Made by a program: the position numbers and the translations under genes | In this document: positions 1 through 46,430 of the stretch, in pieces | Layout of the letters: the number at the start of each line of letters is the position of its first letter | Position numbering within the stretch: the first letter of the stretch is position 1 | Source of the DNA: Siminovitchia terrae | GTDB taxonomy: Bacteria; Bacillota; Bacilli; Bacillales; Bacillaceae_C | NCBI RefSeq assembly: GCF_003605405.2 | Contig: NZ_QYTW02000014.1 | Span: forward strand, 1 to 46,430 | Direction: 5' to 3' | DNA: 46,430 bases | Notes under the pieces: model-generated | What the model was told of the DNA's origin: nothing | The model's database searches: none | What the model saw: only the letters and a program-made list of their open reading frames with translations

Positions 1-226
1 TTAAAATACCTTGAGTAAAGTGTACTTACACACTTTATTTGACAAACCCATCAAATATGTAAGCCCGCTTTTAGCATCTATTCTTCGGTTCGTCATGACT
101 CCCCATGTCACTTTGTTTATTGTACAGTTTTTCTCCGAATTAACCTTGGTATCTAATGAAAAGTATAACTGGCAACTTAATGACGGGAACACCTCATGTA
201 AAGGGGTATTCCCCTATATTCTATCC
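1..226. other. Intergenic stretch, no supported gene
   Basis: I see no coding region I can support here: the open frames on both strands lack a ribosome binding site and recognisable motifs. A short hairpin with arms AGGGG/CCCCT at 202-215 lies just downstream of the stop of the minus-strand regulator and could be a weak terminator for it. Confidence 0.4.
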
Positions 227-1684
227 TTATTCCTCGTAATGCTGTTTTACAAAGGTTTTACTCTCTTCGACCACAAGCTTGATATTATACTTTCTTACTC
301 TTCTCATGAGTAATGACTGCGTAACGCCCAAAAAGTTAGCGGCTTTTCTTGTCGAGTTTTCTGTTTCAAGGGCATCGATAATCATCTTTTTCTCTATTTC
401 TTCTAGTATCTCCGTCATTGTCGCGTTATTTGATATATAAGGTGATTTTGAAATCATGTGTTGCTCCATCATTTTCTGGGGCAGGTCTTTTTCTTCAATA
501 AACTCATCCTCTGATAAAATCACCAGGCGTTCTATTAAATTTTCCAGCTCACGTACATTTCCCGGCCAGGAATAATGAATGAAATTTTTTAAAACGCCAT
601 TTGAAAAGCGTTTGTTTTTATTGTATTTCTCATTAAACATATTTAAAAAATAAATGGCCAAATCCTCAATATCATCGCGGCTTTCCCGTAAAGACGGGAT
701 ATTCACTGTTAGTATATTCATTCGATAAAACAAATCCGACCGGAACTTGCTTTCTGCAACCATTTGTTCCAAATCCCTGTTAGTCGCTGCAATAATTCGT
801 ACATCCGCGTGTCTCGGCTCTCTTGCGCCAATCGGCATATATGTTTTCGATTGGATAAAATGTAAAATTTTTGTTTGCAAGTGCAACGGCATTTCTCCTA
901 TTTCATCCAAAAACAAAGTTCCAGATTCAGCGGCTTTAATCAATCCCGTTTTTCCTTTTGAAGTTGCCCCGGTGAATGATCCTTTTTCATACCCGAATAA
1001 TTCAGACTCCAACAAGGAGTCGGGTAAGGAAGCACAATTAATCTGTACGAAAGGTCCGTTTCTTCTTTTACTTAACAAATGAATCTTTTCGGCTGTCAGG
1101 CTTTTGCCTGTACCTGTCTCACCCACGATTAAGGCTGTTGTATCTACAGCGGCGATTTTTTCTACAATTTTTTTAGCAATAATTCGGCTATTGCTTTTCC
1201 CGCCCAAATTGACATTTTCCACACCAATTCTATTTTGTTGCATGTTTGTCAACTTTCTTATTTGGGCACTATACTTTTCCAATAACTCTTCAATTTCCTG
1301 AAGTTTTGATGTGTTTTTTACTGCGTCTGTAATATCGCGCAAATGTGCGACGGCAGCAATTACTTTTCCTTCTTTATTTATAACTAAATGCCCTGTTGCA
1401 ATATATTTCCTCCCTTTGCCCACTGTTTGTACAGTGCTAACATTTTTACCTTCTTCAAGCGCCATGCGCAATACGGATGGCTTGAATAGGCCTTCTTTTT
1501 CCAAATCTCTTACATTTTTACCAGTAATTTTATTTTTAGGGATACCGAACATCGCTTCACTCGCGGAATTCAACCAAAGCGTTGTTCCTTCATGATCCGA
1601 AATAAAGATTGCATCATTAATAGATTCCAAGATATCAACAAATAATGCCGGGTTTTGATGGCTTAGTTCAAACAACTTCTCCAA
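227..1684 (-). CDS. PAS-domain sigma-54 (SigL) dependent activator
   Basis: Enhancer-binding protein that would use ATP to open promoters bound by sigma-54 RNA polymerase. An N-terminal PAS sensor (about residues 10-125) is followed by an AAA+ domain with Walker A GETGTGKS, the sigma-54 contact loop GSFTGA and Walker B LFLDEIGE, then a C-terminal helix-turn-helix (STRKAANFLGVTQSLLMRRV). I place the start at a TTG at 1684 because GGAGGAG lies six bases upstream. The ATG at 1699 is in frame but lacks a spaced ribosome binding site; using it adds five residues. The gene is divergent from a -24/-12 promoter at 1891-1906 that precedes the M20 deacylase and MHS symporter genes, so it most likely controls that operon. 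The PAS ligand is unknown. Family call is firm, target is inference. Confidence 0.9.
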   Translation of the reverse strand: MEKLFELSHQNPALFVDILESINDAIFISDHEGTTLWLNSASEAMFGIPKNKITGKNVRDLEKEGLFKPSVLRMALEEGKNVSTVQTVGKGRKYIATGHLVINKEGKVIAAVAHLRDITDAVKNTSKLQEIEELLEKYSAQIRKLTNMQQNRIGVENVNLGGKSNSRIIAKKIVEKIAAVDTTALIVGETGTGKSLTAEKIHLLSKRRNGPFVQINCASLPDSLLESELFGYEKGSFTGATSKGKTGLIKAAESGTLFLDEIGEMPLHLQTKILHFIQSKTYMPIGAREPRHADVRIIAATNRDLEQMVAESKFRSDLFYRMNILTVNIPSLRESRDDIEDLAIYFLNMFNEKYNKNKRFSNGVLKNFIHYSWPGNVRELENLIERLVILSEDEFIEEKDLPQKMMEQHMISKSPYISNNATMTEILEEIEKKMIIDALETENSTRKAANFLGVTQSLLMRRVRKYNIKLVVEESKTFVKQHYEE

Positions 1685-1714
1685 ATCTCTCTCCTCCATT
1701 CCTATAATCGAGTC

Positions 1715-1780
1715 TATTTCGATTCGATATTATTCAAAAGACATATATTCGACAAAAATAGCGAATTGATAACGAATCGG
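1715..1780. promoter_or_regulatory. Candidate upstream activator sites for the first sigma-54 module
   Basis: ATTCG at 1747-1751 and CGAAT at 1762-1766 form an inverted repeat with a 10-base spacer. A further CGAAT sits at 1773-1777, and TTCGATTCGA lies at 1718-1727. They lie about 110-180 bases before the -24/-12 promoter, the usual place for activator binding. The short arms make this tentative. Confidence 0.4.
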
Positions 1781-1890
1781 GTGAGTTGTTTTTTTTGGAA
1801 TTGTACCTTTTTATTGCAAGATTTTCAATTAATATTTGGGAAATAGACGTTAAACACACATATATTAGCTGTTATGTATAAGTTTTAATT

Positions 1891-1906
1891 TGGCACACAT
1901 CTTGCA
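1891..1906 (+). promoter_or_regulatory. Sigma-54 promoter (-24/-12)
   Basis: TGGCAC, five bases, then TTGCA: a near-consensus sigma-54 promoter with GG and GC elements correctly spaced. It points toward the relic and M20 gene, and the start of transcription is expected near 1917. The divergent PAS activator is its natural partner. Confidence 0.85.
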
Positions 1907-1930
1907 ATACTAAATTGTCGGGAGGTGCGT

Positions 1931-2433
1931 ATGGAAAATCGAAAGACTGGCAGATCGCTCCATCAGGCCAGACATAAAAGAAAGAAGATTCATACATAGT
2001 CAATAAAGAGCGGCTAGATATTAGTTCTGATGATGGAATACTTCTAAATGGAGGTCTAGGTAAGGTTGGCACTAGGTGAGGAAGATCGGATGAGGGACGG
2101 TCATCTTGACGTCCGTAGTGGTGATGTAGGAAAAGGTATGGACTACGTCCCGATGCGCCCTCCTATTGTAATCGGTTCCTCTCTTGATACCAACGCAGTG
2201 GTGAGAAATGCGACGGTGTTCTAGGGGATGGGTGTACTGGAAATGAAGATGGAGAGACCATTGAGATTGTAAGCTGCACAAATGAAGCAGAAGCAAGATT
2301 TCTACCTTCCATGCTTGGCTCTGGATTCGTAGCCAATTCTGTCCCAACAAAAGAAATATATAAGGGTTATTTACGTTTTTTAGATGAATTGGGGAAGGTT
2401 AGATATAAGGAATCTGCCGGCAATATGAGATGA
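1931..2433 (+). pseudogene. Decayed first gene of the sigma-54 operon, family not recognised
   Basis: A ribosome binding site (GGGAGG, about 1920) and an ATG at 1931 open a frame that stops after 23 codons. Protein-like sequence then continues in other frames: SSDDGILLNGGLGKVGTR (about 2023-2076), a segment reading GKGMDYVPMRPPIVIGSS and on to RNATVF (to about 2223), then a segment from GCTGNEDGETIEIVSC through NEAEARFLPSMLGSGFV to KVRYKES (about 2228-2433). The pieces look like one protein broken by at least two frameshifts and stop codons. I do not recognise the family. It lies between the sigma-54 promoter and the first intact gene, so it was probably the first gene of the catabolic operon. 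Confidence 0.55.
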
Positions 2434-2507
2434 ACTGTTATCTCGAACGGTATTACGATTTGCCAATCTTAAAGGCAGGTTAAAAAGGTATGGGGAAGTG
2501 AAGCGTT

Positions 2508-3809
2508 ATGAAAACAGAAAACGATTTAACTTTGGAAAGTGTATTCAAACAGATAGATGCATCGTGGGAGGAAGAAGTCGACTTTTTACAAAAGATTTGC
2601 CAATTCCCATCAACTCTTGGGAACGAAGCACCAGTCCAACACTTTATTGCTGACTTTTTGGAAAAAGAAATGGGATTGGCTGTATCAAAAGTAATTCCTG
2701 ATCCCGAGAAGCTATCCTCGCATCCTGGTTATTCAGAAAGCGATTGGTCGTATGACGAAAGGCCAGTTGTCATCGGTGAATATCGTTCTGAGGGCAAGAA
2801 AAAAGGCAAAAGTGTGATCTTTCAGGGACATATAGACGTTGTAAGCCCGGAACCTGTTTCATTTTGGAAGCATGATCCATGGGGGGCTGAAATTGTCGGC
2901 AATAAAATGTATGGCCGTGGAGCAGCCGATATGAAATCGGGTGTAGCTGCTATGATCTTTGCACTGAAAGCGGTGCGCGATGCGGGAATCAAACTGTCTT
3001 CAGATGTCATGATTAAAACAGTAACAGAGGAAGAATGCACGGGGAATGGAGCACTTGCAGCGATAGAAGAAGGGTTTAAAGCAGATGTTGCCTTAATTCC
3101 CGAACCGCTTGGACAAAAAGGGCTCATCGCTCAGGTCGGTGTAATATGGGTCAGAGTTAAAGTCAAAGGTTTGGGCGCGCATACTGAAAGGGCTGACAAA
3201 GCTGTAAACTCAATTATTGAAAGTTATAAAATGATCAATGCCCTTTTGGACTTTGAAAAAGCATTGAACAGCCAAGAAAAACATAAGGACTTCACTGATC
3301 ACCCTCATCCGTATAACATCAATATCGGGAAAATTCATTCAGGGGATTGGCCGTCAACTGTTCCGTCCGAATGTATTGTTGAAGCCAGAGTTGGATTTCC
3401 GCCGGGAGTTAAGCCTCAAGATCTTAAGGATGATCTCAAGGCATACTTATTAGCCGCTGCACAAAAGGATGAATGGCTAAGTGAAAATCCGCCGGAAATT
3501 TCATTTTACGGCTTTCATGCGGAAGGGTTTTCAATTGATCCGAATCAAGAGTTATTTGATGTTTTAAACGATGCACATATGGTCACTGAAGAGAAGCCCC
3601 TGGAATTCTTTTCATTCACAGCAACGACAGATGCAAGGTTTTATAACCTGTACTATGGAATTCCTGCCACTTGTTATGGTCCGACAGGTGGAGCCCTTCA
3701 TGCTCCAAATGAGTGGGTTGACCTTGAGAGTGTCAAAAGGGTGACCAAAACATACGCTGCATTTCTGCTTAAGTGGTGTGGCTATAGCGGCAAAGTGATT
3801 GAGGAGTGA
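2508..3809 (+). CDS. M20 family ArgE/DapE-type deacylase
   Basis: Predicted cytoplasmic di-zinc amidohydrolase that removes an acyl group from an amino acid or similar substrate. At 433 residues it has the family's usual length. Metal-site motifs are visible: GHIDVV (His108, Asp110), YGRGAADMK (Asp141), TEEE (catalytic and ligand Glu, about 173-175), and a late GGALHAPNE ligand region. A lid/dimerisation domain interrupts the catalytic domain around residues 205-315. The ATG follows GGGAAG. It is the first intact gene after the sigma-54 promoter at 1891, with an MHS symporter downstream, which suggests uptake and deacylation of one nutrient. The substrate is unknown; acetylornithine deacetylase or succinyl-diaminopimelate desuccinylase activity cannot be assigned from sequence alone. 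Confidence 0.85.
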   Translation: MKTENDLTLESVFKQIDASWEEEVDFLQKICQFPSTLGNEAPVQHFIADFLEKEMGLAVSKVIPDPEKLSSHPGYSESDWSYDERPVVIGEYRSEGKKKGKSVIFQGHIDVVSPEPVSFWKHDPWGAEIVGNKMYGRGAADMKSGVAAMIFALKAVRDAGIKLSSDVMIKTVTEEECTGNGALAAIEEGFKADVALIPEPLGQKGLIAQVGVIWVRVKVKGLGAHTERADKAVNSIIESYKMINALLDFEKALNSQEKHKDFTDHPHPYNINIGKIHSGDWPSTVPSECIVEARVGFPPGVKPQDLKDDLKAYLLAAAQKDEWLSENPPEISFYGFHAEGFSIDPNQELFDVLNDAHMVTEEKPLEFFSFTATTDARFYNLYYGIPATCYGPTGGALHAPNEWVDLESVKRVTKTYAAFLLKWCGYSGKVIEE

Positions 3810-3891
3810 CACAGCGGAAAGATTGGGTGATCTTTCAAGTAGGTCTATCCCGTAGATGTAGTATGGGATTTGGAGAAAATCTAACTTTTAA

Positions 3892-4081
3892 CTTCATTCA
3901 GCAGAAGTCTCCCACTTCTGTAAGTGGTGAGATGAATGCATATTGTTATTCCATTCATTGGGGGTTCAAACCCCGGCTGAATAAAGTCAAAGCCTCCGAC
4001 GGATGCCACAGATTTTCAGAGGAAATTTATCGAGCGGAGCTCGATAAAATCTGGGCGCAAATACGCCAAGGCGCATTTGAT
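3892..4081 (+). mobile_element. 190-bp IS200/IS605-like non-autonomous element, copy 1
   Basis: One of ten near-identical units. It follows TTTTAA and runs from CTTCATTCAGC to GCATTTGAT. It can fold into a hairpin with arms TCTCCCACTT/AAGTGGTGAGA, a hairpin around GGGGTTCAAACCCC, a palindrome ATCGAGC-GGA-GCTCGAT and a terminal GGCG-CAAATA-CGCC hairpin. This copy has private changes (AGTCAAAGCCTCCGACGG at the mid-junction) and lies between the M20 and MHS genes of one operon. Read-through transcription would therefore include it. Confidence 0.75.
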
Positions 4082-4148
4082 AGTTAAAGCAGGGACCTAT
4101 CAGTAATCGGTATGTAGGAGAATTTAATCAAAGAGATGGTGAGAAAAA

Positions 4149-5465
4149 ATGTCAAATGAAATAAATCACGGCAATTTAACTGAAGAACAGCGCAGCAAGC
4201 AGGCGAGAAAAGCTGGGCTTGCCAGCGTCGTTGGAACGACCATTGAATGGTATGATTTCTTTATTTATGGAACGATGTCCGCTTTGGTCTTTCCAAAACT
4301 GTTTTTTCCGGGGTCAGATCCATACATTGGGTTATTACAATCATTCACAGCACTATTTATAGGATTCCTTGCCCGTCCGCTTGGAGCCGCCTTTTTTGGT
4401 AATTTTGGGGATCGCATTGGACGTAAAGCCACTTTAGTAACGACTCTTCTGTTAATGGGAATCAGCAGTACGCTTATAGGATTATTGCCCACATACGAAA
4501 ATGCGGGTATTATTGTCACGATTCTGTTAGTATTCTTCCGTTTTTGCCAAGGCTTTGGCGCCGGGGGTGAATGGGGAGGATCAGTTGTACTCTCTGTTGA
4601 ATGGAGTGCCAAGAAGAGCAGAGGTTTAATGGGAAGCATGACGCAAATAGCCTCTCCTATTGCCTTACTCTTATCTTCAGGCGTTATTTCTCTCACTATC
4701 TTTTTGACCGGAGATCATTTTTATACTTGGGGATGGAGGATTCCCTTTCTCATTAGTATCGTGCTTGTTATAATTGGCTTTATTATTCGACGTGGAGTTG
4801 CGGATTCTCCTCAATTTACAAAAATGAAGAAAGAAAATCGTCTAGCAAAAAAACCAGTTGTAGAGGTATTTAAAAAATATCCCAAAACAATATTTTTTGT
4901 CGTTTTAGCTAGTTTAGCGCAAGGAGTTCCATTCTATGTTTTTACTACTTTTTCGATAAGCTATGGGACAGAACAACTGCAAATGGATAAACAGTTTCTC
5001 ACGAATACAATTTTGTTAGTAGCGATAGTCGAGATCATTGTGATCCTTTACGCAGCACATTTATCGGACAAGTTTAATAGACAAATCGTATTTTATGTCG
5101 GGAGCCTATTGACAATATTGGTTGCCTTCCCATTCTTCTGGCTTTTTGATACAAAAGTAACAGTATTGGTTGTTCTGGCAATGTGCTTTTCTATTGTCGG
5201 TGCCGGAACAGTGTATGGTCCTTTAGCCACATTAATTGCAGAGTGTTTCCCTGCCGAGCTTCGGTATAGCGGAACCTCGCTGGGGTATCAAATTTCAGCT
5301 GCTGTTCAAGGAGTATCTCCGTTGCTATGTGTGTATTTATTAAATACCTTTAATAGTACCGCGCCTATCAGCATTTATCTTATTGTTGCTTGTCTCATTT
5401 CTATTGTGGCTGTTGTCATGTTAAGAAAATCCACTAAAAATATGGACATGGATATGGCTGGCTAA
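4149..5465 (+). CDS. MFS transporter, metabolite:H+ symporter (MHS) family
   Basis: Twelve-helix membrane carrier of 438 residues. The N-terminus carries the MHS signature GTTIEWYDFFIYGT, followed by the loop 2-3 motif GNFGDRIGRKATL typical of proton-coupled MFS carriers and a long central loop. Relatives carry shikimate, alpha-ketoglutarate, proline/betaine or similar small acids. It probably imports the substrate of the upstream M20 deacylase and is transcribed from the same sigma-54 promoter. A 190-bp repeat now separates the two genes. The start ATG has only a moderate ribosome binding site (GGTGAG). The ligand is not predictable from the sequence. Confidence 0.88.
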   Translation: MSNEINHGNLTEEQRSKQARKAGLASVVGTTIEWYDFFIYGTMSALVFPKLFFPGSDPYIGLLQSFTALFIGFLARPLGAAFFGNFGDRIGRKATLVTTLLLMGISSTLIGLLPTYENAGIIVTILLVFFRFCQGFGAGGEWGGSVVLSVEWSAKKSRGLMGSMTQIASPIALLLSSGVISLTIFLTGDHFYTWGWRIPFLISIVLVIIGFIIRRGVADSPQFTKMKKENRLAKKPVVEVFKKYPKTIFFVVLASLAQGVPFYVFTTFSISYGTEQLQMDKQFLTNTILLVAIVEIIVILYAAHLSDKFNRQIVFYVGSLLTILVAFPFFWLFDTKVTVLVVLAMCFSIVGAGTVYGPLATLIAECFPAELRYSGTSLGYQISAAVQGVSPLLCVYLLNTFNSTAPISIYLIVACLISIVAVVMLRKSTKNMDMDMAG

Positions 5466-5504
5466 TGAAGCGTCCTTTGGTGATTGTTTGATCCAGAAGT
5501 TTAA

Positions 5505-5696
5505 CTTCATTCAGCAGAAGTCTCCCACTTCTGTAAGTGGTTAGATAAATGCATATTGGTATTCCATTCAGTGGGGGTTTTAAACCCCGGCTGAATAAAG
5601 TTAAAGCCTCCGGCGGATGCCACAGATTTTCAGAGGAAATTTATCGAGCTTAAGCTCGATAAAATCTGGGCGCAAATACGCCAAGGCGCATTTGAT
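5505..5696 (+). mobile_element. IS200/IS605-like element, copy 2 (TTAA-loop variant)
   Basis: It follows TTTAA downstream of the MHS symporter. This copy belongs to the variant with loop TTAA in the GAGC/GCTC palindrome instead of GGA, giving 192 bp. It has GGTTAGATAAATGC where most copies read GGTGAGATGAATGC, and a TTTTAA loop in the G/C hairpin. Right flank begins AAGTCAATAACTTT. Confidence 0.75.
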
Positions 5697-5719
5697 AAGT
5701 CAATAACTTTTCCAAAACA

Positions 5720-5754
5720 AGGTCTTTCTGATACGATTTCAGAAAGACCTTTTT
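5720..5754 (+). terminator. Rho-independent terminator
   Basis: Perfect 11-bp stem AGGTCTTTCTG/CAGAAAGACCT with a nine-base loop and a TTTT tail. It ends the M20-MHS operon and lies just after repeat copy 2, so the element would be inside the operon transcript. Confidence 0.85.
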
Positions 5755-5760
5755 CAAAGA

Positions 5761-6076
5761 TACGAACTATTATTTTGTAAAAATATTGATATGTCAACGT
5801 TTACAGGCTATCTCGTTGATGATGGGATAGTCTGTTTTTGGTGAGAAATGGTTAGTGAACTCCTCTGACAGAGAGGGTTTATTATATCCTTTTATCCTTG
5901 TATGAGTGAGGCATGGATATGAAATAATGCAGTTATACGTCAGATTAGTGAATGGTGAATGTAAGAAATCTTAACTTATCTAATGCTCCGTTGCTTTTGT
6001 ATGTTTTCGTGTGTTTTTTTAAAAATTGAGTTACGATGATGTTAGTCAGATTTAAATAGGGAGGAACGGAAAAAGG
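5761..6076. other. Intergenic region before the yisP homologue
   Basis: About 315 bases without a gene. A small hairpin (GGCTATCTCGTTGATGATGGGATAGTC, about 5807-5832) can form. The last 20 bases supply the ribosome binding site GGGAGGAACGG of the next gene. I see no clear -35/-10 pair. Confidence 0.4.
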
Positions 6077-6889
6077 ATGAATGCGTTTCCTAAAGATGCA
6101 ATGCGTATGCTAAAAGAGACGAGTCGTACATTTTACATTCCGATTACTTTTTTACAAAAGGAGTTAAAGTATTCGGTTGCAGCTGCTTATTTAGTATTTC
6201 GAGCAATTGATGAAATTGAGGATCATGAAGAATTGGACAGTGATGTAAAATACACGTTCTTAATGCAAGTAAGCGAATTATTTAAACAACCATTTGATAA
6301 CGAAGAATATTTAAGAATACTAGGACAGACAAAAGTTCGAATGCCCGAAGTTACACTTCGTTTAGAAGAGTGGCTGCAAGCTTGTCCAAATGATGCCCTG
6401 CCGATAATCACGGACGCTGCTTGTGAAATGGCATATGGTATGGCAAAATGGGCAAAAGCAAATTGGAAAATCCGCACACGTGAAGATCTGGATGACTATA
6501 CGTATTATGTTGCAGGACTGGTTGGAGTCATGCTTTCGGACCTTTGGGAGCACTATGGCGAAGAAAAAACAGATCGGGAACTTGCCATCGGTTATGGGCG
6601 GGGACTTCAGTTAGTAAACATTTTGCGTAACGAGAAGGAAGATTTGGTTGAACGTGGTGTAAGCTTTGTACCCGATGGGTGGACTCGTGCCGATCTATTC
6701 GTATATGCAGATGAAAACCTGGCAAAAGCAGATGAATATATGAAGTCTCTCAAAAAGAAAAGCATTCTATTATTCTGCCGTCTGCCGCTTGCTCTAGCTC
6801 ACAAAACGTTAAAAGCGATGAAAGAGGGACGCGAAAAAATGACACGTGCAGAAGTAGAACAAACGGTGGAAGAAGTTCAAATCGATTAG
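6077..6889 (+). CDS. yisP: Squalene/phytoene synthase family protein, YisP-like
   Basis: All-alpha prenyl synthase fold protein of 270 residues. The first aspartate-rich motif is intact (DEIED, residues 45-49). In the second, the usual NILRDxxED reads NILRNEKED, with Asn185 in place of the first Asp and Asp189 kept. The VAGLVGVMLSDLW helix (about 146-157) is typical of the family. In B. subtilis the homologue YisP was shown to act as a farnesyl diphosphate phosphatase that makes farnesol, linked to biofilm formation, rather than as a head-to-head synthase. The weakened second motif here fits that. Good ribosome binding site GGGAGGAACGG. The next gene is fni, another isoprenoid enzyme, with a repeat element between them. 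Function is by homology. Confidence 0.8.
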   Translation: MNAFPKDAMRMLKETSRTFYIPITFLQKELKYSVAAAYLVFRAIDEIEDHEELDSDVKYTFLMQVSELFKQPFDNEEYLRILGQTKVRMPEVTLRLEEWLQACPNDALPIITDAACEMAYGMAKWAKANWKIRTREDLDDYTYYVAGLVGVMLSDLWEHYGEEKTDRELAIGYGRGLQLVNILRNEKEDLVERGVSFVPDGWTRADLFVYADENLAKADEYMKSLKKKSILLFCRLPLALAHKTLKAMKEGREKMTRAEVEQTVEEVQID

Positions 6890-6971
6890 TTCCATGTTTG
6901 CTGGTGTAGAAAGGCCGCTTTTCTATTTACAATTTGCCGGCTTCAACATGGAATGGTGGCGAAATCTTTAA

Positions 6972-7161
6972 CTTCATTCAGCAGAAGTCTCCCACTTCTA
7001 TAAGTGCTGAGATGAATGCATATTGGTATTCCATTCAGCGGGGGTTAAAACCCCGGCTGAATAAAGTTAAAGCCTCCGGCGGATGCCACAGATTTTCAGA
7101 GGAAATTTATCGAGCGGAGCTCGATAAAATCTGGGCGCAAATACGCCAAGGCGCATTTGAT
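6972..7161 (+). mobile_element. IS200/IS605-like element, copy 3
   Basis: It follows TTTAA and ends only 22 bases before the likely fni start at 7184. The element therefore sits directly against the translation initiation region of fni and may have displaced its original promoter. Hairpin differences from the consensus: CTATAAGTGC in the first loop and GGGGGTTAAAACCCC in the second, the latter still pairing. Confidence 0.75.
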
Positions 7162-7183
7162 AGAATCTTGATGGTAAAGGCAG

Positions 7184-8221
7184 GTGTTGGCGTTGGCCAA
7201 CTCAATCGAGCAAAGAAAATCTGAACATATTCAAATTACGTTGAACGAAAAGGTTACCGGGGAGTCGATTTCAACAGGATTGGAGTCGTTTACGTTCATC
7301 CACAATGCGCTCCCCGAAATCGATTTTGACGAAATCTCCATTGAAACTAAATTTCTCAGTTTTGATTGCAAAACGCCGTTTCTCATCAGTTCCATGACGG
7401 GCGGGACGGCCCTCGCCGAGACGATTAATCGGAACCTGGCAACAGCGGCTGAAGAAAGGGGCTGGGCGCTTGCGCTCGGATCCACCCGGGCGCTGCTCGA
7501 CAGCGATGGACATTCCTCCTCTTTCCTGATGAGGAAGTACGCACCGAGTGTCCCGATCATTGCAAACTTAGGCGCTGTTCAATTAAATTACGGATACGGT
7601 GTCGAGGAATGCAGGAAAATTATCGGGATAACCGAGGCGGATATGCTCGTCCTTCATTTGAACAGCATCCAGGAAGTGATTCAGGAAAAGGGAGATACGA
7701 ATTTTAAAGGGTTATTAAAGAAGATTGAACAACTGTGCAGCACGCTGGAGGTTCCGGTCGGGGTCAAGGAAGTTGGATGGGGAATTGATGGTCAGATAGC
7801 CAGAAAGTTAAGTGAGGCCGGCGTTGCGTTTATCGACGTCGCCGGAGCGGGAGGAACTTCCTGGAGTCAGGTGGAAAAGTTCCGCGCTAAAGATCCAATC
7901 CGGCGGGTTGCCGCAGAAAGCTTCAGCGAATGGGGGATTCCGACGGCGGAATCGATCAGATTAGTCCGCGGAGAGATTGGGAACTGTCCGCTGATTGCCA
8001 GCGGCGGGATGCAGACGGGGCTGGACGGGGCCAAGACCATTGCGTTGGGTGCTGACCTGGTTGGATTCGGGCGGTCCATTCTGAAAGAAGCGACCCAGAG
8101 CCCGGAAGATGTCCTTGAAGTAATGAAAATCCGGGAAATGGAACTTCGGATGGCGATGTTCGGAATCGGGGCGCCGACGATTTTGGAATTAAAGGGCACT
8201 CCGCGCCTGACGGAACGATGA
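7184..8221 (+). CDS. fni: Type 2 isopentenyl-diphosphate delta-isomerase
   Basis: FMN- and NADPH-dependent isomerase interconverting isopentenyl and dimethylallyl diphosphate, in the cytoplasm. The N-terminus RKSEHIQI, the FMN-binding segment SSMTGGT (about residue 69), NLGAVQLNYGYG, the Gln of LNSIQE, VKEVGWG, DVAGAGGTSW and SGGMQTGLDGAK are all family motifs. Length 345 is normal. The start is uncertain: GTG at 7184 has AAAGG four bases upstream, and TTG at 7187 or 7193 are in frame. The gene is visibly GC-richer than its neighbours, which suggests a different origin. It lies next to the yisP homologue, and a terminator follows it closely. Repeat copy 3 abuts its start. Confidence 0.9.
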   Translation: MLALANSIEQRKSEHIQITLNEKVTGESISTGLESFTFIHNALPEIDFDEISIETKFLSFDCKTPFLISSMTGGTALAETINRNLATAAEERGWALALGSTRALLDSDGHSSSFLMRKYAPSVPIIANLGAVQLNYGYGVEECRKIIGITEADMLVLHLNSIQEVIQEKGDTNFKGLLKKIEQLCSTLEVPVGVKEVGWGIDGQIARKLSEAGVAFIDVAGAGGTSWSQVEKFRAKDPIRRVAAESFSEWGIPTAESIRLVRGEIGNCPLIASGGMQTGLDGAKTIALGADLVGFGRSILKEATQSPEDVLEVMKIREMELRMAMFGIGAPTILELKGTPRLTER

Positions 8222-8246
8222 TAATGGTAAGAAGATCTCGTAAAGC

Positions 8247-8280
8247 AAAGTCACGCCTTATGTAAAGGGGCGTGACTTTT
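8247..8280 (+). terminator. Rho-independent terminator of fni
   Basis: Stem AAAGTCACGCC/GGCGTGACTTT with loop TTATGTAAAGGG and a T-tail, 26 bases after the fni stop. Confidence 0.85.
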
Positions 8281-8328
8281 GGGTTGTTTAGGAACTATAA
8301 AATTCCATGCCTGTGGGTAACTTGTTAA

Positions 8329-8516
8329 CTTCATTCAGCAGAAGTCTCCCACTTCTGTAAGTGGTGAGATGAATGCCTATTGGTATTCCATTCAGTGGGG
8401 GTTCAAACCCCCGCTGAATGAAGTAAAGCCTCCGGGATGCCACAGATTTTCAGAAGAAATTTATCGAGCTTAAGCTCGATAAAATCTGGGCGCAAATACG
8501 CCAAGGCGCATTTGAT
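8329..8516 (+). mobile_element. IS200/IS605-like element, copy 4 (TTAA-loop variant)
   Basis: Follows GTTAA. At 188 bp it is slightly shortened at the mid-junction (GAAGTAAAGCCTCCGGGATG) and carries the GAGC-TTAA-GCTC palindrome. It lies between the fni terminator and another degenerate repeat starting at about 8529. Confidence 0.72.
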
Positions 8517-8528
8517 TCAGATTATTCT

Positions 8529-8690
8529 ACGTCCAGCTCAAGCGCCTATCGACTAGCAGACTTCATGCCCTACGATAAGTCAACATCGGCTCCGACGTAC
8601 AGGAAGTACTAGTGCAAGCAAAGCGACAGGACGTCGCGATTTGAGCCTGCCGACGGACAGGACGTCCTCTTGACCAAAAAAACTCATATA
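8529..8690. repeat. Degenerate GC-rich dispersed repeat
   Basis: A GC-rich patch unlike its AT-rich surroundings. It begins CGTCCAGCTCAAGCGCC and contains two copies of GACAGGACGTC (GCGACAGGACGTCGCG near 8618-8640 and CGGACAGGACGTCC near 8653-8667). Shorter relatives lie at about 35,150 and, inverted, at about 45,800. No coding frame is convincing. It resembles small dispersed repeats that I recall from Bacillaceae genomes, but I cannot confirm the family here. The remainder up to 8863 is AT-rich and shows only the next gene's ribosome binding site (GAGGAG). Confidence 0.55.
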
Positions 8691-8863
8691 TTTCAGAGTT
8701 CGAATCTTAATTATATTAAAAACAGCTAAAATGCCTTGGCATAGCTTTTCAACAAAATTAGGATACTTTAATAATTCCATAAGAAAAAAATTAAAGGTAA
8801 AATCAATTGATAGAAATCATTTCTATTTATAATTTTGTACAAATGAGGAGACGGGTGATGTGA

Positions 8864-9226
8864 ATGTTTTGGAGAAAACGAAACAAAAAGGAACAGGAAG
8901 TTGAGCCAGTAACTGATCTTTCTTCGAGTATCTATACTGTATCTGAAGAAGACTTATCTCCAGGCTTTGAAGAGGTTTATGTTCCTTTTCTCACTATTTC
9001 GCTTGACGGAGAGGATGTACTGGTCTTTGCCCGGTTTATTGACGGGACAACGATGATCTCGCTTGAGGAGGCATGCGATGATGTAGTCCAATATGTCGAA
9101 CGTAGGTATAAACAGGGCCGGTTAGCTTACCGCCGACTATCATACAACAGCATATCATCGGAAGAAAAGGAGGCGCTCGACCGCATCGAGCAGCAGCTGA
9201 GTCAATGGATTCCGAAGCAGGATTAA
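8864..9226 (+). CDS. Hypothetical protein, 120 residues
   Basis: Not recognised. A basic N-terminus (FWRKRNKKEQE) is followed by an acidic protein without signal peptide or membrane segment; the C-terminal half is probably helical (EEKEALDRIEQQLSQWIP). The ATG has a good ribosome binding site (GAGGAGACGGGTG). The coding character is good: acidic and basic residues alternate naturally and codon use matches the neighbours. It is followed immediately by a decayed-looking stretch, so it may once have had a partner gene. Confidence 0.65.
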   Translation: MFWRKRNKKEQEVEPVTDLSSSIYTVSEEDLSPGFEEVYVPFLTISLDGEDVLVFARFIDGTTMISLEEACDDVVQYVERRYKQGRLAYRRLSYNSISSEEKEALDRIEQQLSQWIPKQD

Positions 9227-9610
9227 GTGATAGGAGAATTGGATGCAGAAGAAACAGAGGAACGGGCAGCACGATGTAGAGATGCAGATCAAGTATTTCA
9301 GTTCATATTCGAATCATTTGTTTGAGCTATCAGGGCTTTCTTTGCAGCGGTCCTGTATGCTCTTGTTCATGATCAAATTCCTAGCTAGCCCGGATATAGG
9401 TTCTTTTCCTCGCCGCACGAAACGTGCTCAGTTGCCGGAGCAACTGCGTTTGGAGGGTGGAGCGATACTCTTTCGTCTCTTAAAGGCAAAGATGTCAAGA
9501 GCAGTAATGTCTTGGGGAAATTAGCACTTTCGTCGCCACGGTATCGCGGCTACCTGTATATGATGATGGTACTGCTGAAAGGGTATATCGAATTGGTTTG
9601 GAATAAATGT
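9227..9610 (+). other. Gene-poor stretch with possible coding remnants
   Basis: No intact gene is convincing. A frame opening with GTG directly after the previous stop reads VIGELDAEETEERAARCRDA and ends at about 9325. Another segment near 9540-9606 reads VSRLPVYDDGTAERVYRIGL before a stop. Both look more protein-like than chance and could be the ends of one decayed gene. A 93-codon frame at 9243-9524 has unusual composition and I do not accept it as a gene. Confidence 0.35.
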
Positions 9611-9676
9611 GAAATAAACCACATAATCGAATGGTTTTTAATACATGATTAACATAAATTTGTAAATTGATTTATA

Positions 9677-9714
9677 TTGACGGGCTTTCCGCATAACACT
9701 ACAATGAGTAATGT
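9677..9714 (+). promoter_or_regulatory. Sigma-A promoter with BlaI-type operator
   Basis: TTGACG at 9677-9682 and TACAAT at 9700-9705 with a 17-base spacer. A dyad ACACTAC-AATGA-GTAATGT at 9696-9714 overlaps the -10 box. BlaI/MecI proteins bind this kind of TAC-N5-GTA dyad, so autorepression of the operon is likely. Confidence 0.8.
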
Positions 9715-9728
9715 GGGGAGGGGCAATC

Positions 9729-10142
9729 TTGAAAATCTGGAAGTTTAAAATAAACGAAAGTGGATTGAACCGTTTTTTTGGTCCTCTCGAGGCAAAAATT
9801 ATGGACATCTTATGGTGTCATGATGAAATGACAATTAAAGATGTTCAGCAATCTCTGGAACGGGAAAAACCGATGAATTTCAACACAGTGATGACTGTTA
9901 TGAATCGATTAGTTGAAAAGGGAGTTCTTCAAAAGAGGACAGAAGGAAGGTCGTATGTTTATAGGCCCGTTCAATCAAGAATGGAGTTTTTAAATGCTCA
10001 GTCAAAAGAAATGACAAATGAACTGATGGATGAATTTGGAAATGTTGTCGTAAGTCATATGCTGGATGCACTTGAAGAAGCTGACGATGATCTTGTCGCT
10101 AAACTTGAGAACAAAATTAAAGAATTGAAAAAAGGTATGTAA
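9729..10142 (+). CDS. BlaI/MecI/CopY family repressor
   Basis: Winged-helix repressor of 137 residues. The DNA-binding part (LEAKIMDILWCHDEMTIKDV, then NFNTVMTVMNRLVEKGVLQK) is typical, with a helical C-terminal dimerisation tail. I take the TTG at 9729 as start because GGGGAGGGG lies just upstream; the in-frame ATG at 9711 would overlap the operator and has no ribosome binding site. It is followed three bases later by an M56 metalloprotease gene, as in blaI-blaR1 pairs, and its operator type recurs before bdbD. That suggests it controls all four genes to 12,091. In the family, the repressor is released by proteolysis triggered by the M56 partner; whether this holds here is inference. Confidence 0.88.
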   Translation: MKIWKFKINESGLNRFFGPLEAKIMDILWCHDEMTIKDVQQSLEREKPMNFNTVMTVMNRLVEKGVLQKRTEGRSYVYRPVQSRMEFLNAQSKEMTNELMDEFGNVVVSHMLDALEEADDDLVAKLENKIKELKKGM

Positions 10143-10145
10143 CAA

Positions 10146-10994
10146 ATGTCTAAACGTCAATCATCTCTCATGCTTGTCGTATCCTTTGCCATTTCAGGAA
10201 CAATTTTGTTTCAAATGGGGTTATACGTAATCTCAATGTTAGCAGGATGGAATGTGAAGTTTAACCTTGTTGCCGTATGCCACAGTTGGCTAAAAGCGTT
10301 TGGACTGTCATTTCTTGAGTATGTACTTGATGGACTGGTCATTTATACGCTGCTATTTTTACTATGGAAAATCGGCTTGCAATTGATTCAAACGACCAGA
10401 ATGAAAAAACGATTTCAGCAATACAAAGGGGAAAAACTCACAATCGAAATGAGTCAGGCATTTGGAATTGGAAAAGAAGAACTGTCTGTTCTTTCACATC
10501 CCACTCCCATGGCGTTTACGATGGGATTTGTGAGTCCTAAAATCATCGTTACAACAGGTTTAATCAATCTCTTAAATCATGATGAGTTGCGAGCAGTTAT
10601 TTCTCATGAAATGTATCATAAAGAAAATCGTGATCCGTTAAAAGTCTTTTTGCTTTCACTCAGCTCATCGATTATGTGGTATATCCCCATTCAGAAGTGG
10701 TTTCATCATAAATACAGTGTCATTCAGGAAATATTGGCAGATGATTTTGCCATTAAACAACAAGAGACATCTGTGAACCTAGGCAATGCTCTGTTGAAAA
10801 TGTTAAAAGTAGGCAAGCAGGAAAAGATGCCTTTTACTTATGTCTCATTCGCAAATACATCGTTAAATCATCGAATTGAATATATCCTGAATCCATTAAA
10901 GGAAGTGCAACTGCAGCTTCCGTTTAAAATAGCATTAATTTCGTTGCTCATTTTCAGTCTCATTTGCGGACTTTTTATTTACGCACTTGCGTAA
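10146..10994 (+). CDS. M56 family membrane metalloprotease
   Basis: BlaR1/MecR1-like integral membrane protease of 282 residues. The zinc motif HEMYH (His154, Glu155, His158) fits HEXXH, with the third ligand probably in the EILADDFAI segment. Hydrophobic segments lie at about 8-32, 58-80 and 262-281, with a further one after the HEXXH helix. The penicillin-binding sensor domain of BlaR1 is absent; the protein ends after the last membrane segment. The signal it senses is therefore not a beta-lactam bound in the classic way. Given the downstream thiol oxidases it may respond to envelope thiol or redox stress; this is inference. Confidence 0.85.
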   Translation: MSKRQSSLMLVVSFAISGTILFQMGLYVISMLAGWNVKFNLVAVCHSWLKAFGLSFLEYVLDGLVIYTLLFLLWKIGLQLIQTTRMKKRFQQYKGEKLTIEMSQAFGIGKEELSVLSHPTPMAFTMGFVSPKIIVTTGLINLLNHDELRAVISHEMYHKENRDPLKVFLLSLSSSIMWYIPIQKWFHHKYSVIQEILADDFAIKQQETSVNLGNALLKMLKVGKQEKMPFTYVSFANTSLNHRIEYILNPLKEVQLQLPFKIALISLLIFSLICGLFIYALA

Positions 10995-11011
10995 ATTTTT
11001 TTACCCAACAC

Positions 11012-11026
11012 ACTACGTATCGTAGT
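11012..11026 (+). promoter_or_regulatory. Second BlaI-type operator, before bdbD
   Basis: Perfect inverted repeat ACTAC-GTATC-GTAGT between the M56 gene and bdbD. It shares the TAC-N5-GTA core and spacing with the dyad over the blaI promoter. I see no strong -35/-10 pair next to it. Confidence 0.7.
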
Positions 11027-11046
11027 TTAAAATTAGGAGTGTGGAC

Positions 11047-11697
11047 ATGTCAAAGAAAATATTTTGGTTCATTGGTATATTGGCGATTTGTATTATAGGG
11101 ATTATTGTATTAAAAGATGTTCAAAAAGAAGAGACGGCCGGCAACATTGATTATGAGGGTCAGCCGTTTATAGGGGAAGAGACAGCGCCTGTTGAAATTG
11201 TTGAATTTGGCGACTATAAATGTCCTCATTGTAAAGAGTTTAATGATAGTATTTTTCCAATGATTGATGAACAATTAGTTGAAACAGGGAAAGCAAAGTT
11301 CTACTTTATGAACTATTCATTTATTAGTGCTGATTCAACAACGTCTGCACAATTTGCTGAAACGGTTTTTCAAGAGCTAGGTAATGAAAAGTTTTGGGAT
11401 TTTCATCATTTGTTGTTCGAGAAGCAAACGACTGAATCCGGAGAATTGAATACTTTTACTGATGAATTTTTAGAAGAAGTATTAACGGAAGTTGCAAGTC
11501 CGGAGGAAACAGAAAAAGTCATGCTTGCTTACAATAAAGGAAAAGGAGAAGCAGCCTTAAAGAAAGATCTGGGCATCGCAAATAACTTAGGCATTTCATC
11601 TACTCCTGTCATCTATATCAATGGAAAGCAATTTGATGGTAAAAGCATGGATGATTTATTCACAATGGTGGAAGAGGCGGTTGCAAGTGGTAAATAA
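11047..11697 (+). CDS. bdbD: DsbA-family thiol-disulfide oxidoreductase BdbD
   Basis: Membrane-anchored extracytoplasmic thioredoxin-fold oxidase that introduces disulfides into exported proteins. One N-terminal hydrophobic segment (about residues 5-22) anchors it. The active site is CPHC (Cys59-Cys62) in FGDYKCPHCKEF, and the cis-proline loop is SSTPVIYINGK. Length 216 matches BdbD. I use the ATG at 11047, eight bases after TAGGAG. The next gene, bdbC, overlaps its end by 11 bases, which implies translational coupling. A BlaI-type operator sits just upstream. Confidence 0.9.
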   Translation: MSKKIFWFIGILAICIIGIIVLKDVQKEETAGNIDYEGQPFIGEETAPVEIVEFGDYKCPHCKEFNDSIFPMIDEQLVETGKAKFYFMNYSFISADSTTSAQFAETVFQELGNEKFWDFHHLLFEKQTTESGELNTFTDEFLEEVLTEVASPEETEKVMLAYNKGKGEAALKKDLGIANNLGISSTPVIYINGKQFDGKSMDDLFTMVEEAVASGK

Positions 11698-12091
11698 AAA
11701 TCTTTTACTCGCATGGATTACATCCATCATAGCGATGGGTGGCAGTTTGTTTTTTAGCGAGCAGATGGGTTTTATACCTTGTACACTTTGCTGGTATCAA
11801 CGTATTTTAATGTACCCACTTGTTATTTTTCTAGGAATAGCTTTCTACCGGAATGATAAGAAAATTTATCTGTATGTGTTGCCAATGTCAGTAATTGGTA
11901 TGATCGTTTCCAGCTATCATTACGCATTGCAAAAAATTCCTTCACTAAATGAATTCGCTACATGTACAAGCGGAGTTCCGTGCTCTGGTCAATATATCAA
12001 TTGGTTCGGTTTTATCACGATTCCTTTCCTGGCGCTTACCGCTTTTACAATCATTACAATCACAATGCTCATGATGTTGAAGAAAAAATAA
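11687..12091 (+). CDS. bdbC: Disulfide bond formation protein BdbC (DsbB family)
   Basis: Quinone-linked membrane oxidase that re-oxidises BdbD. Four membrane segments are visible in 134 residues. The first cysteine pair is in IPCTLCWYQRI (Cys32, Cys35), with the Trp-Tyr-Gln-Arg that follows it in the family, and the second pair is in TCTSGVPCSG. The start is most likely GTG at 11687, about nine bases after GAAGAGG inside bdbD; TTG at 11681 is an alternative. It overlaps bdbD by 11 bases. A strong hairpin terminator at 12154-12204 lies between it and the convergent kinase gene. Confidence 0.9.
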   Translation: MVNKNLLLAWITSIIAMGGSLFFSEQMGFIPCTLCWYQRILMYPLVIFLGIAFYRNDKKIYLYVLPMSVIGMIVSSYHYALQKIPSLNEFATCTSGVPCSGQYINWFGFITIPFLALTAFTIITITMLMMLKKK

Positions 12092-12153
12092 TATAGATAA
12101 CTTTTTATCATTTCGGCAACGTACTGATAGCAATCTTATAGTTAAAATTGATG

Positions 12154-12204
12154 AAAAAGAATCCATTTTGACACAAAAAACGTGGTCAACAATGGATTCT
12201 TTTT
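12154..12204. terminator. Bidirectional terminator
   Basis: Outer stem AAAAAGAATCCATT/AATGGATTCTTTTT with an inner TTGAC/GTCAA pairing. A- and T-runs on both sides let it serve bdbC on the plus strand and the convergent kinase gene on the minus strand. Confidence 0.8.
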
Positions 12205-12282
12205 AGTAGATACAAAATTCTGGTATTTCCGTGGTCATTCTATCATTGAAGGATGTTATCTAATATTATTTAGGTGATTGTT

Positions 12283-13188
12283 TTACTGTTTTTGTTTGTA
12301 CCAATTAGGCACAATACACCTAAATTGATGATGATCTCTGACTACATCGAGAGAATATTCTAGGAGAAGCTCATATTGTTTTTGACCCTTTTTCATGGCC
12401 CACACAAGAGCTGAAACAATATGAATGGCGCTGTATAATGCATATAACTCCCAAAAAGAATCATCCAATTTTTGATTTTCATGATAACCATCAATAATAC
12501 CTCTTGTAAAATCAATGCTTACACGCTTTGAAAAGAAACCTAGCTTTTGTAAATCGTGAATTGGATCACCCCAGTCCATTCTTTGAAAATCAATAATGCC
12601 AGAAAAGTTTCTATTATTTATTAAAATATTTGACGGATGAAAATCATCATGTTGAAACTTATTTGGTCTATCTTTCATTAAATTTTCATGGTGTTTTATA
12701 TAAGATTCAAGCAATTCCTTTAGCTTTTTATCAAGATTCATTGCTTTTAATTCCATCAAGTATTTATCACTTTTTTTCTTTTTTAATGAAAACCATGATG
12801 GATGATCTAAGGGTGCTGATAATTTATGTAATTTCTTCAGCTCTTTTCCTGCTAAAAAACCTGCTGAGTACTGTTCTTTCTTGGTTAAATCCCTTAAGGC
12901 AACTTCTGCATCGATTCCAGGAAGATACGTGAGGAGCATATAAGCCCTATCGTTCTTTTCTAAAAAACCAAAATCTAAACCTTTAGGTATAAGATTAGAA
13001 TATTTCCCCAACTTGTTGATAGTTTCAAATTCTTCTTTTCTTTTATTTAATTCTTCATTAGGAAAAACTCTTAAAAGATAGTGGTCATTAATTACATACT
13101 TCTCATCATGGGAGAAGCCTTTGTTTAGCTTAATTATAGAATTAACATTGTCGAAGTACGAGATCTCGTCCTTTAAGTAATGACTCAT
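12283..13188 (-). CDS. Aminoglycoside phosphotransferase (APH) family kinase
   Basis: Protein-kinase-like small-molecule phosphotransferase of 301 residues. The catalytic loop reads FQHDDFHPSNILI (usually HxDxxxxN) and the metal-binding motif GIIDFQRMDWGDPIHDL, which is close to the APH/choline kinase form GxIDxxxxxxGDPxxDL. The N-terminal lobe carries GFSHDEKYVI and a hydrophobic strand. The ribosome binding site is GGGAGTG. It stands alone between two gene clusters. The substrate could be an antibiotic, choline, a sugar or a cofactor; nothing in the context decides. Confidence 0.75.
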   Translation of the reverse strand: MSHYLKDEISYFDNVNSIIKLNKGFSHDEKYVINDHYLLRVFPNEELNKRKEEFETINKLGKYSNLIPKGLDFGFLEKNDRAYMLLTYLPGIDAEVALRDLTKKEQYSAGFLAGKELKKLHKLSAPLDHPSWFSLKKKKSDKYLMELKAMNLDKKLKELLESYIKHHENLMKDRPNKFQHDDFHPSNILINNRNFSGIIDFQRMDWGDPIHDLQKLGFFSKRVSIDFTRGIIDGYHENQKLDDSFWELYALYSAIHIVSALVWAMKKGQKQYELLLEYSLDVVRDHHQFRCIVPNWYKQKQ

Positions 13189-13454
13189 TTAATCACTCCC
13201 TGTTACTTTCAAAATACATCAGATAATCATTTCTAGAAGAAGCCGGCTTACAAGTCCGACTTTAATTAAACTCTGCACCTCAAATGAAAACTCCAGCTAG
13301 TGCTAAGAGTTTTTTAATGCCTGGGCTCGTTAAAGCTTGTTGTTGATGGGAGTTCTTTCTTTTGTTTAAGATCAACTTGGAACTTTGAGCCCCCTTGAAA
13401 GACTTTTTACGATTAATGTCTCTAAGGGGGATGAAAAGCTCCTACATTATTTCC

Positions 13455-14030
13455 TTATTTAACTTGCAGCAAGCGAGGGGCTGTTGTGACAAGCAATGCG
13501 ATCACAATAAAGCAAGCGAGTGAAGAGGCAAACCAGGAAGTACCGTTTGCAATGAATGAGTATAGAAAAGCGGATTGCCCCGGAGGTGCATACTGTCCCC
13601 AGAAAATAATTCCGGCTATGAAGTGCCAAATATATCTTGCAAAACCGCCAATAAATATAGCGGCAAATAATAACAAAGTCAGCATGATTTTTCTTTCAGA
13701 TTGCAAAGCATTTTTCACGGCAGGCGCAAGCAATCCTGCCGCACCAATAAAGCTAAATGCAATAAAATACTCAATCAACCCTTGAAGAGGGGTCAATATT
13801 TGCCCAGCAGCATCCCCTGTCACAATTTGCAGTAATCCCCACAAAAAACCAGAAGCAAACCCGGCCTTTATTCCCCAGCGAAGTGAAACGATAAAAATAG
13901 GTACCATGGCAACTGAAAACTTGATTGCTGGAGTAACTTGAATCGATGGGATCATATCCAGCATCATTGCAAATGCCGCAAAAATCGCCACCTCTATCAA
14001 TGCACGTAATGACATCTTTCTTCTTACCAT
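13455..14030 (-). CDS. thiT: Energy-coupled thiamine transporter S component ThiT
   Basis: Membrane protein of 191 residues with about six hydrophobic helices that binds thiamine and docks with the shared ECF energising module. The family pattern is visible in SLRALIEVAIFAAFAMMLD near the N-terminus, in the central G-rich loop LRWGIKAGFASGFLWGLLQ, and in the aromatic FARYIWHFIAG segment that lines the thiamine site. I start at the ATG at 14030, preceded by AGGGGG; longer in-frame extensions would cross the riboswitch platform. A TPP riboswitch lies upstream (14107-14190), directly supporting the thiamine role. Confidence 0.92.
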   Translation of the reverse strand: MVRRKMSLRALIEVAIFAAFAMMLDMIPSIQVTPAIKFSVAMVPIFIVSLRWGIKAGFASGFLWGLLQIVTGDAAGQILTPLQGLIEYFIAFSFIGAAGLLAPAVKNALQSERKIMLTLLLFAAIFIGGFARYIWHFIAGIIFWGQYAPPGQSAFLYSFIANGTSWFASSLACFIVIALLVTTAPRLLQVK

Positions 14031-14037
14031 AAAAAAA

Positions 14038-14074
14038 CCCCCTATGATGTGATAACCGATCGTAACCATAGGGG
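14038..14074 (-). promoter_or_regulatory. Hairpin that can bury the thiT ribosome binding site
   Basis: On the minus strand CCCCTATG and CATAGGGG pair, and the second arm contains the AGGGGG ribosome binding site of thiT. There is no T-run. The riboswitch therefore appears to act on translation initiation and not by termination. Confidence 0.65.
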
Positions 14075-14106
14075 AACAGAGCAATGAAAATACCATTGCC
14101 GTCTAT

Positions 14107-14190
14107 ATACCATCCCTGCGCTAGCATTATCTAACAGGTTCAAAGGGTCCGGAACGAATCCACTCTCAGCCAAAAGCTCCCCCTGGTACG
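14107..14190 (-). ncRNA. TPP riboswitch (THI element)
   Basis: Minus-strand sequence contains the conserved blocks GGGGAGC, GGCTGAGAGTGG, ACCCTTTGAACCTG and AGATAATGCTAGCGCAGGGA in the right order, followed by thiT. Thiamine pyrophosphate binding would lower ThiT synthesis. Confidence 0.97.
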
Positions 14191-14413
14191 CCGATTCAAT
14201 TTCTAATCTATATTGTAGTGGATTTTGAAAGAATTGCAATCTTTGATTTGTAGGTTATACTGACGTTTTCAATGAACTGGGAAGACAGATCAATGGGGGC
14301 TTGGGGTCTTCAAAGCATGGGTCAAAGCTTTGGATTGCCCGCATTTGAAGCCATCTCTTTTTGTTATAATAGATGAACATAGAATCTTTGTGCATTCATG
14401 GAGGTGGGTAACT

Positions 14414-16012
14414 ATGAGTTTTAACCGCATTTTTACGAACGGTAAAATTTTCACAGCAGATAGGGAAAACAGGGAAGCGAATGCCATGATTATTTGTAAT
14501 GGAAAAATCTCCTGGATTGGAAAAGAGGAGGACATGCCTTCTGTAGTGGGAGAAAAAATTGATTTGCAAGGGCGTCGAGTGCTCCCGACATTTATCGATG
14601 CTCACCTACATCCTTTAATGCTTGCTGAAACATCGAAGCAGCTTGCATGCACGCCGCCGGGTGTGACCTCAATTGAAGAAATGGTTCAGGCGTTGAAGAA
14701 GCTAAGGGAGGAACATAGCCCTGATTCTTGGATAGAAGGATGGGGGTATGATGAGGGAAAATTGGAAGAGGGAAGGACTCCAAACAGGCATGATTTGGAT
14801 CAGGCTGCCAAAAATGCTCCGATTGTCTTGACTCGAACATGTACTCACATACTTTCAGTGAACAGCAAGGCTTTGGAAATTGCGGGAATAACTAAGCATA
14901 CGCCAGATCCTCCGGGTGGAAAAATTGATCGGGATGAGTACGGGGAACCGACCGGAGTGCTTCGTGAGAGTGCAGGAGATCTTGTGAAGAATAAGATGCC
15001 AGTGAAAAGTCTTGAAGAAAAAGCGGGAGCTTTGGCGGAATACAGCGACACATTTCTAGCGAAGGGAATAACGGGCATTACTGAGATGATGGCGGATCAT
15101 AGGCCCATCGATTATTTTGAAATATACAAAGCTGCTGTAGAAAAAGGGATGAAGCAAAGAGTGGCTCTCTATTACAATTGGGATGAGTTTCAACAGCTTG
15201 ATTTAAATGATCCAGCTCTTTTTGATAGAGAGCAGTCTGTTTATATTGCTGGTATTAAACTCTTTGCGGACGGGAGCATCTCTGGGCAGACGGCTTGGGT
15301 TCATCCGGCGTTTATCGGGGACGACGAAAACGCTGGCATTTCCACAACCAGCAGAGAGGAACTGCTCGAAGCAGGAGAAGCGGCGAAAAAATACGGTATT
15401 CAACTAGCAGTTCATGCGATGGGTGAACAGGCCATTGATCAAGTCGTCGATACTTTTTATAAGAGAGCGGACTGGTTGGAGGGAGCTCCTTCTGTCCGGA
15501 TTGAACATGCCTCGCTACCGACAGTAAGGGCAATTCAGCGTGCAGCCGAATCGGGAATTGCCTTTGTTACTCAACCTATCTTTTTATTTGCTGAAATAGA
15601 AAGTTACCTCAATAATCTAGGGGAAGAGCGTTCCAGAAATACCTATCCGGTCAAAAACATTCTGGAAAAGGGGATTCAAGTGGCATTTTCATCAGATGCA
15701 CCAGCGACAGCATGGGATGATCCAGTGAATCCATTTGTTGGGCTGGGAGCAGCCGTGAACAGGAAGGCATATGATGGGTCGGATATCGGACAGGAACAGG
15801 CCATTTCAATTGAGACAGCAGTTGAACTTTATACGAAAGCGGCACAGGAAGTTGCCCGAATTCCGTTCGTTGGCCGACTTGCTCTGGGGTTTCATGCCGA
15901 CTTCATCGTCCTGGAAAGTGATATTTTGCAGGTGGACAAAGCTGATATTAGCAGCATGACCGTAGAAGAAACGTATATGGGTGGAGAAAAAGTCTATCAG
16001 AAAAAAGTTTGA
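14414..16012 (+). CDS. YtcJ-like amidohydrolase
   Basis: Metal-dependent hydrolase of the amidohydrolase superfamily, 532 residues from the ATG at 14414 (ribosome binding site GGAGGTGGG; longer in-frame starts lack one). Motifs in order: IDAHLHP (metal ligands), GWGYDEGKLEEGRTPNRHDLD, the KLFADGSISGQTAWV strand, AVHAMGEQA, RIEHASLP and FSSDAPA with the final metal-binding Asp. This is the YtcJ/YtcJ-like subgroup (amidohydrolase_3) whose members act on formamides and other unknown amides. TATAAT at 14365-14370 may be its -10 box. It is a single-gene unit ended by a strong terminator. The substrate is unknown. Confidence 0.85.
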   Translation: MSFNRIFTNGKIFTADRENREANAMIICNGKISWIGKEEDMPSVVGEKIDLQGRRVLPTFIDAHLHPLMLAETSKQLACTPPGVTSIEEMVQALKKLREEHSPDSWIEGWGYDEGKLEEGRTPNRHDLDQAAKNAPIVLTRTCTHILSVNSKALEIAGITKHTPDPPGGKIDRDEYGEPTGVLRESAGDLVKNKMPVKSLEEKAGALAEYSDTFLAKGITGITEMMADHRPIDYFEIYKAAVEKGMKQRVALYYNWDEFQQLDLNDPALFDREQSVYIAGIKLFADGSISGQTAWVHPAFIGDDENAGISTTSREELLEAGEAAKKYGIQLAVHAMGEQAIDQVVDTFYKRADWLEGAPSVRIEHASLPTVRAIQRAAESGIAFVTQPIFLFAEIESYLNNLGEERSRNTYPVKNILEKGIQVAFSSDAPATAWDDPVNPFVGLGAAVNRKAYDGSDIGQEQAISIETAVELYTKAAQEVARIPFVGRLALGFHADFIVLESDILQVDKADISSMTVEETYMGGEKVYQKKV

Positions 16013-16040
16013 TAGAAAGCTCCTTTCGATCAGTAATACT

Positions 16041-16083
16041 AAAAAGGCTGTTACGGGAGCCACGCTTCTGTAACAGCCTTTTT
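16041..16083 (+). terminator. Strong bidirectional terminator
   Basis: Perfect 14-bp stem AAAAAGGCTGTTAC/GTAACAGCCTTTTT. It ends the amidohydrolase gene and also sits just downstream of the convergent anti-sigma gene. Confidence 0.9.
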
Positions 16084-16089
16084 ATGGGG

Positions 16090-17187
16090 TTATTTCAATT
16101 GAACAATGATATCATCCAATACAAATTCTTCGTTACCTTTACCATACTTTGAAGGAATCCGGACCTCCGTCGTTTCTTCCGTTGTTACTTTTGCCCCGCC
16201 AAAATTCTCGGGAGTATATTCATACATTTCTACATGAGGTGTAATGATTAGTTTCGTTGCATTTGGATCGATTTTTTCGAACGTTTTGCTCCAGTTTATG
16301 TGATAGTTGTCACTGTCACTTGAGCCTCCGTTACCTTCTCCAGAATAATCATTGCCTAAATCATCTTTTATGGTAATATCCACGTCTACCGCGTGCCATT
16401 TCTTTTTTATTTCCTCAGAGACCATCTGTTCATAATAAACGGTAAGGGACATCGGTGTCACTGAAACTTTTCCTACGCTTACTTTTACTCCTTTTTGTTC
16501 AACACTTTGGTCAATAATATGTGTATCTTTTGCAGGAGCATCTAATGCAAGGGCAAAGTCCCACCTGCCTTTTATATTTTTATCAGTGGGGAGCAGGATG
16601 CTATCTATTTCCCACTTTACCTTGACATGGTCTTTTTCCTCTCCATCAAATGTACTCCCAGTAATTAGACCCACATATTGAGAGTCACCTACTTTTGAAA
16701 TGTGATACATTCCTGTGCCGCCGGATGTTTCTAATATATCAAGGTTGCCCTCGAGGTAGGGATCATCGCCCAAGTCGCGGTCACTTTCCAGTGAAAAGGT
16801 TAATGAAACTGTTTTTCCATCATATACGGCATCATTGATGGTTACTTTAATACCGTTGCTTTCTTGCGACAGGTTCATCTCGGTGGAGTACTCCTTATAA
16901 TTTTCATAAAGGCCTGTTCTGCCATTATCCAAAAACCTGAATATATCACCTATTATTGGAACGTTACTGGCATGGGTTGGAAACGTCAATCCAAAAGTCG
17001 CCACTGATAAACCAGTAACGATGGCGGCAGTCACGACATTTCTTTTCCACCTCTTCGCTTTTTTCTTTTTAATGGATCGCTTTACTGTCTTTTTGATTTG
17101 CGCCTTTTCCCATTCGCTGACTTCCATTTCCTTAAATTCATTTTCATCTAAATCGACTTCATTCAATAATTCATAAATATCCTTCAT
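16090..17187 (-). CDS. DUF4179-type anti-sigma factor
   Basis: Membrane protein of 365 residues. A basic cytoplasmic N-terminus (about 1-47, ending KRSIKKKKAKRWKRN) precedes one membrane helix (about 48-70), and the rest is a predicted extracytoplasmic beta-rich domain with NVPIIGDIFRFLDN and NGIKVTINDAVYDGKTVSLTF, characteristic of DUF4179/DUF5643 anti-sigma partners. Its ATG overlaps the sigma factor stop by four bases, so the two are co-translated. It probably holds the ECF sigma factor inactive until an envelope signal is sensed. Confidence 0.8.
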   Translation of the reverse strand: MKDIYELLNEVDLDENEFKEMEVSEWEKAQIKKTVKRSIKKKKAKRWKRNVVTAAIVTGLSVATFGLTFPTHASNVPIIGDIFRFLDNGRTGLYENYKEYSTEMNLSQESNGIKVTINDAVYDGKTVSLTFSLESDRDLGDDPYLEGNLDILETSGGTGMYHISKVGDSQYVGLITGSTFDGEEKDHVKVKWEIDSILLPTDKNIKGRWDFALALDAPAKDTHIIDQSVEQKGVKVSVGKVSVTPMSLTVYYEQMVSEEIKKKWHAVDVDITIKDDLGNDYSGEGNGGSSDSDNYHINWSKTFEKIDPNATKLIITPHVEMYEYTPENFGGAKVTTEETTEVRIPSKYGKGNEEFVLDDIIVQLK

Positions 17188-17750
17188 ACGGTTCTACCTC
17201 CCAGGTTTAAATTGGCCGCTTTTGTATGAAGTTTCTTTTTCCCACGATAAATTCGGTTATCAACTGCTGCTCTTGTTATGCCGAGCTTTTTGGAAATTTC
17301 CTCTGTTTTGAAACCGAGAAAAAACTTCATGATGAAAATATCTCGGTCCACAGATTCTAGCTGGTTGATTAACTTAATCAATTCCTTTTTATTTTCTGCT
17401 GCAACGCATTCCTCTTCAGCTGACTTTTCAGCATTAAGATCCATATAATTGGAGACAAACTCTTCTTTTTTGCGTGCCTTCCTGTAATAATCAATGGATT
17501 TAAATTTAGCAATGGCACAAATCCATTTTTTGAAATCCGACGCATCTCCATGGAACTTCCTCGAATGATTCCATATAGAAAGAATAATATCATTGATGCA
17601 TTCTTCTATGATGCCATCGTTGTTGAGTGGAGAGAGAATGTTAAAAGTGACCCCTTTTATCAATGGTAAGTATTTATCGACTATAAACTCTAATGCATCC
17701 TCTTTTTGATGTTGCAATCGTTGGATGAAATTCTTTTCATTTGACTTCAT
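17184..17750 (-). CDS. ECF-type RNA polymerase sigma factor
   Basis: Small sigma-70 family protein of 188 residues. Region 2 (about residues 20-95) includes FKKWICAIAKFKSIDYYRKARKK, and region 4 (about 130-180) includes EISKKLGITRAAVDNRIYRGKKKL as the -35-binding helix-turn-helix. The ribosome binding site is AAGGAG, eight bases before the ATG. It is the first gene of a two-gene unit with its anti-sigma. I could not pick out a convincing autoregulatory ECF promoter upstream. Confidence 0.88.
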   Translation of the reverse strand: MKSNEKNFIQRLQHQKEDALEFIVDKYLPLIKGVTFNILSPLNNDGIIEECINDIILSIWNHSRKFHGDASDFKKWICAIAKFKSIDYYRKARKKEEFVSNYMDLNAEKSAEEECVAAENKKELIKLINQLESVDRDIFIMKFFLGFKTEEISKKLGITRAAVDNRIYRGKKKLHTKAANLNLGGRTV

Positions 17751-17902
17751 CTCATTTTCTCCTTACGTTTTTGTAAAAGCTTCTACACCTTATACAACGT
17801 ATGTAAAATGATTTTCTCTCACTTTTCATTTTTCTTCCACTGAGTAAGAGGTAAACAAGCATATAAAAGAGGATCATTCCGCAGGTTATCGTGAATATTT
17901 AA

Positions 17903-18092
17903 CTTCATTCAGCAGTAGTCTCCCACTTTAGTAAGTGGTGAGATGAATGCATATTGGTATTCCATTCAGTGGGGGTTCAAACCCCGGCTGAATAAAGTTA
18001 AAGCCTCCGGCGGATGCCACAGATTTTCAGAGGAAATTTATCGAGCGGAGCTCGATAAAATCTGGGCGCAAATACGCCAAGGCGCATTTGAT
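17903..18092 (+). mobile_element. IS200/IS605-like element, copy 5
   Basis: Follows ATTTAA between the sigma factor gene and trpB, both transcribed on the other strand. The first hairpin loop is altered (CAGTAGTCTCCCACTTTAGTAAGTGG) but the stem still pairs. Right flank begins ATTATGCGATC. Confidence 0.75.
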
Positions 18093-18133
18093 ATTATGCG
18101 ATCTTTATCTGTATAAGCGACCAAAATAAAAAA

Positions 18134-18167
18134 GCTTGCAGAGAAAGTCACTTCTTTCTCTGCAAGC
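18134..18167 (-). terminator. Terminator of trpB
   Basis: Perfect 14-bp stem GCTTGCAGAGAAAG/CTTTCTCTGCAAGC. Read on the minus strand it is followed by TTTTTTATTTTGG, so it ends the trpB transcript. Confidence 0.88.
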
Positions 18168-18194
18168 AGCAGGGATGTCCCTTGTCAAATCCTA

Positions 18195-19358
18195 TTATTG
18201 ATGATTCTCCATCTCAAATACTTGCTGTACGTCTTTGTCTCCGCGGCCAGACAAGTTGACGATGATGATGTCATCTTTGTTCAGAGTAGGTGCTAATTTT
18301 AATGTGTGTGCTATGGCGTGTGCGCTTTCGAGTGCTGGAATGATTCCTTCTTTTTTCGAAAGTACTTTGAAGGCGTCCAGGACTTCTTCATTTGTTACTG
18401 TGTGGTATTCCGCTCGCCCGGATTCCTTTAAATGACTGTGTTCAGGGCCAATGCCAGGGTAGTCCAAGCCGGCTGCAATCGAATAAGTTGGTTTCGGATT
18501 TCCCTCTTCGTCGATTAGCGCTAGACACTTGAATCCGTGAAGCTCAGCAGGAACACCTTCCGTTAAAGATGGTGCCTGGTCCGGTTCAACACCGATCAAA
18601 CGTACACCAGGTTCATCGATATAATGGGCAAAAGCTCCAATCGCATTGCTTCCGCCACCGGTACAGGCGACGACCGCAGTCGGCAGTTTGCCTTCTTTTT
18701 CAACAATCTGTCTCTTGGACTCTTCACTAATCACCGATTGGAAATGTTTAACGATCGTTGGGTAAGGATGAGGCCCAACCGCTGAGCCAAGCAAATAAAA
18801 GGTATTTTTGTAGTTTTGCACGAGGTCACCTAATGCTTCGTCCACGGCATCCTTCAAACGCCCCTGTCCTTTGTCAACCGCTACAACCTTGGCACCCAGT
18901 AATTCCATGCGGAATACGTTCAGAGCTTGCCTTTTTGTATCTTCAGCCCCCATATAAATGACGCATTCCATATCGAACATTGAACAAGCGGTAGCTGTAG
19001 CAACGCCGTGCTGGCCCGCTCCAGTTTCAGCGATAATACGCTTTAAGCCCATTCGTTTGGCAAGTAAAATTTGTCCGATGGCATTATTGATTTTATGGGC
19101 GCCGGTATGGTTCAAATCTTCCCGTTTCAAATAAATTTTTGCACCGCCAAGCTCCTTCGTCAATCTTTCAGCAAAAGTCAACGGGTTTTCCCGGCCTATA
19201 TATTCTTTTAAATAATAATTGTATTCCTGGATGAATTCCTCATCATCTTTATACTTTTCAAACTGCTCGTCTAAGTGATTCATTACTTCCTGCAAGTCTG
19301 GTGGTACAAAGCTGCCTCCGAACTGGCCGAAATAACCTTTTTCTTGAACTATGCTCAT
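18195..19358 (-). CDS. trpB: Tryptophan synthase beta chain
   Basis: PLP enzyme joining indole and L-serine into tryptophan; 387 residues, normal length. The PLP lysine is in REDLNHTGAHKINNA, the phosphate loop is GGGSNAIG, and ETGAGQHGVATA and the C-terminal LSGRGDKD are present. It stands alone: no trpA or other trp gene adjoins it, and its own terminator follows. The N-terminus FGQFGGSFVPPDLQ differs slightly from the common GGRYVPE form. It could be the only trpB, moved from the operon, or a second copy used for indole salvage. I see no T-box or TRAP-like repeat in the short leader. Confidence 0.93.
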   Translation of the reverse strand: MSIVQEKGYFGQFGGSFVPPDLQEVMNHLDEQFEKYKDDEEFIQEYNYYLKEYIGRENPLTFAERLTKELGGAKIYLKREDLNHTGAHKINNAIGQILLAKRMGLKRIIAETGAGQHGVATATACSMFDMECVIYMGAEDTKRQALNVFRMELLGAKVVAVDKGQGRLKDAVDEALGDLVQNYKNTFYLLGSAVGPHPYPTIVKHFQSVISEESKRQIVEKEGKLPTAVVACTGGGSNAIGAFAHYIDEPGVRLIGVEPDQAPSLTEGVPAELHGFKCLALIDEEGNPKPTYSIAAGLDYPGIGPEHSHLKESGRAEYHTVTNEEVLDAFKVLSKKEGIIPALESAHAIAHTLKLAPTLNKDDIIIVNLSGRGDKDVQQVFEMENHQ

Positions 19359-19601
19359 CTCTTCTCCACTCTCCCTTACTTTATGAATCTATGACAAGTT
19401 TAACAGGCAGTCATGTGCTTATTCAAGATAAACCTAATCAACAAATTGTGACGGAGTGATTTGGTGTTCTTAAAGCCGAAGTCCTTATCAAGTTTACAAT
19501 CTGCAAAATCTAAGTCTTAGGCGCGACATTTTTTTTATGCTTCAATGATACAGTGTTTATAAGGGTACATTAGTGCAGGAAAAAAAATAGGGGTGAAAAT
19601 C

Positions 19602-20274
19602 GTGAGAAAGCTTCCTATATATGGTGGGCTGCTTTTGATGGTAGTGTTAACTTCATTCAGCAGAAGTCTCCCACTTCTGTAAGTGGTGAGATGAATGCCT
19701 ATTGGTATTCCATTCAGTGGGGGTTCAAACCCCGGCTGGATAAAGTTAAAGCCTCCGGCGGATGCCACAGATTTTCAGAGGAAATTCATCGAGCGGAGCT
19801 CGATAAAATCTGGGCGCAAATACGCCAAGGCGCATTTGATTATTGGCTGGATGTGACTCATCTGATTCATCCGAAGTAAATGACGGTACTAAGGAGCAAG
19901 ACGAATTACAGGCTGGCATTCAAACGATCGGAAAAGCACAAAGAATTGAGGTGCGGTCTGATTCTGATGATAACGATTCCGTTTTACGGTCAATAACTGA
20001 TAAAGCCGATATAGAAATATTTATCGAACAATTAAAAATGAATGAGTGGGAATACGCGTCTGCTCTTCCTGAAGAGGCTAAAAAAAAGTATGAGTATATT
20101 ATTTTGCAGGAGGATACTATCAAATTGGGTGAAAAAGAGGATAAGGACGCTTCTTTACATGAAGCGGCACGAATCATATCATACGAAAATAGTCCCTATG
20201 TGACACTGAAGGTTGCGCTGATTAAAATCACTATGAAAATCCCGGATGAGGCCGCAGAATACATAAATCAATAA
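19602..20274 (+). pseudogene. Lipoprotein gene split by repeat copy 6
   Basis: The 5' part (GTG at 19602, ribosome binding site AGGGGTG) encodes a signal peptide start VRKLPIYGGLLLMVVL. Then a 190-bp element intervenes, and the 3' part (19841-20274) begins in frame at ILAGC, a perfect lipobox, and continues as an acidic protein ending DEAAEYINQ. Joining 19650 to 19841 gives a 160-codon open frame. As it stands, translation from the GTG enters the element and stops after ten codons, so the lipoprotein should not be made. The mature part has no family I recognise. Confidence 0.8.
19651..19840 (+). mobile_element. IS200/IS605-like element, copy 6, inside a lipoprotein gene
   Basis: Follows GTTAA. 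Removing exactly this 190-bp unit restores the reading frame through the signal peptide and lipobox. That fixes the element's ends at CTTCATT and CATTTGAT and shows that no target bases were duplicated, as expected for IS200/IS605-type single-strand transposition. Confidence 0.85.
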
Positions 20275-20277
20275 GGC

Positions 20278-20312
20278 CAAACCCCTCACCAATAAATTTG
20301 GCGGGGGGTTTG
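20278..20312 (+). terminator. Terminator between convergent genes
   Basis: Stem CAAACCCC/GGGGTTTG with inner CCAA/TTGG pairing, directly after the interrupted lipoprotein gene. The T-run is weak. Confidence 0.6.
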
Positions 20313-20356
20313 ACCATTTATTATGGGGTTATTTCAATTGAGGTCCCATATTGATA

Positions 20357-21190
20357 CTAAGATCCAATCTTAGATATCTTCCGATACTCAATGGGATTCA
20401 TGCCTTCTTGCAGGTAAATGTCAGGTCTTCTATTATTAAGATAATTTAAAGCTCCTTTTGCTTTTTCTATTTCCTCGAAATTGATTTCTATAATGGGAAC
20501 TTCTTCATTATTGCCGGATTTATAAATGGTTTTGCCCTTGGGATCAATGACTATGCTTTCCCCCAAAAAAACATTATTTCCCTCTAATCCGACTTTGTTA
20601 GAAGAAGCAACAAATACATGATTCTCCATGGCTCTTCCATGTAAATAAACATTATGAGATCGCTGGTAAGGATACATATTAGCACAAAGGACGAGAATTA
20701 ATTGTGCCCCATTGATGGCTAATATTCTGGAGACCTCAGGATATTCGATATCCTGAGTGATCATGAGACCGATTTTTCCTTCAGGAGTGTCGAACACGGG
20801 ACAGTTTTTACCAGGCATGAATATATTTTTTTCAAATTCAAAGAGGTGGATTTTTCTGTAGCTTCCTGCAACCTTCCCTTCCTTATTAATAAAAAGGGCA
20901 GTGTTAAATATTTTTCCATGAAGCTCTTCTGCAAAGCCAAAAATCACTCCACAATTGTTTTTGTGCGCTGCTGTTCTGATTTCCTCAATTGATGTGCTAT
21001 TTATTGTTTCCGCATGTTCTCTAATTTCATTATTAGAAAGATACCCTGTAGTAAAAAGTTCAGGGAAAAGTATATAGTCTGCTTTATTTGTAGAAGCGAG
21101 TTCGATGGTCTCTTTAATGCGTTTAACATTCTCTTTTTTATTTAAGAAGCTAGATCTTAGTTGAGCCAAGGCCAGATTAATTTTTTTCAT
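20357..21190 (-). CDS. Nitrilase-superfamily protein lacking the catalytic cysteine
   Basis: Carbon-nitrogen hydrolase fold, 277 residues. Catalytic Glu44 (LFPELFTTGY) and Lys113 (YRKIHLFE) are present. The nucleophile position, normally the Cys of a GxMxCxDxxFPE motif, reads GLMITQDIEYPE, with Thr145 (codon ACT at 20758-20756) in its place. The intact paralogue at 23162 keeps Cys there. Everything else is well preserved, including GRAMENHVFVASSNKVG, so this is not obvious decay. It follows the activator gene by 13 bases in one operon. A sensory or binding role tied to that activator, or an altered chemistry, are the options; both are inference. Confidence 0.8.
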   Translation of the reverse strand: MKKINLALAQLRSSFLNKKENVKRIKETIELASTNKADYILFPELFTTGYLSNNEIREHAETINSTSIEEIRTAAHKNNCGVIFGFAEELHGKIFNTALFINKEGKVAGSYRKIHLFEFEKNIFMPGKNCPVFDTPEGKIGLMITQDIEYPEVSRILAINGAQLILVLCANMYPYQRSHNVYLHGRAMENHVFVASSNKVGLEGNNVFLGESIVIDPKGKTIYKSGNNEEVPIIEINFEEIEKAKGALNYLNNRRPDIYLQEGMNPIEYRKISKIGS

Positions 21191-21203
21191 GATTTTTCAC
21201 CTT

Positions 21204-22493
21204 TTAGTTTGAATTATATTCTTTTAGTTTTTTCGAAATGGTTGATTGGTCCACTTTTAACGCTTTAGCAGCTTGATAGGTGCTTCCATACATCTGATAC
21301 GCTCTCAAAATTAATTGCTTTTCAAGTCTTTTCTTGGCCATTTTAAGGGGAATAAGCCCCTCGGTTAGTATATTGCCTTCTTCCTTCGATTGGACCCGGG
21401 GCTCGTTATTTTTCTCTTGTATAGGTGTATCAAGCAGTTCAGCAATTTGGTCAGTATTTGTTACTACTATTCTTTCTATGACGTTTTCCAATTCTCTTAT
21501 ATTTCCTGGCCAGTCATATTCTATGAGTTGACTCTCCAGCTTGCTATTTAACCTTACGTCTTGGGAATATTTTTCGTTATATTTGTTCAAGAAAAATGTA
21601 ACGAGAGAAGGGATGTCATCTTTTCTTTCTCTTAAAGGAGGGATATTGATCGGGACTACGTTTAATCGATAGTAAAGGTCTTGCCGGAATTTATTCTCTT
21701 CGACCATTTGCTTCAAATTTTTATTGGTAGCCGCTATGATGCGAATATCTACGTTTATATTTTCTGTTCCACCTACTCTTCGGAATGTGCTTGATTGGAG
21801 TATTTCCAACATTTTGGATTGAATGGAAAATGGCAGCTCAGCAATTTCATCTAAGAATATAGTCCCTTTATTTGCAGCTTCAAATAAACCGCGTTTCCCC
21901 CCTTTTTGTCCGCCTGTAAATGTACCATGATTATAGCCGAACAACTCCGACTCAATTAAATTTTCCGGGAGCGATGCACAATTCACAGCAATAAAAGGAT
22001 GGTCAACCCTGGGGCTTGAATTGTGTATTTGTTTAGCAAGCATGGTTTTGCCGACGCCCGACTCCCCCAATATAAGTACAGTCGAGTTTACCTGCGCTAT
22101 TTTGTTAATAATAGAGAAAATTTGTTTCATCTTGTTTGACTCCATCATTATGTCAGACTTATCATCCAAAGAAGTTTTATTTTCTCCTAGCGCCGAGCAT
22201 TTTGAGATATTTGTGAAGGAAATAATATATTCAAATTCCTTCTCGTTTACCTTTGTAATGGTGAATAATATTTTTTCTTGGTTCCTCGTATATAGAATTT
22301 GCTCACCTAGATTAAGGTTGGGCCCTTCATTAAATACTTTAGACCAGTCAAGCATAGTGAGTTTTCTGTCACTTGCAAAAATATTTGTTGTATTTCTATG
22401 GAAGACCGAAAAAAAGTTCCCGACCAAATGCTTTATTTCGTATTTTGATGTAACTAGCAACAGTAAATTTACGTTGTTTCTGGAACCCCACAT
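21204..22493 (-). CDS. Sigma-54 dependent activator of the nitrilase module
   Basis: Enhancer-binding protein of 429 residues. The N-terminal about 125 residues are not a PAS domain I recognise. The AAA+ domain carries Walker A GESGVGKT and Walker B IFLDEIAE. The sigma-54 contact loop reads GTFTGG, whereas most family members have GAFTGA. The C-terminal helix-turn-helix is YQAAKALKVDQSTISKKLKEY. The ATG has AGGAGGT seven bases upstream. It is divergent from the -24/-12 promoter at 23110 and lies in one unit with the cysteine-less nitrilase homologue. It very probably controls the nitrilase-aldehyde dehydrogenase operon. Confidence 0.9.
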   Translation of the reverse strand: MWGSRNNVNLLLLVTSKYEIKHLVGNFFSVFHRNTTNIFASDRKLTMLDWSKVFNEGPNLNLGEQILYTRNQEKILFTITKVNEKEFEYIISFTNISKCSALGENKTSLDDKSDIMMESNKMKQIFSIINKIAQVNSTVLILGESGVGKTMLAKQIHNSSPRVDHPFIAVNCASLPENLIESELFGYNHGTFTGGQKGGKRGLFEAANKGTIFLDEIAELPFSIQSKMLEILQSSTFRRVGGTENINVDIRIIAATNKNLKQMVEENKFRQDLYYRLNVVPINIPPLRERKDDIPSLVTFFLNKYNEKYSQDVRLNSKLESQLIEYDWPGNIRELENVIERIVVTNTDQIAELLDTPIQEKNNEPRVQSKEEGNILTEGLIPLKMAKKRLEKQLILRAYQMYGSTYQAAKALKVDQSTISKKLKEYNSN

Positions 22494-22650
22494 ACAACGA
22501 ACCTCCTAATACTCACATCCACTGACTTCTATGCAAAAAGTGAGCCACATTGCATGAAATCCTAATGAATTCTGGTGCTTTTTTCTGGTTGACAAAATGG
22601 TTTTTGTTGCAATTTCCACATTAGAGATGAAATATAACCTATTTATTTAA

Positions 22651-22840
22651 CTTCATTCAGCAGAAGTCTCTCACTTCTGTAAATGGTGAGATGAAAGCAT
22701 ATTGGTATTCCATTCAGTGAGGGTTCAAACCCCGGCTGGATAAAGTTAAAGCCTCCGGCGGATGCCACAGATTTTCAGAGGAAATTTATCGAGCGGAGCT
22801 CGATAAAATCTGGGCGCAAATACGCCAAGGCGCATTTGAT
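22651..22840 (+). mobile_element. IS200/IS605-like element, copy 7
   Basis: Follows ATTTAA inside the divergent control region of the nitrilase module, between the activator start and its candidate binding sites. The first hairpin is weakened (TCTCTCACTTCTGTAAATGG). The right flank begins TTGGGCAATTC. Confidence 0.75.
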
Positions 22841-22951
22841 TTGGGCAATTCAGATAATGATTGTTTATTTGGATACTAGGTACCAATTCAATGAGTTTTT
22901 AAAAGATAACATAAGAAATTTAAAAGTTTTAGTGAGAATTAATGGAAACCG

Positions 22952-23011
22952 ATGAAAAAAATCATAGATTTACTATAAAAATAGGTTTTCAAAGGGGATG
23001 ATTTTTTTCAT
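22952..23011. promoter_or_regulatory. Candidate activator sites of the nitrilase module
   Basis: Two matching dyads ATGA-N6-TCAT at 22952-22965 and 22998-23011 lie 46 bases apart centre to centre. A half site ATGA follows at 23015-23018. They lie 100-160 bases before the sigma-54 promoter, the classic enhancer position. Confidence 0.6.
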
Positions 23012-23109
23012 CAGATGAAAAAAGTCAGCTATTTTACTATTTATTTCCTGAAATATTAATGGATTCTCTGATTTATTATAGGATTTTATTACTTTCCGGG
23101 AGTTTTGTG

Positions 23110-23125
23110 TGGCACGCTTCTTGCG
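23110..23125 (+). promoter_or_regulatory. Sigma-54 promoter (-24/-12)
   Basis: TGGCAC, five bases, TTGCG, with correct GG/GC spacing. The expected start of transcription is near 23,137, just ahead of the AAAGGAGGGAGG ribosome binding site of the nitrilase gene. Confidence 0.87.
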
Positions 23126-23161
23126 ATAAGTCCTAGGCAGAGAGTGGAAAGGAGGGAGGAA

Positions 23162-23941
23162 TTGAGGTTATCTATTGCTCAAATAGAGACAAAGTTAAAT
23201 GACAAGGCTTTCAACTTAGGGAAAATATCATACTTTCTTAAAAAGGCTAAAGAGGAACAATCGGACTTAGTTGTATTTCCTGAACTATGTGTGACCGGCT
23301 ATTTAATCGGGCCTTGGTTAAGAGAAGCTGCTGAAAAGAAAGATGGACCAAGCATTAGGTTCATCCAAAAGCTATGTAATGAGCTTGAGATAAGTACTAT
23401 TATATCTTTTCCGGAAATTTACAATGATCAATATTATGTTACCGCTGCCTATATAAACAATCAGGGGGAAGTTTTGGGTTTTTACCGAAAGACCCATTTA
23501 TACGATCAAGAAGCAATCTATTTTTCACATGGTGAAAAGGTTCCAGTTTTCCAAACGGAATTTGGGAAAATTGGGATTATGGGATGCTTTGATATAGAAT
23601 TTCCGGAAGTCGCCCGAATACTAAGGCTAAAAGGCGCTGATATCATTTTGATTCCTACTTCAAATATGGCTCCTTATAAGGAATACCAAAGAATTTATAC
23701 TCAGTGTAGAGCCATGGAAAATGAAGTCCCCCTTGCTTTATGTAATCGGATAGGAACTGAAGGAGATTTAACCTTTATAGGCGGGAGTACTTTTATAGAT
23801 GCTCGTGGCGAAACGCACATCCTCTTGACGGAAAAAGAAGAATTGATCACCCAGTCTGTCTTATTATTCAAATCTACTGATTCTAAGCTCTCAAAGGTTT
23901 TAAATAACAACGAAAATCTATACAGAGAATTAACTTTATAA
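23162..23941 (+). CDS. Nitrilase-superfamily carbon-nitrogen hydrolase
   Basis: Amidase or nitrilase of 259 residues with the complete catalytic triad: Glu41 (FPELCVTGY), Lys110 (YRKTHLY) and Cys142 (GIMGCFDIEFPE). The start is a TTG at 23162 with the strong site AAAGGAGGGAGG. A longer open frame begins at 23105, but it would cover the sigma-54 promoter. It is the first gene of the sigma-54 operon and is followed by an aldehyde dehydrogenase, so the operon probably turns an amide or nitrile and its related aldehyde into carboxylic acids. The substrate is not predictable. It is a paralogue of the cysteine-less protein at 20357-21190. Confidence 0.88.
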   Translation: MRLSIAQIETKLNDKAFNLGKISYFLKKAKEEQSDLVVFPELCVTGYLIGPWLREAAEKKDGPSIRFIQKLCNELEISTIISFPEIYNDQYYVTAAYINNQGEVLGFYRKTHLYDQEAIYFSHGEKVPVFQTEFGKIGIMGCFDIEFPEVARILRLKGADIILIPTSNMAPYKEYQRIYTQCRAMENEVPLALCNRIGTEGDLTFIGGSTFIDARGETHILLTEKEELITQSVLLFKSTDSKLSKVLNNNENLYRELTL

Positions 23942-23962
23942 CGAGACAAGTGAGGAGACAAC

Positions 23963-25435
23963 ATGAAAAAATTAAAAATGTATATAAATGGAAAATGGGA
24001 AGACCCATCAAGTGGAGAATTCAGAGATATCATTAACCCGGCTAATGGGGAAATCATTGCGAAGGCAGCCGAGGGCGATATTTCAGATGCCAAAAAAGCA
24101 ATTGCGATAGCCAGAGAGGCTTTTGACAGTGGTATATGGTCAGATCTACTAGCAGTAGAAAGGGCAGCTTTTTTATATGCCATTGCAGATAAATTGGAGG
24201 AAAGAGCGGGAGAAATCAGCTATCTGGAAACATTGGACAACGGAAAACCTCTGCATGAGACTCAGTTTGATGTAGCAGATGCTGTGGCTTGCTTTCGGTA
24301 TTATGCTGGAATGGTGACGAAACCGGATGGTGTGACTTATCAGGTGCCAGACCCTATGCAAGCTATGGTCGTACGGGAACCGGTAGGCGTTTGCGGGCTG
24401 ATCGTTCCATGGAACTTTCCTTTACTGATGTCTGTTTGGAAGATCGCCCCTGCATTGGCTGCGGGAAATACAGTTGTGTTTAAACCTTCCGAAGTAACAC
24501 CGGTCACAGCGCAATGTTTATTTGAAATCATTGAAGAAGTGGGGATTCCTGCAGGGGTTATCAATATGGTCATGGGTGCTGGTAAAACGGTTGGGAACGA
24601 AATAGCCGAAAGCCTTGATGTAGATAAAGTATCGTTTACAGGAGGCACAGCAACCGGAAGACACATTATGAAAGCGGCGACAGGAAATATCAAAAAGATA
24701 TCCCTGGAACTTGGTGGGAAATCACCGAATATTATTTTTGCGGATGCCGATTTTGAAGCCGCCATTGACTATGCCTTATTCGGAATATACTCCGGAGCGG
24801 GTCAGGTTTGCTCCGCTGGTTCGAGATTACTTTTGGAAGAAAGCATCCATGACCAATTTATTGAAGAACTGGTCAAGAGAGCGCAAAAGATAAAAGTGGG
24901 TCCGGGGCATGATGATGAGACAGAAATGGGTCCTTTGGTCAGTAAGGGGCATATGGAGAAAGTACTCAGCTATATAGAAATAGGCAAACAAGAGGGAGCC
25001 AAGCTGGTTTGCGGCGGCAGTCAAATTATGGAAGATGGTATGGGAGCCGGATATTTTGTAGAACCGACTATTTTCATTAATACAACTCCCGATATGCGAA
25101 TTGTTCGCGAAGAAATTTTTGGACCAGTTCTCGTTGTCCAAAAATTTAAAGATGAAGAAGAGGCTGTTCGTTTGGCAAACGATACAGATTACGGATTAGC
25201 TGCGGGGGTATTCAGTCAGGACGGTGCCAAAGCATTGCGTGTAATCAAAAAAATCAGAGCCGGAATTACATGGATTAACTGTTATCATCCAACATACAAT
25301 GAAGCTCCTTGGGGCGGCTATAAACAAAGTGGAATTGGGCGCGGACTAGGCACATTTGGATATGAAGAGTTCACAGAAGTAAAACAAATCAATATTAATC
25401 TTGAAGTACAACCGACAGGCTGGTTTGCTAAATAA
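23963..25435 (+). CDS. NAD(P)-dependent aldehyde dehydrogenase
   Basis: Cytoplasmic aldehyde dehydrogenase of 490 residues. Motifs include VPWNFPLLMSVWKIAPALAA, the Rossmann region VSFTGGTATGR, the general base in LELGGKSPNI, the catalytic Cys in GQVCSAGSR, and EIFGPVLVV. The sequence is of the betaine-aldehyde/gamma-aminobutyraldehyde dehydrogenase-like group, but that does not fix the substrate. It lies 21 bases after the nitrilase gene with site GAGGAG, and is followed by a truncated alcohol dehydrogenase. An alcohol-aldehyde-acid route is therefore the likely original pathway. Confidence 0.93.
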   Translation: MKKLKMYINGKWEDPSSGEFRDIINPANGEIIAKAAEGDISDAKKAIAIAREAFDSGIWSDLLAVERAAFLYAIADKLEERAGEISYLETLDNGKPLHETQFDVADAVACFRYYAGMVTKPDGVTYQVPDPMQAMVVREPVGVCGLIVPWNFPLLMSVWKIAPALAAGNTVVFKPSEVTPVTAQCLFEIIEEVGIPAGVINMVMGAGKTVGNEIAESLDVDKVSFTGGTATGRHIMKAATGNIKKISLELGGKSPNIIFADADFEAAIDYALFGIYSGAGQVCSAGSRLLLEESIHDQFIEELVKRAQKIKVGPGHDDETEMGPLVSKGHMEKVLSYIEIGKQEGAKLVCGGSQIMEDGMGAGYFVEPTIFINTTPDMRIVREEIFGPVLVVQKFKDEEEAVRLANDTDYGLAAGVFSQDGAKALRVIKKIRAGITWINCYHPTYNEAPWGGYKQSGIGRGLGTFGYEEFTEVKQININLEVQPTGWFAK

Positions 25436-25462
25436 ATTTTTAGAATCTAGGGAGGTTTAACG

Positions 25463-25561
25463 ATGAATTTTGAGTTTTTACTACCTACTAAAGTTGTAAT
25501 GAGAAAGGGAATTCGGCACGAAACTGGAGAATACTTGGTCACTGAAGCATCATGGTTGTAG
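25463..25561 (+). pseudogene. N-terminal stub of an iron-containing alcohol dehydrogenase
   Basis: A good ribosome binding site (GGGAGG) precedes an ATG and 32 codons starting MNFEFLLPTKVVMRKG, the usual beginning of family III alcohol dehydrogenases. It continues to HETGEYL and then ends within VTEASWL and a stop. The other roughly 350 residues are missing and the sequence runs straight into a terminator. It was probably the third gene of the nitrilase operon before a deletion. Confidence 0.75.
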
Positions 25562-25584
25562 TGAGATCGTCCGCTGCATCCATC

Positions 25585-25640
25585 TTTTTAATAAAAACAG
25601 ACAGCGACTCAAATGGGTCGCTGTCTGTTTTATTAAAAAG
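25585..25640. terminator. Long-stem terminator
   Basis: Stem built on AAAACAGACAGCGAC/GTCGCTGTCTGTTTT, extended by ATTAAAAAG pairing with one bulge. The core matches the terminators at 33,064 and 33,323. It ends the nitrilase operon and, on the other strand, faces the MFS gene. Confidence 0.85.
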
Positions 25641-25690
25641 GGATTATAGCACCCTTTTTATCTGTGGATTTCCACCAAAGAATGGATATA
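25634..25690 (-). other. Sequence resembling the 3' end of the NlpC/P60 gene
   Basis: After the terminator the sequence reads AAAAAGGGATTATAGCACCC, and further on GGATTTCCA. The corresponding stretch at the end of the NlpC/P60 gene (33,370-33,422) has AAAAAGGGAATTATAATACCC and GGATTTCCA in the same order. On the minus strand this gives TGGAAATCC and an RVL-stop-like ending. It looks like a remnant of a second hydrolase gene or of a duplicated gene end plus terminator. Confidence 0.4.
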
Positions 25691-25702
25691 TTTGGTCTGT
25701 TC

Positions 25703-26905
25703 CTAAAAACTCTCCACTTTCTTTACGGTGTCCGCCGCTTTCCTATCTTGTTTATTTGGTTTTAAAATCATGAGTAATAGAAAAACACAGCAGACAAGTA
25801 TACTGGAAATCAGATATATCGATTGATACCCTTTAGCTGCAGCAATAATTCCGAAAATATATGATCCCAAAGCGATTCCACCATCAAAGAAAGTGTAAAA
25901 AGTAGCAGTGGCATACCCACTTCGTTCGATAGGCACAGATTGGATGGCAAGCGTCTGCATACTTGGCACCAAAGAGCCGTAGCCAAGTCCGACGAAGCCT
26001 CCTGCTAGTAAAAATGTAGTAGCCGAATTGGTAAATGCCAGCATAATCAATCCGACGATGAATAAAACCAATCCGGGATACAAGACATATTGAGGTCCTT
26101 TCAGATCAAACAATCTTCCTGTGAACGGTCTTGCAAGAAGCATGACAGCGGCAAAGACGAGGAAGAAGCTGCTTGTCATGCCCAACAGATTTTTTCCTTG
26201 GGCATAAATGGATAAATAGGATAGGATGCTCGCATATGAAAGACCGGTCAGACAAGCGAGAAAGCCTATAGGCACAGCTTTTCTTTCAAATAAGTCATTA
26301 AAAGACATCCTTCTTTTAGCTTTGGCTCCATTCTGCTGTTTATGGGCAGGCACGATCAAAGAGAAAAGCGCCCCTGTTATCATTAAAAGGCTGAGAATGA
26401 TGAACAGCATGTCAAAGGAGTAGGCTTGGATGAGAGACAAGGCAATGAGCGGACCTAGGACAACCCCGAGGTTTGTCGACATGGTAAAGTAACCAAGGCC
26501 TGTACCGCGGCGTGCTGGCGGAATGATATCCGCCGCAATGGCCCCGCATGCTGTGGTTGCAATGCTGAACCCAATTCCATGCAAAAAGCGTAGGGCAAGC
26601 AACAAGCCGAATGGATCGATGAAATAATAAAGAACCGTGCATAGCAAATATAAGACGAGGCTGAACAGAAGCATTCTTCTTTTTCCGACCAAGTCTAAAA
26701 TCTTTCCGGTAAATGGCCGAACGATGATGGCGGAAAGTAAAAAGATGGACATTAGCAGGCCAGCTTCTTGATCCGTTTTATTTAAAATCCCTGTCGCATA
26801 TAGCGGCAGAGTTGCCGTTAAACCATAAAACACAATAAAAACCGAAAGGTTCGTACAGAACAAGCTAATGAATGATTTTGTCCAAATGGGTTGCGATTTT
26901 TGCAA
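25703..26905 (-). CDS. MFS drug/metabolite efflux transporter
   Basis: Twelve-helix MFS protein of 400 residues. Motif A appears after helix 2 (RPFTGKILDLVGKRRMLL) and again in the second half (RPFTGRLFDLKGPQYVL); a helix 5 stretch GPLIALSL recalls motif C of drug:H+ antiporters. It starts at TTG 26905, eight bases after AAGGAAG, which overlaps the end of the upstream marR-type gene. The pair marR-mfs in one operon is the usual arrangement for repressor-controlled efflux. The substrate is unknown. Confidence 0.85.
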   Translation of the reverse strand: MQKSQPIWTKSFISLFCTNLSVFIVFYGLTATLPLYATGILNKTDQEAGLLMSIFLLSAIIVRPFTGKILDLVGKRRMLLFSLVLYLLCTVLYYFIDPFGLLLALRFLHGIGFSIATTACGAIAADIIPPARRGTGLGYFTMSTNLGVVLGPLIALSLIQAYSFDMLFIILSLLMITGALFSLIVPAHKQQNGAKAKRRMSFNDLFERKAVPIGFLACLTGLSYASILSYLSIYAQGKNLLGMTSSFFLVFAAVMLLARPFTGRLFDLKGPQYVLYPGLVLFIVGLIMLAFTNSATTFLLAGGFVGLGYGSLVPSMQTLAIQSVPIERSGYATATFYTFFDGGIALGSYIFGIIAAAKGYQSIYLISSILVCCVFLLLMILKPNKQDRKAADTVKKVESF

Positions 26906-26909
26906 ACTA

Positions 26910-27317
26910 TCATCTTCCTTCCATATCTAATTTTTTCAAGAGCTCCATCAATACTGTCTGCTCTTCTTTGGTTAATTTTTCCACTGTCCGCTCTTCAAAC
27001 CGCTCTATGGAATCTTTAATATTAGGCAATCGAGTTTCTGCTTCTTCAGCCAGTCGGACCATTTTTTCGCGGCGGTCCTTTCCTGCATATGTTTTGAGCC
27101 AGCCAAGTTCCTCTAAGCGTTTGACTGTCCTAGTAATCGTTGGTGCCTCTACATTCAGATATTTCCATATATCTGTCAGCGTCATTTCTCCATACTGATA
27201 AACGCAATAAAGGACTGTCCACTGGGAAGCGAACAAGTCATGTTTTTTTAATGTGGTGTTAAGCTCTTTGGTAAGCAGCCGGGTCTTTTGAAAGATTTCA
27301 TGAATCACAGGATTCAT
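26910..27317 (-). CDS. MarR family transcriptional regulator
   Basis: Winged-helix dimeric repressor of 135 residues. The recognition part reads MTLTDIWKYLNVEAPTITRTVKRLEELGW and the wing KTYAGKDRREKMV, both typical of MarR. I prefer the ATG at 27317, about eight bases after AGGAG; GTG/ATG codons at 27326 and 27323 sit too close to it. It precedes the MFS gene with four bases between them. A perfect 12-bp palindrome just upstream is the likely operator. Confidence 0.88.
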   Translation of the reverse strand: MNPVIHEIFQKTRLLTKELNTTLKKHDLFASQWTVLYCVYQYGEMTLTDIWKYLNVEAPTITRTVKRLEELGWLKTYAGKDRREKMVRLAEEAETRLPNIKDSIERFEERTVEKLTKEEQTVLMELLKKLDMEGR

Positions 27318-27335
27318 TGGCATCACTCCTAATAT

Positions 27336-27347
27336 TTACCTAGGTAA
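27336..27347. promoter_or_regulatory. Likely MarR operator
   Basis: Perfect palindrome TTACCTAGGTAA 20 bases upstream of the marR-type start codon, between its ribosome binding site and any promoter. Confidence 0.7.
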
Positions 27348-27578
27348 CCAACTTCACTATTATAATTCGGGACACGAAATTTGTAAAGGGTAATATGAAC
27401 ATTTTTCACAAAGTAAGATTTCCAAAAAGACAGAAGCACCTTGCTCCATAATAGGTACTCACAAATGTTCGATGTAAAACTTATGGCAAACGAATCCTCT
27501 AGGGATTGCTCTTTGTCAGCTTCTTGATTGATGAAGAAACGATTTATTTGTACACTCATGCAGAAATAGAAAATCAAT
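27348..27578. other. Intergenic stretch, no supported gene
   Basis: The region between the MarR operator and the next terminator contains only a 92-codon minus-strand frame that runs through the terminator hairpin and has no ribosome binding site. I see nothing I would call functional beyond an unlocated marR promoter. Confidence 0.4.
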
Positions 27579-27580
27579 AA

Positions 27581-27619
27581 GAAAGCAGGAACATGCTTCA
27601 TGGTCATGTTCCCGCTTTC
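27581..27619 (-). terminator. Terminator of the third sigma-54 activator
   Basis: Stem GAAAGC-A-GGAACATG/CATGTTCC-C-GCTTTC with a CTTCATGGT loop, 18 bases after the activator stop on the minus strand. Confidence 0.75.
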
Positions 27620-27636
27620 TTATAAGCTGTTCATCT

Positions 27637-29064
27637 TTATTTTATCCCCCAGCTCTGCAGCTTCTTCACCAGTGTTGTATGATGAATACCCAGTTCCTTT
27701 GCTGTTTGGCGCAGGGATTGTTTTTTCTGCAAGGCATCCATAATCAATTTCTTTTCATAATTTTGCACCATTTGTTTTAATGGGACCTCTTTGGAGCCTT
27801 GCTCAACCTGGGTGATCCGGAAGGGAAGGTGATAGGGTTCAAGGGTATTTTCGGGAATAGAAACAATTAAATTCTCAACCATATTTCGTAATTCCCGTAC
27901 ATTTCCCGGCCAGTGATAGGCTGTCAAATATCGGATGGTTTCGTACGCAATTTCTTTTTGAATGTGATACTTCTTTGAGAAATAGGAAAAAAAGTACTTG
28001 AGTAATTCCTGGACATCCTCCGGACGTTCCGAAAGGGGCGGCACATCTATGGAGATAACGTTCAGACGATAATATAAGTCCTCTCTAAATAGGCCTTGTT
28101 TCACAAGCTGCTCCAAATTTTTATTTGTTACAGAAATAATCCGTATATCTAGATCCTTTGTCTTGTTGCTCCCGATCCGGCGTACTTGTTTTTCTTGTAT
28201 AACCCGTAGTAATTTTACCTGCAAAGCGAGTGGCATCTCGCCAATTTCATCGAGCATGATTGTCCCTTCATCAGCAAGCTCAAGCAATCCGGCTTTTCCT
28301 TCCTGCCTTGCGCCGGTGAATGATCCTTTCTCATAACCGAATAATTCGGATTCCAATAGATTTTCGGGAATCGCTCCACAATTGATTTTGATTAAGGGCT
28401 TATCTTTCCTCTGACTAAAATGGTGAATTAAGTTGGTCAGCATTTCCTTACCAACACCCGAAGGCCCTGACAGTAAAATACTCGTGGGGAATGGAGCTAC
28501 CTGTTGAATTTTTTCGTATACCTGTTTCATTTGCGGACTCCGAAAAACAATGGTCTGGTTCTTTTCGAATTCTGTATGGACGGCGAAGCGGTGAGAGTTC
28601 AATTCGGCTGTTTCCATTGCTTTTGTGAGTTCACGCTTCATTTTACTGATTTCTGAGATGTCACTTACGCTGATGACAATTAAAGATAATTCTCCATCGT
28701 CACCAAATACAGGACTGCCTGTTACTACTACCTCTTTCTTCTCGCCAAGCTTTTCCTCATTTCCGATTTTTTGAACGATGGATAGCTGCTTTTTTTCTTT
28801 AAAGACGAGCTCAGAAATAGAGCGATCGAAATATCCTCTTTCCGTGAGGTCTAATACATTTTTTCCAATCAGATCCGCCTTTTGGTATCCGGTCATTTCC
28901 TCATATGCACGATTGACCAGAACAGTAATTCCGTAACGGTCTACCACATAAATGCCATCTGTGGAGAATTCAATGACTGTTTCCAATTTATGAGCTAAGT
29001 CTTTATAGTGGTCAAGTGCGGAGGCTTGATCATGGTAGTCCATCGATGAATTATGGACGGTCAT
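27637..29064 (-). CDS. PAS-domain sigma-54 dependent activator of the TRAP operon
   Basis: Enhancer-binding protein of 475 residues. A PAS domain (about 25-135, with DGIYVVDRYGITVLVNRAYE) precedes a short coiled linker and an AAA+ domain with GPSGVGKE as Walker A, GSFTGA and IMLDEIGE. The C-terminal helix-turn-helix is RQTAKELGIHHTTLVKKLQSWGI, of the TyrR/RocR type. The start at 29064 has AAAAGGAGTGG upstream; a GTG at 29121 is in frame but lacks a site and lies against the operator. It is divergent from the -24/-12 promoter of the TRAP genes and is the evident regulator. The PAS ligand may be the transported substrate; this is inference. Confidence 0.92.
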   Translation of the reverse strand: MTVHNSSMDYHDQASALDHYKDLAHKLETVIEFSTDGIYVVDRYGITVLVNRAYEEMTGYQKADLIGKNVLDLTERGYFDRSISELVFKEKKQLSIVQKIGNEEKLGEKKEVVVTGSPVFGDDGELSLIVISVSDISEISKMKRELTKAMETAELNSHRFAVHTEFEKNQTIVFRSPQMKQVYEKIQQVAPFPTSILLSGPSGVGKEMLTNLIHHFSQRKDKPLIKINCGAIPENLLESELFGYEKGSFTGARQEGKAGLLELADEGTIMLDEIGEMPLALQVKLLRVIQEKQVRRIGSNKTKDLDIRIISVTNKNLEQLVKQGLFREDLYYRLNVISIDVPPLSERPEDVQELLKYFFSYFSKKYHIQKEIAYETIRYLTAYHWPGNVRELRNMVENLIVSIPENTLEPYHLPFRITQVEQGSKEVPLKQMVQNYEKKLIMDALQKKQSLRQTAKELGIHHTTLVKKLQSWGIK

Positions 29065-29122
29065 CCCGCTTTCCACTCCTTTTAAATCCTTTAATCTTGT
29101 GTGGTGAATTTTTTCAAACACT

Positions 29123-29219
29123 GCTGAATTATTTCACCATCTAATTATATATCAATAATAAAAATTTTTTTGGCAATTACTTCAGGTATTTTTTGAAGAA
29201 ATGGTGAATTATTTCACCG
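29123..29219. promoter_or_regulatory. Activator sites of the TRAP module
   Basis: GGTGAATTATTTCACC at 29204-29219 is a near-perfect 16-bp palindrome. GCTGAATTATTTCACC at 29123-29138 repeats it with one change in the first arm, 81 bases away. A weaker relative, GGTGAATTTTTTCA, lies at 29103-29116. These are strong candidates for binding sites of the divergent PAS activator. Confidence 0.75.
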
Positions 29220-29269
29220 ATAGTTGGATTGATTTTCAATAAATCGTAATAAAATCAGACTTTATAAGT

Positions 29270-29285
29270 TGGCATGCTATTTGCT
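29270..29285 (+). promoter_or_regulatory. Sigma-54 promoter (-24/-12)
   Basis: TGGCAT, five bases, TTGCT, with GG and GC elements in register. It lies 50 bases after the nearer palindrome and about 120 bases before the dctP-type gene. Confidence 0.82.
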
Positions 29286-29405
29286 ATATATTAAGATAGC
29301 GTTTTTACAGGAATCGACAAACATTCTACTAGGGTGAGGAGGGAACGCCCGGAGTCAAGGCTTTGATATAGAAGTAAAAATATTCAATTAAAAATGGAGG
29401 TAACA

Positions 29406-30458
29406 ATGAAAAAATTTAAGATATTCGTCTTTTTCCTAGTATCTATGCTTTTAATGACAGCTTGTTCTTCAAATGGAAGCGGTTCAGCGGATAAAGAGTC
29501 CTACGTTTTAAGGGTCTCACATCCCTATCAAAAGGCTACGCTCCATCATCAATATATGGTGTGGTTTGATGAGGAACTTCAAAAAAGAAGTGACGGGCGA
29601 CTTTCGTTAGAAATCTATTCGGACTCACAATTGATGCCACCTGAACAGGAAATACCGGGTATTCTGCAGGGGCAGATAGACATGACGCACTCTCTGACTT
29701 CAATAGCGGGAAGCTTCGATCCCATTTGGTATTTCTTTGATCTGCCGTTTTTATTCGACTATGATCCGAAAGATCCCAAAGTGTATATGGATAGCCGGAA
29801 AGCGTTTGTTGATAGTGAAAAAGGCGGTCGTCTAATAGCCAAGATGGCGGAAGAAAAAGGGTTAAAGGTGCTTTCACTGGATTCCACGGATTTATTCGCT
29901 ACTTTATGGACAGCAGATGAAAGCAAGATGATTACAGATACAGCAAGTGCTCATGGATTGAAATTGCGTACACCTGGCGGAAAAGTAGCTCCGGAGACAT
30001 TGAAAGCGATTAAAGCAAGTGGAATTTCCATACCGGGTACGGAGCTTCCGACCGCCTTGCAGCAGGGAGTGGTAGATGGATTAATTACAGTTCCGCTGTA
30101 TTTGTATGACAATAAGCTTCCTGTTAAAACGCAAACACTTTATCCGTTCGTTAACTATCTCATGCCTGTCATGATGTCACAAAAGAAATTTGAATCCTTG
30201 CCGGAAGACCTTCAGGAGATTCTTGTAGAGACAGGGAAAGACCTGGAGCAATATGCTTACGACACTGTCAGCGAGAAAATCGCTGATGTCAACGAAAGGC
30301 TTGAAAGCGAGCAGGGAATCAAAACTTATTATCCAACACCTGAAGAAATTGAAGAATGGAAAAAAGTGACTGAGCCTGCTTGGGACAGCTTCATGAAAAG
30401 CGAGCCAAGAGCTAAAGAGCTGATGGAAGAAGCAATCAGGTTAAGAGATGAAAACTGA
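29406..30458 (+). CDS. TRAP transporter solute-binding protein (DctP family)
   Basis: Lipid-anchored extracellular binding protein of 350 residues. A signal peptide ends in the lipobox LLMTAC (Cys about residue 20). The DctP core is recognisable in SHPYQKATLHHQYMVWFDEE, the LQGQIDMTHS segment and the ligand-site region KLRTPGGKVAPETLKA. The start is the ATG at 29406 with GGAGG upstream. It is the first gene of a complete TRAP set (binding protein, small and large membrane subunits) plus an SDR. TRAP carriers usually take up organic acids with sodium; the ligand is unknown. Confidence 0.9.
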   Translation: MKKFKIFVFFLVSMLLMTACSSNGSGSADKESYVLRVSHPYQKATLHHQYMVWFDEELQKRSDGRLSLEIYSDSQLMPPEQEIPGILQGQIDMTHSLTSIAGSFDPIWYFFDLPFLFDYDPKDPKVYMDSRKAFVDSEKGGRLIAKMAEEKGLKVLSLDSTDLFATLWTADESKMITDTASAHGLKLRTPGGKVAPETLKAIKASGISIPGTELPTALQQGVVDGLITVPLYLYDNKLPVKTQTLYPFVNYLMPVMMSQKKFESLPEDLQEILVETGKDLEQYAYDTVSEKIADVNERLESEQGIKTYYPTPEEIEEWKKVTEPAWDSFMKSEPRAKELMEEAIRLRDEN

Positions 30459-30482
30459 TTTGGAGTGTAAGGAGATGAAAAA

Positions 30483-30986
30483 ATGAACCGAATCGAGAAA
30501 CTTGAGAACTCGACGAAATTTTTGGATAAAGCGCTGGAGGTCATTGCTGTCTTTTGCTTGATTCTCAGTGTGGTACTGGCTTTTGTTGGAGTCATTTTGC
30601 GGTATCAGTTCGGGATTTCTTATCAAATATTGGAGGAAATCTGCCGTTACGCTATCGTCTATGGGGTGTTTGCGTACATAGGCCCCTTGATTAAAAAAAA
30701 TGAACATATAAAAATGTCTCTTCTTGAGGATCGTTTATCCAGGAAAAGCAAACATCTTGTGGAGTTCCTAATTGGAATCATTTTGTTTATTGCATTTGTC
30801 ATTCTATTTTATGCCGGAATCATTTGGGCGTCTTCCATTTATAGCATGAATCTAATGACACTTTCTGGTGAAATGCTGATGGTCATTCCAGCGTTTGCGA
30901 TTGTAGCCGGTATGTTTTTCGGATGTGTCTATGCTCTTTTGCAAATGATTATTGATTTTAATCTTTTTCGAGCGGAGACGAATTAG
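30483..30986 (+). CDS. TRAP transporter small membrane subunit (DctQ family)
   Basis: Four-helix membrane protein of 167 residues that bridges the binding protein and the large permease. Typical features are the first-helix region LDKALEVIAVFCLILSVVLA, the RYQFGISYQILEEICRYAIVYGVFAYIG stretch and KKNEHIKMSLLEDRL. The ribosome binding site is AAGGAG. It lies 24 bases after dctP and 15 before dctM. Confidence 0.88.
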   Translation: MNRIEKLENSTKFLDKALEVIAVFCLILSVVLAFVGVILRYQFGISYQILEEICRYAIVYGVFAYIGPLIKKNEHIKMSLLEDRLSRKSKHLVEFLIGIILFIAFVILFYAGIIWASSIYSMNLMTLSGEMLMVIPAFAIVAGMFFGCVYALLQMIIDFNLFRAETN

Positions 30987-31001
30987 GAGGGAGGTTTGAA
31001 T

Positions 31002-32270
31002 ATGTTACTGATTGGACTTATTATCTTTTTCATTTTATTGATCGTTGGTGCACCTATTTGGCTTTCGCTTGGATTAAGTGGCGGGATCCTGATGTTTGTG
31101 TTTTTGGACCTGCCGTTGGAAGCGATCATTTCGCAATTTTTGATTGCAACGGATAAATGGATTTTGCTGGCGATTCCATATTTTTTATTAGCTGGTAACT
31201 TGATGACCTATATGGGAACAGCCAATAAAATGATTGGTTTTGTTAACCATTTGATCGGCCATTTGCCCGGCGGAATGCCGGCGGCAGCCGTTATCACAGC
31301 AACAATCTTTGGTGCATTGTCAGGATCCGCGACTGCTACAGTTGTTGCCGTAGGATCCATGATGATTCCGCAAATGATTCAGCTTGGTTATTCCAAGGAA
31401 AACAGCATGGGGGTCGTAGCTTCTGCTGGAACACTCGGCCAAATGATACCGCCGAGTATTTACATGATTATTTATGCATCAATGGTTCAGATAGACGTGG
31501 CACAGCTTTTTCTTGCAGGCATTGTTCCAGGGCTGGTCATTGCGGCTCTATTGATTGTCACTGCCATCATCGTCAGTGTTAAGGACAAGACGGAAAGGAA
31601 AAAACGCAGCAGTGCACAGGAGATCTTTAAATCGTTTATTGTTGCTCTTCCGTCATTGTTGATGCCAGTTATTGTATTGGGTGGGATTTATTCTGGAGTA
31701 TTTACACCGACCGAAGCTGCGGCCGTATCTGTTGTGTATGTTTTGATTATCAGCTTCCTATTTAACCGAAAAGAATTCACTAAGAAAAATATCCAAAAAA
31801 GTTTAGTTAACTCCATGGTGACAACCACTGTCATTTACTTGCTGCTTGGCGGAGCGAACATGTTTTCAACTGCTTTGACTTATGCTCATGTTCCGCAGCA
31901 AATTACAGAATATGTATCACAGCTGACATTGCCTGGATGGCTGATCATGCTGTTAATCCTTGTATTATTCCTTGTATTTGGAATGTTCTTGGATGCTGTA
32001 CCGATTTTATATATCACGATTCCAATATTGTATCCGGCCGTAATGGCACTTGGATATGACCCAATTCATTTTGGCGTCTTGACGATTGCCTGCATGATGA
32101 TTTCTCAGATTACACCGCCGGTTGGATTAAGCCTGTTTGTTGTCAGTGGGCATTTTAAGGAAAAGCTGAGTGTTGTCATAAGAGGGTCGATGCCTTATTT
32201 AGGGGCCTTGCTTGTAGCGACTATCATTCTCTTATACGTGCCATGGTTGAGTACATTTTTAACAAAATAA
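31002..32270 (+). CDS. TRAP transporter large permease (DctM family)
   Basis: Main sodium-coupled transport subunit of 422 residues, with about 12 hydrophobic segments. Family motifs: FFLLAGNLMT, the SGSATATVVAVGSMMIPQM helix-loop with AGTLGQMIPPS, YSGVFTPTEAAAVSV and the late TPPVGLSLFVVSG. The start is the ATG at 31002, seven bases after AGGAGGGAGG; a TTG at 30996 is in frame but too close to it. Confidence 0.92.
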   Translation: MLLIGLIIFFILLIVGAPIWLSLGLSGGILMFVFLDLPLEAIISQFLIATDKWILLAIPYFLLAGNLMTYMGTANKMIGFVNHLIGHLPGGMPAAAVITATIFGALSGSATATVVAVGSMMIPQMIQLGYSKENSMGVVASAGTLGQMIPPSIYMIIYASMVQIDVAQLFLAGIVPGLVIAALLIVTAIIVSVKDKTERKKRSSAQEIFKSFIVALPSLLMPVIVLGGIYSGVFTPTEAAAVSVVYVLIISFLFNRKEFTKKNIQKSLVNSMVTTTVIYLLLGGANMFSTALTYAHVPQQITEYVSQLTLPGWLIMLLILVLFLVFGMFLDAVPILYITIPILYPAVMALGYDPIHFGVLTIACMMISQITPPVGLSLFVVSGHFKEKLSVVIRGSMPYLGALLVATIILLYVPWLSTFLTK

Positions 32271-32291
32271 TAGAAAAGAGGAGTTCATCTT

Positions 32292-33053
32292 ATGAGATTA
32301 CAAAGCAAAGTAGCAATTATTACTGCAGGAGCATCTGGAATGGGAAAAGCGGGAGCGAAGTTATTCTCTAAAGAAGGAGCGATTGTTAACATCTTAGATA
32401 TTAATGAAGAGAGTGGACAGGCTGTTGTTGAAGAAATCGAAGCAAGCGGCGGAAAAGCCCATTTTTATCGCACAGACATGACCAGTGTGGAGGATATCAA
32501 AGCGACGGTTGATAAAATCACTGATAAATATGGAAAGATTGATATTTTATGGAATCATGCGGGAACACCAGGCCCTGGCGGTGTCGATCAAGTAGAAGAA
32601 GCTGGTTTTGATTTTGCTCTGGACTTGAATGTGAAAAGCGGTTTTTTCCTGACGAAATATGTTCTGCCGTTCATGAAAGATAATGGCGGTTCTATCATTT
32701 TCACTTCATCTATCTCAGGCCTTGTAGGCTCTTACTTTAGCCCTGTTTATTCAACAGCAAAAGGGGGAGTAAGCAACATGGTTCGTGCACTGGCCATGAG
32801 CTTAGGAGAACACAAAATTCGTGTAAACAGCGTTTGCCCGGGATTCACGGAAACACCAATGTTGAAGGAATTCTTAGCTCGCGATGAAGACGATGATATG
32901 GAAGCCAATGCAAACAAGGTTTTGAGCCGCGTTCCGCTCGGACGCTTTGCGTATGCTGAAGATGTCGCCAATGCAGCATTATTCCTGGCATCTGATGAGT
33001 CGGTCTATATTACAGGTGTTAACCTTCCGGTCGATGGAGGATATACAGCTTAA
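32292..33053 (+). CDS. SDR family oxidoreductase
   Basis: Classical short-chain dehydrogenase of 253 residues. The nucleotide-binding motif reads TAGASGMGKAG (TGxxxGxG type, first T then A), WNHAGTPG replaces the usual NNAG, and the catalytic Ser-Tyr-Lys set is in FTSSISG and PVYSTAKGG. The YSTAK form is accepted in the family. NLPVDGGYTA near the end is typical. As the last gene of the sigma-54 TRAP operon it probably oxidises the imported hydroxy acid or sugar acid; this is inference. It ends just before a terminator. Confidence 0.9.
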   Translation: MRLQSKVAIITAGASGMGKAGAKLFSKEGAIVNILDINEESGQAVVEEIEASGGKAHFYRTDMTSVEDIKATVDKITDKYGKIDILWNHAGTPGPGGVDQVEEAGFDFALDLNVKSGFFLTKYVLPFMKDNGGSIIFTSSISGLVGSYFSPVYSTAKGGVSNMVRALAMSLGEHKIRVNSVCPGFTETPMLKEFLARDEDDDMEANANKVLSRVPLGRFAYAEDVANAALFLASDESVYITGVNLPVDGGYTA

Positions 33054-33063
33054 TAGGTGAAAA

Positions 33064-33098
33064 AAACAGACAGCGGTTAAAAAACGCCGTCTGTTTTT
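33064..33098 (+). terminator. Terminator of the TRAP operon
   Basis: Stem ACAGACAGCG/CGCCGTCTGT (one A-C mismatch) with flanking A- and T-runs. The core ACAGACAGCG is shared with the terminators at 25,585 and 33,323. Confidence 0.85.
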
Positions 33099-33100
33099 TT

Positions 33101-33322
33101 ATGAACAAACGTGGTTATTCTGAGCATATGGAAGACCCGGTGAGAAAAAGCGGGTGGGAACGAACAATACCCCGATCGTATTACTGCAAAATCAGTGTCT
33201 CATCCCAAAATAGGAGAGGCATCTATCTTAAATTTGGTCCAAGCTACCAAAATAGTCAAGCATAATTGAAAACTGTCGACAATCAGCTAAGGAGCAGTAT
33301 TTTAGTCTAGGATCAAAAAGAT
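33101..33322. other. Intergenic stretch, no supported gene
   Basis: About 220 bases between two related terminators. I see no reading frame, promoter or repeat that I can support. Confidence 0.4.
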
Positions 33323-33375
33323 CTTTTCATTAAAACAGACAGCGAGAATCATCGCTGTCTGTTTTAATGAAAAAG
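33323..33375. terminator. Long-stem bidirectional terminator
   Basis: Arms CTTTTCATTAAAACAGACAGCGA and its complement with loop GAATCA: a near-perfect 23-bp stem. It ends the NlpC/P60 gene on the minus strand. The core matches two other terminators in the window. Confidence 0.85.
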
Positions 33376-33379
33376 GGAA

Positions 33380-33847
33380 TTATAATACCCTTCTTGCACC
33401 TGCATATTTGGATTTCCAATAGTACGGGTCATTGATAGATGTAATGGCTACACCTTTTCCCGCAGAATGGATAAATTTGTTGTTCCCCGCATAAATTCCA
33501 ACGTGAGAGATTTTCGTTTTTGAAGTAGTTTTAAAGAATACAAGGTCTCCGGCTTTCAAATTCTTTTTACTGACGGATTTTCCTTTTTTATATTGTTCAG
33601 CCGCTGTTCTTGGAAGCTTGACGTTCTTTTTCTTGAATGTATAGGAAGTGAATCCTGAACAGTCGAATCCTTTTGGAGTCGTTCCACCATACTGATAGCG
33701 AACGCCCAGATGCTTTTTACCTTCTTTTATAATTGCTGATCCTGATGGCTTGGCTGCCGCACTAGCCGTATCTATAGGTTGAGTGATCACTGCTGCAAAT
33801 GTGATAACGGCGAATAATGAAATTAGAGCTTTTTTTAACATCGTCAT
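33380..33847 (-). CDS. Secreted NlpC/P60 (C40) peptidoglycan endopeptidase
   Basis: Small exported cell wall hydrolase of 155 residues. The signal peptide (about 1-30) ends DTASAAA. The catalytic domain has YGGTTPKGFDCSGFTSY (Cys nucleophile), ISHVGIYAGN (catalytic His) and FIHSAG (third polar residue). There is no LysM or SH3 wall-binding domain, so it is a bare catalytic domain. I start at the ATG at 33847 (site GGGGGAAAG, seven bases); the longer open frame lacks one and would spoil the signal peptide. A possible -35 TTGACG lies at 33913-33908. Confidence 0.9.
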   Translation of the reverse strand: MTMLKKALISLFAVITFAAVITQPIDTASAAAKPSGSAIIKEGKKHLGVRYQYGGTTPKGFDCSGFTSYTFKKKNVKLPRTAAEQYKKGKSVSKKNLKAGDLVFFKTTSKTKISHVGIYAGNNKFIHSAGKGVAITSINDPYYWKSKYAGARRVL

Positions 33848-33913
33848 TCTAGCACTTTCCCCCTGAAACTCCAACATTTTCTTGTTTATGGTAGATATAG
33901 CATAACACGTCAA

Positions 33914-34233
33914 ATTGTGACTTTGTTTTTCAGTTGTGTAACAAATGTATTACGAGATGTATCGACATTGGAAATGTCGACTCCATTTATTGAAAAACAA
34001 CGACCTTTGTAACAGTGGGAGGTTTTTCAAATGGGCTATTTTTATAATCATCAGCCTCCATCCGTATTTTGGAATAATAACAAGCATTGTAGCTCTAAAG
34101 AGTCATGAAAAGCTTGATAAGACAAATAATCGTATAATTTAAGGAAAATATGAACTTTTCTAAAAAGACAATCTTTGTTATAGTTAGCTTAATTATGTAA
34201 GTGTTTACAATGTGAAAAGGGGGAGGATGTCTC
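33914..34233. other. Intergenic region between divergent genes
   Basis: About 320 bases between the divergent NlpC/P60 and binding-protein genes. The open frames here lack ribosome binding sites. The last bases give GGGGGAGG for the next gene. A TTGTTA (about 34,176) with a weak TAAGTG could be its promoter. Confidence 0.35.
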
Positions 34234-35058
34234 ATGAGAATAAAGAAAAGAGGTCTTTTTGGGATTTTATTGCTTGCGTTGATGTTTGTTCTGGCTGCGT
34301 GTGGAGGAGGATCTGAAAGCACAAGCGGAGGATCGGACAGTGGCGACAAGGAAAGTAAGAACAGTGGAGGCAGTGGTTTAAAAGATACATATACGGTTGC
34401 AAGTGACACCTCTTTTGTACCATTCGAGTTTAAAGAAAACGGGGAATATGTCGGATTCGATATTGATTTGATTAATGCGATTGCTGATGAAGTTGGCTTT
34501 GAAATTAAGTTGGAAACGACAAACTTTGATGGTATTATCCCAGGGTTGCAGACGGGGTCTTTTGATATTGCCCTTGCTGGGATCACGATTACAGATGAAC
34601 GCAAAAAGACGGTTGATTTCAGTGACCCTTATTATGATGCGGGTCTCAGGATCGGGGTTTCCGTCGACAATAAAGACATTAACAGTATAGAAGATTTAAA
34701 AGGGAAAACAGTTGCAACAAGACTCGGGTCTACAAGTGCCGATTATATTAAAAAGAATATTGAGGGAGCTGAAGCCAGCCAGTTCGAGCAATTGGACCAG
34801 GTGTATTTGGCCGTTGAAAATGGAAGTGCCGACGCGGTTCTCTATGACTCTCCGAATGTTGCTTACTATATCCAGACCAAAGGGGAAGATAGCTTGAAGA
34901 TGGTTGGCGAGTTATATCAAGCTGAGCAGTACGGTATAGCTTTTGCTAAGGGCCAGGATGAACTTGTAAGCAAGGTTAACGAAGCTTTGGCTACGTTAAA
35001 AGAGAATGGAAAATATGATGAAATCTATGAAAAATGGTTTGGTGAAAAGCCTGAATAG
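34234..35058 (+). CDS. Amino acid ABC transporter substrate-binding lipoprotein
   Basis: Family 3 solute-binding protein of 274 residues. A signal peptide ends in the lipobox LAAC (Cys about residue 23), followed by a Gly/Ser-rich linker. Core features: DTSFVPFEFKENGEYVGFDI, DGIIPGLQTGSFDIALAGITIT, and the C-terminal YGIAFAKGQDELV. Its closest known type is the glutamine/polar amino acid binding protein. A terminator and 300 bases separate it from its permease and ATPase genes. That allows more binding protein than membrane parts. Confidence 0.92.
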   Translation: MRIKKRGLFGILLLALMFVLAACGGGSESTSGGSDSGDKESKNSGGSGLKDTYTVASDTSFVPFEFKENGEYVGFDIDLINAIADEVGFEIKLETTNFDGIIPGLQTGSFDIALAGITITDERKKTVDFSDPYYDAGLRIGVSVDNKDINSIEDLKGKTVATRLGSTSADYIKKNIEGAEASQFEQLDQVYLAVENGSADAVLYDSPNVAYYIQTKGEDSLKMVGELYQAEQYGIAFAKGQDELVSKVNEALATLKENGKYDEIYEKWFGEKPE

Positions 35059-35074
35059 GTAATGATCCTGAAGG

Positions 35075-35107
35075 AAAGGGTGTAACCGACTTTTGTTACA
35101 CCCTTTT
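35075..35107 (+). terminator. Terminator after the binding-protein gene
   Basis: Perfect stem AAAGGGTGTAAC/GTTACACCCTTT with loop CGACTTTT and a T-tail. It would reduce transcription into the permease and ATPase genes. Confidence 0.88.
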
Positions 35108-35145
35108 ATTCGTCGAAGATAAGGAACGACTAAGTTTTGAGTTAT

Positions 35146-35245
35146 GTTTAGCTTTAGCGTCACAGGACGTGGCGCTTAGAGTCCAAGCGTTATCGGCTCA
35201 AGGTCACAAGTCAGCAAGGAAGCATGTTCAAGGTGAAATACATTT
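35146..35245. repeat. Degenerate dispersed repeat relic
   Basis: A GC-richer patch with GCGTCACAGGACGTGGCGC and CGGCTCAAGGTCACAAG, related to the repeat at 8529-8690 by its CAGGACGT core and mixed composition. It lies between the terminator of the binding-protein gene and the permease. Confidence 0.45.
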
Positions 35246-35359
35246 TTGTAGTTTTACCGCGTCGCAAAACAGCTTGATGCATACTCAGTGATGTAATTGC
35301 GGTTCTTGTATTTTTCGCAGAGCTGGGTTTCTTACGCTTTTCTATTAAGAGGTGAAGTA

Positions 35360-36022
35360 ATGATTGGTAGATTTGATTGGGCAGGTGTCATCGAATTCCT
35401 GCCGGATTTGACAAAAGGATTGTATTACACGCTGCTCATTTCAGTAGTCGGGCTTTTAATCGGTTTTGCTTTAGGGGCTCTCTTTGGAATCGGAAGAGTG
35501 GCTAAGACTAAGATTTTTTACATCATTTCCACTGTGTACGTTGAAGTCATCCGCGGTACTCCTGTACTTGTCCAGGCTATTTGGATTTTCTTTGCCCTTC
35601 CTTTGGTTATCGGAAAAAACCTTGACTCCATCACAGCGGGGATTATTGTTATTGCTGTTAATTCAGGGGCATATATAGCTGAGATTGTACGGGGAGCTGT
35701 TCAATCAATAGATAAAGGCCAGATGGAGGCAGGGAGGTCTCTTGGGCTGAATCATCAGCAGACGATGCTCCATGTTATTTGGCCACAGGCTTTTAAACGA
35801 ATGATTCCGCCACTTGGGAACCAATTTATTATCAGTATCAAGGATACGTCTTTATTGTCTGTCATTCTCGTCCCTGAACTGATTTTTCAAGGACGTTTGA
35901 TTGCAGCCAACCACTTTAATGCAGTGGAAATTTATACGACAGTAGCTTTATTTTATTTAGTCATCACTTTTAGTTTATCAATGGTTCTACGCTTTTTTGA
36001 AAGAAGGTTGGAAACAGAATGA
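35360..36022 (+). CDS. Amino acid ABC transporter permease (GlnP/HisM type)
   Basis: Membrane subunit of 220 residues with about five helices. The N-terminal [23 protein letters not shown] and the cytoplasmic coupling segment [28 protein letters not shown] (EAA motif) are typical of the polar amino acid family. The start is the ATG at 35360 with GAGGTGA upstream; the longer open frame to 35297 is not supported. Its last codons overlap the ATPase start by four bases (ATGA). Confidence 0.92.
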
Positions 36023-36741
36023 TACAAGTCAACAACTTGCATAAGAAATTCGGAGATCTCGAGGTATTAAGGGGGATTACTTGTGAGATCGAGCTGCAGG
36101 AAGTAGTCTGTGTCATCGGGCCGAGCGGTTCGGGAAAAAGCACCTTTCTGCGCTGTTTAAACATGCTGGAGGAAATGACGGACGGGGAAATTGTCATCAA
36201 CGGACATCACTTGAAAGACCCTACAACAGATATCAATGCAGTACGGACGGAAGTAGGGATGGTTTTTCAGCAGTTTAATCTGTTCCCTCATAAGACGGTT
36301 TTGGAAAATATTACTTTGGCGCCGAAAAAAATACGAAAAATAAACAGTGAGGAAGCGAAAGCTCTTGCTATGGAGCTGCTTGAAAAAGTCGGGCTTGCGG
36401 ATAAGGCAAACAGCTATCCAAGGCAATTATCAGGGGGGCAGCAGCAACGGGTGGCCATTGGACGTGCTCTTGCGATGCAGCCCAAAGTTATGCTGTTCGA
36501 TGAGCCGACTTCAGCTCTTGACCCCGAACTCGTTGGGGAAGTACTAGAAGTAATGAAACAGTTGGCATTTGAGGGCATGACGATGGTGGTGGTCACTCAT
36601 GAAATGGGATTTGCAAGGGAAGTAGCTGACCGAGTCATATTTATGGATGGTGGTGTCATAGTAGAGGAGGATGTCCCATCTCAAATTTTTACGAAACCTA
36701 AATCGGATCGAACCAAGGCTTTTTTAAATAAAGTTTTGTAA
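36019..36741 (+). CDS. Amino acid ABC transporter ATPase (GlnQ type)
   Basis: Cytoplasmic ATPase of 240 residues. Walker [10 protein letters not shown]-loop [10 protein letters not shown], signature LSGGQQQR, Walker [15 protein letters not shown] and the switch His in VVVTHEM are all intact. The [13 protein letters not shown] form is usual for polar amino acid importers. It is translationally coupled to the permease by a four-base overlap. A repeat element follows 11 bases after its stop. Confidence 0.95.
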
Positions 36742-36752
36742 GGGGTGTTTAA

Positions 36753-36941
36753 CTTCATTCAGCAGAAGTCCCCACTTCTGTAAGTGGTGAGATGAATGCA
36801 TATTGGCATTCCATTCAGTGGAGGTTCAAACCTCGGTTGAATAAAGTTAAAGCCTCCGGTGGATGCCACAGATTTTCAGAGGAAATTTATCGAGCGGAGC
36901 TCGATAAAATCTGAGCGTAAATACGCCAAGGCGCATTTGAT
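36753..36941 (+). mobile_element. IS200/IS605-like element, copy 8, with paired substitutions
   Basis: Follows GTTTAA right after the ATPase gene. In the second hairpin GGGGTTCAAACCCC has become GAGGTTCAAACCTC: both arms changed so that pairing is kept. CTGAAT has become TTGAAT, and the terminal hairpin reads GCGTAAATACGC. One base is lost in the first stem. The copy is degenerate in places but structurally conserved. Confidence 0.75.
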
Positions 36942-36969
36942 AAACAGGACTTTGATTGGAAATAACTTG

Positions 36970-36998
36970 GTCAGGAGTTGTTGCTTCTGACTTATTTC
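36970..36998 (+). terminator. Weak terminator downstream of copy 8
   Basis: Stem GTCAGGAG/CTTCTGAC (one G-T pair) with loop TTGTTG, followed by TTATTTCTT. It probably ends the ABC transporter transcript, which would then include the repeat. Confidence 0.55.
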
Positions 36999-37155
36999 TT
37001 ATATGACGAGAATGTGAATGGAACCACTTTATTTTGATCCCAAGGGACTAGGAAGAAGTATCCAGTTTTTGCCCCATCGTGCTATGATAGAACATAGAAA
37101 ATAAGGAGCTTTTTTGGGAGTTCAGTCACTTTAGCATCTATGGAGGAGAAGTAAA

Positions 37156-39312
37156 ATGGGTAAATCAGATTCGGCAGTTGAAGAGGTATCGAGGCTTTAT
37201 CTTCATGACTTTGAACTATCCGATCAGACGGATTTTGAACAAGTTTTGAAGGAACTAGCCTATATCAAGTATGCATTGGATCAGTCTTCAATTGTTGCGG
37301 TCACTGACCAACGGGGAAAAATACTTTATGTCAACGACTTGCTTTGCAAAATATCAAAATTCAGCCACGATGAATTGATCGGGCAGGACCATCGGATTTT
37401 AAATTCCGATTACCATTCAAAGGAATTCTTCAAGAATATGTGGGCGACCATTGGAAAGGGACATGTCTGGGAAGGTGAGATCCGCAATAGGGCAAAAGAT
37501 GGTTCATTTTATTGGGTGGATACGACCATCGTTCCTTTTTTAAATGAAAAAGGTAAGCCTCACCGATATGTTGCGATTCGGAATGATATCACTGCCCGAA
37601 AGGAAATGGAAGAAGAGATCAGAAGAAGTGAAGAGAGATACCGTCTTATTACTGAAAATTCCTCTGACTTGATCTCGACAGTTGATACGGAGGGAAATCT
37701 TTTGTATCTGTCACCATCTCACGGTTCGTTATTGGGGTATGACTTGGATGAAATAAGAAAAGGAACCATTTTTGACCTAATATACGAAACAGACCAGGAA
37801 GAAGTAAAGGAGACAATAGAACAGCTCTGGGGAAAGAAGAAGATCACTTCCCAGCTTGAATTTCGTTTAAAAACCAGTTCTGGAAGCTGCATTTCCGTAG
37901 AGGCCAAGATGAATGTCATCTTGAACGATAACGGTGATATCAGGAAGGTAATGCTCGTCACAAGGGATATAACTGAACGAAAAAAATCGGAACAGAAAAT
38001 ATACCATTTGGCTTTTCATGATACATTGACAGACCTGCCGAATCGAAGACTGTTTATGAATGAGCTGCAAAAGACAATTGCTAAAACAAAAAGGCCTTCG
38101 AAAGTAGCCGTCATGTTCATTGATTTGGATCGCTTCAAATATGTGAATGATTCCTGGGGCCACGATGCCGGAGATTACATACTCATGGAAGCGGCTCACC
38201 GCATCAAACAATCACTTCGATCAACAGACTTTGTGGCAAGAATTGGCGGGGATGAATTTACGGTCCTTCTTGATAATATTGAAAATGAAGCGGATGTAAA
38301 ATTACTGGTGGAAAGAATTCAAGAGAGTTTTGAGGAGCCAGTGCACATTTTCGAGAAGGATATTTTCCTATCATGCAGCATTGGAATTGCTATTTATCCA
38401 GAAAATGGAAAAAATGCTGATGAACTATTAAAGCGGGCGGACACGGCCCTCTATGTGGTGAAAGAACGAGGAAGGAGCGGTTATGCTCTTTTTGATGCCG
38501 ACATGGAAGAGAAATCATTGGAGCGTATCTTATTAGAAGTTGAATTGAGAAAGGCTGTAGAGCGGGAACAATTCTATTTAGATTACCAACCGAAGATTGA
38601 CTTTTCTAAAGGGACGTTGGTTGGCATGGAGGCTCTGGTTCGCTGGAACCATCCGGACCTGGGCAGGGTACCTCCTAACAAATTCATCCCGATTGCAGAA
38701 GAAACAGGCTTAATCATCCCAATTGGAGAGTGGGTGCTTCGTGAAGCCTGCAAACAGAATAAAAAGTGGCAAGATATGGGTTACTCGCCGATTACCGCGT
38801 CAGTGAATGTTTCAGTCCGACAGTTGGAACAATCGGGCATACTGAACAAAGTGATTGAAGTTTTAAATGAAACAGGACTTGATCCGAAGTGGCTGGAGCT
38901 TGAGGTCACCGAAAGTGTCTTTGCCGACCTTGAAAATGCCGCAGCCATTTTGGAGGAAATCCGGGGTTTTGGCGTTAAGATTTCAGTGGATGATTTCGGT
39001 ACAGGTTACAATTCTTTCACCTATATTAAGCATTTGCCTGTGGATACAGTGAAAATTGATTCTTCTTTTATAAGGGATATACACCAAAACGTCGAAAGCA
39101 AAGCGATTGTCAACGCCATTTTGACACTTGCAGATACATTGAACATTAGTGTGATTGCTGAAGGAGTTGAAAGCAAAGAACAGCTTGAACACCTAAACAA
39201 AGGCGGTTGCATTCAGGGACAAGGATACCTGTTCAGTAAGCCGGTATCCAATGAACTGTTTGAAAAGTATTTCCGGGATTCCAACTTATTGTTTCCAGAA
39301 GAGATTGTTTAA
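37156..39312 (+). CDS. PAS-PAS-GGDEF-EAL cyclic di-GMP protein
   Basis: Sensor protein of 718 residues that makes and/or degrades cyclic di-GMP. Two PAS domains (about 35-155 and 165-280) are followed by a GGDEF domain with intact IGGDEF (about residue 363) and an EAL domain with EALVRW (about 491), [14 protein letters not shown] and DDFGTGYNS. No membrane segments are visible, so it is cytoplasmic. Both catalytic signatures look intact; which activity dominates cannot be read from the sequence. Ribosome binding site GGAGGAGAAG. The stop codon TAA lies inside the TTTAA target of the following repeat element. Confidence 0.93.
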
Positions 39313-39504
39313 CTTCATTCAGCAGAAGTCTCCCACTTCTGTAAGTGGCGAGATGAAAGCATATTGGTATTCCATTCAGTGGGGGGTCAAACCCCGGCTG
39401 AATAAAGTTAAAGCCTCCGGCGGATGCCATAGATTTTCAGAGGAAATTTATCGAGCTTAAGCTCGATAAAATCTGGGCGCAAATACGCCAAGGGTGCATT
39501 TGAT
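39313..39504 (+). mobile_element. IS200/IS605-like element, copy 9 (TTAA-loop variant)
   Basis: Inserted directly after GTTTAA, where TAA is the stop codon of the GGDEF-EAL gene, so the protein is unaffected. It carries the GAGC-TTAA-GCTC palindrome and an extra base near the right end (AAGGGTGCATTTGAT). It would be part of the gene's 3' untranslated region. Confidence 0.75.
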
Positions 39505-39565
39505 AAAAGAGCTGAAACAAAGCTTTTTAAAATGAATAAAACGCATGAAATATGATTGGAAAATC

Positions 39566-39940
39566 TGTGGTTACCCCCAAAAGTTAAAGTTTTTATTATG
39601 CAGCTGATTGGCTGGATTGAGTTTTGTATTCGACTGGGCTCAATCCAGCCAATTTTTCTTTTGATCGTACATGGTTATACCAGTAGATATATTCCTCAAT
39701 CCTTTTTATAAATTCTTCATAGCTTACTAGTTCTTCCCCATAATACATTTCTTGCTTTAAAATCCCAAAGAAATTCTTCATTGAAGCATTGTCTGCGCAG
39801 GTTGCTTTACGAGAAATGCTTTGGAATACGCTATTTTTCTTTAATGTCTTCACCCATTGATTGTGCTGGTAATGCCACCCTTGGTCAGAATGAATGGTGG
39901 TGCGGTAGGGCTTATCTCTCAGCTCTACAGTATCCATTTG
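39566..39940 (-). mobile_element. IS3-family remnant with the 3' end of orfB
   Basis: A minus-strand frame (39596-39937) encodes the last about 113 residues of an IS3-type DDE transposase: IHSDQGWHYQ (second Asp), then DNASMKNFFGILKQEM (catalytic Glu), and the family's ending RIEEYIYWYNHVRSKEKLAGLSPVEY. The first Asp, the helix-turn-helix and orfA are missing. The likely element end, TGTGGTTACCCCCAAAAG, is at about 39,566. It is a dead fragment. Confidence 0.85.
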
Positions 39941-40171
39941 TTAGGCGAAACTTTTCCGATGTCATCCCTAAGAGGCGTTCTTGATTTATGATCATCTGAA
40001 AAGTGACCTTCCTTTATCTTTATTAAAGATTTATCCCCTCTAGACTTATCCTAAACGAGTTTATAAAAATGAGTGAATATATCAAGGAGATGTCCCTGTC
40101 CTTATTTTGTTCTAAATGATGATCTTGTCCCATATGCTTTTGTGAGGAAGCCTTGGCAGAGGGGAGATCGC
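39941..40171. other. Region between the IS3 remnant and cwlD
   Basis: No gene is supported. It probably contains the rest of the IS3 decay and the cwlD promoter; the last bases give AGAGGGGAG as the cwlD ribosome binding site. An open frame from 40073 leading into cwlD has no start signal. Confidence 0.4.
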
Positions 40172-40882
40172 ATGCGAAAAAAAACAAAAGCTATTTTTTT
40201 CATCATCGGTGCGGCGCTCATATTTTTAATTGTCCAATATCAATTCATTCCGCGGGATTCGTTTGATACATGGAATCTTCCGCTGACTGGAAAAGTAATA
40301 TACCTAGATCCAGGACACGGCGGCCCTGATGGAGGGGCTGGCGACAGCGAAGCGCTTGAGAAAGACATCGCCCTTGAAGTTGCTTTTAAACTGCGGGATT
40401 ATCTGCAGGGGCAGGGGGCGCTGGTTTTGATGACACGGGAAACCGATGCCGATTTGGCAGATCCAGATATGAAGGGGCTCAGTAAAAGGAAAACGGCTGA
40501 TTTGAAAAAAAGACTTAAATTGGTCAATGAATCTGAGGCGGACTTATTTATAAGTATCCATTTGAATTCTATCCCTTCTCCAAAATGGAGAGGTGCACAG
40601 ACCTTTTATTCCCCACATTTAGTAGAAAATAAGCGGGCGGCCAAATTGATTCAGGAAGAGCTGGTTGTCAGCCTGGAAAACACGGATCGTCAAGCAAAGA
40701 TTATTGAAAATATATATTTGATTAAACACTCCAAAAAACCAGCGGCCCTGGTTGAAATTGGTTTTTTATCGAATCCAGGGGAGCGAGCCGCTTTAATGGA
40801 AGATGGTTACCAAGAAAAAGTGGCAGCGGGGATTTATCGAGGGGTTATGAGGTATTTCACGAAGGAAAAATTAAAAGACTAA
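40172..40882 (+). CDS. cwlD: Spore cortex N-acetylmuramoyl-L-alanine amidase CwlD
   Basis: Zinc amidase of 236 residues that removes the peptide side chain during spore cortex synthesis, the first step toward muramic delta-lactam. An N-terminal membrane/signal segment (about 5-24) precedes an amidase_3 domain with LDPGHGGPDGGAG (His ligand), EKDIALEVAFKLRDYL (Glu ligand), SIHLNS (His ligand) and EIGFLSNPGE (catalytic Glu). The start ATG 40172 follows AGAGGGGAG. Order cwlD-mrp-gerD-kbaA-pdaB matches B. subtilis. Confidence 0.95.
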   Translation: MRKKTKAIFFIIGAALIFLIVQYQFIPRDSFDTWNLPLTGKVIYLDPGHGGPDGGAGDSEALEKDIALEVAFKLRDYLQGQGALVLMTRETDADLADPDMKGLSKRKTADLKKRLKLVNESEADLFISIHLNSIPSPKWRGAQTFYSPHLVENKRAAKLIQEELVVSLENTDRQAKIIENIYLIKHSKKPAALVEIGFLSNPGERAALMEDGYQEKVAAGIYRGVMRYFTKEKLKD

Positions 40883-40928
40883 GGTGTATGGGGAAGTTCA
40901 TTACACAATCGTTTTTTTAAAAGGTTGC

Positions 40929-40956
40929 AAAATCCACTTTTTCATAGTGGATTTTT
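40929..40956 (+). terminator. Terminator of cwlD
   Basis: Stem AAAATCCACT/AGTGGATTTT with a seven-base loop and a T-tail, about 47 bases after the cwlD stop. Confidence 0.85.
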
Positions 40957-41057
40957 ACATTCTCTAATCTTTCCTCATGGAGCGTCTTTTCATAGAAAAC
41001 AATACGAATATGTTATACTGAATCAAAAGTGCAATTCGATAAAGGACGGTGCAAAAA

Positions 41058-42122
41058 TTGGTTACTGAACAACAGGTGTTCAATATTCTGAAAGAATTAA
41101 AAGATCCGCTTTTACATAAGACATTAGAGGAAACAAATGGGATTACAGAAGTGAAGATCAAAGAGGAGAAGGAGCATGTCAGTGTAAAAATAGCGTTGGC
41201 TAAGACCGGAACACCGGAACAGATGCAACTTCAATCCAAAGTCGTACAGCTTCTAAAAGAGGCGGGAGCTGCTACGGTTGGAATCCGATTTACAGATCTT
41301 CCAGAAGAAGAGTTGGAGAAACACCGCACAGCTGGAGATATGCCCGATGAGACGGCAGGAGGCTTGCTTTCTCCTGACAGCAAAACGACATTTATCGCGA
41401 TTGCCAGTGGAAAAGGCGGAGTTGGAAAGTCAACCGTTTCTGTCAATATGGCTGTTGCATTGGCGCGTCTTGGCAAAAAGGTTGGGCTTGTTGATGCCGA
41501 TATTTACGGATTCAGTGTTCCGGATATGATGGGAATTACTGAACGGCCGGTTGTCAGAGGAAAAAAGATTCTTCCTGTGGATCGGTTTGGCGTAAAGGTT
41601 ATTTCCATGGCGTTCTTTGTGGAGGACAATGCCCCGGTGATTTGGCGTGGTCCGATGCTCGGGAAAATGCTTAACAACTTCTTTACTGAAGTGGATTGGG
41701 GAGATTTGGACTACTTGCTTCTTGATCTTCCTCCAGGAACGGGAGATGTGGCCCTCGACGTCCATACAATGCTGCCAAGCACAAAGGAAATCATCGTGAC
41801 AACACCACATCCAACTGCAGCATTTGTTGCAGCGCGTGCCGGAGCGATGGCACTTCGAACGAACCACGAAATTTTGGGTGTTATTGAAAATATGTCCTAT
41901 TTTGAAAGCAAGTTGACGGGTGAGAAGGAATACGTTTTTGGACAAGGTGGGGGAGAAAAGCTTGCAGAAGAGCTTCGCACAGAGCTTCTCGGAAAGCTTC
42001 CGCTTCAGCAGCCTGATTGGAATGAAGAGGATTTTGCACCGTCCATTTATGATGAAGCACATAAACTGGGACAGATTTATCGAGAAATTGCAGAAAAAGT
42101 TATTCATGAATTGGAAAAGTAA
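41058..42122 (+). CDS. salA: Mrp/NBP35-type iron-sulfur carrier ATPase (SalA)
   Basis: P-loop protein of 354 residues. An N-terminal MIP18-like domain (about 1-80) precedes the Mrp ATPase: deviant Walker A GKGGVGKS, DADIYGFSVP, and DLPPGTGDVAL. The paired CxxC cysteines of many Mrp proteins are not seen near the C-terminus. Relatives load iron-sulfur clusters; in B. subtilis the gene at this locus is salA, a regulator of exoprotease genes. I take TTG at 41058 as start; GTG at 41049 is in frame but sits within the ribosome binding site AAAGGACGG. The locus order supports the assignment. Confidence 0.9.
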   Translation: MVTEQQVFNILKELKDPLLHKTLEETNGITEVKIKEEKEHVSVKIALAKTGTPEQMQLQSKVVQLLKEAGAATVGIRFTDLPEEELEKHRTAGDMPDETAGGLLSPDSKTTFIAIASGKGGVGKSTVSVNMAVALARLGKKVGLVDADIYGFSVPDMMGITERPVVRGKKILPVDRFGVKVISMAFFVEDNAPVIWRGPMLGKMLNNFFTEVDWGDLDYLLLDLPPGTGDVALDVHTMLPSTKEIIVTTPHPTAAFVAARAGAMALRTNHEILGVIENMSYFESKLTGEKEYVFGQGGGEKLAEELRTELLGKLPLQQPDWNEEDFAPSIYDEAHKLGQIYREIAEKVIHELEK

Positions 42123-42153
42123 GGAGCTTCAGTGGGAAGGAAGCCACCAACAA

Positions 42154-42192
42154 AAAAGCTGGCATTGGATATCGATCAATGCCAGCTTTTTA
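42154..42192 (+). terminator. Terminator of salA, used as an element target
   Basis: Perfect 15-bp stem AAAAAGCTGGCATTG/CAATGCCAGCTTTTT. The T-run continues into TTAA, immediately after which repeat copy 10 is inserted. Confidence 0.9.
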
Positions 42193-42194
42193 AC

Positions 42195-42382
42195 TTCATT
42201 CAGCAGAAGTCTCCCACTACTGTAAGTGGTGAGATGAATAACATATTGGTATTCCATTCAGTGGGGGTTCCAACCCCGGCTGAATAAAGTTAAAGCCTCC
42301 GGCGGATGCCAGATTTTCAGAGGAAATTTATCGAGCGGAGCTCGATAAAATCTGGGCGCAAATACGCCAAGGTGCATTTGAT
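42195..42382 (+). mobile_element. IS200/IS605-like element, copy 10
   Basis: Inserted in the T-tail of the salA terminator (TTTTTAA). 188 bp, with loop change GGGGTTCCAACCCC, an altered spacer (GATGAATAACATATTGG) and a three-base loss (GATGCCAGATTTT). It ends eight bases before the gerD stop on the other strand. Confidence 0.75.
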
Positions 42383-42389
42383 GCATAAA

Positions 42390-42986
42390 TTATGGGTTAT
42401 TTTCATTTGTCTGTTTCTTTTCGTTCCCACTGCTTTTACCACCTTTTTTCTCGGAGGCAGCTTTTTGGGCCATTTCCTCTAATCTGGCTCTATAAAGCGG
42501 GCTCTCGAGCGTATCCGTTACTACATCGCGCATTTGCTCTCTGAATTCCTTGCTTTTAAGCGCTTGGGCTAAATCGTTTTGAAAGACGGGGTCTTTCAAG
42601 ATATCCATCACCATTCCTTGGTATTCGGGATCTTTCATTAATGATTTCAGAAGCTGTTCATTTTCCTTTTTCATACTTTTGGCCATGGATTCAGCAAACT
42701 TCGGATCCTCAAGAGACTTTCTCCAGAATTCCTGGCCTTTTTCAGATGTGAGAGTTTTCTCTACTGTATTTTTGACAACGGCTTGATCCATGACGAGCTC
42801 TTGTTTTATGTCTTCATCTGTCATGATGTCTTTGACAGCTTTTTTTCCTTCATCTGTTTTTAAAATATCCACTATCATTTTTTTCGTCTGATCATAGTCG
42901 GGCTGTCCAACATCTACATCTTTCCCCCCGCAGGCGGCAAGCAGCAATGAGCAGACGAGGAGCAGCAGGATGATTCCCTTTTTCAT
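42390..42986 (-). CDS. gerD: Spore germination lipoprotein GerD
   Basis: Lipoprotein of 198 residues needed for rapid nutrient-induced germination; in B. subtilis it gathers germinant receptors in the inner spore membrane. The signal peptide ends in the lipobox LLAAC (Cys about residue 19). The middle is a long run of short amphipathic helices with repeated DPxF/DPEY motifs (LEDPKFAES, KDPEYQGM, KDPVFQND). The C-terminus is Lys/Asn-rich and low complexity. Ribosome binding site AAAGGAGC. Position between salA and kbaA is conserved. Confidence 0.95.
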   Translation of the reverse strand: MKKGIILLLLVCSLLLAACGGKDVDVGQPDYDQTKKMIVDILKTDEGKKAVKDIMTDEDIKQELVMDQAVVKNTVEKTLTSEKGQEFWRKSLEDPKFAESMAKSMKKENEQLLKSLMKDPEYQGMVMDILKDPVFQNDLAQALKSKEFREQMRDVVTDTLESPLYRARLEEMAQKAASEKKGGKSSGNEKKQTNENNP

Positions 42987-43133
42987 TAAAAATGCTCCTT
43001 TCCTAATGTTTCTCCGTTATTTTTAATATGGGACTTTGTGAAGAATTTATGCACATTTACGCGAGCAATGGCTTTTTTGAAAAAAGGTTGATAAAATCGG
43101 GTAGACAAGAATAATAATTGGAGGATTAGGTCA

Positions 43134-43799
43134 GTGACAATCCGAAATTGGCTGCGTTTTTTCTTTTCGACACTTTTTTTGGGCGGAATCATTACCGGCA
43201 TATTTGGTTTTCTGATCCGGTGGAGTGAATTCCAGCCATATTTTACAGAAATGAATATAGGAGCCATTTTTTCAACATTTATTTGGCTTGTAGGTGTAGG
43301 GTTTACATTTAGCGTTGTAAGCCAAGTTGGTTTTTTCGCCTATTTATTTATCCATCAGTTTGGTCTTGGGATTTTCCGTTCTATTTCTTTATGGAACGCC
43401 GTTCAGATCGTTCTTATTATCATCGTGCTTTTTGATTTGGTCTACCTTCGCTTCCAGTCATTTGCAGGTAAAGGGGAAAGCATTCTTCCATATATCGGAC
43501 TTGCTATCTTCATTTTGATTGTTGGTTTGGTTACTGCCTTTTTCAAAGCAAAGGCTACATCAAGAACTACCTTTGTTTCTGCTTTGTTTTTCATGGTAGT
43601 CATAACTATTTTGGAATGGCTTCCGGTTCTGAAGGCGAATGACGAGGGATGGCTCTTTTTAGTAATTTTTCCTCTAATTTCTTGCAATATATACCAGCTA
43701 TTGGTACTCCCGAAATATAATCGCTTATCGGAAGAGGATAGGGCCCGCAGGCTTGAAGCGAAAAAGAATATGTCCGGAAATAAGCCAGTGAAATCCTGA
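43134..43799 (+). CDS. kbaA: KinB-signalling membrane protein KbaA
   Basis: Integral membrane protein of 221 residues with six hydrophobic helices and a short basic C-terminal tail. In B. subtilis KbaA is required for activation of the sporulation kinase KinB. It starts at GTG 43134 with GGAGG upstream. Divergent from gerD and convergent with pdaB, as in the reference order. I identify it from its locus, topology and the N-terminal RNWLRFFFSTLFLGGIITG pattern. Confidence 0.9.
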   Translation: MTIRNWLRFFFSTLFLGGIITGIFGFLIRWSEFQPYFTEMNIGAIFSTFIWLVGVGFTFSVVSQVGFFAYLFIHQFGLGIFRSISLWNAVQIVLIIIVLFDLVYLRFQSFAGKGESILPYIGLAIFILIVGLVTAFFKAKATSRTTFVSALFFMVVITILEWLPVLKANDEGWLFLVIFPLISCNIYQLLVLPKYNRLSEEDRARRLEAKKNMSGNKPVKS

Positions 43800-43839
43800 G
43801 AGAGTATAATGGGGAAAAAGGTTATTCCCCACCGATAAG

Positions 43840-43869
43840 AAAAGCGAACCCACGTTAAGGTTCGCTTTT
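43840..43869. terminator. Bidirectional terminator between kbaA and pdaB
   Basis: Stem AAAAGCGAACC/GGTTCGCTTTT with loop CACGTTAA, flanked by A- and T-runs. The right arm touches the pdaB stop codon. Confidence 0.85.
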
Positions 43870-44618
43870 TAAGGTATTAAGGTTGTTTTTACCTTCCCGT
43901 TGGAAATCATATAGGAAACAGTTACCAGATCATCCTTGTTTTTGATGACGGCAAGTATTTCCGGCAGGGCTTTGGCTGTTTGGGTTGCTGCATCAGATGC
44001 ATGCATTAAAATAATATCCCCTTTTTTTGCTTTGCTGACATTTTTAACAATTGTCGAGACACCCGGATTTTTCCAGTCCTGTGAATTTAGACTCCAATGT
44101 ACAACGGTCAATCCCATATCGTCGGCTATTTTGAGCGTGCGTTTATCAAAATGTCCTGTTGGGGAGCGAAGAAGTTCCACTTCTTTGATGTCCAGCTTTT
44201 TAAAGACTTCAAGTGATTTGTTGATGTCCAGCTTAACCTCCTGATCTTCCAGCTCCGTGTAATCTTCGTATGCATAACCGAGACTTCCGATTTCAAACCC
44301 CATCTCTTTTATTTTTTCAACAACCTCTGGATGCCTTTCCGCCCAAGCGCCTGATAGAAAGAAAGTAGCCGATCGGACTTCCTTTTCTTCCAGTACATTT
44401 AAAATCGGCTCAGCTTGAACATCTCCCCAACCAATATTGAACGTAAGTGCGACTCCTTTTTCGCCTTTATAAATCGCTTTTGACTGATCTTTTGCAGATA
44501 AGACAGGAAACTGCATCATTGATTGGGAAAAATAAAAAAGTGCGGTGAAAAAAGAAATAATCACAATAAGGAATCCTTGTTTAATCCTTCTCCCGCTTAC
44601 TGTTACAAAAAAGTTCAC
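43869..44618 (-). CDS. pdaB: Spore polysaccharide deacetylase PdaB
   Basis: NodB-type deacetylase of 249 residues made late in sporulation and needed to keep the cortex intact. An N-terminal membrane segment (about 13-32) anchors it. The deacetylase core shows ALTFNIGWGDVQAEPILNVL; the canonical TFDDG metal site is replaced by TFNIGW, as is normal in the PdaB branch. FFLSGAWAERHPEVV, LLRSPTGHFD and the late ILMHAS follow. I prefer GTG at 44618 with AAGGTG upstream; an ATG at 44639 lies too close to its own site. The locus matches B. subtilis. Confidence 0.92.
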   Translation of the reverse strand: MNFFVTVSGRRIKQGFLIVIISFFTALFYFSQSMMQFPVLSAKDQSKAIYKGEKGVALTFNIGWGDVQAEPILNVLEEKEVRSATFFLSGAWAERHPEVVEKIKEMGFEIGSLGYAYEDYTELEDQEVKLDINKSLEVFKKLDIKEVELLRSPTGHFDKRTLKIADDMGLTVVHWSLNSQDWKNPGVSTIVKNVSKAKKGDIILMHASDAATQTAKALPEILAVIKNKDDLVTVSYMISNGKVKTTLIP

Positions 44619-44762
44619 CTTATCACCTTCAATCTCCATCCTTGTACAATCTATGCTTGAACCCTTGATACATATGACTAAAAGACCCTAAAAAGAAATG
44701 GGTATGAAGCCAGGAGATTTGGGGATAGCTATGAATACTAAAATCATCGATGAGGTGTAGTC

Positions 44763-44996
44763 ATGTATGGGATGCTGATTACGGAGCAGGAGAAAGAGGA
44801 GATCATTTATCTGCTGAAACGCGAAATGGACGAGATTTTATTTGATTTAAAAAACGAAGATATTGAGCACATTGTTAAACGTGCAATGGAAGAAAGGTAT
44901 AAAACGCTTTTTTCGCTGTTCAAGCGTGTTGCAGGTCATAGGGAATGCATGAAGTATATACTGCCCGCAGGGAGGATGGGGCGGAGAAAATCATAA
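44763..44996 (+). CDS. Small conserved-looking protein, 77 residues
   Basis: Not recognised. Highly charged, helical sequence (TEQEKEEIIYLLKREMDEIL, then EERYKTLFSLFKRV), without membrane segments. GAGGTG lies six bases before the ATG. It sits alone between pdaB and the tRNA cluster. Codon use and composition look genuine. Confidence 0.65.
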   Translation: MYGMLITEQEKEEIIYLLKREMDEILFDLKNEDIEHIVKRAMEERYKTLFSLFKRVAGHRECMKYILPAGRMGRRKS

Positions 44997-45002
44997 AAAT
45001 TA

Positions 45003-45032
45003 TTGACATGTACTGAGCAGTCTTGCTATATT
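45003..45032 (+). promoter_or_regulatory. Sigma-A promoter of the first tRNAs
   Basis: TTGACA at 45003-45008 and TATATT at 45027-45032 with an 18-base spacer, about 85 bases before tRNA-Asn. Confidence 0.7.
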
Positions 45033-45116
45033 TACCTCATCCATTTTTTTAATAAAGCTCTTGAATTAATTCACAAAATGATTATAATAAGAGTTGGCTT
45101 GTCCATATTTTAATAT

Positions 45117-45191
45117 TCCGCAGTAGCTCAGTGGTAGAGCTATCGGCTGTTAACCGATCGGTCGTAGGTTCGAATCCTACCTGCGGAGCCA
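45117..45191 (+). tRNA. tRNA-Asn (GTT)
   Basis: Acceptor TCCGCAG/CTGCGGA, D-loop AGCTCAGTGGTAGAGC, anticodon GTT in CTGTTAA, T-arm GGTTCGAATCC and encoded CCA. Confidence 0.97.
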
Positions 45192-45192
45192 T

Positions 45193-45265
45193 GCTTCCAT
45201 AGCTCAGTTGGTAGAGTGCATCCATGGTAAGGATGAGGTCGCCGGTTCAAGCCCGGCTGGAAGCT
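45193..45265 (+). tRNA. tRNA-Thr (GGT)
   Basis: Acceptor GCTTCCA/TGGAAGC, anticodon loop ATGGTAA giving GGT, T-arm GGTTCAAGCC. The terminal CCA is not encoded (TTTATA follows), so it must be added by nucleotidyltransferase. Confidence 0.95.
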
Positions 45266-45276
45266 TTATAAAATGT

Positions 45277-45303
45277 CAGGGGCTCCCATAGTTGGGAGCC
45301 CTG
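45277..45303 (+). terminator. Terminator after the Asn-Thr tRNA pair
   Basis: Stem CAGGGGCTCCCA/TGGGAGCCCTG with loop TAGT and one bulge. The T-run is poor but it lies right after the tRNA pair. Confidence 0.65.
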
Positions 45304-45345
45304 TCTAATCAGGCATATTTTCTCTTGGGAATTACTTGGTTTAGC

Positions 45346-45453
45346 TTACCACCAGCCACAGCCGCCAGTGAAGGCAGCACCAACAATAATCAAGAGAATG
45401 AACAAAACAACGACAAACGCAAAGCCACCACCGTAACCTACACCTGCGCTCAT
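45346..45453 (-). CDS. YjcZ family small sporulation protein
   Basis: Very short protein of 35 residues: N-terminus [18 protein letters not shown], a hydrophobic helix rich in Ile, Leu and Val, and C-terminus [11 protein letters not shown]. This matches the YjcZ/YtvA-like group of tiny Gly-rich membrane proteins of spore formers. Ribosome binding site GGGAGGTG seven to eight bases before the ATG. It lies on the opposite strand between two blocks of tRNA genes. Confidence 0.9.
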
Positions 45454-45634
45454 AAAAAGGCACCTCCCTAGGTATATTGATTATTATTTTATGTAGTAAA
45501 AGGTCCCAAGTGCAGAATAATTTGGATTCCAATAAAAAAATGTGCTATTTCACTATTGGGTCACGGGAGAATCGACTTTAACATATAAAAAGTGACAAAG
45601 AAAAACATTTTCTCAAAAAAAATCTTGAAATGTG

Positions 45635-45663
45635 TTGACAAGTTTATCCGATTTATTTATACT
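45635..45663 (+). promoter_or_regulatory. Sigma-A promoter of the second tRNA block
   Basis: Consensus TTGACA at 45635-45640, a 17-base spacer and TATACT at 45658-45663, 20 bases before tRNA-Glu. Confidence 0.85.
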
Positions 45664-45683
45664 CTTTATTGTGCTTAATAAAC

Positions 45684-45758
45684 GGCCCCTTGGTCAAGCG
45701 GTTAAGACACCGCCCTTTCACGGCGGTAACACGGGTTCGAATCCCGTAGGGGTCACCA
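45684..45758 (+). tRNA. tRNA-Glu (TTC)
   Basis: Acceptor GGCCCCT/AGGGGTC, anticodon TTC in CTTTCAC, T-arm GGTTCGAATCC and encoded CCA. Confidence 0.97.
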
Positions 45759-45796
45759 TTGATTTTTAAATGCGCTCATTTTATTTTTAATAGCGG

Positions 45797-45850
45797 ATGG
45801 CATGCTAAGAGCTCGACATCCTGTCGCAACGCATGCACTTGTACATCCTA
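45797..45850. repeat. Short repeat relic between tRNA genes
   Basis: Contains GCTCGACATCCTGTCGC, the reverse complement of the GCGACAGGAYGTC core in the repeat at 8529-8690. It interrupts the spacing between tRNA-Glu and tRNA-Val. Confidence 0.4.
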
Positions 45851-45856
45851 TACTTC

Positions 45857-45932
45857 GGAGGATTAGCTCAGCTGGGAGAGCACCTGCCTTACAAGCAGGG
45901 GGTCGGCGGTTCGAACCCGTCATCCTCCACCA
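45857..45932 (+). tRNA. tRNA-Val (TAC)
   Basis: Acceptor GGAGGAT/ATCCTCC, anticodon TAC in CTTACAA, T-arm GGTTCGAACCC (near-match) and encoded CCA. Confidence 0.97.
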
Positions 45933-45947
45933 CTTTTAATATGGCTT

Positions 45948-46023
<76 letters not shown>

Positions 46024-46046
46024 TTTTTTATTTTGCCTTTTTTGAT

Positions 46047-46131
46047 GGTGGGGTAGCGAAGTGGCTAAACGCGGCGGACTGTAAATCCGCTCCCTCCGGG
46101 TTCGGCGGTTCGAATCCGTCCCCCACCACCA
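46047..46131 (+). tRNA. tRNA-Tyr (GTA)
   Basis: Class II tRNA with a long variable arm (CTCCCTCCGGGTTCGG). Acceptor GGTGGGG/CCCCACC, anticodon GTA in CTGTAAA, encoded CCA. Confidence 0.97.
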
Positions 46132-46194
46132 TTTACATAGATTGGGAATATAAAATGAGATTTTGGGTAATATACTAAATATGTTTTTAAACGA

Positions 46195-46268
46195 TGGGCT
46201 ATAGCCAAGCGGTAAGGCATCGGACTTTGACTCCGTGATCGTTGGTTCGAATCCAGCTAGCCCAGCCA
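46195..46268 (+). tRNA. tRNA-Gln (TTG)
   Basis: Acceptor TGGGCTA/TAGCCCA, anticodon TTG in CTTTGAC, T-arm GGTTCGAATCC and encoded CCA. Confidence 0.97.
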
Positions 46269-46269
46269 A

Positions 46270-46342
46270 GAGCCATTAGCTCAGTTGGTAGAGCATCTGA
46301 CTTTTAATCAGAGGGTCGCAGGTTCGAATCCTGCATGGCTCA
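46270..46342 (+). tRNA. tRNA-Lys (TTT)
   Basis: Acceptor GAGCCAT/ATGGCTC, anticodon TTT in CTTTTAA, T-arm GGTTCGAATCC. CCA is not encoded (CTC follows). It begins one base after the tRNA-Gln CCA. Confidence 0.96.
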
Positions 46343-46379
46343 CTCTTTAAAAAAGAGAGAATAAAATATTAAAAAACTG

Positions 46380-46408
46380 TTGACACATTCAGGTTGAGAT
46401 GTTAAGAT
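46380..46408 (+). promoter_or_regulatory. Strong sigma-A promoter at the window edge
   Basis: Consensus TTGACA at 46380-46385, 17-base spacer, TAAGAT at 46403-46408. It has the look of a stable-RNA promoter. In B. subtilis an rRNA operon lies near this locus, so the transcript probably begins an rRNA or further tRNA operon outside the window. Confidence 0.7.
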
Positions 46409-46430
46409 ATATCTTGTCCTTGAAAAAGGC

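Follow-up and report, generated by a model that had tools for sequence, protein, structure and literature searches.

The palindrome-associated transposable elements (PATEs) described in Haloquadratum and Halanaerobium (PMC3119063, PMC7290912) are, according to these descriptions, transposase-free, lack inverted terminal repeats, carry near-terminal palindromes related to IS605-type elements, and show core deletions between direct repeats. The IS200/IS605 transposons IS608, ISDra2 and IS605 are described as having hairpin ends and as inserting, without duplication, on the 3' side of a fixed tetra- or pentamer (PMC7290912). Both end hairpins of IS608 are reported to be identical, and the IS605 elements of Halanaerobium to have dissimilar ends (PMC7290912). 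For IS608 and ISDra2, insertion at replication forks and an orientation along replication have already been described (PMC5371812). Two other systems are bcr1 of the Bacillus cereus group, a short interspersed mobile Bacillaceae repeat with the T-rich pentamer TTTAT, plasmid copies and a reported maximum of 130 integral copies (PMC6542083), and the REP/RAYT systems or REPtrons, in which high-copy, structured and strand-specific REPs of 20-50 nt, preceded by a tetranucleotide that is mostly GTAG, are possibly moved by a single-copy Y1 enzyme; the TnpA-REP of E. coli cleaves at CT (PMC8266576).

The window, i.e. the whole stretch of 46,430 nucleotides of Siminovitchia terrae that was analysed, contains ten copies of an element of 188-192 bp, all on the plus strand, which start CTTCATTCAGC and end CATTTGAT (Table 1). 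The end motifs of the element are CTTYATTCAGC and GGCGNATTTGAT, and the preceding pentamer is TTTAA for eight copies and GTTAA for two (8329 and 19651). A previous reading, made from the sequence only, had listed ten such units on one strand after TTAA, mostly TTTAA. All of them were recovered, nine with the starts given there and the last one beginning at 42194 instead of 42195. The minus strand of the window holds no copy: two 27-base patterns gave no match there, and several minus-strand matches of short patterns sit inside copies, which contain inverse repeats. The absence of tnpA and tnpB from the window, also claimed in the sequence-only reading, was confirmed by the domain searches, since the matches to PF01797 (n = 4) and PF07282 (n = 15) in the whole genome all lie on contigs other than that of the window (C6). 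We consider it probable that the element is a PATE-like, non-autonomous single-strand transposon of the IS200/IS605 type, 190 nt in length, without a gene and with subterminal hairpins. It shares all the above-mentioned features with the PATEs as described, including the core deletions.

Table 1. Positions of the element copies in the window and of the hairpins in the copy used as reference
Feature	Position	Strand	Remarks
Element copy 1	3892..4081	+	190 bp, after TTTAA
Element copy 2	5505..5696	+	192 bp, after TTTAA; element also present here in G003
Element copy 3	6972..7161	+	190 bp, after TTTAA; site empty in G002 and G001 and holding a shortened copy in G003
Element copy 4	8329..8516	+	188 bp, after GTTAA
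Element copy 5	17903..18092	+	190 bp, after TTTAA; flanked by two minus-strand genes
Element copy 6	19651..19840	+	190 bp, after GTTAA; reference for folding and alignment
Element copy 7	22651..22840	+	190 bp, after TTTAA
Element copy 8	36753..36941	+	189 bp, after TTTAA; G001 has a partial copy here
Element copy 9	39313..39504	+	192 bp; TTTAA holds the stop codon of a 718-aa ORF (37156-39312)
Element copy 10	42194..42382	+	189 bp, after TTTAA; element also present here in G003
H1, left-end hairpin, IS200/IS605-type	19666..19692	+	element positions 16-42
H3 hairpin	19712..19741	+	positions 62-91; G032 copies have one pair with both sides changed
H4 hairpin	19763..19816	+	positions 113-166; G032 copies have one pair with both sides changed
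R, right-end terminal hairpin, CAAAT..ATTTG	19817..19838	+	positions 167-188; G032 copies have one pair with both sides changed

The sequence-only reading had proposed to count the element across the genome, and this count indeed amounted to hundreds of copies. With a 27-mer of the element and up to 3 mismatches, at least 477 matches were found in the 5.30-Mb genome (272 on the plus and 205 on the minus strand), compared to none for the backward 27-mer, which excludes chance. A 13-mer gave 626 + 617 matches, but these cannot be counted as copies, since the 13-mer also matches an inverse near-repeat within the element. The genome mean is thus about 1 copy per 11 kb by 27-mer, and the window is about 2.4 times denser. 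Within the genus (G000 to G005, G000 being the own genome), the 27-mer counts were 477, 40, 0, 106, 0 and 11. The family is present (E up to 1e-10) in 13 of 299 genomes of the order, own genome included, which are a sample in which some members of the own family were left out. The copies in G000 are not fresh, with a median of 8 differences from the consensus and nearest neighbours at least 1 difference apart. The element resembles bcr1, as known from its description, in being a short, mobile, many-copy repeat linked to a T-rich pentamer; bcr1 differs in its plasmid copies and its reported maximum of 130 integral copies, whereas a window copy had no match at 1e-5 among plasmids and phages. In viral contigs the right end was found in three stretches and the core in one, and these stretches, seen as short pieces only, held no autonomous copy. 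G156 was considered as a high-copy genome without Y1 enzyme and dismissed: its first-look figure of 56 was loose, as were those for the other genomes of the order, and about 216 kb of further stretches (nine tiny contigs left out) contained no copy. An apparent tandem copy in this genome measured merely about 12 nt. A literature search over titles and the beginnings of abstracts returned no published description of the 190-bp repeat.

The copies have one sharp border, TTTAA followed by the element, in otherwise random flanks. TTTAA precedes 75 of the 94 full G000 copies with an exact left end, which supports the previous claim of a TTTAA target. In the 89 G000 copies with both ends exact, the frequencies at positions -5 to -1 were T.88, T.97, T.98, A.98 and A.98, and no further fixed position was seen among 30 flank positions per side. 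The element at 6972 reads ATCTTTAA[190 bp]AGAATCTTG in G000, and the corresponding empty sites read ATCTGTAA/GAATATTG in G002 and ATCTGCAA/AGAGAATT in G001, i.e. a clean empty site without target duplication in two species. The expected lack of duplication was therefore observed at 6972, the sole clean empty site among the window copies. The site at 39313 is ambiguous: in its two empty versions the flanks share an overlap of 14-16 nt, and a short duplication is one way of reading this. One insertion shared by G003 and G001 is absent from G000, where the empty site is near-clean.

Of 96 sampled full copies in G000, 93 lie on the G-rich strand as judged from GC skew, presumably the leading strand; the link between skew and replication is one that we infer here. 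The target itself is evenly supplied, free intergenic TTTAA being found 558 and 557 times on the two strands. Among the 90 copies flanked by ORFs on both sides, all five that lie between two lagging-strand genes are still oriented with the skew, and so are 30 of the 32 between genes of mixed direction. The same holds for 39 of 40 distinct copies in five related genomes (stretches of at least 9 kb), but only for 12 of 15 distant copies. Orientation therefore appears to follow replication, as deduced from GC skew, and not transcription. The element would insert 3' of TTTAA in the lagging-strand template at forks, and insertion into this template predicts a bias to the G-rich strand despite the even supply of TTTAA. 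Could the element instead be a host regulatory or terminator-like repeat that is kept by selection and not mobile? It is structured and most copies are intergenic (an overlap of more than 60 bp with a called ORF of at least 100 aa is seen in 15 of 96), and in 10 of the 90 copies with an ORF on either side, the stop codon of an ORF lies in the target. However, copy numbers ranging from 0 to hundreds within one genus, the clean empty site and an orientation independent of transcription make this extremely unlikely. The hundreds of natural insertions, 97% of them skew-linked although the target itself shows no bias, resemble a footprint of fork insertion on the scale of the genome, and the element could serve as a reader of replication direction in draft genomes.

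The sequence-only reading had proposed a non-autonomous IS200/IS605 derivative and, as a check, full-length elements sharing both ends. The left end, TTTAA, the clean empty site and the hairpins agree with this, and a matching left end exists; a matching right end was not found. Positions 9-46 of a G156 copy match four plasmids at 91-95% (E 2e-5 to 1e-3), and in Fusobacterium animalis the match sits between TTTAA and an annotated tnpB. In two tnpB loci of G000, L016 (after TTTAT) and L017 (after TTTAA), this hairpin is recognisable by eye upstream of tnpB, its loop being longer; the profile-search matches are weak (E 0.21 and 1.2). The left-end hairpin resembles the left ends of IS200/IS605 tnpB elements. 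No IS200/IS605 right end matched that of the element in our searches. By eye, the hairpin after tnpB ends with GTTCAA in L014, L015, L016 and L018 and with GTTCAT in L017, and the right end of the element is unlike these resident right ends. Omega-RNA scaffolds end at the element right end. It is therefore scarcely credible that the repeat is a homing element tied to tnpB, with its own RNA acting as the omega-RNA, even though the genome has 15 TnpB domain matches and the hairpin stem is similar. The omega-RNA-like first half proposed earlier was not supported. This half contains the left-end hairpin, and the resemblance would be explained by the similar stems that the tnpB elements of this genome have at either end. 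The element thus differs from IS200/IS605 transposons in having no gene, an unmatched right end and two end hairpins that differ from each other. It differs from PATEs as described in that the left palindrome alone matches IS605-type elements, and also in its length of 190 nt, its additional hairpins, its hundreds of copies and its strong strand bias. The non-autonomous transposon that we favour presumably moves through single-stranded DNA with an enzyme of the IS200/IS605 class, and a PATE-like family of this kind would have been amplified to hundreds of copies. No locus with a Y1 gene and both element ends within 1.5 kb was found, and PF01797 had no match in G156 and G276, both of which hold full-length copies. 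A Y1 TnpA that mobilises the element may be unlinked, or its source may have been lost in this genome.

A resident RAYT-like (TnpA-REP) gene might be the mobiliser, in a REPtron-like system with unusually long elements, which we regard as rather unlikely. Like the REPs, the element is present in high copy number, structured and strand-specific. RAYT (at least 70% identity) occurs in five of 34 genomes of the own family (G000, G001, G003, G022 and G032), all of which have matches to the element at E 1e-30 or better, and such matches occur in six of the 34. The RAYT loci in G022 and G032 differ from the locus in G000, G001 and G003. G002 and G004 of the same genus have neither RAYT nor element. 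However, among the 299 order genomes, RAYT was detected in five (E up to 1e-70) and the element in 13, with an overlap only in G000 and G093, the element of the latter being partial. G005 has elements and no match in the RAYT search, and in G024, where the near-full copies are weaker, the RAYT has only 36% identity. Moreover, no element lies within 1.5 kb of the G000 RAYT, the copy near RAYT in G001 and G003 is one shared insertion, and the element, with its 190 nt, its TTTAA and a consensus devoid of GTAG, departs from the REPs. RAYT as sole mobiliser therefore fits inside the own family but, given the order-wide search, does not hold as a general rule. Cognate repeats of other RAYTs were sought by comparing stretches of G022 (220 kb), G059 (60 kb) and G017 (40 kb) with themselves; no comparable 190-bp family came to light, only an 80-bp repeat in G022 plus local tandem or simple repeats. 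It also seems unlikely that the element is a chimeric transposon, with an IS605-type left end and a right end and conserved core of other origin, which in part of its range was taken over by a domesticated RAYT and became a Gram-positive REPtron-like system of 190-nt, TTTAA-targeted elements in hundreds of copies. If the enzyme were the RAYT, the element, whose target is defined and whose borders are precise, would offer a tractable Gram-positive test case for RAYT/REP mobility.

The element is strongly structured, the single-copy fold having z-scores of -5.3 (RNA) and -5.5 (DNA). The consensus fold obtained with RNAalifold from a MAFFT alignment was weak (-5.7 kcal/mol) and much inferior to the single-copy fold, and a count over the named structure was therefore used instead. 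Over 74 copies, 92.3% of the cells pair, compared to 30-44% for slid versions, with 93% for H1 and 96% for R. Pairs changed on both sides were seen in 10, 13, 14 and 15 rows for H1, H3, H4 and R, respectively. All but one of these rows come from G032, so that they represent one set of changes in one lineage, and shuffles reached the number of double-sided pairs in 47 of 500 cases. The outer H4 stem and the 5' closing stem show little covariation. By eye, the first pair of the apical H4 stem is swapped in 12 of 15 distant copies (TTCGAG..CTCGAA for ATCGAG..CTCGAT). The internal stretch at positions 92-112 is among the most conserved parts of the element. This conservation, the strong structure and the two element-bearing genomes without PF01797 match would suit another route that depends on single-stranded DNA, e.g. 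a reverse-transcribed RNA entering at forks. We nevertheless consider such a route very unlikely, because the left end matches left ends adjoining tnpB, with the same target and a similar spacing. No Rfam covariance model matched an element copy at the gathering score; the best model at E up to 10 was a hammerhead on the other strand (E 0.14, 19 bits versus a cut-off of 48.5). Lastly, positions 95-100 (GTTAAA), which lie 5' of the outer H4 stem and contain the complement of TTTAA, were considered as a guide. This idea found no support, since copies with the GTCAAA allele keep their targets, TTTAA preceding 21 of 26 of them versus 43 of 55 with GTTAAA.

The 190-bp element is, in our assessment, probably a non-autonomous transposon of the IS200/IS605 type that belongs to the class of palindrome-associated transposable elements (PATEs), its right end being without a match and no Y1 transposase locus having been found that carries both ends. 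The ten units of the window were borne out: all are 188-192 bp long, lie on the + strand and have the same start and end motifs. The sequence-only reading had suggested that this density, if genome-wide, would mean many hundreds of copies. At least 477 copies were counted in the 5.30-Mb assembly of Siminovitchia terrae (68 contigs) using a 27-mer for which no more than 3 mismatches were allowed; its control gave 0. A permissive, preliminary BLAST listing contained 608 candidate copies, and on contig C7 two copies directly adjoin each other. The copies in this genome show a median difference from their consensus of 8 of about 190 positions. The amplification burst is therefore not fresh, and the driver of the element may have been lost from S. 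terrae.

The borders were analysed in 34 stretches of this genome (706 kb, many picked for known copies), which hold 96 full copies. The pentamer preceding the exact left end (n=94) was TTTAA in 75 cases, ATTAA in 8, GTTAA in 3 and another sequence in 8. TTTGAT is the terminal sequence of the element, and the 30 flanking bases on each side have no fixed position beyond the target. Insertion without target duplication, as proposed from the sequence alone, is supported by the one clean empty site that relatives provided for the window copies. Of the ten window copies, six (3892, 5505, 6972, 36753, 39313 and 42194) had both flanks located in a congener. A clean empty site was found only for 6972 (in the congeners G002 and G001), where G003, taken as Bacillus norwichensis, has a shortened copy that lacks the left-end hairpin H1, the inner hairpin H2 and part of H3. 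The site at 39313, however, is ambiguous: G001 and G003 both have no copy at this place, but the matches to its two flanks share 14-16 nt, so that a short target duplication may have occurred there. Copies are present in G003 at the sites of 5505 and 42194, a partial copy is kept in G001 at the site of 36753, where G003 has diverged, and 3892 was not alignable. An insertion common to G001 and G003 near a TnpA-REP-like Y1 gene (RAYT) is not present in S. terrae. At a second insertion site of these two congeners, S. terrae is without the element body and reads CATTTGAT, perhaps a remnant of the element.

The copies in one stretch of S. terrae nearly always have the same orientation, and 93 of the 96 full copies are carried by the strand with G in excess over C; of the three exceptions, two stand next to each other in locus L027. 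In this phylum the G-rich strand is generally the leading strand, and it is presumed to be so here. The bias cannot be explained by target supply, since free intergenic TTTAA occurs equally on both strands (558 versus 557). Transcription does not account for it either, because, among the 90 copies that have an ORF to their left and to their right (genes called by a simple ORF script), all 5 located between two lagging-strand genes and 30 of the 32 between genes of mixed direction face with the skew. Agreement with the skew was also observed for 39 of 40 distinct copies in five related genomes, and for 12 of 15 full copies in more distant ones (exceptions: L220 of G276, L230 of G230 and L234 of G317). 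On the large contig of G032, a genome of the same family, all five full copies in the fetched stretches agree with the local skew, and 21 of the 24 listed matches can be placed by eye on two arcs, one for the + strand (about 4.06 Mb through 0.35 Mb) and one for the - strand (1.34 to 3.84 Mb), with 3 outside. The same kind of orientation has been described for IS608 and ISDra2, whose insertions, according to PMC5371812, go into the lagging-strand template. IS605 elements of Halanaerobium are described, in PMC7290912, as having no such preference.

A single copy folds far better than its shuffles (z of -5.3 as RNA and -5.5 as DNA). Among 74 copies from six genomes, H1, the inner hairpins H3 and H4, and the right-end hairpin R are paired to 93-97%, while H2 is poorly conserved (76%). 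Both sides of a pair are replaced in 10, 13, 14 and 15 of the 74 rows for H1, H3, H4 and R, respectively. Since all but one of these rows are G032 copies, the four double changes count as a single set that arose in one lineage; in the terminal one, A-T is replaced by T-A. The apical H4 stem shows, by eye, a fifth double change, shared by 12 of the 15 copies that come from other genomes. Our overall assessment was unchanged by the narrowing of the covariation to one lineage, because the borders, the empty site and the orientation carry the case. Likeness of 15 distant copies to the S. terrae consensus is highest at positions 92-112 and in the right-end hairpin (0.98 each) and at the 5' end (0.92); for 18 G032 copies the values for these parts are 0.84, 0.74 and 0.96, respectively. 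Copies without H1 and H2 were encountered in three genomes, and some of these end near a CATTCAG direct repeat, like the core deletions described for PATEs.

Of the expected IS200/IS605 relatives sharing both ends, a left-end likeness beside tnpB was found, but no right-end counterpart. Positions 9-46 of a copy in genome G156, which include the left-end hairpin, match plasmids of Clostridiaceae, Leptotrichia, Fusobacterium and Mycoplasmatota at 91-95%; the window copy gave no plasmid match at 1e-5. In Fusobacterium animalis the match has TTTAA on one side and an annotated tnpB on the other, in Mycoplasmatota it precedes a gene annotated as transposase, and no tnpB is annotated beside it on the Clostridiaceae and Leptotrichia plasmids. 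In S. terrae, two tnpB loci have upstream of them, by eye, a hairpin of similar form whose loop is longer, at a distance of 11-12 nt from TTTAT or TTTAA; this reading is based on weak profile matches (E of 0.21 and 1.2). The viral contigs L251 and L256 contain a left-end-like TTTAAC..GAAGTCCCCCACTTC; inspection by eye of the 3 kb that follow showed no recognisable transposase.

S. terrae has four Y1 matches, namely one IS200-like gene, whose ends judged by eye are other than those of the element, two broken copies and one RAYT-like gene. Y1 matches were also found in 13 of 17 further genomes (4 of 6 and 9 of 11), and at none of the Y1 loci of S. terrae and these 17 genomes do element ends surround the Y1 gene within 1.5 kb. 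In S. terrae, one element copy precedes a broken IS200-like copy (L010) at a distance of about 0.8 kb. In G001 and G003, copies lie about 1 kb from RAYT, and G254 has a partial inverse copy near a Y1 gene. RAYT co-occurs with the element within the family, not across the order. The intact RAYT-like gene occupies one locus common to S. terrae, G001 and G003, and other loci in G022 (taken as Lederbergia citrea, of the same family) and G032. The sample of G022 contains a repeat of about 80 bp with three self-matches that overlap. At one of its places the G022 RAYT is about 2.6 kb away, and the repeat is perhaps cognate to this RAYT.

Coordinates of the element's end hairpins and of other features observed in the window and in fetched loci
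Feature	Location	Strand	Remark
Left-end hairpin	within element positions 9-46		
Right-end terminal hairpin			CAAAT-CGC..GCG-ATTTG
Copy without H1 and H2	L037:9367		
Copy without H1 and H2	L030:7911		
Copy without H1 and H2	L058:1803		
Copy without H1 and H2	L164:13475-13606		
Intact RAYT-like Y1 gene	L072 / G000:C13:34510-35064		G000, S. terrae
80-bp repeat of G022	L112:10172-10251		
80-bp repeat of G022	L106:4084-4162		
Further repeat-like stretch	window 8540-8660		GACTAGCAGACTT and AGCGACAGGACGTCGC
TPP riboswitch	window 14096-14193	-	
Eight-tRNA cluster	window 45117-46343		
Bacillaceae-1 RNA	window 45789-45854		

Text similar to the further repeat-like stretch of the window occurs in locus L019, and this stretch is therefore likely to be another interspersed repeat.
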